This document shows, in pieces, positions 1 to 64,000 of a stretch of DNA of 64,000 bases. A program made the position numbers and the translations under genes. The notes under the pieces were generated by a model. It saw nothing but the letters and a program-made list of their open reading frames with translations. It was not told the DNA's origin and did no database searches. The DNA is from Fistulifera solaris (lineage: Eukaryota > Bacillariophyta > Bacillariophyceae > Naviculales > Stauroneidaceae). Every line of letters begins with the position of its first letter. The stretch's first letter is position 1. The stretch lies in the NCBI GenBank assembly GCA_030295235.1, contig AP026131.1, positions 248,001-312,000 on the forward strand, written 5' to 3'.

Positions 1-398
1 TTCTCGCGTGCGGGGGTCGTGTCTTTGCCGTCGAATACGATGATGGCATTGACGGTCCTCCTCGTGTCTGGCTGGGCAACATGGACATTCCAGGACTGGC
101 GATGAGTCGCTCATTGGGGGATGTTGTGGCCCATTCGGCGGGTGTGATCTCCGATCCCGAGTTCACGGAGTTTGAGCTCAATCCTGAGACCGACAAGTTC
201 CTCGTCGTCGCCACCGATGGTCTATGGGAGTTTGTGGATAATCAAGAAACGGTGGAATTCGTGGACGCCCAGCCCGGACCTACAGATGCGGTCGACGTCT
301 TGGTGACCGAAGCCGCGACAAGGTGGATGCACGAGGAGCAAGTTATCGACGATACAACTATCATTGTCGCCAACTTGTTTGGCTACAAGTCAAGCTAA
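1..398 (+). CDS. PP2C-family Ser/Thr phosphatase, 3' part
   Basis: The frame is open from base 3 to the stop at 396-398, so only the C-terminal 131 or so residues are inside the window. Late PP2C motifs are visible: GLAMSRSLGD, the metal-binding ATDGLWEF block, and DDTTIIVANL near the end, which corresponds to the D-N/D-T-x-I-V block of the family. PP2C enzymes are Mg/Mn-dependent serine/threonine phosphatases. The protein ends soon after the last motif, so there is no extra C-terminal domain. Substrate and location cannot be judged from this fragment. Confidence 0.9.
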   Translation, partial: LACGGRVFAVEYDDGIDGPPRVWLGNMDIPGLAMSRSLGDVVAHSAGVISDPEFTEFELNPETDKFLVVATDGLWEFVDNQETVEFVDAQPGPTDAVDVLVTEAATRWMHEEQVIDDTTIIVANLFGYKSS

Positions 399-570
399 AG
401 ATTTCTCTCTTGTTTATAATAAGAAGAACGAAACGGGTACATTTGACAGAAGGAGTGGCTCCTTCCGATAAAATCGACACGAGCTGTCATTATAACAAAA
501 ACATTAAAAAATTAATGAAACCAATCATGAAATAATATATTGGACCTGGTTCTAGTTTATCTTGACTATT

Positions 571-876
571 CTATGACTTTCTTTCTTGTTTATATCCCTT
601 GGGTAAATCGGCTCTGACTTGATTCTTCAAATAGCTGTCATCGTCACTAGCATACCAATCTCGCTTGTCGATTTGATTGTCTTTACGTTCGTATTCTTCC
701 TTAATTTTCTCTTGAACGTCTTGAAAGTACGTTGAATCCATTGTTGGGTGATGCAGACGACCCCTCCAAACGTTCTTACTAATCTGATACGTTTGAAAGC
801 CAAAGAACGAGAAGAGTCCGAGTACAAGTCCTTTGTGGGCCACGTTAGCCACTTGAGAGAAAGCTGATGTCGACAT
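571..876 (-). CDS. small single-membrane-span protein, unknown
   Basis: A 101-residue protein if the second in-frame ATG (876) is used; it begins MSTSAFSQVANVAHKG. An upstream ATG at 912 would add twelve residues that look like untranslated leader. Residues about 17-32 form one hydrophobic span, followed by a charged tail with a YERKDNQIDKRDW stretch. The overall shape (short N-terminus, one span, soluble charged tail) is like small respiratory-chain or mitochondrial assembly subunits, but I do not recognise a family. It is divergent from the micro-ORF at 941 with about 65 bp between the two start codons, so they may share a promoter. Confidence 0.6.
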   Translation of the reverse strand: MSTSAFSQVANVAHKGLVLGLFSFFGFQTYQISKNVWRGRLHHPTMDSTYFQDVQEKIKEEYERKDNQIDKRDWYASDDDSYLKNQVRADLPKGYKQERKS

Positions 877-940
877 GGTTCTTATTCTATAGACTTTAAA
901 AAAAGAATACATTCATTCAAAAGCTCGAACTATTTTCGCA

Positions 941-1063
941 ATGTTTTCTGTTCGGATTGTGATTGTGCACCTTCTTTATTTCGCCTTTTGTTGTGCGCTG
1001 GCAACGGTCGTCGGATTATTTTTCCGAGTCCGAGCGAAGTACGGACGCACCTACTACAAGTGA
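941..1063 (+). CDS. candidate 40-residue membrane microprotein
   Basis: An ATG-to-TGA frame encoding 40 residues. Residues 3-28 are strongly hydrophobic (VRIVIVHLLYFAFCCALATV), followed by a basic tail ending RAKYGRTYYK, which is the usual positive-inside pattern of a single-span protein. It starts about 65 bp from the divergent gene at 876. I do not recognise it; a chance ORF is possible, though the hydrophobic-then-basic composition makes it worth keeping. Confidence 0.35.
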   Translation: MFSVRIVIVHLLYFAFCCALATVVGLFFRVRAKYGRTYYK

Positions 1064-1088
1064 AACCGGCACCAATAAAATTGTTACG

Positions 1089-1114
1089 AGGCCCACGTGA
1101 AATCCACGTAGACT
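1089..1114 (+). repeat. CACGTGAAATCCACGTAG hairpin, copy 1
   Basis: CCCACGTGAAATCCACGTAG, with two ACGT cores in inverted order around GAAATC. Downstream of the micro-ORF. Confidence 0.5.
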
Positions 1115-1287
1115 TTGAAGCGTTGCATCGTTAATACAATTTACGTTTCAAGGATGCAATTATGACGAGTATCGCTAATGGTTCCGATCGGTTCGTGAAA
1201 GCAAAAGATGGCTTTTAGCTTCATTTGAAAAAGTAGTGGCACAAAGGTTGTACAAACGGAAAAGATAGACGTTTTTGTCACGAGCCT

Positions 1288-1346
1288 CATGATTGAAATC
1301 CAGTCATGGAGAAAGGTCGCTTACATTTTGGAAGTATAGTGAACAT
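1288..1346 (+). promoter_or_regulatory. dispersed hairpin element, copy 1
   Basis: The stem GATTGAAATCCAGTC (1292-1306) is followed by the tail TTACATTTTGG and then ATAGTGAAC. It is the first of eight related elements in this window and lies upstream of the gene at 1760. Confidence 0.5.
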
Positions 1347-1511
1347 AGCAGTCAACGATCCAGATGGATTTTCAACGTGAAAGATCTTAGGGTGGACCGT
1401 ATTTGCAAAGCGACCTTACATATTCCTTTGACCAAGAAACTTGCCAACTTTTTTTTTAATTTAAGGAATAAGTGCCACACTCGCGAAAGAGAGAGAATTA
1501 TGGCTCTTGTC

Positions 1512-1574
1512 TCGTGACTGAAATCTAGTCGTGGGGTAGTCTCCATAAGTCAACATTCCGGGCCATAGTGAATT
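1512..1574 (+). promoter_or_regulatory. dispersed hairpin element, copy 2
   Basis: CGTGACTGAAATCTAGTCGTGG is split here as stem GACTGAAATCTAGTC plus GTGG, followed downstream by ATTCCGGGCCATAGTGAA. It has the same order of parts as the other copies and sits about 190 bp before the ATG at 1760. Confidence 0.55.
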
Positions 1575-1759
1575 TGAGCAAAGAAATGCAATGCGCGCAT
1601 TGATGCGACGAGGCAAACTGCAAAATGCATTTCAACTCCAATGCGAGTCGTTCTGGTAAAGCGATCTTCTGTATTCGAATCGAAATCACGTAAAAGCTTC
1701 GTTCGCGCTCAACTAAAGCTCTACTTGGCGACAACTCTCCAAAGGAAGCTTGAAGCAAA

Positions 1760-2868
1760 ATGGATCGAACGGCGTTTTTGGCAAGTATGCCATTCTTGCT
1801 GCCAACATGCCTTGACGATTTCCCTCGAAACGTTGATTACTCAGTTGAAATTCTTCTCAAAGAAACAATTTTTCTTTCGATCGAACCCTCATCGTGTAAG
1901 GGTCCGGCTTATTTTGCTGTGGAAGAGAGGTCTGATCCAAGTGTATGCCCTGTTGAATTGGCCTTTTTCTATCGACGCGCTTTGAACGACGACGATGCAA
2001 TCATTGAATCTGCACCCTTTCTAATGGATGATAGGACATCTTTGAATAAGCCGGAATATTCGGCTTTGGGAGTAATGATGCGTATCGAGGGGCATCTTTT
2101 GTCGTCGATGTTCGTCTCTTGCGCAGTTTAAAAATGAGCCTGCAATCCGCCGAGGAAGGTACAGAACGGCCCGCCTCCTTACTTTTCAATTTCACGTCGT
2201 CTATCTTTCGGATTTTCTCAAAATATCCGGATGATCGCTCCAAACTTCAAGAAGCCAAAAGCAAGCTTACCAGTCTCATTCAAAAGAATTCTGACGAAGT
2301 CTGGGAGCAAGGACTCCTCTGTCTTGACAAGTCCACCATCGACTCACCTTCCACTACGTCGACTCGACATAAAGAGAGCCAGAACAGCAGTGTCACCGTA
2401 GACGACTCGGCAAAGACAACCATTCGTGGAAATCCAACCGCCACTGCGCCCCCTGTTGTTGAACGCTTGCAGAAACGACGTCATTATCAAGACGAGTTCA
2501 ATGAGAGCATGACAAAGCTCGATATGATTACGAAACAAATTCCTCATTTGACGGATGCCGATATGCCTCATTATCGCCAAGCGGCGTGTAGCATGATGAC
2601 AGCTGCAGCCGAAGCGCAAGGAAAAGCGTTCGCTTCACCGTTGGATGTAAGCTCGGCGACCCAACACTTTGAAAGCGTGGCGCAGGATGCGTGCGAAAAC
2701 ATCAAACTGATGTTAGAAGCTTTCTTTCCATCCAAAACCCCCAGCGTTCGCCATGACAACGTCTTGGATCTGGAAGCGATGGAGGAACAAGTATCCGAAC
2801 AATTGCAAAAACGACAGAAGGCTGTGACGGAGCGGGCGAATCTAGTGCTCTTCCCGACCCGTGGGTAA
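1760..2868 (+). CDS. hypothetical protein with one apparent frame break
   Basis: Two overlapping frames make one coherent protein of about 369 residues. The first runs from ATG 1760 (MDRTAFLASMPFLLPTCLDD) to about 2065; the second continues with FGSNDAYRGASFVVDVRLLR into the frame that stops at 2868. The switch falls at the TTT run 2065-2067, where one more T would keep the frame. The C-terminal half is predicted helical (VVERLQKRRHYQDEFNESM, later MEEQVSEQLQKRQKAV) with a Ser/Thr-rich linker around 2340-2450. I do not recognise the family. Alternatively the second frame could start alone at ATG 2134, but the coding-like sequence upstream of it argues for one gene. No convincing intron fits. 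Confidence 0.55.
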
Positions 2869-2982
2869 GGGAAGTCGTAAACCGAAACTAATAACTTGGT
2901 AGTTGTAGACGTTTCTCGAACAATATAATTGTATAAAAAAAAGTAAATGAGAATGTAACAGAATGATTTCGGTTGATCGACG

Positions 2983-4065
2983 CTACTCAACGTTTTGAAT
3001 TTGTTTCAAAATGCTGTCCGCTTCCGCGATCGTAATTCGTTTCAGGTCAAACTTCACCTCGGCCCAGTTTTCGAGCGATTTGCTCGGGGAGCCCTTCGCC
3101 ACCCAGATACGCCACGCTTTGGTTCGGTCCGATGACCAACGCACACCTTGTCCTACGATCTCATCATTCACGAATTGAAAGACTTCGACGGATTGATCTT
3201 CTTTCTCGATTTTGCCCACACCAAATCGCTTATTGCGAACAAACGTTCCTTCGAAACGAAGACCCGACGCGTAATAGTAGCGTCCCGTACCGTGCATGAA
3301 GTTGGTTTCCCAATCTCCCCAATAAGCGTCACCGTTCGAATAATAGAAACGCCCTTGCCCGTGGCGTTTGCCCATTTCGTAAGCTCCATCATAGACATCT
3401 CCGTTCGGATAGCGACGATATCCATGACCGTGCATCTTATCCTCGTGCCATTCCCCGAGATATTCGCCTTTATCGGGCGCAGTTGGGTTGATGCTGACTC
3501 CAAAGACCAAGAGTCCTCGTCCTTCTCGCAAGTCGTTATCAAAATGACCGCGAAAGACGTCTCCATTACTCCAAACGAGTTCTCCTTCGCCGTGTTTCTC
3601 ACCATAATCATTGTATGGGCCGTTGTACTTTGCCGTTCCCGGTACTAGCTGCTGCGCAATGGCAGTAATGGAACGAATATCATCGTCAGTGAATCGACAG
3701 CGACGTGATTGCGGCTCTTCGAGTGTCTTGGGAATAGCACAACAGACCATGCACTTTCCTTCATCGACGAGGAGCGGGACCGTCAAAGGAATACGCTCGG
3801 GTGCTTTATCATTTCCACACAACAAAGCCCATCGTGTCTTTAGTTGAAAGAGCTGCTGCCCGCACGAGGGGCAATGTCCCGTCTCTTTGCGTTCATTCGC
3901 GAGCGCCGCTGGACTTGGTTGCAAAGGCCACGGTAACTGTTGTATCACAATCTCTTCGGGTTCGTCTTCGAATTCTTCGTCTAAATTGTAGCGACTCGGA
4001 TCATGATCGCTGAATCCTCGCAAAGGAATGATTTCTGTAGGCACTTGTTTCATGACTGACAACAA
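2983..4065 (-). CDS. MORN-repeat protein with Cys pairs near the N-terminus
   Basis: 360 residues. An acidic N-terminus is followed by two Cys groups, CPSC around residue 66 and CMVCC around residue 105, which could bind a metal ion. From about residue 148 to 275 there are roughly six MORN units of the YxGxWxxGxxHGxGxxxxxxGD type, for example YLGEWHEDKMHGHGYRRYPNGD and YDGAYEMGKRHGQGRFYYSNGD read as separate repeats. MORN repeats bind membranes or act as scaffolds; in some proteins they are linked to lipid kinases or junctional complexes, but no kinase domain follows here. A second ATG at 4053 is an alternative start. It is convergent with the gene ending at 2868. Confidence 0.9.
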   Translation of the reverse strand: MLSVMKQVPTEIIPLRGFSDHDPSRYNLDEEFEDEPEEIVIQQLPWPLQPSPAALANERKETGHCPSCGQQLFQLKTRWALLCGNDKAPERIPLTVPLLVDEGKCMVCCAIPKTLEEPQSRRCRFTDDDIRSITAIAQQLVPGTAKYNGPYNDYGEKHGEGELVWSNGDVFRGHFDNDLREGRGLLVFGVSINPTAPDKGEYLGEWHEDKMHGHGYRRYPNGDVYDGAYEMGKRHGQGRFYYSNGDAYWGDWETNFMHGTGRYYYASGLRFEGTFVRNKRFGVGKIEKEDQSVEVFQFVNDEIVGQGVRWSSDRTKAWRIWVAKGSPSKSLENWAEVKFDLKRITIAEADSILKQIQNVE

Positions 4066-4833
4066 CTTGTGGAAGGAAGGTTGCTGTCAACGAGAGCGAT
4101 CGATGAACTGTTTTGTCGAGCTGCGATTTGTGACAAAAGAATGATAATTCACATCGCGCTAAGACTCAGTGTCGCTGGGCAAGATGTCAAAGCGTGATGG
4201 AGAACATCATGTGTGTTTCAGTGGGAGGGACGCACTTTCTATTCCCGTCAAAGAATGTCCAAAAGATAGTGACGCAACAGAAGGTGCGGCTGTTATTTTT
4301 GCGTTTCGTGTTCTGCGGGTGTTTTTGGTGGGAGAATATTTGGAAGTAGGGTTATTATCCGGTACACGGTGGGCACATGTTAGGAAGAAACTCGTTTTAC
4401 GAAAATAGCGTTCTACTTATTATGGCTTTTACTGCGACAAATATTTGTTTTCGGACTACAGGTCAACATCATCTTTCATCGTTACACGCTCCCACGACAT
4501 CGCCGTTATGAGGATTACAAAAAAAACGAGGACGAGTGAGTCCGTTTCTGTTATTCGACAAGTCGTATTTCAAACATAACATTTTCCCACATGATCCCTG
4601 GAACCACATTAAGCAACACATGAAATGAACTAAGCTGTTACACAAAACGAAGATACGATTGGCTTTTGATCGACTCGCCGCTGTAGAAAGGCCGTTTTCA
4701 CGCAGAAAGATTGACGTATATTGTTAATAATCTACGAATCGATCGTACTTTTGCGAAAAAGGATTAGTTGATCCGATACCTCTAATAGGTTTTATCTCTG
4801 AGGCCATTGACGGATTCAAATTGAATTTTCATC
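4066..4833. other. intergenic region without a recognised gene
   Basis: Between the divergent MORN and APP1-like genes. A 79-codon frame at 4169-4408 starts at GTG, has no recognisable features and is probably chance. No repeat element was identified here. Confidence 0.6.
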
Positions 4834-7800
4834 ATGGATCGTTTTGCTGCTATGATTATCCTCTTGGGGACTTTGGTGGTGAGTATTTCTCTTCATCACG
4901 GATCACTTTGGCGTTTCGCAGAAATCTCACACGATAGAAAACAAACAGAGCTTGGTGCTTATCCTACTTTCCTTCTTTTCGGTGGCCCCGATTTTTTGCT
5001 CTTGCCTGCTGAGTCTCTTGTATAGTCTTTATTTATTCATGGCGTACGAAGAATCGGGGATTCATCACGCACAAGAATTCGAGAACCGCTTTTGGACGAT
5101 TTTTGCGTTGCTGTTAAGCACGGCTTTGTTTTTTGCTAAGGATTCACCGGTGGCCTTTGGTTTGACATGGTCACCTACGGTTGGTTTTATGGCGGTCATA
5201 CTCTCGGGTTATGCAATGCACGTGTGGGACCGATATACACATCGCGTTGCAATTAGCAGTCAGTCGGCTTCAATGTTGATACGGCGGTCCTCTCAGAACA
5301 GCAAACACGGTTTGCTGTCGCAGTCTCTGTTGCACCTGCGTGATTTGGGAATACCGGTGGAAGCACAGCTGGCCAAAATTAATGACTGCTTACAGGAAAT
5401 CGATCAGCTCTTGATTCCGTCGACAATTAACAATTTTATCAACATTCGCTACGTTCAGGCCAAAGAGCGTGAAATTATTGCCGTTTTTGAAGAATGTGAC
5501 GCCCGCGCTTTGAACTATCTGATAAGTCACGTGAAACTCGGGCTACTGTTTTACAAAATTAAAGATCACCGAAACTTTCACGGAAAGCACCGCACAGAAC
5601 TCATTAATTTGCTGGCCGTGGAACGCTTATCGATTCTGACCGTCATGAGTCGCGTCATCTTACTACATTCTTTGCAACTATTGAAATTGCGCGCCAATCC
5701 GAAGGCGGAGTACTGGGTTCGGCATATATTGCTAAATACACATCAAGACGATTTGTCCGAACTCAAGACGTTGACGGACGCGAAAGGTGATTACTTTTGC
5801 ATGAACAAATTAATATATGACGACATTCGATCTGAATCAGTTCGACAAGATATTCTTCATCATATTCGACGGGAGGCGGCTGTTCAACAGACAAAGTGGC
5901 AAATGGGCATGGCCCGGAGAAAGTCTCCACTGTCTAGTCGACCTGTCATGACTTGGCGGAAAGTCTTGTCCGATGTAGATGATACTCTGTCGTGCAGCGG
6001 CGGAATGTACCCAGCTGGCGTTGATAAGCGATATCCAAAGAAGACTATCTATCCGGGAGTGTTAGCATTTTATCGAGAACTCGATTTGGGCACGCAAGGC
6101 TCTGAACAATGGGAGGACGAGCGAGTAGGGAATCTTGTTTTCTTGTCGGCACGACCGCATGTTTACAAGGATATGTCAGAAAAGATTAATTTTGCGAAGT
6201 TTGAAAAGCTTCAAATGGTTGGAGAGGATGGGCGGAAAGGAATGCATACGACACCGAGTTTGCTGGCGGGGGACTTGGTTTCGGGGAGTCAATTTTTCGT
6301 GACAAATGATTACGAGCATCTAGCTCGGAAGAAATTTGACAACTTTCGGCGCTACGTTGGATTGTATCCTGAATTTCAACATGTCTTCGTTTGTGACAAC
6401 GGTCAAGGCGATGTGCGCGCTGGTGAAATGATGTTTGATAGCTTTCCATACGAATTCGAGGCATTGTACGTTCACGTGGTTCAGCCCGTGAACAAAACTC
6501 ATGGGTATAACTTGGAGCGTTGGCGAGACAAAGAGTTTTCACCGTTCTTTTTCCGCTCGTACCCCGAAGCGGCGCTACATGCAGCTAGTAGACATCCTCC
6601 ATTGATTCGCGTGAAAGGGCTGCAACGAATTTGCCAAGATGCTGTGAAAGATTTTGCTCAGATTAAGAATTGGCCCTCGGAGCAAGTGAAAGCGGCACGT
6701 CGACAGGAGCTGAACCAAGCCATTTGGCTTGCAAATCGTTTTCTTGTTCAAAATAATGAGGCGATGGTTGAGAATATTTTAGGGGAACAGATCTGGCGCA
6801 GCGGAGAAAAAGTGCGAACACCATATGGTGTGGCAAGGATTGTCAGCTACGATCCGGTACACGACATGTACGAGGTGAATCTTGACTGGAGACCTCTTGA
6901 CGTGCAATTGAAAGAGCACGAAGAAGACCTTAAAAGCAAGACAAACCGATCGGCACCCCCTTCCGCTCCGAGGCAGAAATCACTTGAGACTGTGCACGAG
7001 CAAGACGAGAGCGATGAAGAAGTGGCGGCGATATCCAGTGGCGTGGCAAGTGTCGTGACAACACAGGATGGCGGCGAGTCAGCTTTACCACAAGCCCCTA
7101 CTCGTCCATCGTCTACGATCGATCCGTTATCGGTATCCGAAGAGTTCCTGTGTGTTGAATCGAATGATTCGAGCTCTAATTCGAGAACGTCGACATCGCC
7201 GAATAACGAGCCTGATATTCCATCGTTAGAGGTCACCCCGCCCCGCCGATACAAGCCAAGACTGGCTTCTGGAGACCCTTCAGTGAAGGCGTATGTATCC
7301 GGTATGCTCATCACAAAGTACACAATGCCGCCTTTACCTAAACTGGAAAGGAAGTCTTCCGTTTTTACATTTTTCACGATTCCAGACACCCCCGTATCCC
7401 GAGATCCACCAAAGCGTCGAATCCTAGAAAAGGGCACAGAATGCAGCACACCTTACGGCCCCGTTGTAGTCGTTCAACATCGTATCGACGATCATGTGGT
7501 GATTGCTGACATGATAGGATGGAAAGCTCGGGCATACATTCACGAATCTCTTGTATCACCACTTCCGCGGAATCTACTGAGAGCTCTTCTTCGGCAATTC
7601 AGCTCTGATACTGCACCACACAAGCCATTAGAATTCCCACACTCAACAGGGCTGCAAATCAAAACGCCTTTCGGTCGCGGGTCAATAAAACGACCTATTC
7701 CAATCACAGCCCAGAATCGCCGGGATTCGCTTTCTACGCATCACATGTTGCCCACAATGGGAATTAGTCTCGACAACTGGACTTTAGCAAATGGATCTCA

Positions 7801-8625
7801 TCCCATGTTGTACTGCACGGAGGCGACTGCTCGTGCATGGAAAGACCGCAAGGAAGAAGATAACCCGTCGCTTTTCTTCACGCTTGGGTCAGCGTTGGTA
7901 ACCTCGTCTCGCTCCTTGTTTGAACCCTTTTACAACAGCCAAAGCGCGTGGTCAAAGAAGAGTTGCCAAAAACTTTCAATCGATTTTATCAAGACGGCGC
8001 GGCAGTTACTACGCCGTTCGGATATGGCCGCGTGGTCAACTTCCGTCCAGGTGACGGAATGTACGAAGTACTACTCGTGCAATGGACATTGGCGAGCGGC
8101 TCCCATCCGCGTGTTTACGCTAGGGAGGTTGATTTGAGCTCACGGGTAGCAAGTGGCTGCCAGGAGGGTTATCCAGTTTTGACAAGTTTGGGGCTATCCG
8201 GAATTCTTGCTTCTGTTGAACCTACGACAGGGGTTCATATTGTGACCATATCGTCAGTTCGAATGGTTTGCTACCTTCAACCGGATTGTGTCGTACGGCC
8301 TTTAAAGGCTGCGGTAGGTGAAGATGTATTGACTATCTTTGGCGATGGTTCAGTAGAAAACTACCATGCCGCTCGCGATATCTATACCATTCGTCTGTCG
8401 TGGGGAGCAAAGTTGTATGCTAAAGCAGACACCTTTGATCGAGTAGGAGAAGGAGTACAGGACCGAGATGAGCCTTTTGGCGTCAACTGGCTTTTAAGAC
8501 TCCTTTTCTTCTCACCTGCTTCTACTAGAAAAGGGGACTCAAACCCTCAATCACGCAGTCGAAGCAATAGCGTCGTCAGCGGTCTTAGTCAAAAAAAGCA
8601 AGCAGTGAATAGGGAACTTTTATAG
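4834..8625 (+). CDS. APP1-like HAD phosphatase with C-terminal repeat modules
   Basis: Spliced model: 4834-4878, 4949-7897, 7939-8625 (1226 residues); both introns (70 and 41 nt) join in phase 0. Exon 1 plus the start of exon 2 forms two hydrophobic spans, so the protein is membrane-anchored. The centre carries the DUF2183/APP1 phosphatidate phosphatase catalytic region: D357-V-D359-D-T (the HAD DxDxT motif), then FLSARPHVY and FVTNDYEHLARKKFDNF. APP1 enzymes convert phosphatidate to diacylglycerol. The C-terminal 600 residues hold about six short modules of the type G-x-x-V-x-TPFGxGxV, often followed by an MYEV strand and WTLANGSHP. A linker rich in Ser, Asp and Glu separates the two parts. 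The second intron is short; if it is not spliced the protein would end at 8137, losing the last modules, which is unlikely. Confidence 0.85.
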
Positions 8626-8705
8626 AATGAATTGTACAATAATGATAACGTAGTTCTTTATTTAATTCTCTATTTGTAGTCAAACACGCTGAATAAATAT
8701 TGAAG

Positions 8706-9831
8706 TCAAGATACTTTTTCTGTTTTTGCCGAATTCGTAAGAGCCCCCGGTATCCATATTCGCCACAACCATTGGGGGCCTAAAACTTGAGCAATGTTGT
8801 TATACCAGGAGCCTTCATTGAACGGATTGGGTCGATCGAACGTCTTATGATGTTCGAGTTGATAGTCCATCACGATTCTGTGTTCTAACGTCGTGTAAGA
8901 CATGCTCATGAGTTTAAAGTGATAACCCAAGAATGCGGACATGACAGCACCAACACCCATGAGAATTGGATACGCTATATCGATCACAATTTGGGAGACT
9001 ACTACATCCGCAGTTCGTTCCGTCCGAATTCTTCGGAAAAGAAGCAAAAACATATCCCATAGCGGCGGTAGATTGAGCACACCAGTACCATTGTCGTAAA
9101 GCCAGCGGAAACCATGTTCTTTCACTCGTTCTCGGAGAGGCTCGTAGAAAGGCCAGAATAGCAACGCCGTCCCATACCAACAAGCTACCGTCAAATGGAT
9201 CATAAAGAGCACGAAGGAACGGTAATTGTTAAGACCCACGCAATTATTGATCCATATACAGTGATGATCATAGCGCAGTACGCAAATGTTACAGATACGG
9301 CAGTGATGCGCTCGCGGAGGTCGGTATATTTGACAAGTCTGACAATAAGAGTACTGTGGGGACGGGTGATATTGTGTCGTGTCATCATCTTTGGGGTTGA
9401 TCGACGATGTATCTGGAATTTCGCGACACATCTGTGATACTTTCCCTGGGCGGGACTTGACCGAAAGAACATAATAGATCAAGGTTGTTGCAAAGAGATA
9501 AAGCACAATGCTGTCATGAACCCAAGTCCACGCACACGGTTCCTCGGCAGCACACCATCGTTCCGTGACGACTGCCGAACGCAGCGATATTACGTAAGCC
9601 AGAAAAATGAGACTTTGAATTTCAATCGCAAAGCTCACAAGAAAAATGTTCCACGGAAGTCGATTGATGCGGGTGACGCTGAGCGCGTCATTTAAAGCAG
9701 CTCGCGTCAGTTGAAAGATCCATGTCCACGGATTGAAGGGAAGAGTGCGGAGAATACAACGCAGCCCGAAACTCCTTCCACTTTTCCGGAAATCTCATTC
9801 TTTCTCTGGGCGCCGTTTCCGACCTAGACAT
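8706..9831 (-). CDS. DHHC-type palmitoyltransferase
   Basis: The cysteine-rich domain is clear: [16 protein letters not shown], then [14 protein letters not shown] and NNCVG, with the catalytic DHHC Cys. Four or more membrane spans flank it. These enzymes S-acylate proteins on Golgi, ER or plasma membrane. The start is not settled. The long frame is open upstream to about 9786 with plausible protein ([19 protein letters not shown]) but no ATG; the nearest good ATG is at 9831 in another frame ([18 protein letters not shown]). The GGG run at 9738-9740 is where a one-base difference could join them. The sequence ends [13 protein letters not shown] without an obvious retention signal. Confidence 0.85.
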
Positions 9832-10040
9832 CGCAGTGACTTTACTGCTCATTATTGATAAAAAGAGGCTATTTTTACTGATACTTCGGAGTTATTCATA
9901 TTATCTTGTCTTTATAATGCACCCACTATTATTTCGGCGCTCGTCATCGACCTTTTCGTCCTCGTCGTCATTTTTTTTGTGTCGAGCGTCTCGCTCTCGC
10001 GTACAGGCTGTACAGTAAGGGTTAAGGATAGGGTCATAGT

Positions 10041-10094
10041 TCGTGACCGAAATACATTCGTGGATAGTTGACGTGACACTCCGGGTCATAGTGA
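10041..10094 (+). promoter_or_regulatory. dispersed hairpin element, copy 3
   Basis: CGTGACCGAAATACATTCGTGG followed by CACTCCGGGTCATAGTGAT (read as two parts). It lies in the divergent promoter region between the DHHC gene and AP-2 mu. The stem is less perfect than in other copies. Confidence 0.5.
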
Positions 10095-10263
10095 TCCCTA
10101 GAGGAAAGAAGGTCCGCTAGGATTTTCGACACAATTAAATTGCAGCTTGTGTAGTAAATGAAGCTGCTGGTGATTACATCGTTTGATAGACAAATGTTGG
10201 GAGCCAAGCTATCAGAATGAACTATAATTTGAGCAGCAATCTTTCTCAATGGGATCTTGATTC

Positions 10264-10318
10264 AGGACTGAAATGCAGTCGTGGAAAAAAGTAATTTACA
10301 CTTTGGCTTTATAGTTTA
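10264..10318 (+). promoter_or_regulatory. dispersed hairpin element, copy 4
   Basis: Perfect stem GACTG-AAATG-CAGTC, then GTGG, then TTTACACTTTGGC and TATAGTTTA. The second copy in the DHHC/AP-2 mu divergent region, about 220 bp before the AP-2 mu ATG. Confidence 0.6.
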
Positions 10319-10536
10319 TGAGACCGGCGGGCGCGGCGTGACGCGTGACAGTACCGGTAGTCCGTTTTGCTTTGCTCCGCGAAGTATTGTGCGTGGTTGA
10401 CCATGGCGGCCTGCGGAAACGCGCATAACAGCAGATCCAGCGCAGTCGAATTGAAATATTTGCTCCTTTCGTATTACGGTGTCCTACGTATAAATTAGCC
10501 GGATTTTCCAATTTAAAGCAGGGGAAATTTGTGAGA

Positions 10537-11963
10537 ATGATCTCAATGCTCATGATTCTAAATCATAAGGGAGACATTATGATCTCCCGTCAATATCGGT
10601 AAGGCTCTGCTATCTTTATTGTATTTTCATACTCTTGAACGCCGCAATCTCAAACTAGCGTCGTCGATTTGTAGAGATGACGTCGGGAGAGCAGCAGCGG
10701 ATTCATTCCGTCTTCAGGTACGTTCAACGCAAACACACTCTCTCTTTTTCCTTTTGAAATCCTCACGAGCGATTTCGTCTCCTGCAAAAGGTCGTCGCCG
10801 CGAAAGAAACAGGCACCGATGCTCCCATCAAACGCATTGAAAACTGCTCTTTTCTTTATACACGGCACTTGAACATGTATTTTGTCGCCATGACAAGATC
10901 GAATGTCAATCCAGCACTCGTCTTTGAATATCTCTTTCAATTGGTCAAGATATTGAAAGCTTATTTGGGTGAAGAGTTTGATGAGAATGCGATGCGAAAC
11001 AACATGACGCTCATTTATGAACTCATGGACGAGACCATGGATTTCGGGTACCCCCAAAACTGTGCCGTGGATGTGCTGCGATTGTATATCAACTTGGGGA
11101 ATGTCAAACCACAAGACGAGCCAGAGCCCAGTCAGTTGACGAGTCAAATTACTGGCGCGATTGACTGGCGACGCGAAGGCATTCGTCACAAAAAGAACGA
11201 GGTGTACATTGATGTTCTCGAATCTGTGAATCTTCTCTTGTCGTCTACCGGAAGTGTGTTGCGCAATGAAGTGCAGGGTGCGGTGCAAATGAATACCAAG
11301 TTGACAGGTATGCCAGAATGCAAGTTTGGGCTCAATGATAAGCTTGTCATTGACAAAGACAAGGGTGATGGGAAACAGACGGTGGAAATTGATGACTGTA
11401 CGTTCCACCGGTGCGTGCGATTGGGAAAATTCGACGCTGACCGAACCATCACTTTCATTCCGCCGGACGGAGAGTTCGAGTTGATGCATTATCGAGTAAC
11501 GGACAATATCAATCTACCCTTCCGTGTCATCCCCGCAGTTCAAGAAGAGAACAATATGACAAAAGTATCGATCAATGTCAAAGTGATTGCCAGTTTCTCG
11601 GATCAGCTCTTTGCGACGCACGTTGTGATCAAAATACCGGTACCGAAGAATACGTCTAAGGCGAAAATCAAAAACTCTTTTGGTCGTGCCAAGTATGAGC
11701 CCGAACAGAACGCCATCGTTTGGCGTGTCAAGCGCTTTGCGGGAAAGGCGGAATGCATCATCACGGCAGATGTTGACCTCATGCCCATGACGCGTCCCAA
11801 GCCATGGAGTCGGCCTCCCATCCAATTGGAGTTTCAAGTTCCCATGTTTACTGCCAGTGGAGTGCACGTAAGGTTTCTTCGTGTTTACGACAAATCAGGT
11901 TACCACACCAATCGATGGGTCCGCTACATTACCAAGGCGGGCAACTATCAAATTCGAATTTAG
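10537..11963 (+). CDS. AP2M: AP-2 complex subunit mu
   Basis: Spliced model: 10537-10598, 10675-10717, 10791-11963, giving 425 residues (family about 435). Introns of 76 and 73 nt fit in phase 2 and phase 0. Exon 1 starts MISMLMILNHKGDIMISRQY, exactly the start of mu adaptins, and joins to RDDVGRAAADSFRLQ and then VVAAKETGTDAPIKRIE. The N-terminal longin-like domain continues with NPALVFEYLFQLVKILKAY and MDFGYPQN. The C-terminal mu homology domain, which binds Yxx-phi sorting signals, has WRREGIRHKKNEVYIDV, FIPPDGEFELMHYR, PPIQLEFQVPMF and the end WVRYITKAGNYQIRI. AP-2 rather than AP-1 is inferred from overall likeness to plant AP-2 mu. It acts in clathrin-mediated endocytosis. Confidence 0.93.
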
Positions 11964-12028
11964 TTTGTGTTGATCGTAAAATAAATTTACTTATTATAAT
12001 TTGTTTTTAATACCATTTCATTTTTCGC

Positions 12029-13622
12029 TCAACGCTTCTTTGACGGCCGTCGTCGATAGGAACTTGATTTTGAAGAACTACTACTGCGGCTGCTGGAAGA
12101 AGCGCTGCGCCGCCGTCTGCTGGAACGAGAAGGACGACGGTCGGATGATGACGACGACGAGAACGATCTGGATCGGCTCCGTGTGGCCCTGCTGTCATCC
12201 GTATCCCGACGCCGATTGATTGTGCGACCTTCGGGTCGTTTTGACCGTGGTGAAAGGCTCCGACTTGGAGATCTTGACCTCGATACAGAACGGTTTCTAT
12301 CTGTTTCGCGACGGCTTTCGTTCGATGACACACTTCGACTTCGCTGACGAGACAACCGTTCTGGGCGTCTTTCACGTCCCGAGTCTTCAGAATTCGACGA
12401 CTGACTGCTCGCAGAAGATCGATTTCTCGGAGAAACCGATCGGTTTCGCCTTGGTGATGGCGATTGGCGACGACGCCCTTGTCGTTCCTTAAAATGCCGA
12501 GAATCGGGGCTGCGACTTCCCGGTGACCGCGAAACAGAACGACTTCGATCCGAGTCGCGACGACTCTTATCGGAGGAACTACTTCGACTTCGTGTGCGAG
12601 ACAGTGACTCTTGGCGATTTCCTCTTCCGGTCTTTTCATTACCCGAGGATCGGCTTCTCGCAGGAGAGTCTCTCGTCGGCGAAGGACTTCTGCGACGAAT
12701 TCCTTTTCGTTTGCTAGAGGATGATGCCGACCTACTCCGTCGGCTTCTTGATGAAAAAAGACGATGATCGGCTCGATGATCCGCTCGACGAGCTACTACC
12801 CGATGACGAACTATCACGACGACGACTCCTTCGTCGTCTTCTGCTTCTTCCCCGACTTCTCGAGGAGGATGACGAGGAAGAATAAGATGACGACGACGAT
12901 GACGACGAAGATGCTGAACTGGAACTTGTCGAGCTATCTCGTCTCTTCTTTTGCCGTTCTTTCTTGGGCTTTTCTTTGTGAAGCGCCGGATTGTCTTCCA
13001 CCGCTTTGCCTTCTTTGCGCTGACGACTGAATGCTTGCCCTGCCACATAATTCTTCGTATCGATACCAAAGGCAGCAGCCAAACGATCCTCAGGACCGCT
13101 TTTTGAGTTGTTGGGACAGTCTCTGGCCAAGTGACCGGGGGTTCCGCATTTGTAACATGCTTTCGATCGCATATGATTCCCTGTATTTGCGGCGACCAGC
13201 GCCGGCTCCAGTTCTCCTTCCTCCATTTCAGGTTGTTGAAGCCTTTTGACTCGCAACTCCTCTTCTTGTTGCTGTTGTTTTTCTTTTTTCTGTTTTTCTT
13301 CCTCCCAACCTTGCAAAGTAGCCCGCCGTTGCTCCGCAATACGTTCTTCAATATCTTGTTCCGTCCATTTTCCTTCTTCTTCGAGTTCCTCTCGCAAAAT
13401 CAATAAATCATTCTCTAACTTTCGCAATTTCTCATGATGCTGCAATTCCGAGTTAGGCTTCTTTTGCTGTTGTCGATCAAAAGGTCGTCGCGGTTGATTT
13501 TGCTGCCGATTTTGTTCGAGACGACGCCGTTGTTGCGCCGCTCGCACATGACTTTGATTCGTTTGCACGTATCCGGATGTGGCGGACCCACGAACGGAAG
13601 AAAGGCCGATCCCGTTGTACAT
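12029..13622 (-). CDS. CWC21/SRRM2-like SR-rich splicing protein
   Basis: The protein begins MYNGIGLSSVRGSATSGYVQ, the conserved start of the CWC21/SRRM2 family, which contacts the spliceosome catalytic core. A cwf21-type helical stretch follows (LREELEEEGKWTEQDIEER), then a CCHC zinc knuckle (CYKCGTPGHLARDC) and a long Arg/Ser-rich tail. The first frame stops at 12732; another frame continues the RS tail for about 240 residues to 12029, beginning SSRSRRSRSASSSSKRKG. The switch is at the A6 run 12754-12759, so I read this as one gene of about 531 residues with a one-base discrepancy. If the break is real, the shorter form would lose half of the RS domain. Nuclear. Confidence 0.85.
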
Positions 13623-14406
13623 ACTGTTATTTCTTGTTGCTGCTTATCTTACGGGCGGGGTATATTATGGTGTGCGAGCCTGAATTATTTTAACGGAGTG
13701 GTCATTCAATCGCATCGCGTTTTTTTTTTTGCGGTGGTGGCTGTGCCGTGTCACGCATTGCGTGCACGCAAATAATAAAGACAATTGTCACACCGCGTAA
13801 TCGCATGTGGTTCAAAGTGTATGCGACCTTTTTCACGACTCCATTGCCCTCTTTAATCACGAATGGTTTTCGGCTCTTTGACACGAAGTTCCGCTGCAAA
13901 AATAGCAGCAACCCTGTTAAGATCAAAACATATTGTCGTAGTTAAAGACGTTCCTTAGGTGTACGTTACTCAGCGTTTCATTCCTCGATTTTTTACGTAG
14001 CAATAGGATCGAAACCGTTCGCAAGTTACTTTACTATAGCCTCAAAGTGTAAGTTTAGGAGACCAAGAGATGGAATTCTGGACCAGGTGTATTTTATTCA
14101 TACAGAAAATCTGGGTTGCTACCGCTGTGCTGCAAGCGGAACGTCAACCCAATGCTGTCGTACCGATACTATGAATATAGGTTAAAGAGTTGTTTACGCC
14201 ATCCAGACTACTTCTTGTGAGATAGTTAAAAGCACACCATCATTGGGAAAATAAATAGCACCGTTGACAAAAAGACCTCGTCGTCGTCTTCACAACCATA
14301 ATAATTACAACATCATCATTGCTAATTGCTACCATTATCGTAGTTCTTCCTCTGATTCTTCCTATTACATACAAAACGGAACAGGTTGCTCAACGCTGTA
14401 CGAAAG
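13623..14406. other. divergent intergenic region
   Basis: Between the SR-protein gene and the TauE gene. No supported gene. At 14033-14062 the reverse strand reads TTACACTTTGAGGCTATAGT, which resembles the tail half of the hairpin element seen elsewhere, without a clear stem. A long T run lies at about 13718. Confidence 0.5.
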
Positions 14407-16474
14407 ATGCGACAAAACACGTATCAAGCGCGATCGAAGCTCGTCTTAAAAACAGCCCGCCCATGGATGCTGCTGGCCACGGTATCCGTGTTGCTCGCGG
14501 GTGTTTCTGTCGTTCCGTCCACCCAATCGTCGCGAAGACGAAGACTGGATGAGTGGGACTGGAGTTTCTTGTCAGAATCGGAGCAACAGCAAAAGAATCT
14601 CCCAGCAAAGCAGCAAATGACAGAGACGATGACTGGAATTTTATAGAGGAAAATCCGAGGAACGAAGTATCTCCATCCAACAATTTAACCGATGACTGGG
14701 ATACACCGAATACACCCGCAAAGGCCATTACGACGGATGATGACGACGATTGGAATGTTGTGACGGAAAGTAGCACCAGCAACTCCGCAAATCAACAACC
14801 AGCAGCACTCGGCGAAGATGAATGGGGATTTGCGGAGATAACGCAGTCTACTTCACGCGAGAAACAGACATCTGGAGAAGTGGAAGTCAATGACGACGAC
14901 TGGAATATTGTGGGACAGGAGAAAGCTCCTTCACCACCCATCGTGACTCAAACAGTTACTAGGCCGAAAGGAATTACGGACGACGATGAAGGCGAATGGT
15001 TTTTAATAAATGACGCCACTCAAAAGTCCTACAATACGAAACCGTCATCGGAACACGCACATAGCAGCAATAGTCACAAGCATCATCATTCCGTGTTCAC
15101 AGAAGAGCACAAGGACTTGTTTCCGTTCAACTGGGCCGACTTTTGGGGCTTTGCCTTGGCAACAATAGGATTACTCTTGGCTGCCGGCGGTGGCATTGGT
15201 GGTGGAGGTATACTGGTCCCAATCTACTGTCTAGTTCTTGATTTCAGTCCGAAGCATGCGATTCCTTTATCTAATATTACGGTTTTGGGAGGTGCATTGG
15301 CAAACACAATTCTAAATGCATCGAAGCGTCATCCGACGGCAGATCGACCACTGATCGATTGGGATATGATTTTAGTGATGGAACCTTTGACGATAGCCGG
15401 AGCTTTGATGGGTGCACTGATCAACAAAGTTCTTCCGGAACTACTCTTGGCGGTTCTCCTTGTGCTGCTGCTGGCAATAACTGCGCAGAATACACTGTCT
15501 AAAAGCCATTCAGTTGTATCGGAAAGAAACGGCCCAAATGAATCATGAGTCTGAGCTTACCAAACTGGTGGAAGACCAGCAGCGCAATGACGACGACGGG
15601 GATGAAGAAGTTGATGACGAGAACAAGGACGCAAAAGGTGATGAACCGGACGAATCTCAGATGGTCACAGTCATGTCAAAGGAACACGAAGAACTACAAG
15701 CTATATTGGAGTACGAACGTCACCATTCTCAACACAACATTATACTTCTGGTGGTCATGTTCATTGTCGTATTGATCATCAACGTGTCGAAGGGTGGAGG
15801 TGCTTTCAAATCACCACTGGGCATCACCTGTGGCTCGTCGGCGTTCTGGATGTCAAACTTTCTTTTGCTAGCGTGGATTCTCGCGATTTCAATACATGCT
15901 CGCGTCGTCCTACTGCACAAATATGAGCGGAAAGCGGCCTGTAATTATGTTTACCAGCCGGGTGATATCGTATGGGACGAGCGCGCCACAGTCGTTTATC
16001 CAATCATTTGTACGTTTGCCGGTTTCTTTGCTGGAATGTTTGGGGTTGGTAAGTCCATGAAATATTTGTTAAGATTTCTTTCGATCGACTTTACTAACCA
16101 ATGCGACCTTAGGCGGAGGAATTGTCAAAGGGCCGCTCATGCTTGCCATGGGGATACACCCGGCTGTCAGCTCTGCAAGTACCGCCTGCATGATCCTTTT
16201 TACTTCATTTACAGCGACAACGTCTTTCGTCGTGTTCGGCTTGCTTGTGTATGACTATGCTATCATTTGTTTCGTTATCGGGTTCCTTGCGACTCTCGTT
16301 GGTCAAATTGCTTTGACTTATGTCATGAAACGAGCAGGACGCAATTCATACATCGCCTTCTCCATCGGAGGCGTGGTGCTGATATCCGCTATACTCATGA
16401 CCATCCAGTCACTGCTTAGTATCGCTGAGGGTGAAAAGCACCATGCAGGGGGCATTTGCGGCAAGGGCGATTAG
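14407..16474 (+). CDS. TauE/SafE-family membrane transporter with acidic W-rich N-terminal region
   Basis: Model: 14407-16048 and 16113-16474 (64-nt intron, phase 1), about 667 residues. It needs two frame corrections, at the AAAA runs 14591-14594 and 15501-15504. An N-terminal hydrophobic span (WMLLATVSVLLAG) is followed by about 180 acidic residues with repeated D/E-D/E-W motifs (DDDWNFIEE, DDDWNVVTE, DDDWNIVGQ). The TauE halves then follow: LLLAAGGGIGGGGILVPIY with SPKHAIPLSN, and after an acidic linker FAGMFGVGGGIVKGPLML with GIHPAVSSASTACM; these glycine-rich repeats define the family. Members are proposed anion (sulfite, sulfoacetate) exporters. The protein-level fit across both corrections (TLSKAIQLYRKETAQM) supports one gene. 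Confidence 0.85.
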
Positions 16475-16890
16475 GTAATTGAAAGACGAAGTAAGAATGG
16501 ATCCATTTGCACATGTCAAACGAGTAGAATACGTTTCCTTTTGGATCCATTTATACGTTAATTTTGATGAATGAAGAAAAGTATAGACTCGGTAAATCAG
16601 TGCTAGCTTGCTCTTCTTCGCATTCTGGCTCACTAGAGCTTAAGATCACAACGAAACCTTACCTGTTAGTTAGCGTTCTTGAAAAGCTAGCAAACCGTTA
16701 AGACATTGACGATGTCATTTTACTATAAAGGTGAAGTACACACCAAAACTTCAAAAAAAACGGTGGAAGGTTGAAGTGAGCTTTTTTTTGATGCCATCAC
16801 AAAACGGAACGGATTTTCAATTTCTGCCATTGGCCATTGCGGACAACTGATCATCTTTGACCGGTCTTGCTGTCACTTTATTGAATCATT
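16475..16890. other. intergenic region, nothing recognised
   Basis: AT-rich spacer between two genes on the same strand. No repeat or small gene could be supported. Confidence 0.5.
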
Positions 16891-17914
16891 ATGCAAATAA
16901 AACTCAGTTTAGTTTGTGCGGCCATCATAGTCTCGAACGCGCAGGCGTTTAGCGGTGTACTTTTTCAGAAAGCCCCGACGCTTCAGCGCACAGCCCCGTC
17001 AAAGAAAGACGGGGTTGACATTCAGCTTCCGGATTTCGAGGAGCTTTTCAACCGTATCAGTCAAGTTTCTCCATTAGCTCGCCGTGTCATAGAATCTCAT
17101 AATGCTATTTCCAATAGCCATGAAGTCTTCGATGGTAAGCTTGAATTCCGTGTAAAAATGTTGATCCAACGTCGACAAACGTCTCACGCTATGTGTCACA
17201 GCTAATGATTTGCAATGGTCAACAATCGAATCACATCCGCGTCGTTTAGTCAATCATATAGAAAAGATAGACAATTTTGATGGAAAAGGTGCGCCAATTC
17301 TTCGTTTTCGGTCATCCATGGAGGGTCCGTGCGTCGGGGAATATTTTGCCGATTTCATCATGACGTTAGACCGTCGAGCGTTGTGGGATCCCCAAATCGA
17401 TGAAGTGTATGAAATCTATCCTATCCATGATTTAGATGCTGCGAACATCGCCATGAATTTTGGAAGATATGGTGATTGCTCGCGACTTGGAATTGGGTAT
17501 TGTCGGACAAAAGCGAATATTGTTTCTGCTCGCGAGCAGCTTACACTGTGCGGTATCCAGGATTTCGAGGACGGCTCATGCATCATTTGGGGGACTGAGA
17601 TGGAAGACTGGCACGATCATATGCTACCTCCAGGAAAGCGGGTGACGAGAGCTAAATCGCATATATTCTCCACGACATTGACTCCAACAGGTGCGAACAG
17701 CTTCGATGTCGAATACGTTCTTCAGCTGAACATTGGAGGGAAGATTCCTAGCTGGATGACGGCGCCCATTGTGACTGATACGGTGAAAAGCTTGTTCAAA
17801 ACGGCTGACCAGTACTTTCGTGGAAAAGACGGTCACCTCGCCGACTTCATAAAGCAAAAACAAATGGAAAGCGACAGTCTGATCAAACGCCATAGTTTAC
17901 TAATGACACCATAA
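16891..17914 (+). CDS. START-domain-like lipid-binding protein, paralogue A
   Basis: Exons 16891-17134 and 17202-17914 (67-nt intron, phase 1), 318 residues. A signal-peptide-like start (MQIKLSLVCAAIIVSNAQAF) with AF at the predicted cut suggests the diatom plastid route. The C-terminal part has the START-like pattern PPGKRVTRAKSHIFS, NSFDVEYVLQLNIGGKIPSW and TDTVKSLFKTA. START domains bind lipids or sterols in a helix-grip pocket. It is clearly paralogous to the gene at 23090: they share PDFEELFxRI, PLARxxI, MEGPCVGEYF/LEGPCIGEFF and an intron at the same place and phase. The family assignment rests on pattern, so 'START-like' is safer than a named member. Confidence 0.8.
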
Positions 17915-18265
17915 AAACTAAGCTATCATGCTATGAAACAGCATCCAACATCGTTAATAATGCAACGGAGGAACTGATACAATTCCAAAACCGAATAATC
18001 ATTTTTTCCGGAGAAATGCGAACTACTAGTGCCTCGTTATTTTTTCAGCCCACCACTGATCAGCCCATAGAGGCTATAAATTTGCTACACTAAAACCTAT
18101 ACTGCGGAGTTTTTTGACCCCCCTGCCGAACAGCTTTTGTACATTATAGATATATAGTGCTCAGTTTTTATTTTAAAATCAAGTACAATAAAATGCATTG
18201 TAAATATGATTAAATGTCTTTCAGGCACTGATGAAGTTCTTCACACCGGCGCAAAATTTTGACAT

Positions 18266-18652
18266 TACGCATCATCGTCTCCCACGATTTCTGCCATGAG
18301 CTGAAAGTCTTGAGACAAGCCGTAGTCAACGCTGCTGTCATCGCTGTCATTGCTATCACTGCGGTCGACATGTGCGGCGTTGTCGTCGGCACTTTCCAAA
18401 GAATCTGGCTGCGCGGAATCAGCATCTTCTGCGTCTTGTTCGGTCGCAGTATCTTCGGGCGTCGTCGAGAGCTGGCTGTGCTTCTTCGTCAGAAGAAGCA
18501 GTTAGATCAATGACGACTCCACGATCTGTAGGAACGTTGTTACGAATACGTCCTGGGACAACTACAATGTTCCACTGATCACCCGCGAGACGAGTGAGGA
18601 CAAAAATATCCCCATGGATAGGAGAGGAAACAAACTCCTCGATATTAGCCAA
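18266..18652 (-). CDS. acidic ORF inside the transposon, unknown
   Basis: Starts MANIEEFVSSPIHGDIFVLT and reads through GRIRNNVPTDRGVVIDLTAS; after a frame change near 18470 it continues as an Asp/Ser-rich tail (DRSDSNDSDDSSVDYGL) ending at about 18266. It lies downstream of the transposase on the same strand and within the inverted repeats. It may be an accessory ORF of the element or a captured host fragment. No family recognised. Confidence 0.35.
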
Positions 18653-19120
18653 AACGCATCAACATGGTTCACGTGGAGTTTGAGATTTGACGTGTGTTTT
18701 TTGTGAGCCTGATCTTCGTGTCTCCTATTTTCAGGTGAAAGTTGAGGCGGTAAGTTGTCGAATTAAAAACGTTCTGGTGGGTAATGCGGAAGCGGCTTAA
18801 GTATGTCGTTGACTGCCACGCATTCGACGAACATGGGATCCAACGGTTCCTTCTTAATACAGCTTCGCCAATCGTGGGAATGCAAAGTAGCTGGCTGCCG
18901 TGGGACTCGGCAGGTTCTTTGCAGAGTTCCAGAATCGTGAAATTATCAACTCTTGACCTCACTCGACAACATACAGCTCTATTCATTTTGTGACCATGGC
19001 TGTTAGCAACGAGTTCGTGGTGCATTTAAGCTCAGCGAGGACGCGCTGATGAAAGGGGAGTAGACTACAATATTGTATTCTTCGCACTAGTTACTGTGGG
19101 CAACAGAACGATTTCAGTTT

Positions 19121-19411
19121 ATGAGAGAGACAATTACTTGGAAGCTCGAGGACGCTGGTGCTCCTGCTAAGCCGGCACTTCAGATCCATTTCTCGGACAT
19201 TACCGTGCTCAAAGCAAAGGAACGGATTGAAGTGAGCATGGTAATCATGTCGGAAGCAGGATTCGAATCTATGGCACGTTTGATCGGGGGTCATAAGGAG
19301 CGCATCACCTTCAAATTGGACAGTGCCATCTTCACCCAATTTATGGCTCATCTGGAGTCGATCGAAAGCATTCGCGGAAAGGTAGTCCGTCACGGAACAC
19401 GACTTGCTTAG
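19121..19411 (+). CDS. short coding-like ORF opposite to the transposase
   Basis: 96 residues beginning MRETITWKLEDAGAPAKPAL and containing DITVLKAKERIEVSMVIMS and GGHKERITFKLDSAIF. The composition looks like real protein (alternating strands and helices, few rare residues), but no family is recognised and the upstream part is unclear. It lies between the transposase end and the acidic ORF, inside the inverted repeats, so it could be cargo of the element or the remains of a host gene. Confidence 0.3.
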   Translation: MRETITWKLEDAGAPAKPALQIHFSDITVLKAKERIEVSMVIMSEAGFESMARLIGGHKERITFKLDSAIFTQFMAHLESIESIRGKVVRHGTRLA

Positions 19412-19492
19412 TTAATCACTACTCATTAGGAAACGTACTATAGGATGAAACTATGCTTCCTAATCAATGTATTATTTCATGTATTACCTAAC

Positions 19493-22227
19493 TTACTTAG
19501 AAACTAGATTCATTTCCGCCAATCCTTTCGCAAAAGCAGCTACCTTAAACTCCTTGTTCTCGCCGAAGCTCTTTGACATGGTGCGTGATTGCACGGAAGG
19601 CGTCGATGGCGGTCATGCCAATCAAGGTACAGTTATTTCGAAACCAAGGATTTTGTGTCAGCCAATACTTTTCCAACCCCAAGCGATGCTGATGACAGTG
19701 ATTGTGAGAGTCGATTGCATCGGAGTCTGCAAAGTACTCGGAAAGGACAGCAGGACGCTTGATGCGGCGCTCTTTTACATTACCGTACGTGTCATTGAAT
19801 CTCGCTACGTATGGCTTTGGGCCAGGTGAAGTTTGACCTGCATTCCTCGTCATGACAAAACAAAGGGTGGTCTTCGAATTGAACTTGTAACCCACTGCAA
19901 CTAATTGGATATTTGTCTCTGGCGTGCAGCATTGCATCACGAGATGAGACCCACTGGGGTAATGCTTCATCCGGGATCGGAGCTCTTTCTTGGGAAAGCG
20001 ACCACTATTCGCCCTTGACCGACCCAATGAACTCGTGACCGTTCGGGTTCTCACCTCGACTTCTGTCTATCTTGTAGTTGCCGTTGCCATCAGGCCATAG
20101 AAGCTTGACACATTCAGCAGTTTTGGAACTGCCGAACCATGAATTGCCAGTCGCGAAGGTAGCGACGACCTTGGTCCAAAGCAGCACTCCTTTCTCCGTG
20201 AGATCCCGCACCGCAGTAGACAGACCCTAAAATGAGTCTTATGGCGCAGGCTGCATTTGTTCTGATCAATTGCGAGAACTCGGCTTTTCGCATGGGCTCT
20301 TTACCGCGCTGCACTTCCTGAAACAAAATCATCTTCGTCTTGGGACAAATCGCGTTCTGTAAAAGTGTGTGAGTCAATTATAAACAGGTCTTCCAATTTA
20401 AGCATATCACTAACCTTGTACTCAACACCAAGCGGCTTAGGCTTTCGTGAAGATGAATTGCAAATGCGGTAGCGAGGAGGTCTTTGTAGTGCGGGGCTTA
20501 AACGGACTCATTGATTCATCCAAAACGATTTTCGAACTGCTGGCAACAGTTCTTTTGCGATTCTCGTTGTAGCCGTTAAGAAGACCCAAAATGGGATGCC
20601 ATGGATCATCAGTTTGCTCGTTATCGTAGAAAGCATAGCAAACATTCGCTGAAATTGTAAAGAACCGCGACTTGCTCATGAACCCAAGGCCCTCTGTGCC
20701 AAAGTTGATTGTGGAGAACATGAAATCAAGATCACTTTGCTCGAACAACTTTGCCCCACCTTTCTGACAAGGGCATGCGGCAAAGATGATGCCCCAAAAG
20801 ACCCACCATTCCTTGCAAGTCAGCAAGCGCACTTTCTCTTTATGCTCGCCGAGATACGGCGTTCAGACTCTCTAGTTGCTTTCGCCAGTCACCTGTGAAT
20901 GACCGTGTCAGGTAATTGTGCACTATGTGATCAAGCCAACGACATTGTAATCTTACCTGGCCACAGATGCTGCAGGAGCCTGAGGAACGGGAAATCGTAG
21001 CTCTTAGTTTTGGTGTCGAGCTTCTCTTTTTTAAAGGCGGAAAAATCAAAGTCAAGCACACCAGATTGCCGAAATGGCAAGACTGGATTGATGGGATAGA
21101 CGTCGTCGGTGTAGACCCATTCGAAGACACGTTCGTCTTTGATCAAGATTAGCTCTGTCGACTTCACAAATTTCACTGCTTCGTCTTCGTGATTGAACCT
21201 CCCAGCATACTGTAGTCGTGCTCTTCATCCCTATTGTCAGCAACGACAAAACCGATTCGTCTCGGAGCTCTGCGCTGCTGAACTTGACTTCCAACATCAA
21301 TTCCTTGGTTCCTTGGGGGCTTACATTTAAATGGTACCCATCTTGATCAAAGCAGCTTTCTCCAATTCGACGCTCCCACTTCGGCTCTGTGCTTTTCATC
21401 GCCCTTGAGCTCTTCGATCATCGCTCTGTAGTTCAAATCCATATCTCCATCTTCATCGTCGTCATCGCCGTTGTCTCTCGGACGGTACACTCCAAGATCC
21501 TCCTCAAATTCAAGATCTGGATCGCCTTCCTCTTCGGATTCATCGTCACTAAGATCTTCGTACTCGCTGCCAGACGACTTCGTCATCGTTGGCTGCCGCT
21601 CCATTCGCGACATTTTGATCCTGCCCAATCACGCCCATCCGACAACTCATCTGAATTCTGCGATTCTGTCTCACTGAAGCCGCCATCATCACCGTCTTCA
21701 TCTCCGTCATCCAAGCCCAAGCCCGCCTTTGCCGATGTTGTGCTGGAACCATTTCCATTTTCATTTGACTCTAAGGAAGGTGCAGACTTCGTCATTGAGG
21801 GTCAAGAGAAGAGGTTGGTCTGCTTCTTCTGGTTCAGCCTCCGCGTCGTAGTCTTCCACCATAGGATGATGCTCTTGATCTCTGACCCTTTTTAGCCCAG
21901 TCGATGCAACTTCAGATCGAATGCCATTTGTCTTGCCGGACGGATCAACAAACTCAATGATCCATTTGTGCTTTTTCGTGGAATCAATAATGACAACCGG
22001 GTGGAGGATTATGCTTTCTTCTCAAGAAGCAAGGGTAGCCTTTCCCAAATGCTTCTTCCAACGCTGAACGAGGTAACTTCTTCATGATGACTTCTCCGTT
22101 CAATGACAGTGGCAAGCAAATGCGTTTCGCAAAACCCAACGAAATTATGGCCAGTGCACGGCATGCATTTGCAAGCTCGACAACTCATCTTCGCTCCAAT
22201 AAGATGTTCAAGCACCATTGTTGCCAT
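19493..22227 (-). CDS. piggyBac-type transposase, several frames
   Basis: DDE-type transposase of the piggyBac (DDE_Tnp_1_7) family, which cuts and pastes at TTAA. Coding is spread over several frames: a possible N-terminal Cys-rich piece at 22009-22227 (CRACKCMPCTGH), acidic pieces at 21347-21795, then 20931-21176, 20437-20832, about 20005-20377 and 19545-20054, with the end ENKEFKVAAFAKGLAEMNL in another frame to about 19493. A GT-AG intron is likely near 20357-20413, before the PKTKMILFQEV block. The other frame changes are single-base and mostly at short runs, like those in host genes here, so the element may be less damaged than it looks. It is still not open in this sequence. Confidence 0.75.
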
Positions 22228-22628
22228 GTGTAAATCTAAACAAGTTCACTCAGAGGTTGTATTGATAGAAAGACCGTTGGCGTCCGAAGTTTCTTCATGT
22301 TTCTTGTTGTCGAAGTTTCATTCGAGTCGACCGCCCGAGCTATTTCGAGTCGAACGGAAAATGAAAATAAGAAAACGGTCATGTTTGTGATCTCACGTTG
22401 AAAAATGCGACGTTAAGTACTGGGCTGATTAATTAGCCCTCGTGGTCTGTTGACCGGTATTTTTAGCCCGTTGGGGTGAAAATAGTACTGAGAACGACGG
22501 TTAGCCCCGTTAGACCGTTGTGTACTATAAAAATAACAAGGCACTAGGTAAGGGTTGTTTATTAACCTTAGTGTTGATTTCTATCGGTATCCGCCGGAAA
22601 CTATAGACTAGCTAAAAGAGCTTTCCTG

Positions 22629-22706
22629 GAAAGGATGTTAAAATTCTGCCTTTCAGTACAAATTTCTACGTAGAGCCTACGGCGAGGCAGAATTTTAACG
22701 TCGTTT
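22629..22706 (+). repeat. 78-bp inverted-repeat element (MITE-like), copy 1
   Basis: The arms, GAAAGGATGTTAAAATTCTG at the left and a close reverse complement ending TTTTAACGTCGTTT at the right, form a stem of more than 20 bp around a short loop containing TTTCTACGTAG. A second copy, in the opposite orientation, is at 33626-33703. It lies just outside the right end of the piggyBac element. Confidence 0.7.
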
Positions 22707-23089
22707 CCTCTTTTCAATCTTATAAGATTCAATACGTGGCGCTGCTGATAAGAGCAGCTGTTGACATTTTCTTTGGAATAAAGCAATCAGAAAAGTTGCT
22801 ATGACGTAATCCTCCTCAAAAGAATACTATCAACAAAAGAGAACCATCAAGGTGCGCATTCCTACTCTTTGAATGCCGCGGAAGAAGACACTAATGCGAA
22901 AAGTACTTTTAGAACACGTAGTGCAACTTTGACGTTCTTCATCATCGTCATGCTCGACCACCTCCGACCTCCGATCTCGTCGGTTTTCACGATCGATCCG
23001 ACAAAAGAAATAATGCGCATTGCTCACATAATAATTTGCTTACCATCATTCCTTTCACTCATTTAGAGAATTCGAAGGTAGAAGTCACG

Positions 23090-24104
23090 ATGGTTCTCGC
23101 AAAGCTTTTTATTGCAGCATCAATCTGCATGACCGTGTCCTCTTTCGCTCCAACTCGTGTTCCGAAAACATCTCCTTCGAGGGTGCTAAGTTCTCGCGAG
23201 AATGTTTTCGACGCTGTGGAACTACCTGATTTCGATTGTGTTTTCGAGAAGATTCAACAATTGTCACCTCTGGCTCGATCGATCATTAATACTGAATCAG
23301 CATCTGTGCCGACCGACGGTAAGTCTTTTTTGCAGGTCTATTCTTCTGAGGTGCACTCGAACTCACTTTCGATAATCTTTTTCACTCCCTCTAGATCCGA
23401 AACTGAGATGGAAAACCTTAGAGTCAAACGAAAATAAACCTGTTCAACAAATACAGAAACTTGATTGCTTTGGAGGTTTCTCTACGCCCGTCTTCCGCTT
23501 CCGATCCAAATTGGAAGGTCCATGCATTGGAGAATTTTTCGGGCGTTATATTATCGACTTGGGCGAGAGGCGGAAATGGGATGCACAGATTGAAAAAGTT
23601 CATGAGTTGCATATCGTAGAAGATTTGGAAAGGGTAAACGAGCGCATGGGTGGCGGTCGATATGGTCAGTGTTCGCGATTGGGAATTGGATACGGTCAAA
23701 CGAAGGCGTCAATCATCACGGCTCGTGAACAATTGTTTATGTACGGGCTACAACAATTCAAAGATGGATCGTCTCTCATTTGGGGTAAAGAAATGTCAGA
23801 CGAGTACAATCATCTCCTTCCTCCTGGAAAACGCCATATTCGGTCAAAGTCGCATCTTTTCTCGGCAACCTTAAAACCCTCCGACAACAACAGTTTTGAT
23901 GTCGAGTATGTGCTGCAATTGGATATTGGTGGGTCGATACCCAACTTTTTGACCACACCAGTTCTCATTGATACAGTGAAAAGCCTCTTTGAAACTGCGA
24001 AGCAAGAGTTTGCTGGTGCTACTGACAGCTTGCAACTTTTTCTTCAAGAAAAGATCCATGAAGAAAGTCACATTAACTGGCATGGTCTTTTGAATCCTAT
24101 GTAG
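23090..24104 (+). CDS. START-domain-like lipid-binding protein, paralogue B
   Basis: Exons 23090-23318 and 23395-24104 (76-nt intron, phase 1), 312 residues. The start at 23090 gives MVLAKLFIAASICMTVSSFA, a signal peptide followed by SSFAP, close to the ASAFAP motif for import into complex plastids. An upstream in-frame start is less protein-like. The C-terminal part matches paralogue A: PPGKRHIRSKSHLFSATLKP, NSFDVEYVLQLDIGGSIPNF, VLIDTVKSLFETAKQEF. It likely binds a lipid in the plastid, an inference from the domain and the leader. Paralogue A lies 5 kb upstream on the same strand beyond the transposon. Confidence 0.82.
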
Positions 24105-24199
24105 AACCTGGAGGTTTATGTGGTTAAATGCCTCCTGTCAACGAAAAATATGCATAACATCGGATTACCTGGTAATGGTATAAAACAACAATGTACCAG

Positions 24200-24385
24200 G
24201 GTATCTTTTGAATTTTTGGAAAGTAGACGGGGGATGCTGTGTGATGTAATGCACCTTGTCCAGATATTCTGGAAAATACACAGAATTTCTGTATGATGAA
24301 TTCCATTGCATCCAGAATTTCTGGAGGTACCACAGTATTTCTGTGTGCTGAAAAACACATTTTCCAGAATATTACTCCGTATTAT
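24200..24385. repeat. small cluster of AGAATTTCT-type palindromes
   Basis: Contains TCCAGATATTCTGGA, ACAGAATTTCTGT, TCCAGAATTTCTGGA and ACAGTATTTCTGTG at spacings of about 25-30 nt, ending near TTACTCCGTA. It is a diverged relative of the array at 33.8-37.3 kb and closely resembles the cluster at 57.0 kb. It lies between paralogue B and the YOS1-like gene. Confidence 0.75.
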
Positions 24386-24538
24386 TTCTTGATTCATTCT
24401 TGAACTCCTATTTCAGTCCCTGGCGTCTGGCCTCCCTCCGGTCATTTATGGCTCGCTCATAGCCGCGTGACGAGCGACGATGCTCTTTCACCCTTCCATA
24501 TTATTTTGCTCTTCATAATCTTCCGCTCTTTCATTAAA

Positions 24539-24866
24539 ATGGGTTTCTCAATATGGAATATATTCAAGGTAAATAATAAATACTGAATCCGGATATATTC
24601 TGCTGGCACCTCATCCGTTAAAACGTCTCCATCATTAAACGACGCAGGCCGGGCTGTTGTTGACGAACTCCGTCATGATTTTAAATCGCCGACGGTTTCT
24701 ATCAAAATTTGGTTTGCATGATATGCATTCTATGCAAGCTATGGGAGACAATCCGATGAAAGCGCAGGTAGTAGGTCTCTTGCATGCGGTTCAATATCTA
24801 AAAGTCCCTGTGATTGCCGCAAATATGGTCACGATTGTTTTTGAAATCATTCTGGGCGGAACATGA
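24539..24866 (+). CDS. YOS1/IER3IP1-like small ER-Golgi protein
   Basis: Exons 24539-24568 and 24648-24866 (79-nt intron, phase 0), 82 residues. Exon 1 encodes MGFSIWNIFK and exon 2 continues AGLLLTNSVMILNRRRFLSK, typical of YOS1/IER3IP1: a first membrane span followed by an LN-x-x-RFL motif. The C-terminal half has DNPMKAQVVGLLHAVQYLKV and a second span PVIAANMVTIVFEIILGG; the family shows the same KAQ-x-x-x-L-x-x-AV-x-x-L-x-VPL pattern. The length also matches (about 80). YOS1 works with Yip1 and Yif1 in COPII vesicle traffic between ER and Golgi. This is a gene easily missed because its first exon is only ten codons long. Confidence 0.82.
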
Positions 24867-25264
24867 TGATAAGGTTTTAACCTGCTTTCTCCTTTCTTTT
24901 ATAGAGTCTTAATCTAAGGCGTCCATTTATTTATTCATCCTTAAAGCAAGGAAGATCGCGAATAAGATCGGTCTAGTCTACCTCCACCCTCCACAATACG
25001 TTCTTAATAAGGTTACGGGTTCTGCTGAGCATTTTTTACCTCAAACCCTAAAAGTCGATGTGTATGCAGCGCATTTCCCCACTCGCGTCTCGCCGCTCGC
25101 CGCATCATCCACCGCCATGAGAAAGAATTTCGTTTTGTTTTTTTTATACGGAGTAGTAAATAAATTGATGGATGGTCGGCAACAAACAATCGAAGCATTG
25201 CATCTACATATATTCTTACCTGTGTTCAGCATCTCTAATACATCTATTTGTTTGAAATCACGCA

Positions 25265-26364
25265 ATGTTCTTCATACTCTTCCTCCTTGTGACTCCTCGT
25301 GCATTCTCCTTTTCCATACCCATCGGACGGCAGTTCGTCGAAAGGGACTATCTCCAGTGAAAGCTTCAAGTATTTCGACACACACCGATATTTCCATTAC
25401 ACTTCCTTCGGTTGTCAAGATAAATGATGCCTATCCATCCGCATTGCATACCATTCATGTCAAAACGGTATTGACGCCGGAGGAAACCAAGCACTGTCTA
25501 CGAATTGCGACCGACTATGCGACTTCGACGGGACGTTGGGATCGACCCGACTTTACTCGACACGCCAGTTACGCAACGTGTGACTTTTGTATTGAAGATT
25601 GTCTTCCCTTGCAGTCGTATCTGCAATCCATCCATTTCGATACGCGCATGTGGGATCTACTCCATTCGTTTTACGATATCGATCATGACGACATGTCGTA
25701 TTTGGATTTCTTTTGTGCGCATTATCGAGCCAAATCGGACGAAAATACGGAGACAATGGACCGCTTAGAAGCGCATCGTGATGGGTCGCTGCTCTCCTTC
25801 ACGTTGCTGTTGAATTCGCCGGATCAATTCGAAGGGGGTGGGACATTTTTCGAAGCGTTACGCGACGTTGAGCCGACAATGGAAAATAAGGATACTTTCC
25901 AGAAAGGCGGGGTGATTCGACCGCAGCAAGCTGGTGATGCGGTTATACATTGTGGAAAGATACTTCATGGAGCGGATGTAGTCACCAAAGGTCAACGGAC
26001 TGTGCTGGTTGGCTTTGTCGATGTAAGTGAATGGCGACAACGTCCTGGGGCACTGTCAACGGCATGCCGAGATTGGGGTCGCATGGATGTAGCTAAACGT
26101 CGTCTAGAACGACAAAAACAAAAAGGAGGCCGTGGGTGGTTTTTGAATCATCAAAAATGGCTTCCAAAAGTAGATGGAAATACGCATTCTATAATACAGG
26201 GCTACACTCCAGCATTTCGATCGGTAGAGCGCCGGGGAAACGAAGATTTTCAACGACGAAAACGACTGGAGGCTGAAGATGCTCTTCTTCGAACGATATT
26301 AATGGATCGAGATGAGGCAGAAAAATCATTTGATATATTTGATGGAGATGTGACGATTCTGTAA
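25265..26364 (+). CDS. 2-oxoglutarate/Fe(II) oxygenase (prolyl-4-hydroxylase-like)
   Basis: About 366 residues. The catalytic core shows EAHRDGSLLSFTLLLN, with the HxD metal ligands (His codon near 25774), FEGGGTFFE, then DAVIHCGKILHGADVV with the distal His near 25965, and KGQRTVLVGFVD with the Arg expected to bind 2-oxoglutarate. This is the double-stranded beta-helix core of P4H-type dioxygenases. The best start is ATG 25265, giving a signal peptide MFFILFLLVTPRAFSFSIP, but it is one base out of frame with the core; the change would fall near the AAAGGG run at 25341-25346. The in-frame alternative, ATG 25117, would translate low-complexity sequence. Substrate unknown; a secreted or ER-lumen protein is inferred. 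Confidence 0.82.
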
Positions 26365-26400
26365 ACAAAAAATATGAATCGAATGCTTAAATGATGTTGT

Positions 26401-27135
26401 TTATCCTATGCAGATTGACCTGGTAATGTCGTTGGCGAAATCACCCTGCGATGACTGGAAATCTGTTTGGAAGGAACCGCCCAACTCGTTCTGCAGTATC
26501 TTTCGATAATCGAGTAAAATGGTCTTGTGATCTGCAAAATAGGTGTGATTCTCAACTTCTGAAAAGGGGATTTTGATGACCTCTTTGACATCATCGGCGG
26601 CTTCTGGATGCTCCGTCCCGTCCAAATGGATCGCATACGTGACTGATACTGTATGTCGTCGATTGTCTCGTCGGGGGTCAGAGTAAATACCGATCAATCG
26701 CGGTCGAGAAGGGATCGTCTTGATACCCGTCTCCTCGGCTAGTTCGCGTAAAACAGCTTCTTCCACGGACTCTCCCATTTGCACGAATCCACCAACCGTC
26801 GCGAGTTGACTTGTATCCTTCCGTCTCACTAACCAAACGTGATCTCGACCCGTCATCACAACTAAATCAATAGCCAGACTGGGTGTGCAAAGACAGTAGC
26901 CATCCGTGTCGCCACACCAACACGAGCCAGCATGGGCATCGGACGGATGCCCTCCGTGCCATTCCCGTGCATAACTTCGTAAGTCTAACCGAAACATTGC
27001 GTTGTTACCTTTCCACATGAGCACGACGGCCCCAGCTAATAGGATATTCAGAGCAACGGAAAGAATCAGACGAATATTAGTCGTCGACGCCGCTCGCGGT
27101 GAATGCAGTTTCCATTTTCTTCTCGGGTACACCAT
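26401..27135 (-). CDS. membrane-anchored Nudix hydrolase
   Basis: 244 residues. A single N-terminal span (about 21-41, IRLILSVALNILLAGAVVLM) is followed by a Cys-rich segment (SCWCGDTDGYCLC, 71-83) and a Nudix domain. The Nudix box is complete: G116, E122, R130-E131, E134-E135, G137, matching GX5EX7REUXEEXGU. Such enzymes hydrolyse nucleoside diphosphates linked to another group; the substrate cannot be told from the box. The Cys cluster lies where some Nudix proteins bind zinc. Tail-to-tail with the oxygenase gene, only about 36 bp apart. Confidence 0.92.
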   Translation of the reverse strand: MVYPRRKWKLHSPRAASTTNIRLILSVALNILLAGAVVLMWKGNNAMFRLDLRSYAREWHGGHPSDAHAGSCWCGDTDGYCLCTPSLAIDLVVMTGRDHVWLVRRKDTSQLATVGGFVQMGESVEEAVLRELAEETGIKTIPSRPRLIGIYSDPRRDNRRHTVSVTYAIHLDGTEHPEAADDVKEVIKIPFSEVENHTYFADHKTILLDYRKILQNELGGSFQTDFQSSQGDFANDITRSICIG

Positions 27136-27537
27136 TTTAAAAGAAAAAGATTACTGGTCGTTTAATGTCTAGTCAGTTGTTGTCGCTTGCAAGCAAAGTT
27201 GTAACATTCTGCGGTGCTTCAACAAAAACGTGAATGGAGAAAATGCGCGAGACGACTTTCAATGCAGTGAGTACCGCGGTACTCATGAATAGAGTAAGAC
27301 AATTTAATTTTAAATGGCTAGCAACAGAACAACTTACCTCAAACGCGAACATAGCAAACATTCATTCAAACAAAACCGCGAACAAAAACAGAAAATGAAA
27401 TGGTTCACCATAAACGGAGGGATTATTTGTGAAAGCGCAATGCAACTATTAGTTTAGCAGATTTATGTGCAGACTCAGGTTGTTGGGAGGTGTGGTAGGT
27501 CTTCTGTGCGGTGAAGTTTTGCATTCTCCTTTATTTG

Positions 27538-27590
27538 GGGATAATGACTCGATCAATTTCATGGGGATAATGACTCGATCAATTTCATGG
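27538..27590. repeat. 26-bp tandem duplication
   Basis: GGGGATAATGACTCGATCAA... is present twice head to tail with no spacer. It overlaps the 3' end of the gene on the minus strand, and because 26 is not a multiple of three the second copy changes the frame and brings the stop. Confidence 0.9.
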
Positions 27591-28431
27591 GAGAAGCTTT
27601 CCGAGACAACGATCTCAGTGACTTTGACTTGGATCGTTGGTAGGGCGATATTGCAACGTCCATTCTCGCAAATGATCGCTGTGACGACTTGAGCTTGGTA
27701 TTTATTGGACTTCCGGGACTTCCGGTTTGACAGGGATTTGTTAGTATCTTCGTTGATGTGCTAGCTTCTTCAACACGTACGTTCGGTGAAACATGTGTAC
27801 TTGACCGGGGAGCGTATGGAGGCCGCCGAGAACTTTCTATGTTGCTCAAGCATGAAATCATACTTGGGTTCATGGACTTTGTTCTCGAGTGTGTGAGAGC
27901 CAACATTTGTGGCTCATAATGAAACACAAGAGGCGACTCGTTATCATTCGGAACGACAAAATCATCCCCAGCGACTAAAGCATCTTGAACACCTCGCAAG
28001 TTCGCTCTTTGTGCAGAATGTGAACAAAACGATCGATAGATGCTGGAAATCTTGTGAGGGTCGCTTATGCCAGCTTTCCTTTGGCGGTCTTGTTCACTCG
28101 TCACGACCCATCGCGATAACGATTTTCTGAAGTGGTCATATTCACCACGCTCAAGTCCGCGAAAGGTGTGATCTGTCGTTTCAAAAAATCTTTTATCATT
28201 GGCCAGGGACATGATCATGTTGTCTCTCCTTTGGAAATTCTTGTAGTCGTCGCGATTGTACCATAATGAATCCGGCAAAACGCTCCAGTGGGTACCATCG
28301 TCGTCGACATGGTGGACTTGGACGTTATCGTCATCGAAACGGATTCGCGACTTGGTACTGGTAACTCTCTCCATTCTTGTCCACCTTCGAATGCCAATGC
28401 AAAAGTTTTGTGGGCATTGTATGCATTTCAC
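27559..28431 (-). CDS. diatom-type hypothetical protein (SLWYNRDDYKNF motif)
   Basis: 290 residues. The N-terminal half has SLWYNRDDYKNFQRRDN followed by a TFRGLERGEYDHF segment; a tryptophan-tyrosine-x-arginine-aspartate motif with a later RGLE is a pattern I associate with a large uncharacterised diatom family. The C-terminal half is Ser/Pro-rich and probably disordered. The predicted C-terminus is shaped by the 26-bp duplication: without it the frame would run on for about 30 more residues. The initiator is uncertain; Met-20 (MERVTSTKSRIRFDDD) is an alternative. Function unknown. Confidence 0.7.
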   Translation of the reverse strand: MKCIQCPQNFCIGIRRWTRMERVTSTKSRIRFDDDNVQVHHVDDDGTHWSVLPDSLWYNRDDYKNFQRRDNMIMSLANDKRFFETTDHTFRGLERGEYDHFRKSLSRWVVTSEQDRQRKAGISDPHKISSIYRSFCSHSAQRANLRGVQDALVAGDDFVVPNDNESPLVFHYEPQMLALTHSRTKSMNPSMISCLSNIESSRRPPYAPRSSTHVSPNVRVEEASTSTKILTNPCQTGSPGSPINTKLKSSQRSFARMDVAISPYQRSKSKSLRSLSRKASPMKLIESLSP

Positions 28432-28559
28432 TGAGATACCAAATTGCGTATCAGCTCGTGATGCTTCGTTTTCGTCGGTTGAATTTGTGAGTCAGAAAGG
28501 CAGAGAAGACAAACATCGGTAAGTCTACTGAAAATGAGTAGTTGCTATGCGCTATGGGG

Positions 28560-29260
28560 CAATGCGCAAGCTGTGCATACAGATAATAGATAATAGCGGA
28601 TAATAGTCTAGAACCTATTGATCCAAGATCTGGATACGATATCTACGATCTACGATCAACGTTCGACATGCGCTGTTTGCTGTTTGATGTTCGAGTGTTC
28701 CGTAGACTACAGTAACTCTCTAGCTAGAGACTCTAGAGACCAGAGACCAATCATCGTTCATCGTACCTGTTACAGTACTACGTAATAAGGTAGAAAGTTT
28801 AGTTTGTAGTAGACTAAGGTGTTCTACACCTGTATAAATCTGGAGGCACACGACAAACGACCAAAAGACAAAAGACACAAGACAAAAGACCCACGATGTC
28901 GATGATCGATGACTGATGACTGATGACATCTGAATACCGTAGTCATAATGAAAACCTTTTAGATACAGTACGTCATCGGCGCACTTCTATCGAGTGACAA
29001 GTGACGACAGCTCCTCAAGGGTTCATACTTTTTGCGAACTGATCGCAATCAATAACCAACTCATTGATCGCAATACGATCCAGAAATCTTTCACGACTAG
29101 AGCGGTTTTTGCCATAAAAAAAGACAGACTATGAACTATGAAGACTAGGCATTGAGCATTATCATTATGCATTAGGCATTATGCGAATTGCGAATCGGAA
29201 CATTTAGGAACTCTAGACTCTAGGTCTAATGGTTAATGTTCATGGTTCATGTTCACGACT
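28560..29260. repeat. non-coding stretch built of short nested direct repeats
   Basis: Runs of words repeated with small changes: GATAATAGATAATAGCGGATAATAG; CTCTAGAGACCAGAGACC; CAAAAGACAAAAGACACAAGAC with further copies; GATGACTGATGACTGATGAC; GCATTAGGCATTATGCG. The repeats are too irregular for a microsatellite. No gene. Confidence 0.6.
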
Positions 29261-29492
29261 AGGAACCTGGAGGCAATTGAAATTGAAAAGCACGAGAAGC
29301 CGAAGTCGAGCAGACCACTTTTACTGACTTGTTCATGAGTTTTCATGAAGGTTTTCATGTGTAAGTTGAAACGTGTGCCGCTGTCGCCTGTCTATCAAGG
29401 AAATAACACGGTCTCAATAATTCGAAAGGTTGCAATTCGCAGTGTTCGAGTTTTTAGTTGGTAAAACTACGTCACGTCATTAGAGCCACTCT

Positions 29493-30971
29493 CTAGATGT
29501 AACCATGAGTCGATCGAGCAAAACCATCCTTGTTGCGTAGAACGGTACGCGTATGTTGCATCACTTTACGAACGGACTCAATATCATTGCCAAGGTTGCC
29601 GTATCTCACCATGCAAGCCTTCCGGACTTGTGTCGTCCAGAAACGAAGTTTGTTGATTGTCAAATTTTGGTCCTTTGAAGCGGAGTGAATGAACCCCATC
29701 AATTCATAACAAAGGTGGAGAATCTTCAACGGGTGGGTGAGAAATTGGATGGACACATGAAACTCAGGAAATAGAAACACGTACCGACAGATGCTCTGTG
29801 CTGGCGTTGTTGCACGCTACCATTGACAGATGCAGAGGCAAGCAGATTTTCTGCAACAAATAATCAAGATGGTTGACTTCAACTGACTTCGTTGACTGTA
29901 GCGCATAGTTCAAGTATGAAATGTATATCTGGGTAAAGCCAACGCGAATAAAATGTTTCGTCCCGTTAGCAATGTCCTTGGCTTGTAACACGTCCTCTAA
30001 TAACCGAATGGTTGCCGAGCGTGCTTCTTGCACATCCACATCATCGAGTGTCCGATTGCATAGACGCACCCACGAGTCCAGCGTAGAAACTGATATCGAA
30101 TCGGGAGGTGCGTCCCAAAATTCGGCTTCACCGGTACAGCGACGACACTGACAGACGAACTCATGTCGATGGCGGAGTGTCGCGTGACGCTGAGGATAGG
30201 GTTGCGTCGGCGGAAGGTAACTCCATACAATTTCCTGTCCTGCCTTGATCGAATCACAGGCATGCGTAATCATCGTTTCACCGGCAAATACTCGAACAGC
30301 ATTGGGAACACAAGAATGATTGATCATCGCAGCTAGCGGGAAGAGACCCAAGAGTCGCCGAGGGGTAAAAGTGTTGTTGTCGAGCCATTGATGTTCGATG
30401 GATGAATAAGTTACAAAATCCGGTCCAAATGCGTTTTTTCGAATGATTTGTAGCAACCCATCGTCTGAAATATTGTTGATTGTAAATGAAGCTGTCGCTT
30501 CGTCGGATCCGCGTCCTAGAAGTTGTGCAATCGATAGAGAGGTTGTGTTGGAGGCCGTGGCACCCATCAACGCCATAAAACTTTCCACCGTCGCCTGTTC
30601 ATCCGCGTTGGAAATCAAGCTTTTCATTTTTCTACAAGAACTTGCTCAGAGATTTCCTCCAAGGTACCCGGCTCACTGTTTCGAGATACCCATAGTTGAT
30701 AGACGGATTCAACTCGTGCGGATACTGTTGCTGGGGTAACAAACAAACACTCTCCCGCCGCGATATTACGCATAGCAATAAGACCACGGCCACTCACAAC
30801 CGCTGTATTTGTGATTGCAACTGGTCCGACATAGTAACAAGATGTCCTTGTATTCGCATTTATATGATCATCGTTCTTTTGGAATAACAGTGACGAAATG
30901 TCGGAAGGATCGTCCACCTTGTTCCATTTCATTGCCGAATCGCCTATTTTTCCTGTTGAAGACATAACCAT
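29493..30971 (-). CDS. SET-domain protein (SMYD-like)
   Basis: About 472 residues: first exon from 30971 down to 29785, then 29723 to 29493 after a 61-nt phase-0 intron. The frame changes once, at the T5 run 30627-30631 (A5 on the coding strand), where one extra A would give LVEKMKSLISNADEQ. The N-terminal part has SGRGLIAMRNIAAGECLFV, the usual start of a SET domain. The core has FPLAAMINHSCVPNAVR, the NHSC-x-PN motif that binds S-adenosylmethionine, then IKAGQEIVWSYLPP and the post-SET-like CQCRRC. The C-terminal part is helical as in SMYD proteins. A lysine methyltransferase is likely, on histone or other protein substrates. Confidence 0.85.
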
Positions 30972-31080
30972 TAAACTGTCTAAAAAAGATTAAATGTGTT
31001 GATGATGATAAGGAGAACGAAGTATCAGTGCCTGTGAAGACGACAACAACAAACAAAAATAAAATGCATGTTCTTGTCTT

Positions 31081-31197
31081 CGTGACTGAAATGCAGTCGT
31101 GTTGAAAACGGTAAACACTTTGAGCATACAGTGAAAAACGGAGAACACTTTGAGCATACAGTGAAAAACGGAAAACACTTTGAGCATACAGTGACAA
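31081..31197 (+). repeat. hairpin element copy 5 with three tandem 30-bp tails
   Basis: The stem GACTGAAATGCAGTC (31084-31098) is perfect. The tail unit, AACACTTTGAGCATACAGTG plus GAAAAACGG, is repeated three times (about 31112-31197) with one or two changes. In other copies the tail occurs once. Confidence 0.75.
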
Positions 31198-31323
31198 GGA
31201 TCCGCAATTGTCGAGGGCGTGCCTTGTTAATGATGCTGATGGTGATTGCATCCTTTTAAGCCCATCAAGTTAATAGAACGGTGGTTGAAGCAGCAGTCCG
31301 GCTCAAAATAATGATCATGATTC

Positions 31324-31372
31324 ATGACTGAAAGCAGTCGTGGCGAGTTAGCACCAAAGCACAATGACTTTC
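31324..31372 (+). promoter_or_regulatory. dispersed hairpin element, copy 6
   Basis: CATGACTGAAAGCAGTCGTGG, read as stem GACTG-AAAG-CAGTC plus GTGG, with a four-base loop. The tail is weakly conserved. Confidence 0.5.
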
Positions 31373-31744
31373 GATTTTAGGTCATTAGAAAAGGTCGGGA
31401 AAACATCAATTTGAAAAAATGATTGATTGCCAGGGAAGGGAATTCATCATTCAAACCGAGTTTTATTTAGCCTTTCGGCTCGGAGACTTTTTCTAATGCA
31501 GACATTTGAAATGGCCTCGACTCTGCGGGCCCTAGTGTAGCACGGATTGTCTACGGAACAATGGTGCAAACATTGTGAATCTTACATTAGCTAAGGATGA
31601 TTGCTATAACTATAAAAAGATTTTCAGTCTGTGTTCAAGCTTAGTGATCGGACGTAAGCTATAGCTCGCGGAAATTTGTATTGTTTTTGTTGCTGTACAG
31701 AAAACTTTAAAGCTAGCAGACTTTTATGCATGATTGTAATCTAA

Positions 31745-33352
31745 TCAAATTCTTTTCTCGAGTCGTACAAAATTATGAATGCGATCGGCTCCAAGAGCGT
31801 AGATGAGTGCATTCAAACCATACACTAAACTCCAGTCTTGGCCACTTGCATCGAGTATCCTTCCCGTCACGTAGGTGGCACCTGTTCCAATCAACACGGC
31901 TGGTAGGCTGGTTACACTGTACAATAGACCTGCCCACTTCGGGCCGCTCTTTTTCTTGATTGGCTGCATCATAGCCAGCCGAGTTGAAAGACAAGAACCC
32001 AATGTTGACGGCTATATACAGCTGGGCTACCCACGCTTGTTCGGGAATATGCCAAGCGAGCAAACCCAGCGACAGAGCTGGGACAAGAAGACCGATTGAT
32101 TGAAATAATTTTCGAATATTTGTTCGGGCCGTCTCATCCTCGGGATCTACGATCCGTTGCACAACGGAATCGGCCGTTGTCCCTGCAACTATCCCTCCCA
32201 TAACACCTGCTACACAAGGTAAAATCGACATCCAAGCCGAGCCGCGCACACCAATTCCATATTGTTCCAAGTAGAACGTCGGTGTCCATGCTAAAGCTAG
32301 ATAATTGCCCCAATTTTTGGCCGAGTGGGCCAGAAACATCATACGCTCCTTTCGATTGAATCATCTCTTTCCATGGTGCATCCTTTATGCTGAGCTGGCT
32401 ATCATTTGGATTAAAGTCATTTCCTTCCTTTGGCGTCGCAGGGCTATCTTCAGCGAGAAACAACCACGGAAGCAGCAAAAGTAGACTACCGCTGCCATAC
32501 ACATAAAATAGTTCTCTCCAATCTCCAAAAAAATCTAAAATGACCGGACTTAACAGCAATGCCACAATCGTTCCCGACTGGAAGCCGCTGAAAAGAAAAG
32601 CTAGTGCTGTTGCGCAAAACAGAAATGAGATCTACATGTGTGTGAGAGCGCATGCTTTATCGCAGACTTGTCGTACCTCTACTTTTCTCATTCACCAAAG
32701 TCCATTCATTGAGTATTCGCGTCGATGTGGGCAACAGAATACTCTCTCCTGCTCCGACAAGCATACGAGCAATCAAAAGTGGCCCGATGGAAGAAGGCCG
32801 AGACTATCGTCAGCGGTAGCAATGGTTGCGAGACTCCACAGCAATACCCGAAGCCATCAAGAGTCGCGGAGACCACTGTCCCGCCAAGAATCCAGCGGGT
32901 AATATAACGAGAGCGTAGCCAAAGCTCAACAATGATGAGATGGAACCTTTGGTGGTATCCGTGAAATGAAACTCTTCCGCCATGGGGATGATAGCTACCG
33001 ACATGGCGATGCGATCAATTGCCGATAAACACGCGGTAAGCCATAAAAGTCCCAGCATAGTGTACTTGAGTAACTCGGGTTTGTTGCTTGTTTCAACAAG
33101 CGAATTGTTTTTCTTTTGTGTCAGGGCAGCGAGGGGTTCGTCGAGATTCGTCGATGACGGTAATTCCAATTTTCTTTCAATAGCAGGACTCTCATCTTTT
33201 CGAGCAAATAGGCGTGATTGAAGCAATCGAAGTGAAAATGAAGAGTGCGGTATTGACGATATTCTTGTGGAAAGAACCGTAGGGAATGCGGAAAATGCGT
33301 CGACGCAATTGTAAAATATTATTGAATAGAGCAGAAGCTGTCGGCCGCCCAT
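31745..33352 (-). CDS. MFS anion transporter (SLC17/ANTR-like), frame-broken
   Basis: An N-terminal signal-like segment with VDAFSAFP suggests plastid targeting. Conserved parts are spread over several frames: LLWLTACLSAIDRIAMSVAI and FGYALVILPAGFLAGQW (about 32850-33120), then LLIARMLVGAGESILLPTS, FSGFQSGTIVALLLSPVI (about 32540-32610), KNWGNYLALAWTPTFYL (about 32300) and KWAGLLYSVTSLPAVLIGTG (about 31900). These are the motifs of Na/phosphate or anion cotransporters of SLC17 type, including plastid ANTR proteins. At least one intron is likely near 32640-32690. Four or more single-base breaks are needed to link the pieces, near 32835, 32775, 32345 and 31955, more than in any other gene here, so true decay is possible. 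Confidence 0.7.
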
Positions 33353-33625
33353 CTTGATTCTCCTTCCTTTTCTGGTCATATTTTGCTTCTTTGGGCGAAT
33401 GAGAATCGCCTTTGTAGTTAATCAGGATAAATTATTGTTGCGGATCATTCGAGGGAAAGATTGCGATGGGAGACCGATGAGCGAATGAATAAAACGAAGG
33501 AAATAATGAAAATGAAAGGTGAAAAGCAATGAGATAATTGTGGCAGGCGCCCGTGAGAGGCGGAAAAGTTAAGGTTAAGGGCATGAAAAGAATTACAGTA
33601 ACCTTACTCCGGAGTACATAAAGGC

Positions 33626-33703
33626 AAACGACGTTAAAATTCTGCCTCGCCGTAGGCCCTACGTAGAAACTTGTACTGAGAGGCAGAATTTTAACGTCCT
33701 TTC
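33626..33703 (-). repeat. 78-bp inverted-repeat element (MITE-like), copy 2
   Basis: The reverse complement of the copy at 22629-22706 with few changes: arms around ACGTTAAAATTCTGCCTC and the same TTTCTACGTAG loop. It lies upstream of the MFS gene. Confidence 0.7.
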
Positions 33704-34917
33704 AAGTAGACGACTCTAGAGTCTAGTCTAGGTCTAGATAGTCATTCTATCATAAAAAAAAAAATTTTGGAATCATCGGTGTCTAAGCGACGTAAGGTTA
33801 ACAGAGATTCTGTATAAATTTGAGAATTTGCTTGCGGTCAAACAAAGATTCTGTGGTCGTTCCAAAAATTCTGGAATGTTGATTGGGTCATGCGAAAGTC
33901 TGTGGCCGTTCCAGAAATTCTACAAGTAGAATCTAATTCTGGACTCGTTGTTTTGGGTAATACAGAGAATCTGTGCCCGTTCCAGAAATTCTAACGAAAG
34001 TCTGTGGGCGTTCCAGATATCTGGAATCCATATTTTGGAACAAACAAAATTTTTTTGGTCGTTCCAGAAATGCAAGAATCGTTGTTTCGGGTCAAACATA
34101 GATTCTGTGGTCGTACCAGAAATTCTGGAATCGAAGCTTTGGATCAAACAGAGATTCTTTGGTCGTTCCAGAAATTCTGGAATTTATATTTTGGAACAAA
34201 CAGAGGTTCGGTGGTCGTTCCAGAAATTCTGGAATCTATATTTGGAACAAACAGAGATTTGGTGGTCGTTCCAGAAATTCTGGAATGTTGTATTGGGTCA
34301 GAGGAAAGTGTGTGGGCCTTCCAAATTCTGAAAACAATATTTTATATCAAACAGAGATTCGGTGGTCGTTCCAGGTATTCTGGACTTGTTCGATTGGGTA
34401 ATACAGAGCTTCTGTGGTCGTTCCAGAAAATCTGGAATCGGAGATTTGGATCAAACCGAGATTCGGTGATTGTTCCAAAATTCAAAAATCGTTGTTTCGG
34501 GATAAACGTAGATTCTGTGCCCGTTCCAGAAATTCTGGAAAGTGTGTTCAGTAGAAAACAGAGATTCTGTGGTCGTTCCAGATATTCTGGAATCGAAGAT
34601 TTGAATCAAACATAGACTCTGTGCCCGTTCCAGAAATTCTGGAATCGTTGTATTGAATAATACGAAAGGCTTAAGTCGTTCCAGAAATTCTGGAATCTAT
34701 TTTTGGAACAAACAGAGATTCGGTGGTCGTTTCAGAAATTCTGGACTCGTTTTTTTGGGTAATACAGAGATTCTGTGCCTGTTCCAGAATTTCTGGAATC
34801 GAAGATTTGAATCAAACAGAGATTCTGTAATAGGTTCCAGAAATTCTGGAATCTATATTTTGGAACAAACAGAGATTCGGTGGTCTTTCCAGAAATTCTG
34901 GAATCTGTTTTTAGGAA

Positions 34918-35235
34918 CACACCGACTGAGTAGCACAGTTGGTTACTCTCCGGTTGACGAACCCGGAGGGGCGAGGTTCGATACGGTGGTTGGTCGATCT
35001 TGGCGCCCAGCGCCGTAGATGAGAGTCTTGAGACGATCGGTGGTCCCCGGTCGTGTCTGAATCAGATAGGAGCCCCTCATTTCGCATGTTCCACATGTTT
35101 GACCTGGCAGCGGTTCGGTGTTCGGTGGATTTCATCCATTGTCCATTGGGTCAGTTGTGTTTCTCTAACTCGATTAGGGACTCGGTTCTCTTGTAGGGAT
35201 AGGACGTAAGCATAGTAGATTCTAGCCATTTTTTT
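34918..35235 (+). mobile_element. tRNA-derived SINE inside the minisatellite
   Basis: The head is tRNA-like: ACCGACT can pair with GGTTGGT about 70 nt later as a 7-bp acceptor stem; the A box TAGCACAGTTGG fits TRGYNNARNNGG; the B-box region is GGTTCGATAC; TCCGG...CCGGA forms an anticodon-type stem. A body of about 240 bp follows, with a T-rich end (TTTTTTTTATTTTTT). The flanks TTTTTAGGAACA and TTTTTTGGAACA fit a target-site duplication of 11-12 bp taken from the array unit. No related copy was seen elsewhere in the window. Confidence 0.75.
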
Positions 35236-35254
35236 TATTTTTTGGAACAAACAG

Positions 35255-35590
35255 AGATTCGTGTTCGTTTCAGAAATTCTGGACTCGTTTTTTTTGGGTA
35301 GTCTAATTCAGAGATTCCGTGCCCATTCCAGAAATTCTGGAATTGTTGTATTGGGTGAAACATTCTGTGGTTGTTCCAGAAATTCTGGAATCGAAGATTT
35401 GAATCAAACAGAGATTCTGTGCCAGTTTCAGAAATTCTGGAATCTATATTCTGGAGCAAACAGAGATTTGGTGGTCGTTCCAGAAATTCTGGAATCTATT
35501 TTTTGAACAAACAGAGATTCTTTGCCATTTCCAGAAATTCTGGAGTTGTTGTATTGGGTGAAACAGAGATTCTGTGGTCGTTCCAGACAA
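35255..35590. repeat. higher-order block of the minisatellite, copy A
   Basis: This block of about 330 bp (several units plus distinctive spacers such as TTGGGTAGTCTAATTCAGAG) reappears nearly unchanged at 36390-36725. Confidence 0.85.
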
Positions 35591-36389
35591 TCTGGAATGA
35601 TGTATTGGGTCATAAGAAAGTCCGTGGGCGTTCCAAAATATTGAAAACCATATTATTCATCAAGCACAGATTCTGTGGTCGTTCCAGAAATTCTGGACTC
35701 GTTCGGTTGGGTAACACAGAGGTTCGGTGGTCGTTCCAGAAATTCTGGAATTTATATTTTGGACCAAACAGAGATCCTGTGGTTGTTCCAGAAATTCTGG
35801 AATCGAAGATTTGAATCAAACAGAGATTCTGTGTCCGTTCCGGAAATTCTGGAATCTTTTTTGGAACAAACAGAGATTTGGTGGTCGTTCCAGAAATTCT
35901 GGAAATAGTAATTGGGATCACACATAGATTTTCTGTGGTCGTTCCAGAATTTTGTGTATAATGTGTTTTGAAAGAAACAGAGATCCTGTGCCGGATCCAG
36001 AAATTCTGGAATGATGTATTGGGTCATAAGAAAGTCCGTGGGCATTCAAAAATATTGAAAACCATATTATTCATCAAGCACAGATTCTGTGGTCGTTCCA
36101 GAAATTCTGGAATCTATATTTTGGACCAAACAGAGATTCTGTGGTCGTTCCAGAAATTCTGGAATTTATATTTTTAAACCCACAGAGGTTCGGAGGTCGT
36201 TCAAGAAAATTTGGAATCTTTTTTTTGGAACAACAGAGGTTCGGTGGCCGCTCCAGAAATTCTGGAATCGAAGATTTGAATCAAACAGAAATTCTGTACC
36301 AGTTCCAGAAATTCTGGAATCTATATTTTGGAACAAACAGAGATTCGGTGGTCTTTCCAGAAATTCTGGAATCTATTTTTGCAACAAAC

Positions 36390-36725
36390 AGAGATTCGTG
36401 TTCGTTTCAGAAATTCTGGACTCGTTTTTTTTTGGGTAGTCAAATTCAGAGATTCCGTGCCCATTCCAGAAATTCTGGAATTGTTGTATTGGGTGAAACA
36501 TTCTGTGGTCGTTCCAGAAATTCTGGAATCGAAGATTTGAATCAAACAGAGATTCTGTGCCAGTTTCAGAAATTCTGGAATCTATATTCTGGAGCAAACA
36601 GAGATTTGGTGGTCGTTCCAGAAATTCTGGAATCTATTTTTTTGAACAAACAGAGATTCTTTGCCATTTCCAGAAATTCTGGAGTTGTTGTATTGGGTGA
36701 AACAGAGATTCTGTGGTCGTTCCAG
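36390..36725. repeat. higher-order block of the minisatellite, copy B
   Basis: Nearly identical to 35255-35590, including the rare GGAGCAAACAGAGATTTGG and TTTGCCATTTCCAG variants in the same order. Confidence 0.85.
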
Positions 36726-37320
36726 AAATTCTGGAATCGAAGCTTTAGATCAAAGAGAAGTTCGGTGGGCGTTCCTGAAATTCTGGATTCGGTAATTTGG
36801 ATCAAACAGAGTTTGTTTGCCCTTTCCAGAAATTTTGAAATTGTTGTATTGGGTGAAATATAGATTTTGTGGTCGTCCCAGAAATTCTGGAATCTTTTTT
36901 GGAACAGACAGAGGTTCGGAGGACGTTCCAGAAATTCTGGAAATTGTGGTTTGTTAGAAACAGAGATTCTGTGCCTGTTCCAGAAATTCTGGACTCGGTA
37001 ATTTGGATCAAACAGAGATTCTTTGCCATTTCCGGAAATTTTGGAATTGTTGTATTGTGTGGAACAGAGATTCTGTGGTCGTTCCAGAAATTCTAGAGCC
37101 TATATTTTGGAACAATCAGAGATTCGTTGGTCGTTCCAGAAATTCTGGATTCGTTTTTTTTGGGTAATACAGTGTTTTGGGTAATACAGAGATTCTGTGC
37201 CAGTCCCAGAAATTCTGGAATAGTTGTACTGGGTCAAACAGCAATTCTGTGGCTGTTCCAGAAATTCTGGAATGTTGTATTGGGTCATACGAAAATCTGT
37301 GGGCGTTCCAATTTCCAGAG

Positions 37321-37757
37321 CAATATAATATAGTAGCAACAATTGAATTATCTGCGCTTTATTTTGTAGTGAACATTCATACGAAAGTCTGTGGGCGTTC
37401 CAGGTTCCAGAACAATATATAGTAGCAACAATTGAATTATTTGTGCTTTATTTTGTAGTGAACATTCACTGCTCGAAGAACAGACACCAAGAACCAAGAA
37501 TTTATTTGGAAGTAATGAACACCACTTGTTCAAAGACAGTCTATAGTAGCAACTAGCAAACCATTGAATTTTCCGTCCTTTATTTTGTAGTGAACATTCA
37601 CTGCTCGTAGAACAGACACCAAGGATTTATTTGGAAGTAATGAACACCACTTGTTCATAATCAGTCCAGCGATGATCTGAAATTTCAAAGCTTTATCTAC
37701 AAGCTGGTTGTAAAAGACTCGAGTCCTGAATAATGAACACCACTTGTTCATAGGCAG
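37321..37757. repeat. second tandem repeat, three imperfect long units
   Basis: Three copies of a unit with ATAGTAGCAAC, CATTGAATT or AATTGAATTAT, and TTTATTTTGTAGTGAACATTC (read in parts), at about 37328, 37424 and 37547. The two later copies also share ACAGACACCAAG and the palindromic AATGAACACCACTTGTTCA. The first copy is joined to the end of the minisatellite. Confidence 0.8.
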
Positions 37758-38530
37758 GTGTAACCAGCAACAAATATATTTTTTCACGGGACACAATTTT
37801 GGTGGATCAAGTCACCCTTTGACAACGGATATTTATTCGCCAAAATTGGCGAGAGGAATGAGACTAAAAGAGTAGGAAGTAGGAAGAAACGGTCAAGAAG
37901 CCGGCCGTCCATTTGACTCCAACGGAATAAATAAGTTTACTTCATTAGTGATACTAAATGCTTTCTTTCGACAAAAATACACGATTTTTCATACATCTTT
38001 GTACATCATTGATATTTTGAAATTTTCACAGCTATAAGCAAAAGTAGTAGTATCAATGACCTGTGGCGAGTCATTTAGCATACATTGGACCAAAGTAAAG
38101 TCCAAAATAAGTCCATGGATTCTCAAAAATCCCACCCCCACACCCCCTTGTCACAGCGAAAGTAAAACTTTTCGGATGCCCTGGCATTTTTAGCCGAAAA
38201 GCACGGTTTGAACACACTAAGTCCCTAAAGTACGCAAATTTTAAGTATCATATTAAAGAGTAGCAAGCATCGGAACGGTATTCGAGTTTTAATCTGTGTC
38301 GCAGTGTGGTTGCAAAATGTCGCAGAGGACGCACGGACAGACTGGACCCTCTTTCAGACTCGTGACTTAGAGATGAAGTAAGCTAGACAGTGACAAATAC
38401 TGTACCAGGTACATTAAAACTTTACACGGGACACAATTTGATTTGGAAAAATGCGATCGCGACCCGCCATTGTTGCAGCTTATCGAAAAGCAGCAAGCGT
38501 TTGCTCTTTGATCAAGTAATTCATTCTCAT
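37758..38530. other. non-coding region before the transporter gene
   Basis: No gene found. CACGGGACACAATTT occurs twice (about 37784 and 38427), and a C-rich stretch (CCCACCCCCACACCCCC) lies near 38130. It could be the remains of a mobile element, but no family marker is visible. Confidence 0.4.
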
Positions 38531-39603
38531 ATGTCTTCATTCGCATTGGGTCTACTGGCCGCCTTGATGGCCCCGTTCCTCATGGCCGTTGGCTTTATTG
38601 TGTGGGATAATCACTGGCTGGGGAGTCCGTTTGCTCTCAATCTTTGCAAATGCAATTTGGCGGCCGTGGGATTTGCCATTGTAGTCTTTACCAACGAAGA
38701 CAGCGATTTTTCGTTTACCAACGTCGGGTTTCTTATTCTCTCTTCCATTTTGGGATTGCTCGTGGGCGATTGGGTCTGGTTGGAAGGAATGCGAGTGTTG
38801 GGGGCTCGCAAAGTCATTGTGATGGACACCTTGAAGCCATTTCTGGCTGCTTTGTTGGGTAGAGTCTTTCTCCATGAGCATCTGTCGATTTTGGCGTATC
38901 TGGGACTTGTTTTGACGGCCATTGGGGTGGTGATGGTAGGCTTAGATATGGAGTCCGAAAGTACAACTTCATCGAAGGATACAGAGCTTGACGCGACAGA
39001 AGACCCGGCGGAAAGTGATAACCTTGTACGAGGTGAAAGGGCCCACGACAAATCACTTCAACATTCCACCAGTTATTCAGAGATGCGCAAAAGCGAAAAC
39101 AACCTCTTCGAGAAACGTATTACGGGATTTTTATGGCAGTCTTGAATGTGCTCTTGCATACCTTCGGTGCTCTACTGACCAAATACTTTGGTGTGGGAAT
39201 GACGACTTGGGAAATCAATCTGATCCGATTTGGATTTTCGGGAGTCGTCATGACAATCATTTCTGTCTCATTCCATTTTCGCGCTTTCTTGTTTTCCTCG
39301 CAAGAAGTAAGGCTATCGATCGATCGTCCCTGGTATGCCCTGCCTCGAATGAATCTTTCGCAGTGGCTACACGTTTTAACGGGAATGGTCTTTGTATCCT
39401 TTCTCGCTCCTGCCTTGTCCAATTATGCCATGTTTCAAATTGCTTTGGCATTATTGTTGACACTCGAATCGTTGGGACCGTTGTATTCATTGCCGTTGGT
39501 GTTTTTGTTACAAGGAGAGCGTCCATCGGCACGGTCAGGTGCCGGTGCTGTGTTGGCCGTCTTGGGGATTGTTCTGTTGTCGTCACGTGGTATGGCATTT
39601 TGA
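38531..39603 (+). CDS. drug/metabolite transporter (EamA type)
   Basis: About 357 residues in two halves, each with about five membrane spans, as in the DMT superfamily. The N-terminal half has GLLAALMAPFLMAVGFIVW, LILSSILGLLVGDWVWLEG and KPFLAALLGRVFLHEHLS. A charged loop of about 60 residues follows, then the C-terminal half with NVLLHTFGALLTKYFG and SLGPLYSLPLVFLLQGERPS, the usual end of an EamA repeat. The frame changes at the T5 run 39128-39132, where one more T would give GFFMAVLNVLL. Substrate unknown; no obvious plastid leader, so not an assured triose-phosphate-type transporter. Confidence 0.85.
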
Positions 39604-39980
39604 TTCGAGTGCTGGATGAGTACGACGCGGCAATCGTTTATGACATTCGTATGTCGAATCATCTGTGACATGTTTCAATTTAAAAACGAATGAATCGACA
39701 TCATCGGTTCTCTTTGCACGAATTGCGAATAGGATTCTTAGCAATAATGGTGTATTCTACTAACAGGCATGGTGCGCTCACGGCCACAGAGTAGAATACC
39801 TCGCGTCAGCTTTAGCGAATCTCGACCGTGCATAGGAACTTCCTTGCTACCAAAACCAAAATTGAATTCATAACATCAAAATGATCAGGTCGAACAACCC
39901 TATAGAGGATTCAAGAGTAAACCCACCTATGATTAGCACGATTCTACAAATGCTTCTAAAAAATTTCTGATCTCCAGCAT
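39604..39980. other. intergenic region, nothing recognised
   Basis: Tail-to-tail spacer between the transporter and CAP genes. No repeat or gene supported. Confidence 0.5.
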
Positions 39981-41649
39981 TCAGTGGTACAAATCAGACA
40001 CATCACTTTTCACAGAACCATTGACGAGCTTGTGCGTAAATTGCTCCGGAATAGGCACCTCTTTCTGATCGTCACCATCGGGAAAGCTCACATTCATCTC
40101 GGAACTGAGACTGGTAGTGAATGTAGAAATTGCCAACGATTCTTGGCTCAGATAGACCACAATGTTGATGGTCTTATCAATCGTAAAGACGGGACACACT
40201 CCGTTCACTTGCAATTGTACCTTTTTGCAGTTGACAACTTCGGCACCCGAAATGAGATCGTCAAGTACGACGGCACAGCCCGTGCACATATCCAAGCACA
40301 TGGACTTGAATTTTCCCTTTATCTGGAAGGTCACACCGTCACAATTGTAAATGTAGACTTGTTGTTTCGGGTCACTGATTTCAATGGTAATGACACTGTC
40401 TTTCGAAACTTCTTTCGCGGCCGATTCTTTCGTGTGATTTTCTACCACCCATTTGAAACCTCGATCTTGATACTCGAAAATGGGTAGCCCCTTCAACGGT
40501 GTCTTCTTTTCCTTCTTTTCTGTTTTCGCGGGTGCCACCGGCACAGCTGGCGCCGGACCATCGGATGCTTTGAATTCCTTACGCCAGGTTTGCATGTCTT
40601 TTGTCACCTATGTAAAAGAGATACATGCAATGAGTACACGATTCACTTCAACAACGACTCACATCATATTCCTCAGCGTACCTTTTTGAGACCCGTCGCT
40701 GCCGAATCCCCTTCCGACGACTTGCGTTTGCTCAATTCTTCCATCATCCCGGCCATATTCCCACCGACAATCGCCGATCCGATCATCGGATGCCGCGTCG
40801 ACAATTTCCGGAACGAACCCTGTCGTTGGGGTTCTACTGGTTCTTCCACCGTAGGATCACTCAACCGAATGGCGGCTTCCGCCAAACTGACACCCCGCGG
40901 CGAAAACGTCAATCCCGTCTTGTGATATTCCTCAATGTACTCGGCCAATCCCTTAATGACGGCTGTGATGCTGTCACAAAAGGCAATTTGTGTATCATTC
41001 TTTCCTTTAAAGTCTTTGCGAATGCGGTTGGACCAGAATTCGGCACTCCCGAGTGTTTCTTTGACCATACCGACGGGGAGGGCTTGCGGAGGCCGCAAGT
41101 AGACCCAGGACAATCCCGCGAGCATTTCAATGACGGCCTTTTGATGACGATCCCAATCGCGATCGAGTTGGAGCTGGCGGATTCCGACAATCGCCTCTTG
41201 GACCGGTTTCATGTGCGGCGCCAAGGCTTCCGTGAGACTTTCTTCCGGAGCTTTGGAGCGTGATGCCAAGACAATAATCAATCGAATGCCTTCCCAGGCC
41301 TTTTGAATGAGATCTCCCATATTTTGTAAGCCACCGAGATCATCACAGGCTTGTGCCAAGTACGAAACGGAGTTCTTCATGTAACTGTCGTACGCTTTTA
41401 CGGAAGGGACTTCTCCGGCGGCTGCTCAATGTGTGTTGCAAATGTGAGTATGAAAATTGTAAAAACGAGATACTGTATTCAGTACGCACCAGCCAAATTG
41501 GCTTCATTCGGAGCCGGCGTCGTAAAAGCCGAACTGGCAGGATGCGGAGGAGCAATCCCCACTTTGGTTTCGAGATTCTCGAGACGCGACAAGACATCGC
41601 TCAACAAATCTTTCAAAGGATCGATTCCGTGCAGCGCTTTGTTCGTCAT
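39981..41649 (-). CDS. CAP: adenylyl cyclase-associated protein (CAP/Srv2)
   Basis: Exons (coding order) 41649-41490, 41424-40682, 40607-39981; introns of 65 and 74 nt fit in phase 1 and phase 0; 509 residues. The N-terminal part has LSRLENLETKV (coiled coil) and the helical folded domain (SYLAQACDDLGGLQNMGDLI; SWVYLRPPQALPVGMVKETL). A Pro/Ala/Lys linker with APAVPVAPAK follows. The C-terminal CARP beta-helix domain has GFKWVVENHTKESA, QQVYIYNCDGVTFQIKGKF, and ends around PEQFTHKLVNGSVKSDVSDL. CAP recycles cofilin-bound ADP-actin into ATP-actin. The 3' splice site before exon 2 is AG-CAG in tandem, so two forms differing by one Ala are possible. Confidence 0.93.
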
Positions 41650-41786
41650 TTTTGTTGTTAATATAAGTAAGAAGCAATGAATTGTTTTGTGAGGATACAA
41701 TAAGAAATGCAACGGCAACAGAATAAGATCTTGCTTGCGATAAAAGAAAAGGCATCGGTCATTTTGTGACATTTTCTCCTCCTTTG

Positions 41787-41850
41787 CGGGACTGCAATCG
41801 AATTAAGTCGTCGGAGAAAAAGTAATCTACACTTTGCCTCACACTAACAA
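41787..41850 (+). promoter_or_regulatory. dispersed hairpin element, copy 7
   Basis: GGACTGCAATCGAATTAAGTCG with an altered stem, then AATCTACACTTTGCC. It lies in the divergent region between CAP and the M17 peptidase, about 130 bp before the peptidase ATG. Confidence 0.45.
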
Positions 41851-41981
41851 CTTACTCAAGCTCGAACCTTATTGTACCGCAGTGTGAAAATAGGAGGCGA
41901 CAATAATCAACGCAATAATGCGATCACAACATACAGTAGCAACAACACATCGCAATCGTTCATACTCATTAGCACCTCGAT

Positions 41982-43649
41982 ATGCTGTTAGTTCGTCATT
42001 GGAGTACTCGCAAGCCTTCATTCAAATATTCCTCTCGCTCTTATTTCGCACTCACAACGACGTTACTTCTCGCGAGTCGATCCTTCGTTCCGTCGTGTCA
42101 CGCCTTTTCGCGCACCTATTCGACGTCTTCGGCTACCATGCTGTCCGCAACACAATTGACTTTTGGAACATTCAATGACGAAAGCTTGTCTCCGACACAA
42201 ACACAAGCGACAGTCATTATTGGAAAGAAAGAACCCATTCAAAAAGTACTTGCTTCGGGACTGCTAACAGGATTGCAAGACGAAGCCTGCTTGAATGCAC
42301 TCGTCGCGTCGATTGACGGCGGCACCGGGAGTGCCACGACCTTATTGTCGGTCGCGCCACAACACTATCATCGTGTTACCATAGGATTACTTCCCGATAA
42401 GGTATCACGGAACAATCATCCTTTGTCGGTACATAAAATCACCGAAATGGTCGCTGCGGCGTGTGCGAGTGATAGCAGTCAGACGACGCGATTGCTGTTA
42501 GTGGGTGTGTCGCCGACGTGTTCTCCGGCCGTATTGACCTGTGCCATCGCCAAGGCGTTGCCCTTGTACAGTCGGAAAAGCCAGACAACGTCCGAACGCC
42601 GCGTGCACGTGGCGTTTGTCGAGGAAGACAGCGGAGCCGTGGTGACTCTTCTAAAAGACTGCGAGGCGGTCGCACACGCCGTCCGCCTGGCGGCCGATCT
42701 CGTGGATCGCACACCGGAAGAGCTCACGACGGATGCGTATGCGGAAGAAGTCCAACGCATCGTACAAGAACTGGTGGCGGACGGGGCGTCGGTGACCATG
42801 ACACAAATGGTGGGAGAGGAATTAAACGAGAAAGGATACGGTGGCTTGTATGGCGTCGGAAAAGCTGCAACATGTCCTCCTCGCTTCATTGAAGTCACGT
42901 ATACACCCACCCGTCCAGCCACACAAAAAGTGGCCTTGGTCGGAAAAGGGATCGTGTATGATACCGGTGGATTGTCATTGAAACCAAAAGAAGGAATGGG
43001 CGGAATGAAAATGGATATGGGAGGATCGGCCGGTTTGCTGGGGGCATTTTACGCTGCCGTCAAATTGCAAACGCCCGTCCACCTGACATTGGTGCTGTGT
43101 TTGGCGGAAAACGCCATTGGGCCAAAGGCATTTCGCAATGACGACATTTTGACACTGTATTCGGGAAAAGCAGTCGAAGTCAACAATTGCGATGCCGAAG
43201 GACGATTGGTACTGGGTGATGGAGTCGCTCATGTCACGAAGCACATTGAAAACTTGGATCTCGTCGTCGATATGGCGACACTGACCGGAGCGCAGCTGGT
43301 GGCGACGGGTAAAAAGCATGCTGCCATTTTAGCAAATCAGGAAGAATTGGAACGACGAGCGGTGGCGGCGGGTCTTCGATCGGGTGATCTGTGTTATCCG
43401 ATTCTGTACGCCCCAGAGCTGTTGAAACAAGAGTTCAATTCGAAAGTGGCGGATATGAAAAATTCCGTCAAGGATCGTAGCAATGCGCAGACGTCATGTG
43501 CGGGGCATTTTATTGAAGCGCATCTAGCCGAGGACTACAAAGGCGGATGGATACACATTGATATGGCTGGACCGGCATGGAAGGACGATCGAGGAACCGG
43601 ATATGGTGTTGGACTGGTCTTGTCGTTATTAGGTGCTCCTGGCTTCTAA
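41982..43649 (+). CDS. M17 leucyl aminopeptidase
   Basis: 555 residues without introns. The catalytic half has VGKGIVYDTGGLSLKPKEG and MKMDMGGSAG, with the Lys and Asp metal ligands, and NNCDAEGRLVLGDGVAH, where the family signature is NTDAEGRL; Cys in place of Thr is reminiscent of the NPEPL1 branch. Further down are MATLTGAQLVATG and HIDMAGPAW. M17 enzymes use two metal ions and work as hexamers on N-terminal residues. The first 50 residues include a hydrophobic stretch and SCHAFSRTYS, so organelle import is possible; an internal ATG before LSATQLTFGTF could give a cytosolic form. Confidence 0.93.
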   Translation: MLLVRHWSTRKPSFKYSSRSYFALTTTLLLASRSFVPSCHAFSRTYSTSSATMLSATQLTFGTFNDESLSPTQTQATVIIGKKEPIQKVLASGLLTGLQDEACLNALVASIDGGTGSATTLLSVAPQHYHRVTIGLLPDKVSRNNHPLSVHKITEMVAAACASDSSQTTRLLLVGVSPTCSPAVLTCAIAKALPLYSRKSQTTSERRVHVAFVEEDSGAVVTLLKDCEAVAHAVRLAADLVDRTPEELTTDAYAEEVQRIVQELVADGASVTMTQMVGEELNEKGYGGLYGVGKAATCPPRFIEVTYTPTRPATQKVALVGKGIVYDTGGLSLKPKEGMGGMKMDMGGSAGLLGAFYAAVKLQTPVHLTLVLCLAENAIGPKAFRNDDILTLYSGKAVEVNNCDAEGRLVLGDGVAHVTKHIENLDLVVDMATLTGAQLVATGKKHAAILANQEELERRAVAAGLRSGDLCYPILYAPELLKQEFNSKVADMKNSVKDRSNAQTSCAGHFIEAHLAEDYKGGWIHIDMAGPAWKDDRGTGYGVGLVLSLLGAPGF

Positions 43650-43825
43650 ACGATTTGCTATTTGCCAAATAAGCTATAGAAGTCATTGAGACTCAAACTT
43701 TTGCTTAAGATTTGTGGAGTCATTAGCCTATACTAGCGGGGATGATATAAAGCGTCGTGACTTGCGTTTGAGTAAGAAGATTGCTAAGCTGACGCGAATG
43801 ACCCATCGGAGTGACTGCAGTCAAT

Positions 43826-44668
43826 TTACTCATCACTTTTGACAGCAATCGGTCCATCCTCAAACGTAAGAGCCTCCTTGATGTACTTGTAAGAAAGGCC
43901 GGCCGAAACGAGGGCAGCGAATGCCGCTTCGCCAATCCAGGGGATAGAGTCCGAGTAACCAACTCCACGCGCCATAAGTGTCGCTGTGAGAGGAATCACT
44001 CCAAGAGCAACAATTTCCGCGTTGCAAATTTGAATCATGCGCTTTGCGAGAGCATCGCCCAGTGGTTCGAGTTCTCCGTTTCGTTTTGCCACGGCGCGTT
44101 TGATGATTGTTGTAGTGTTGAAGAAGCTTGCTGCGCCAAGGATTCCTACAAACGCAATCTTGAGCCAGAAAAGAGGTTCATTTTGGTAAAATAACCATCC
44201 TTTCTCGTACTGGGTCAAACGCAAATAGCCAGTGTATACCAAAGAGAGTCCAAAGAGACCGTATGCGATGTCAGCTGCTGCTACCAAATCTTCGTCTTCG
44301 CCACTCATGCCCGGTTTGATCGTAATTCTTTCAATCATAACACATCCCAGCATACCCAGGATCGACACGAAATGGCCGTAAGCAGCGAGTGCTGAGGGGA
44401 CGGCGGCTGGAGCAAAGGCAGTGGCAGCTGACGATGCCATGGGGGCTCCGAGAAGAGCAATACTCGATACGAGAATCGCCTTGGCAGTGACGCTTTTCTC
44501 ATTTGTCATGTTCAATGGGTCAAAGTCAGTCTTCTTTTCAAAGAGAGCAATTTTGGTCTTTGTGGTGGAAGTGAGGGGATGGCCGTGATGTTGCAATTTT
44601 GGTGCCCATGCATTCGCGATCGAGATAAGAAGGCCGGCGAGCACGACAGAGGTGAAAATCTTGGTCAT
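43826..44668 (-). CDS. DUF2214 membrane protein, probably plastid
   Basis: 280 residues from Met 44668 (MTKIFTSVVLAGLLISIANA); another ATG lies nine bases upstream. The leader is a signal peptide followed by AWAPKL, matching the plastid-import pattern of diatoms. The rest has four spans with AAYGHFVSILGMLGCVMIER, ADIAYGLFGLSLVYTGYLR, and NEPLFWLKIAFVGILGAASF, the pattern of the bacterial and cyanobacterial DUF2214 family. That family is uncharacterised. It is tail-to-tail with the aminopeptidase gene. Confidence 0.8.
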   Translation of the reverse strand: MTKIFTSVVLAGLLISIANAWAPKLQHHGHPLTSTTKTKIALFEKKTDFDPLNMTNEKSVTAKAILVSSIALLGAPMASSAATAFAPAAVPSALAAYGHFVSILGMLGCVMIERITIKPGMSGEDEDLVAAADIAYGLFGLSLVYTGYLRLTQYEKGWLFYQNEPLFWLKIAFVGILGAASFFNTTTIIKRAVAKRNGELEPLGDALAKRMIQICNAEIVALGVIPLTATLMARGVGYSDSIPWIGEAAFAALVSAGLSYKYIKEALTFEDGPIAVKSDE

Positions 44669-45513
44669 GGTGATCACGTTGATTTACGAGAAGATTGGTT
44701 ACGACTGTGTGTTGCGAGATGCCGATCGTATCGGAATATGCTTTATACCTCAAGTCGAAAGCAAGGTCGAAAGGTGCCGACTGCAAACACAAACATCGCG
44801 TACATCATTCATCTTGTCACTTCGGTCTTCGGTTTGTCTTGGTAAAACGGGTGTTTGTCTCATAATGTCTCATACCTAATAACACAGAACGGTGCTGGTA
44901 CGACATATGATTAGATTTTAGTATCATGCTTTTGATGATTTCCGAACTAAGTACTAACTACGGATACAAGATACAAGTACCGGTTGCTAAGTTCTAATAG
45001 TACGACCTATGACCTATGCGTAAAACTTACGGCAGGATGTACATTCTACGATCAGCGGCTTATATCTTTGTTTCCGTGTCTGTGCTATATGATGATAGTA
45101 AGTGTTGGATAAGCGGTACTAAATACTACTGGTTTGCATGGCGAAAGAAGCTTTTTGAATTGACACGGCACATAAATACGAAAATGCCCACCGTCAACCT
45201 TTTCATACAATTTGTCTGTATAGAATGACCATCAATCCGCGGAAGAAGTCATTTTGCGAACCTTGGGTTCAATTTTAAGTACTAAACATCCGGGAACGGA
45301 AACCGAAATTTAAAGCTATGCAACGGATAGTATGTTTAGAACTTATCAGCGGTTGAATAACATGTGCCTTGTGCCTTGTGCCTTGTGGGGAAACCCATTC
45401 CGTTCGACCTCGAGACAATCCGTCGAGGTGCAAGGCTTGTTGTGCCTCTTCGACAAGTCAAAAGGGAACATTTGATCACCCAATTGACAAATACAATCAA
45501 ATTATCGCGAAAG
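44669..45513. other. intergenic region with irregular short repeats
   Basis: Contains GATACAAGATACAAG, CCTATGACCTATG and TGCCTTGTGCCTTGTGCC (45364-45387), similar in style to 28.6-29.3 kb. No gene supported. Confidence 0.5.
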
Positions 45514-47601
45514 ATGAGTTATCATCAACAATCTCCTGTTATATCGTATCATACGGAGGGCACGGAAGACCATCATGCGCGCGCTCAAATGGAATTGATA
45601 ACCCGAATGAACAACATGGGTGTCGCCAGTTTAGAGGCTTCCGATCATGAGCCGGCTCGAGAGTTATTTCGTAGGGCTTTGGATAAAGCGAATGAGACAA
45701 CTTTCTTTCCAATTCCGAATACACCCTCCGCCACCAAAGGCGGGGAAGTTTCGAAAAGTTTATATATTTATCAGCGAGGAGAATACGATGAAGGCATGCA
45801 CACCTTCTCGGAGCCTTTATCTCTAGACCCCTCCGTTACGTCGCTACATTGCGCGACAGCGACAATATTATTCAATCTCGGTCAACTGTACCTTCGTGTC
45901 AATGACAATGAGGCCGCTTTGAACTCGTTTCAATGTGCGTTACAGATTGCGCAGTGGCGATCGTCTTCCGATAGCAAGGAACCCGCTGGCGGAGGAGTCG
46001 GCGTTATGGCCATCTTGCACAACATCGGTCACGTGCAATACCGAAGCGGGCAGTATGAGGATGCGGTCCGCACCTATGCGAAAGCTCTCAATATTGGAAA
46101 GACGTCGTATAACAAGAGCTCGCACAGCATGCTTCAAGTCGCGGCAACGTTAAACTGCCTCGGCGTACTCTACTTTCATCTACCGAATGCCGAGACCGAG
46201 CGGGCCATGGAGCTATACACAGAGTCGCTCGCGATCCGAAAAGCGGTGCTCGGTGTGAATTACGAATGCCCGGAGGTTGCTACAACCTTGAATAACATCG
46301 GACGCATTCATTACATGAAGAGCGAACACCCGAAAGCGTTAGAAATATACAATGAAGCACTGCGCATGCGACGTAAACTGCTCGGTGATGACCACTTGGA
46401 TGTAGCAGCTACGATTTACAATGCTGGTCAGACACATCATCAACGAGGTGATCTCATGGAGGCGATGAGACTATACCAAGAGTTTCTGGTAATTGCCCGC
46501 AAAGATTAGGTACTCACCATCGTGATGTCGCGATCATGCTCAAGTGCATGGCTCAGATTCATCACGAGCGCAAGGATTACGATAGTGCGAAACGTCTATA
46601 CGAAGAAGCATTGACTGTCGGACGTGCTGCACTGGGCAATTTTCATCCGGAAGTAGCGAGTACTTTAAACAAGCTGGGAAATCTACATTACGAAAAGGGA
46701 GATTTTGAAGAAGCTATTCGAGTTTACAAGGAAGGACTGGAAGTCGAACGTGCTGTGTTGGATGTGTTCCATCCCAACATAGTCGTGACCCTCACAAATA
46801 TTGGACAAATTCATAAGTTGCGGGGGGAGCATCAAGCGGCGTTGCGACTATACAAAGAAGCTGTTGCGATTCAGCGCCACAGTCTCGGCCCTGGTCATCC
46901 CAGCATCGCCACTTCGCTCTCTTCAATCGCGTTAATCCATTATCAGGCTCGCAGTTACGCCAAAGCACTGGACGTCTATCAAGAGGCGCTTCGAATTCGT
47001 CGCGATGCTTTCGGCGACTTAAATTTGGACGTGGCCTCAAATTTGAACTCAATAGGTTTGGTTTTGTTCAAGATGGAGCTACATGACCTTGCCATGCAAA
47101 GTTTTCAAGAAAGTCTGCGCATTCGACGTAGACTGCTCGGGGCGAACCACAGAGACGTCGCTATCATCCTTTACAATATTGCTACGATTCATCTTGGAAA
47201 CAGGAGATGACGATGAGGCTATGGTGTACTATCGCGAAACGCTTCGGGTAGAACGGGCCGCTCTGGGAGACAGGCATCGTGATGTTGTACTCACCATCCA
47301 ACATATTGGACAGGTTCACCAGCAACGAGGAGAATTATCAGACGCTCTGAAATACTATCAAGAAGCCCTGGATATTCAAATGACATCTGAAGATTCGGAG
47401 GACGCGTCCATTGCGCAGACTTTGAATCATATTGGTAATGTATTTTTGCAGCGGGGTGATGCTAGAGAAATGGTGGCGGCTCTTTCTGAATCTCTTCGAG
47501 CCTTTCGTAAGGCCGGTCAAAGTGACGACGAGCTACAAATATCAGGACTCAACTTTTACGGTCTTTCCAAGATGCACCCAGAGTGTGCTCCATCGGCCTA
47601 G
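45514..47601 (+). CDS. kinesin-light-chain-like TPR protein
   Basis: About 695 residues from ATG 45514 (MSYHQQSPVISYHTEGTED). From about residue 110 there are a dozen or more TPR units of about 42 residues with the KLC-type pattern, such as ALEIYNEALRMRRKLLGDD followed by HLDVAATIYNAGQTHHQRGD. The frame changes twice. At the AAA run 46501-46503 one more A gives ARKRLGTHHRD, which continues the repeat; near 47192-47196 one base fewer gives IHLETGDDDEA, again in register. In both places the repeat continues without loss, so the gene is probably whole. KLC-like TPR arrays serve as protein-binding scaffolds and are common in diatoms. Partner unknown. Confidence 0.8.
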
Positions 47602-47734
47602 CCGGCACTTCTTGTTCTTATTAAGCTCTTAAATTGAAAATGTTGCCGTTTTGCTAGTTGTGCTGCATAGCAGGTCAATAAAGTACGACGGTGTTTGGGA
47701 TCAAAGCGAAATGCTGTGCGAGTTACAAAAATTC

Positions 47735-48255
47735 TGGAAAACTTACTCCGTCCTATTTCTGATCATACAGAAATTCTGTGGTGGTCCAGAAATTCTGGAC
47801 CAGTTCTCTCGATTCTACCGAACTGCTGTGGACGTTCCGGAAATTCTGGACAGGTTGTTTTATAGCCTAATGAAAGAGTGGGCGCGTTCCAAAATTGTGG
47901 AAACTTTGTTTTGAATCTTAACGAGAGATACTGCGCGTTCCAGATATTCTGGAAATGTTATTCCGCACTATTTCTGATCATACAGAAATTCTGTGGTGGT
48001 CCAGAAATTCTGGACTAGTTCTTTCGATTCTTCCGACATGCTGTGGACGTTCCGGAAATTCTGGATTCCAGAAATTCCGGAAATTTGATTCTTGACTATT
48101 TCTGATCATACAGAAATTCTGTGATGGTCCAGAAATTCTGGACCAGTTCTTTCGATCCTGCCGAACTGCTGTAAAAGTACCAGAAATTCTGGATACGGTG
48201 TTTTGGATCAAAGCGATAGAAAGTGCGTCTCTCAGAAATTCTGGAAACATTGTTG
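47735..48255. repeat. cluster of AGAAATTCT palindromes in ~100-bp higher-order units
   Basis: Three copies (about 47750, 47968, 48097) of a block reading CTATTTCTGATCATACAGAA, then TGTGGTGGTCCAGAAATTCTGGA, split here as ACAGAAATTCTGT plus CCAGAAATTCTGG, then TTCTTTCGAT and GCTGTGGACGTTCCGG. Alternating ACAG...CTGT and CCAG...CTGG palindromes. It lies between the TPR and beta-galactosidase genes. Confidence 0.85.
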
Positions 48256-48443
48256 TGAATCATACATAACTCGTGACTAAAACATTGATCTTTGCAAGAC
48301 CTACGTAGCCCCTGCTAGTATCTTTTGTACGCAAGGACCGTGAAAGCAAAAAAAAAGATACGTTCACGGTCTATTGAACACAATGCGCGCAATGAGATTG
48401 GAAGAAAGGTTCATCACTATCCATACTTATTAATTAATCAACC

Positions 48444-52328
<3,885 letters not shown>

Positions 52329-52352
52329 ATCTAACAGGAGGCGTCTTGTCGC

Positions 52353-54823
52353 TCAGCTAAAGTGATGGTCATCGGGACTACTTGCGTTTGTTGAGTGGGT
52401 TCCAGCACCAGCGTCTGCAGCTGCGGGTCGAATGTACGAATTTTGTAAAACTAATCTGGGTTCAGCAACGGCTTGCTCTCCTAAAGCTGCTAGGGTTTCA
52501 AGTTGCCGTGCTACCACATCACGGTGTAAATTCTGCTCGAAATGATTAGAGATGGAATCCACTTGACCAATCTCTGGACTTGTGCATCGCCAACTTGGAT
52601 GAGTTGCCTGGAAAGATGTGAGTCCGAGTGATTTCTACAAGTCCGCTCGCCAATATCCACTTACTCGAAAAGATTCAAGACTCTGCTTCATCTTCCCCAG
52701 TTTCGCTTTCGGTTTGGGATACGCTTGAACAGCTTCGTGAACGCTTTTGTGTAGTAGAACGCTTTCTGCTAATGCACCTGTCATCGGTTCGTCTGCTCGA
52801 ACGCCGAAAGCTTCATCTCCAAACAAATAAAAATCGAAGGTGGCGTAACCACACACATCGCCAGCTCCTGGTACTTCCTTTTAATTGCCAAAATAAATTC
52901 GCATATCGGTTCTGCACAATCAGCCAGGGATACACATAGTATGTAGGGCGCCAGAATCAAGGCCAAAACTTCCCGAGCGAAGTTCTTAGCTTTAAACTGA
53001 AACATAGCAGAAAAAGCTTGAAAAACTGAGGGGTCCCACCCTCGCCCTTTCCATATTTCAGGATAGTAGTGAGTATGCTTTGCTACCTCCTCCAACGACA
53101 AGTTCATTTCGTCGTACAGATTTCTCGCACTGCTCGGCTGCTGCAAGGCAGTGGGAATAAGTCCCTGCCAATCGAGTAAAGGGCCCCCACCATTCCAGCA
53201 TACCACAAAAGATTCCAATCCGCGATTTTGATATGCAACAGAATAGCATCATTTATGGCAGCAAGTGCAAACAAAACCGCTCCAAGAGACCCACCCAAGA
53301 AAACACAAATACGACCAATTGTTGCCAGTACTTCACTCGACCCAAACAAGTCCAAGTAGTTTTCCGCTGCTTTGTAACTTGGAGCAAGGCGCCGTTCAAA
53401 ATGATGAGGAAGTTCGTTGAGCTCACGAAAAGTCCACTTAGCATGGAGAGACCAGTCTTTTGGACCAAGATACCGTTTGGAATTCTTCCAGTCATACGCA
53501 TTGGACAAGCCAAAGTACAAAGTCAAGAAGAAGAGTAAGAAAGGCATGAATACCAAATGTGCCACTCCACAAAGAATGAAGCGCCTTCGAAGAGATCCAG
53601 GATCCAAGTAAAAAGCCGGCCGTATCTTGTACTTATGATTAAACATGAAGTTGAGAACACAAAAGTACAAGCTCCACTGGAAGAAGATGTACGTAAGTTG
53701 AATATGCAAGACAGAGGAAAGCCAAGGAAAACAAACAACGTACTTCCAAACTAGGACACAACAGTTGCCCTTTTATTCCAGGTACCGTCAAGTCCAGGAG
53801 CTGACGATTAAAGAGAGCAACAAGAAAATTCTCTTTTCTCATGATTCGTTGCGCAATGACCAAGGCGTCTAACTCTTGTCCGTGAATGGCAATGCGGTAG
53901 GTCCCCGATTGTTGTAATTCCAAAATTTTTCCGACAACATCATGATCCCAGTCAACAGCACCGCCTAGTAATCGATGCGCGCTTATTCCGAGACGCTCTT
54001 CGAACACCCATTTCGCTTGCAGAGCATCTTGAAAAGTCCTCCAAAACGACGTGAAAGCAAATGCGGTGTAGATCAGAAAGATGATACTGTAAGTAACCAC
54101 CAAAAGTGTGGCTCGGGGACGCGGTCGGATGTATTCTGAAAATTGAGGTCGACAGGTGCTTTCATCTGTGCATTGACTCAAACCGTGCCAATCGACGTAA
54201 GCGAATAAAAAAATCGATAGCAACAGCGTAAATACCAGTGTCAGCAGCTCCACGACACCTTTACCAATGATGGGCACCAGACCGCGGTGATAAAAATAAG
54301 AATACAATGACTGAAAATATAGATCCAGATTCGAAACGGCACCCCATCCTTCGTTTCTTGGACGGAATCGAAGTTGCGGCAAAAATACGAAATCGGTCTT
54401 ATTGCTTTGCGCGTGTTGCTGATTTTCAGGAAATGATGTGTATTGCATCATGGTAGGATCTTCGTCGTCGTCATTTATATCAGCACTAGTATTGGGAATA
54501 CCGAAATCTTGCAAGTCGACTGAATTAGAAAGATTGATGGCACGATATTCTACTTGTCTCATCTTATGTTCGTTCCACGCATCGACAGCTGCTTGGTAAA
54601 AAACATTGAAGCCACGAGAGACCTCGGAAGTCGTTTGACGCACAAATGGGCTTTCTCGATGAGGCTGATGACGCGCCTGATGCTGTTGCATTTCACGGGT
54701 GTGTTGTGATTGCAATTCTGTCGAGGAAGAATTTATTTGAGAATAATGTGCTCAAAGAGCACGCACAAACATTCTTGCAGTCTTACCTTCCCACAACCCC
54801 TCATCTTCCTCATGCGTTGCCAT
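52353..54823 (-). CDS. ATG9: autophagy protein ATG9
   Basis: Exons (coding order) 54823-54787, 54717-53744, 53676-52665, 52607-52353; introns of 69, 67 and 57 nt fit; about 759 residues. ATG9 is the multi-span lipid scramblase that seeds autophagosomes. Visible family features: NLDLYFQSLYSYFYHRGLVP, the first spans, DALVIAQRIMRKENFLVALF, CPSLEWSLYFCVLNFMF across the second intron, SLRRRFILCGVAHLVFMPF, SSARNLYDEMNLSLEEVAKH, HYYPEIWKG, and KMKQSLESFRATHPSW across the last intron. Two one-base breaks lie inside exon 3, at CCC 53163-53165 (LYSIGRGLIPTAL if mended by reading) and TTTT 52879-52882; both restore family-like sequence. The N-terminus starts MATHEEDEGLWEEL. Confidence 0.92.
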
Positions 54824-55060
54824 GGTTAATCGTATACGGAATGAAATGTTACTAACGAGAAAGGCATGATCGAGAATAGTATTTACAGAATTCAGACGAC
54901 TCGACTCTTCGAGTTATTTCGTTTTTCAACATCACACAAAAATTTTGTTTGCTTTCGGAAAAAGCCGCCTGCGACTGCGGCCGCGACCAAAACCTCTGCG
55001 ATGAACGGAGCATGTCACACCGCGCGCGCGCCCGCCGGTCTCTCGTCTACGTAGTGGTAT

Positions 55061-55117
55061 TTACTATGACCCACAGTGTAGGCTCAATAATCCACGACTA
55101 CATTTCGGTCATGAGTC
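55061..55117 (-). promoter_or_regulatory. dispersed hairpin element, copy 8
   Basis: On the minus strand: GTCATGACCGAAATGTAGTC then GTGG, then CCTACACTGTGGGTCATAGT, with the same order of parts as the plus-strand copies. About 240 bp before the ATG9 start. Confidence 0.6.
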
Positions 55118-55257
55118 ATGAATTAGAAGAATTGGGATATTACAACACTCACTTGCAAAATTTTTGCTTATTTCGCACCAAATACTTCACTTTACTTCCT
55201 GGTGCAAATTAAGCGTCGTGAATAAGTTTCAAAATGTGAAAGGATGTAAGCTTTCCA

Positions 55258-55284
55258 ATGTCTACGTGGATTTCACGTAGGCTT
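55258..55284 (-). repeat. CACGTGAAATCCACGTAG hairpin, copy 2
   Basis: CTACGTG and CACGTAG arms around GATTT. About 20 bases are shared with 1090-1112. Confidence 0.5.
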
Positions 55285-55527
55285 AGTAAGGAAATTTATC
55301 GACAGAGGGGGTACCCGGAAATAGATCTGTAAGCGTCTGGCCTGGTACGGCGGAGCTCTCGCACTTTTTCGTGGTGACGAAAGTGCAACACAAACGAGAA
55401 AGTTGAACTTTTCGCTTTTCCATCGGCCATCGATGGATTGAAATGTAAACATTACTTTCCTCTTTGACTGAATGTGGATAAGCTCACAGATAGAAGAAAG
55501 GAACAAGAGCTTTGAGCTGCAAGCAAA

Positions 55528-56706
55528 ATGAATTATCTTCGCACCACACCTTTCAAATTGGCAAATGCCAGGACGATGTTGTCACGACGCATCAAATCCT
55601 CAGCTGCAACCGAAAAAGTTCTCCCCAAGACTGAAAATTCTGGCGTGCCTGTGGCTTCGTCCATGTTGGCCGCCATTCTTGGTATCGGAGCAGTCTCAGC
55701 TGCTGCTTACATCGTTGAGGACGTCACAGCCTCTTCAGTGCCTCCGTTTCACCCAAAGAGCCAACGCTTCGACCAAAGCAGCTTTCTTGGTCGATTTTCA
55801 AAGATGCTTTTGGCGTGCGATCCTCGTCTTCTCTTCTATACCGAGGCACAGGTCCGGGAATCACAGAAACTTCTTGAAAGTTACAAAGACCAGGATAGTA
55901 GCATGGATCGAGCGCTTTGGGAAGCTCAGCGCATCGTCAACGCGGCCCTCCATCCCGATACCGGTGAAGTCATTCCTCGACCCTTTCGCATGTCCGGCTA
56001 CGTGCCCTACAATGGGCCCATTTGCGTTGCTATGGTAGCTTCGACTTCAACCCCGGCTCTTCTCTTTTGGTCCTGGACCAATCAAAGTCAAAATGCCCTG
56101 GTCAACTATTTTAATCGCAACGCCTCCAGTCCCATGTCCAACGAGACCTTGGCCAAGTCGTACGCCGCTGCCGTCGGTTCTGCACTGCTAGTGGCATTCG
56201 GGCTGGCTACTTTCATTCAAAAGAAATATCCTCCTGCCCAAGCCAAGGCATTGTTGAGATGGGTCGCTTTCCCCAGTGCAGTCATTGCAAGCAGTCTCAA
56301 TTGTTATATTGTAAGAAGTCCGGAAATCGAATCCGGTGTTCCCTTACAAGATTCCAATGGCAATATTGTTTTGGAGGGTGCTACCTCCCAGATTGCTGCC
56401 AGACGTGGGGTTGAGTCGACAACAGCCAGCCGTGCCATCCTCCAGGCTCCCGTGTACTTCTTGCCACCCGCTTTGCTTTCCATGGGACCCTTGTCTCGAT
56501 TGGTGGCATCGAAACCAAGCCTTTCGGTTCCCTTGACAACATTTCTTGTCTTGACTGCGTTCGGTCTCGGTCTACCTGCTACAGTGGCCATTTTCCCACA
56601 AATGAGCGAGATCCCAGTGAAAGATTTAGAAGAGCGCTATCATCATTTACGAGATCCGGTCACACAGCAACCGTATACTACTCTTTTTTACAATAAAGGA
56701 TTATAA
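55528..56706 (+). CDS. sideroflexin (mitochondrial amino-acid carrier)
   Basis: 392 residues, longer than the usual 320 or so because of an N-terminal extension of about 70, part of which looks like a mitochondrial leader (TPFKLANARTMLSRRIKSSA). Family motifs: SSFLGRFSKMLLACDPRLLF, HPDTGEVIPRPFRMSGYVPY, SWTNQSQNALVNYFNRN, YAAAVGSALLVAFGLATFI, and the end GLGLPATVAIFPQ. Sideroflexins transport serine and related amino acids across the inner mitochondrial membrane. No intron, no frame break. It is divergent from ATG9. Confidence 0.92.
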   Translation: MNYLRTTPFKLANARTMLSRRIKSSAATEKVLPKTENSGVPVASSMLAAILGIGAVSAAAYIVEDVTASSVPPFHPKSQRFDQSSFLGRFSKMLLACDPRLLFYTEAQVRESQKLLESYKDQDSSMDRALWEAQRIVNAALHPDTGEVIPRPFRMSGYVPYNGPICVAMVASTSTPALLFWSWTNQSQNALVNYFNRNASSPMSNETLAKSYAAAVGSALLVAFGLATFIQKKYPPAQAKALLRWVAFPSAVIASSLNCYIVRSPEIESGVPLQDSNGNIVLEGATSQIAARRGVESTTASRAILQAPVYFLPPALLSMGPLSRLVASKPSLSVPLTTFLVLTAFGLGLPATVAIFPQMSEIPVKDLEERYHHLRDPVTQQPYTTLFYNKGL

Positions 56707-56774
56707 GCTATTGTTTACTTTCGCTATAGTACGTATGATACTGCATTTCAGCTGTAGATAAATTCCTCCATCTC

Positions 56775-57095
56775 CCGAATGTCTGGAACGTCCACAGAAT
56801 TTCTGTATGAGGAAATACGTTGTTTTAGATTTTCTGGAATATTAGTTTACTTCAGAAGTATCAACCGAAATCCAAGCACCTGGGCAAACGTTTTACAAGT
56901 ATCGGAACTTCGGTCACCTCCCCTAAGGTTCTCTTAAGCCTCCTAGCCCATTGGAGCTTGTTAACTACTCCGTATCAACCAAACCAAAAGCCATAACCGT
57001 CTCCTCTGCATGAAATACACCTTGTCCAGAATTTCTGGACCAGTACACAGAATTCCTGTATGACAAGAACCATTTTCCAGATTTTCTGGAAAGCA
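56775..57095. repeat. small cluster of AGAATTTCT-type palindromes
   Basis: CCACAGAATTTCTGTATGA (about 56792), TGTCCAGAATTTCTGGACC (about 57023), ACAGAATTCCTGTATGA (about 57047) and TCCAGATTTTCTGGA (about 57075). The part at 57010-57065 matches the cluster at 24250-24300 in order and spacing. It also contains a TACTCCGTA word at 56964. Confidence 0.75.
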
Positions 57096-57320
57096 ATGAT
57101 CGAAATTATTTTTCGCCGCGCACACAAAAATGACGACAAGCAATAGAAGCTATGTGCGTCTTTTATTCAACCTATAGGCAACCTACAATTAAAAAAGTAT
57201 TCACAATCACCGCTGCTCCAAGGAACGAGATCCAGTCAACTCATTTATTTAAGCACGATCGATTGTGCCGCACGCTTTGGAGGACATTCTTGTACGGACT
57301 ACTTGAAAAGACAATGAAAG

Positions 57321-59598
57321 ATGCAGAGACCGAAAGAAAATAATACTGGTAATGACTACCATGGCAAAGTCTTGAAGTTATCACAGGAAAGACTTCGTTA
57401 TCCCTGGCAGCAGCGTCTCCATGAGCCTAGATATTCGACGACAGCTAATTTACTTTCACAGTGCCAATCGACCGAGACGTCATTGCAACAACCGTCGCAC
57501 CTTTTTCAACCACCGAGAAAAGTTGACAGAGAGAATACGCACAGCAAAGAAAAGATTCGGGTACAAGAAAACGATCATAATCGTTTGTCCGTATTGCCTT
57601 CTGTGAGCAGCGATGAGCTGTCAAAACGTTGTCTTCCGTCCGACTCGACAACAGAATCTATGGCATTGCAACGAAAGAGCAAATATCTTGCTCAGGATGA
57701 AGCAGCATCAAATCAGCTAGGTGCTGCAACAGACCGGTTTCTTGAAGATAGTAAGAGCTGTGCTGTCAGAAGCCCCCGGATAGACTTTAACTCCACTAAC
57801 AAAGCCGATCTGGCAATGACAGCCCGCTCTGTAACATCGAACCACGAAAGCGCAAAGAACAGACAAATTCCAATCTCCCATATCCTTTCCCTTCAAGCTG
57901 CATACGGTAACAAAGTTGATCTTTATTGTGATGTGTTGAAAATCAAACCAAATGCAACGGAACGGCAGATCCGGATCGCGTACTTTCGCCAGGGTCGTTT
58001 GATCTTGACCTGATGATGAGCTTCTACCGGAATCCAAACAACATTTCGAAGCCATCAGTCTTGCCTACGAAATTCTCTCTCGTTGGAGAGAGCAGTATGA
58101 TTCCTGTGATTGTGACCTGAACCAGCTATTAAGTGGTTCGCGTCTAGAATCTGGTGAAAAGCAACCTGCCCCGCAGAATCAAACACCCATCCAAACCGCC
58201 TCTTCCGAGAAGACGGGTACGGGGATGCCGTCTTTGACGAATAAGAGTCGCGGCATCCACTGGAATGAAAAAGTTGAAGAATGGCTGTATGAACAAAGTC
58301 CTCAGAAATCTGACAATGCATTTATCGGTGAACAAGCTACCAGTATGGGGACAGACGAACAACTACAGCATCACCATCATGTGCTCAACAAATCAGAAAT
58401 CAATAGGGAGTTGTCAAACGATAGCGAGGAATTGTGTCAACCCGAAGCAAAGCATTTAGAATGTGCTACCGAGACTGCGCGTTCTCTGGCCAAACGTCTG
58501 ACAAATTTTGACCCTCAAACTGTCAACGCGTTTCTCGAAAGTAATGCTTGTGAAGAAAGCTTCGGCACTTTTGTTGAGTGTTCAAGTAAAAACGATTTTC
58601 ACTTGAATGATAGCCGAACTCCCAAGAAAAGCAACAGGACGAAAAAGTGCTACGAAGACTTTATCGTGGACCTCTATCAATCTTTGGAAAAGTCTTTAAG
58701 TCCGAACGACGTTTTGCCGCGGTCACCGCCCAAGTACCACGCGAATGATACGCTGGCTCGGAACCTATTTCAAGAAGACATTTCGCATCCGATGCCAAAG
58801 ACATCGAAAAGTAACAGTCGAGTCGAACAAAATGAATGTTGTGTTGATGAGTGGTCAGAGTTTCAGCTGAGCCTTGATGAGAACAGTCTTCGTTCCGCCT
58901 TTTCGAGAGACCCCTTTGCAGACTTGTATATCCCCTCACTGGGAAGCTCGGAGCTGCCACCAGAGTTCCGTCCGTCTAAGACGTCATTTGAAGCTCCGCA
59001 ACTGATTGTCGAAACAGAGCCTACAAATGAGAAGCAACCATTAGCTGATTGTCCTGCGGCTGGCAATAAGAAACCTTCCCAAATGCTCGACCGAACATAT
59101 CCAAAGGTCATTGTTTCAAGTCCTTTGCAGTCGGGGTACGATCACCCTAGAAAAACATCATCGTCACGTAAAGCCATCGACTTTCCGAAGGCTCCAGAGA
59201 TGCCAGTGGGAACCGTCAGGTTAAGGCGATTTCGGTCAAACTTGTCCACGAATAGCGGCATCACCTTTGAAGATACTACCACTGCTACTGGAGGTGCTTC
59301 CATTACCCCTCTCTGTGACGACGCCTTTTTGGATCACATTTCGAGTTACTTCAGTCAACTCGGCCTTGATATGGCTGAACTGGGCAATCGAGTCAATGCG
59401 GAGATGAACAAGATTGGCACGACTGTCGAAACGACCCTAACCCAATACTCGCATGATGCTTCCGTCGGCCTAAGGGATATTGGAAAATCAATGTCACAAA
59501 GATGGGAGCATGCTAACCAAGCAATTGATTCCTCCGTCAATTCCATGGCCGATGATGTAGGAAAAAATGAATCTCAGTTTATGGAAAAGCGGCCGTGA
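57321..59598 (+). CDS. J-domain-like protein without a clear HPD motif
   Basis: About 758 residues from ATG 57321. The N-terminal 190 residues are polar and unstructured. Then a J-domain-like stretch: DLYCDVLKIKPNATERQIRI and YFRQGR, with KQHFEAISLAYEILSRWREQYD downstream, matching helices I-IV. The frame changes near 58005-58011, exactly where the HPD loop should be, and the flanking text reads RLIL then PDDELLPES, so a His before Pro-Asp is not seen. The rest is acidic, Ser-rich and low in structure, with a helical C-terminus (FSQLGLDMAELGNRVNAEM). The HPD is what stimulates Hsp70, so if it is truly absent this is a J-like protein. Nuclear or cytosolic location unknown. Confidence 0.65.
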
Positions 59599-59950
59599 AT
59601 TTGCTTTCAAAAACATATCTATTAATATAAAGTAGTACTCCGGAGTAGTTATTGAATCTCGCAGCACTTCTCTTTGCTATTAAGTAGATTAGACTTGTGA
59701 ACTAAAGGTATCAAATAGACTAATAAGCCTTAGCGTTTCTACTCAATCGATACCGGTACGCCACGGGTCTGTCCTTCAAGGTGTAGGATTGTATTTTTAT
59801 TTAACTCTAAAACGTGCTCGCTACGCTTTCGCCATTTGCCGCGGAAACACAAACCATGTCCAATAACACAAGCCATTCATTCGTCTCCGTACGACCCTAT
59901 TTCATGTCATATTGAGTAAGCTGAAGTTGAACAAATGACCACAACTCAGC
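59599..59950. other. intergenic region, nothing recognised
   Basis: Contains AGTACTCCGGAGTAG at about 59634, one of the recurring ACTCCG words. No gene supported. Confidence 0.5.
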
Positions 59951-61070
59951 ATGTTCGACCAAAAAGAGGGATTCGTCGGTCACCGCACCGACAAGCTCCG
60001 ATAGCGTGTCAACAGAACAATCATCAGTCAAGGGAATTTTGAAAAAGTCGTCCAAATATACGTCTTCTGGAGTTGCAAACAATGGAGCTTTAGCTGATGA
60101 TAATGCTGCGGATTCATTTCAAACAGCACATACCGATTTTTCTTCGAACAGGGCTACAATCGTTCAAGATTTCGTTGTCGAACGGCCGCGGCAACCGCGC
60201 ACGAAAAAGAAAGCCGAAAAATCAGAGAAAACGGACGAGCCGATTTTGTCGTTTAACTCCATCAGTGACTTGATGGAAGCAGCTGGATCACAATTACCAC
60301 CGCAACTTATCGAAGAGGGAGCCGTGGTCGAGGCCGGCTTGGAGTTTTCGTGCTGCGACCCGGTCGAATATCATGAGGAATCACGGGACGAGCAATACCG
60401 CGTGTTTCTTGGTTTGCAGGATGACGAAGAAGAAAAGCAAGTCGAAAACAAAGAGAATACGGATAGCTGGGATATTATGGACGATGACAATGATGACGAA
60501 GAAAGTGCCGTAGAGGCGCGGCAGTTTGCACGAGATCTTTTGGAGGAAGAGAAGAACGGCCCTAACTATGAAGCGGATGACTATTACAGCGATTCCGGTG
60601 AGGAAGAGGAATGCGAAGCACAACCGAAACCGTTTTTGGTATTATGGAAAGCATTGGCACAATGGATAAGCCCCGAAGCAGTGGCTTATGTGAAGCAAAT
60701 TCGTGATGGATTGTCGGAGGCACCGGTACCCGAACGAACGACCACGGTGAGCGATATTGAAGCCTCTCGCTGCTCCGGACTGTGGTCGACACTGCAGATG
60801 CATGTTCAGTCTTGTTGGATTTCGTTAGACGAAACAAGAGAAGAGTACCCGATTAGCCAGCAGCGATTGATTTGCTTGCTCCAGTTACTGGACTATCAGC
60901 ACCCCACCCCTTCCTTGTCCATAATTATGATAAAGGCTTTGACGTGCATTTTACTTGACACGGTTGCCTTATCAGGCTCGGCGTTGCCAGAACCATGCGA
61001 ACGCGCTGGTTTGCAAGAAGAAGAGTATCGCTATTTGGTTCGACAAGCTTTTCTTTCGTTTTCTAATTAA
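59951..61070 (+). CDS. acidic hypothetical protein with VKGILKK motif
   Basis: About 372 residues if the start is ATG 59951 (MFDQK) with a one-base change at the A5 run 59961-59965; otherwise the frame begins at a GTG (60006) with no in-frame ATG before residue 90. Near the N-terminus is SSVKGILKKSSKYTSS; KGILKK recalls inhibitor-2-type PP1 binding motifs, but the rest does not match. The centre is very acidic (DDDNDDEES; SGEEEECE). The C-terminal 120 residues look folded and helical (PFLVLWKALAQWISPEAVAY; SQQRLICLLQLLDYQ). Function unknown. Confidence 0.6.
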
Positions 61071-61856
61071 TATAGACGTGTAATTTCCTCTTCAGTGAAC
61101 TACTTGGATAATTTAAGGATTACGGAGTATGGAGTTTCATTTACCCTGTATGCATTAGCCCAGCCTATTCGACTAAACTGGAAGACCTTTGGAAAGGCGG
61201 TGCTTGTTGCGTCGCCATGGATCCAAGCACTCTGAAAAGGCGTGTCGAGAGGGCAACGCAGCCTATTGCGTCACATCACATCTTGGCCTTGAAGGATCAA
61301 TTCAACAGTAAAAGTTCTGGCACTTTTAGAGAGAAGCGTCGGATATAGTCGTACCAGGTATAATAAACAGCTGAATGCCATAGCTCTAGCTAAGCGATTT
61401 AAGAATGGGCTGTGGGTGTGGTGGGATGTCATTATCATTACCAGGTATTTTCAAAACCGTATCGAGTCGTGTACCTCGACGAACGGCAAAATGGATGTCG
61501 CAGCGAGTATGACCAGAGTCATCCATACTATTGGATCTATAGTACAAGTCACGCCGAAAACGATCGGCATGACCAAAAATGGGGGAGATCGTAAACGCGT
61601 TTCACCACGACGGAAGCATCTCGGTGCAGGCGATGAAAGCGTGAAAGCGATGCGAAAAGACACTTGAAAACAAGAAATCGTGTTAGATACAGCAATCTCA
61701 ATCACCAGGCTTAACTTTAAAAGTGATAATCGACTAGGTTTATCGGAGATTTTCAAGTCAAGTAGCGGTTTCTTTGCAGTCATCATCGAATTGAACAAGA
61801 CCCTCTCTCAACCTTTTGTCGTTCAACAACACGCTCATCGACCTGTCTTATCAACC
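61071..61856. other. intergenic region, only doubtful short ORFs
   Basis: A 43-codon ORF at about 61216-61347 (MDPSTLKRRVERATQPIASH) and others at 61412-61667 have no recognisable features. GATTACGGAGTATGG at about 61118 is another ACTCCGTA word in reverse. Confidence 0.45.
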
Positions 61857-64000
61857 ATGTACGGAAATCACCCTTTGAGAAACGTTGCTCATATTCATGC
61901 GCACGACGTATTGTGTGGAAGGTACGTTCGATTCAAATGTGAATTGCCAGCGCAGAGATCTTTCGCTCTAACGAATCATCAATGTCTATTATTTCATCAG
62001 AGGAGGAGGAACAAATGCACACGTCGGAAATTCTCACTGGAGGATGCTGGTAGCTGCAAACAAGGAATTGTATGTTTCGCTACCGAAAAAGCAGAAGATG
62101 CTGTTGAGCAAGTCGATTGTGAACGCGGTGCGCAGTCAAAATCCACCGGGACGATTTTTGCAAAAGACAATAAAACGAACCTCTGGTACGATGTGGGCGA
62201 TCAACGTGCGCAAGAAAAAACATCACAGGCATTGCGGGAGGGTGCACCGGTGATTCGATCGAAGAATAACAAGGAAAGCGGGTCAGATGATGACGACGAT
62301 GGCGACGAACATTCGGTATCTCCGGAGAAAAGCCAGGCATTAACAGATGAAAAGAGTCCAAGAGTAGCACGCGTGCACTCCGGGAATATACCCGTTACTT
62401 CTCCTGTTGTTCCGGTTCAGCAATACTCAACACAAACGATGCCTTCTGGACCGCCTGTTTACATGAATCCAGCAAGCAACATGGGAATGATGTACAGTCC
62501 GCAACCGCCGCAGTATCCGTTCCCTTCTCCACACCCGATAAATCCACTTCCACCGCATGGTGCCCCGCCTGTCTATGCGCCCAATCACACGGTGGGTCCG
62601 TATCCTCCTATCATCTTGAATCCACATGGTATGCCGCACGGAATGGTCGCTATACCAGCTCCCGTCCCAGCTCAAGGACCGGTTCCGGATCGAAACCGGA
62701 AACAGAAAAGTCCGGCGAAGAAGAAAACAGACAAGGACGGTGACAGCGGTGATGACAAAGAAGTGGAAGCGAAAAAAGTCATCGAAAGCCAATTCACCGC
62801 AGCAAGAGTCGCATCCTCCTCCGTCACATCCGCCGCCTCAGCCGAGTCGATCGAGTCACAGCAATAACGGAACCGTTGAGCCAATTTCTTACGTTCGAAC
62901 AGACCCGCGATATCCACAACAAAAACCGTACCAACACACTCAGGCACAGAACGTTTATTATGAAGGAGAGCAATCAATACCTATGCCTCCATCACTATTG
63001 GAAGATCAAGTCGGTTGTAGTTTCGGTTCCCTTGCCATGTCCGAGGTAGAGCATGCTCGCTTATTGGATGGATCCGTTTCGGCGTACAATCAAGGAGGAA
63101 TGCCGCAGCAGCATTACAATGGGGCACAAAATCACTACACTCAGATACAACAACAACAATACTATGACAATTATCAATCACCGTACCCGGGTCAAGTGCA
63201 TCAGTACCGGCAAGATTCGTATTCATCTCAACCTCCGCCACGGCCACCTCGACAACAACAGCAGCAACAGCAGGAGATGCCGTCTCAATCTTTAATGCGC
63301 AACGACTACAGGAATGGTAGCGAGAGCAGTGACCTGGCTCCGCTACCAGTAGACGGTGGCTTGGATGGTGGTGTTGGCTTTTCGTTCGGATCCATTATGA
63401 GTTTAGAGGGACCGAAATTGGATGGCGGTGTTGGGCTATCGTTTGGATCTGCCATGTCGTATTCTATGCGAGGAGATATTGCGCCACCGGATGGGGGCTT
63501 GGAAGCCATTGGAACCAGTTTTGGTAGCATGTCATTGATGGAAAGCAGAACACAGCCAGTGGATGGAGGCTTAGACGGAGTTGGGACCAGTTTTGGATCA
63601 TTTACGTTGTCACAAGACAGAGACAAGTTGGTCGAAATACCCCCGCCAGTGCCGGCTGAAGATGAAGCTCTCTGTGCCCAGCCGCCGTCGTTCCGTCAGC
63701 ATAAGTCAAAAGGCAGCTTGCTCGAATGCAGTGATACTGATTCCGACGACGAAGCGTCAGGGAGCGCTAGAAGTGCTCGAAAATCTGCGGACTGGCAGAA
63801 ATTGCAAGACACGTGGGCAGCCCAAAAAATGCCCCCTGCCTCTCATATACCTCCAAATTTCGGTCCAGGGAGCTCGTCACAGAAACAAAACTACTACGAA
63901 GTTCCTCGCCACGTTCCTGCCACCCATTTGGGTCGTGACTTTTCTCAAATGTCAGCGATCAGCGTCGGCGATTTCAACGAGAACGATCATTATCAGGTCA
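61857..64000 (+). CDS. DUF6824-type diatom protein, 3' end outside window
   Basis: Exons 61857-61921 and 62001 onward (79-nt intron, phase 2). The spliced text reads HAHDVLCGRGGGTNAHVGN, then HWRMLVAANKELYVSLPKKQ, KSIVNAVRSQNPPGRFLQK, and NKTNLWYDVGDQRAQEKTSQ: the DUF6824 pattern (P/H-x-DVL-x-GRGG, N-x-HxGN, PPGRFL). The domain is abundant in diatoms and its role is unknown, possibly nuclear. Two one-base breaks are read at AAAA 62162-62165 (after GRFLQK) and A6 62772-62777; both give continuous sequence. A Pro/Gln-rich linker follows, then at least four repeats like VDGGLDGVGTSFGSM near the right edge. The frame is still open at 64000. Confidence 0.85.

What the first reader, a model, noticed from the sequence alone, without database searches (positions are those of the whole stretch)
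1288..55117. Hairpin element repeated in at least five gene-flanking regions
Seen: eight copies (1288, 1512, 10041, 10264, 31081, 31324, 41787, 55061) of CGTGACTGAAATGCAGTCGTGG-type stems followed 10-20 nt later by TACACTTTGG and (GTC)ATAGTGAA. All lie in gene-flanking sequence, most 110-240 bp from a start codon, three sets between divergent genes; a tail-only copy is at 14033. Copies are diverged, yet the order of parts is kept. Inference: either a very old MITE tamed as a promoter module, or a true regulatory element with a structured part.
Basis: partly seen in the sequence, partly recalled or inferred. Interest (0 to 1): 0.75.

Follow-up and report, generated by a model that had tools for sequence, protein, structure and literature searches.

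The report
Ancient dispersed hairpin tandem repeat family
A diatom genome carries many copies of an old, non-coding repeat built around a small hairpin, found singly or in short head-to-tail rows between genes; it looks like a dispersed satellite-type repeat, and there is no good evidence yet that it controls the genes beside it.

Summary
The hairpin head and the TACACTTTGG..TATAGT tail form one ~57-nt module (R). R alternates with a ~160-nt spacer (I) in a repeat unit of roughly 200-250 bp. Copies occur as single R or as short (R-I)n-R arrays. The 17-nt head with up to 2 mismatches gives 2011 matches in the 51.7-Mb genome, against 2 for the reversed control. The host is a pennate diatom with homoeologous contig pairs, perhaps Fistulifera solaris (inference).

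Repeat number differs at two of the five sites; the 'tail-only' copy at 14033 has no counterpart.

Copies avoid coding sequence (0 of 53), but within intergenic space their placement does not differ detectably from random. Compensating stem changes are almost absent. No target-site duplication, Rfam family or generally shared carrier flank was found. I read it as a new family of a known kind: an old dispersed satellite-like repeat shaped by recombination between copies. A regulatory role is possible but unproven; hints are steadier stem arms, one footprint between paired genes and an antisense bias.

The parts
1286..1345 (+). R module (hairpin head + tail), first R of an R-I-R
   Evidence: profile hit 1286-1406, E 3.9e-21; homoeologue 53 of 60 bases identical
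1346..1511 (+). I spacer between the two R
   Evidence: first part in the profile hit to 1406; 132 of 166 identical on homoeologue
1512..1577 (+). R module, second R
   Evidence: profile hit 1512-1582, E 9e-8; present on homoeologue, weak profile hit there
10040..10098 (+). R module, first R of R-I-R
   Evidence: profile hit 10040-10260, E 3e-24; homoeologue has R-I-R-I-R
10099..10260 (+). I spacer
   Evidence: 121 of 162 identical to the homoeologue
10261..10315 (+). R module, last R (head plus GTAATTTACACTTTGG tail)
   Evidence: profile hit to model positions 1-55, E 5.6e-12; 44 of 56 identical on homoeologue
31079..31194 (+). R module with its 30-bp tail segment triplicated
   Evidence: profile hit, TRF 31105-31194; homoeologue has a single tail
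31195..31320 (+). I spacer (worn)
   Evidence: profile hit 31143-31312, E 7e-6
31321..31370 (+). R module, head kept, tail worn
   Evidence: profile hit 31321-31349, E 0.004; on homoeologue
41787..41845 (+). diverged solo R (GACT/AGTC arms, GTAATCTACACTTTG tail)
   Evidence: sequence; no profile hit on either contig; 49 of 59 bases identical on homoeologue
55051..55115 (-). solo R
   Evidence: profile hit, E 1.5e-10; homoeologue has two R
13973..14065 (-). R tail plus start of I, head lost
   Evidence: weak profile hit, E 5e-4; not found on homoeologue, ~393 bp against ~26 bp between aligned blocks

Best explanation
This is a non-coding, dispersed, satellite-like repeat family of a pennate diatom with paired (allodiploid-type) contigs. 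Its unit is R (about 57 nt: an inverted repeat GACTG-loop-CAGTC, a variable spacer, then ACACTTTGG..TATAGT) followed by I (about 160 nt). Copies lie as (R-I)n-R, with n from 0 (a solo R) to about a dozen. Shown: most arrays start at R; unit number changes locally, as homoeologous sites differ by one R at two of five sites; the window's copies predate the split of the two contigs; predicted coding sequence is avoided. Inferred: unequal recombination between R or whole units makes and shrinks the arrays, so many solo R are collapsed arrays, as with solo LTRs. Also inferred: an unknown mobilising step, perhaps excised repeat circles, spread the family before the split, and the steadier inverted-repeat arms mark the part bound by the spreading or recombining machinery or by a dimeric DNA-binding protein. 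Nearness to start codons mostly follows from the compactness of the genome.
For: Genome counts against controls. Tandem arrays with single-unit TRF periods of 192-244 bp in the 28 loci run. With a profile of 49 units, 41 of 48 arrays with both flanks start at model position 7 or less; 19 of 48 end at positions 44-68, i.e. near the end of R. Solo and multi-copy clusters by a head pattern: 31 of 56 have one head, 14 two, 11 three to nine (some 'single' heads are parts of arrays whose neighbours are worn). Homoeologue comparison at 6 window sites: 5 shared, 2 of these with a different number of R, one with a tail triplication found only in the window. 0 of 53 elements overlap predicted coding sequence against 71% of random placements. 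No general carrier flank: left-flank matches involve 8 of 48 arrays, right-flank matches 9 of 48.
Against: The right end is fuzzy: 5 of 48 arrays end before position 44, 16 of 48 in the first part of I (76-157) and 8 of 48 at 203-219. Seven of 48 do not start at R. Nine loci carry an extra CAGACGGAAATTCTG-like hairpin 37-49 nt after the tail start, which hints at a defined 3' end of a former mobile element. Stem arms are somewhat steadier than the loop, and one paired-gene promoter keeps R amid poorly alignable sequence; both could mean host function.
Confidence: 0.68

Rival explanations
1. It is a tiny LTR-type (TRIM-like) retrotransposon: R is a very short LTR, I the internal domain; solo R are solo LTRs and (R-I)n-R arrays come from LTR recombination.
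For: Same arrangement as maize Wukong TRIMs, where some elements hold three to seven LTRs and solo LTRs occur (passages). Arrays mostly begin with R and often end with R.
Against: The unit consensus does not start TG and shows no TGG primer-type site at the R/I border. No recurrent target-site duplication at any tested offset in 99 elements. R is only about 57 nt. No partner element was sought.
Confidence: 0.12
2. It is a non-autonomous Helitron/Helentron-type element carrying internal tandem repeats, with hairpins near its 3' end.
For: Dispersed short arrays of mostly 140-180 bp repeats carried by Helentron-type elements are known in oyster (PMC7492417 passages). A second hairpin follows the last R at similar spacing in nine loci.
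Against: No common left flank and only scattered right-flank matches among 48 arrays, whereas the oyster elements have conserved left and right flanks with subterminal inverted repeats. No fixed bases follow the second hairpin (by eye).
Confidence: 0.1
3. R is a true regulatory module (dimeric DNA-binding site or structured part) kept in promoters, and the arrays are its local duplications.
For: Stem arms differ at 5 of 80 positions between homoeologues against 8 of 46 for loops (Fisher p 0.07; p 3e-5 to 0.04 against two assumed neutral rates). L063/L064 keep a block of about 90 columns with R (roughly 80% identical) in otherwise poorly alignable promoters. In gaps between co-directional genes R is antisense in 18 of 23 (p 0.011, post hoc). 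The R tail holds TATAGTA, which fits TABASTA, the commonest promoter motif reported in F. solaris (passage).
Against: Placement within intergenic space is as random. Compensatory stem changes almost absent. No Rfam match in arrays and no overall RNA structure in the unit. Copies at 31324 and 14033 have lost part of R. Relative to the nearest start the orientation is 30 antisense to 22 sense, no clear bias.
Confidence: 0.15

Closest known systems
Dispersed satellite-DNA-like short arrays (oyster Cg_HINE repeats, PMC7492417; passages seen)
   Same: short arrays, most often of 2-3 monomers there (140-180 bp there, roughly 200-250 bp here), scattered through assembled DNA in both orientations
   Different: oyster arrays sit inside Helentron-type carriers with conserved flanks; no such general flanks found here
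TRIM retrotransposons such as maize Wukong (PMC4528315; passages seen)
   Same: (repeat-internal)n-repeat arrays and solo repeats, explained by recombination
   Different: no TG start, target duplication or primer-type site seen here; the terminal repeat is only ~57 nt
MITEs (general knowledge)
   Same: short, non-coding, many copies near genes
   Different: bounded by direct repeats, and no target-site duplication
TABASTA promoter motif of Fistulifera solaris (PMC5935921; passages seen)
   Same: the R tail TATAGTA fits this degenerate 7-mer
   Different: TABASTA is far shorter and degenerate; the passages seen do not mention this repeat

Membership tests
TRIM / small LTR retrotransposon | direct terminal repeats around a short non-coding internal region, solo repeats and tandem arrays | tested here: met
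   the right end is sharp in only part of the arrays
TRIM / small LTR retrotransposon | 4-6 bp target-site duplication | tested here: not met
   99 elements, 3600 offset and length combinations; the 12 best show at most 2 matching elements
TRIM / small LTR retrotransposon | TG...CA ends and tRNA primer site | tested here: not met
   consensus of 49 units starts TTCATGACTG and has no TGG at the R/I border (by eye); no comparison with the host's tRNAs was made
MITE | terminal inverted repeats with target-site duplication | tested here: not met
   direct-repeat ends and no duplication; no separate search for inverted ends was run
Helentron-type HINE | conserved left and right flanks with subterminal inverted repeats around the array | tested here: not met
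   48 arrays with both flanks; matches involve 8 (left) and 9 (right) arrays, none general
Helentron-type HINE | autonomous Helitron partner sharing the ends | not tested
   no search for transposase genes was made
Known structured RNA | match to an Rfam family | tested here: not met
   window at gathering score: none; 8 loci at E up to 1: two matches, both outside the arrays and far below gathering score
Structured RNA element | compensatory base changes in the stem | tested here: inconclusive
   110 heads (52 distinct), one double change; another in L063 (by eye); the set was partly chosen for an exact head
Promoter element | non-random position relative to start codons | tested here: not met
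   48 elements with genes on both sides, p 0.22-0.28; gene calls are my own hexamer predictions
Dispersed satellite-like repeat | short tandem arrays of one unit at many places, with local copy-number change | tested here: met

The most novel reading that the evidence does not exclude
R is a dimeric-protein or hairpin-recognised regulatory site that an old tandem repeat has scattered by the hundreds or more through the promoters of an allodiploid diatom. Loss and gain of R units, seen between homoeologous promoters, then tune which subgenome's copy of a gene is expressed.
Probability: 0.12. Interest if true: 0.7.

Novelty: new member of a known kind. Interest (0 to 1): 0.36.

Why it matters
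It is an old repeat family whose array sizes differ between two homoeologous contigs, so it gives a natural experiment: each site can be compared with its homoeologous twin. If R affects transcription, it would be a ready handle on homoeologue expression bias. If not, it is a clear case of dispersed short-array repeats in a compact protist genome with no carrier found so far.

Tried and rejected
Known structured RNA, self-cleaving ribozymes included: no Rfam match in the arrays. The folded alignment of 32 units gives no consensus structure beyond a 3-bp helix on one strand, and the energies of 12 units lie near those of shuffled sequence apart from one.

Viral or bacterial origin: no exact match of two head patterns in viral contigs, nor of one of them in bacterial and archaeal genomes. 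The patterns are strict and near relatives of the host may be left out there, so this is weak evidence.

Transposon with clean insertion: the only presence/absence site, 14033, is not a clean insertion (by eye), and the target-duplication scan was empty. The TACGTCATACACGGGACAG sequence next to R in L063/L064 is not general (11 sites at up to 3 mismatches against 6 in the control).

A long-window map of the homoeologue failed; short coding queries worked. A fuzzy listing of heads was useless and is not used (second part); one search replaced it. The first placement run with 31 elements (16 divergent, 13 tandem, 1 convergent, 1 edge) was replaced by the larger one, which drops L043, L047 and L064 as homoeologous duplicates and sets 5 of 53 elements aside as lying at an edge.

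Selection on R between homoeologues: identity of R was 0.88 and 0.73 (1288), 0.83 (31081 second R), 0.83 (41787) and 0.79 (10041 second R), against 0.77, 0.83, 0.70 and 0.65 for the rest of those regions. Three further R gave 0.66 (10041 first), 0.45 (31081 first) and 0.65 (55061; rest 0.63) because the aligner met a different number of R or of tails; BLAST pairs the 55061 R at 84%. Window copies were found by their likeness to the consensus, so this does not prove constraint.

Literature: eight searches, of which I saw the listings only, showed no title or abstract start on this repeat. Only open-licence papers are held.
Full report
What is there. The eight hairpin copies exist at the stated places. 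The head (CATGACTG-AAATG-CAGTCGTGG in consensus, an 8-bp stem with one T.G pair) and the tail (ACACTTTGG..TATAGT) belong together. Of the 28 places with a mismatch-free tail I fetched 20; 18 carry a clear head just upstream, two (L063, L064) a strongly diverged one (by eye); 14 of 20 have both 5-nt arms exact, with eleven different loops. I call head plus spacer plus tail R. R is followed by a ~160-nt spacer I, and R plus I form a tandem unit with single-unit TRF periods of 192-244 bp (28 loci). A profile of 49 units was used to find and delimit copies.

Is it more than chance. In the window the bare stem at 3 mismatches is not above shuffled sequence (48 against 50.7); the full tail pattern has 1 match with none expected. 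In the 51.7-Mb genome the 17-nt head with up to 2 mismatches has 996 + 1015 matches against 1 + 1 for the reversed pattern, the tail with up to 1 mismatch 108 + 130 against 0, and the exact stem with free loop 786 sites against 0. Four of the eight window copies fall within the 2-mismatch limit, so 2011 is probably an undercount of R, although a few sites may be counted on both strands.

Architecture. In 40 loci plus the window, 56 clusters with 107 heads were seen: 31 single, 14 double, 11 with three to nine heads; 49 of 51 spacings lie between 203 and 250 bp. Some of the single heads are parts of arrays with worn neighbours. Of 48 arrays with both flanks, 41 start within the first 7 positions of R; 19 end at model positions 44-68, near the end of R, 5 earlier, 16 in the first part of I and 8 near the end of the unit. 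So (R-I)n-R is the largest class, but the right end is not sharp. Flank matches are few (8 arrays left, 9 right) and none is general; one of them, L011/L022, is a 147-bp piece of what looks like another repeat. Nine loci (L028, L031, L032, L050, L052, L054, L056, L057, L062) have a second small hairpin, CAGACGGAAATTCTG with up to 2 mismatches, 37-49 nt after the tail start; the 10 other matches of that motif, of 19, lie elsewhere, mostly in the second satellite. No target-site duplication stands out in 99 elements.

Host. The protein at 55528-56706 (sideroflexin) has 585 hits, 120 listed; the organisms named among those are diatoms. The genome holds homoeologous contig pairs: C9/C10 (five coding anchors 86-95% identical), C1/C2 and C3/C4 by locus comparison, and C15/C16 share a paired gene. 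The species is inferred, not shown.

Age and turnover. I compared six window sites with C10. Sites 1288, 10041, 31081, 41787 and 55061 all have R at the matching place, and all 8 full R copies have a counterpart; at 41787 the profile recognises neither copy and the match rests on the alignment. At 10041 the window has R-I-R and C10 has R-I-R-I-R; by eye the window's first R is most like C10's first and its last like C10's last, though the global alignment pairs the first with C10's middle R. One unit was gained or lost. At 55061 the window has one R and C10 two. At 31081 the tail is triplicated only in the window. At 14033 the tail-only copy lies in about 393 bp of which C10 has about 26, without a clean insertion signature. 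Two further homoeologous pairs, L036/L043 and L022/L047, also share R, but both members had been fetched for an exact head, so they are not independent evidence.

Is R conserved by selection. At most sites R identity is near or somewhat above that of its surroundings (values in Tried and rejected). Stem arms differ at 5 of 80 positions, loops at 8 of 46 (Fisher p 0.07). The pairs were set by eye; pairing 10041 with C10's middle R would make it 6 of 80. The paired genes at L063/L064 have alignable coding starts and poorly alignable promoters, with one stretch of about 90 columns containing R that is roughly 80% identical; the tail lies 239 and 205 bp upstream of the start codon. That is a single case, and both were fetched for an exact tail. 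Compensatory changes: among 110 heads (52 distinct) one double change, another in L063. This gives no support to a conserved RNA stem beyond the inverted repeat itself, which would equally suit a dimeric DNA-binding protein.

Placement. With my own hexamer gene predictions on 39 records (299,538 bases), 0 of 53 elements overlap coding sequence against 71% of random placements. Of the 48 with genes on both sides, 24 lie between divergent, 23 between co-directional and 1 between convergent genes (null 41.5, 52.5 and 6.0%; p 0.24 for divergent). The nearest gene end is a 5' end in 37 of 48 (null 68%, p 0.22), and the median distance to a start side is 262 against 321 bp (p 0.28). In co-directional gaps R is antisense in 18 of 23 (p 0.011), but this was one of several looks and not planned; relative to the nearest start it is 30 antisense to 22 sense. 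So the gene-flanking position is what a compact genome gives.

Mechanism. Shown: direct-repeat architecture, dispersal, age, local unit gain or loss, avoidance of predicted coding sequence. Inferred: unequal recombination among R or units builds and shrinks arrays and leaves solo R; an older mobilising step spread them. The arrangement is that of TRIM retrotransposons such as Wukong (passages), but their ends, target duplications and primer site were not found. Oyster satellite-like arrays (passages) are the nearest in distribution, but their carrier flanks are not found here. I therefore file it only under the loose kind 'dispersed satellite-like repeat' and leave its transposon class open.

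Noticed in passing
window 34001-37160, 37178-37310, 47938-48194; L015: A second dispersed satellite with short palindromes (TTCCAGAAATTCTGGAA, CATACAGAAATTCTGTG); TRF periods 52, 128 and 103 bp, and related arrays on many contigs, some with ~205-217 bp steps. In L015 an R-I array lies directly inside or beside it.
   Followed up: partly
L028, L031, L032, L050, L052, L054, L056, L057, L062: A CAGACGGAAATTCTG-like motif lies 37-49 nt after the start of the last R tail, perhaps the 3' end of a former mobile element; its palindrome resembles that of the second satellite.
   Followed up: partly
L063 and L064 (C15/C16): Paired genes whose protein starts look like signal peptides (by eye; reading frames) share a promoter block (TACGTCATACACGGGACAG plus R, antisense) while the rest of the promoters aligns poorly.
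   Followed up: partly
window 38001-38180: A ~180-bp dispersed repeat with copies up to 94% identical on several other contigs, perhaps younger than the R family.
   Followed up: no
G000 contigs C1/C2, C3/C4, C9/C10, C15/C16: The assembly contains homoeologous pairs (coding 86-95% identical at five anchors on C9/C10), fitting an allodiploid diatom.
   Followed up: yes
L022, L050, L052, L061: Another recurrent intergenic element with parts like CTTCGGCGTCTAGCCCC and CGTTCTCGCCC lies near several R copies (by eye).
   Followed up: no
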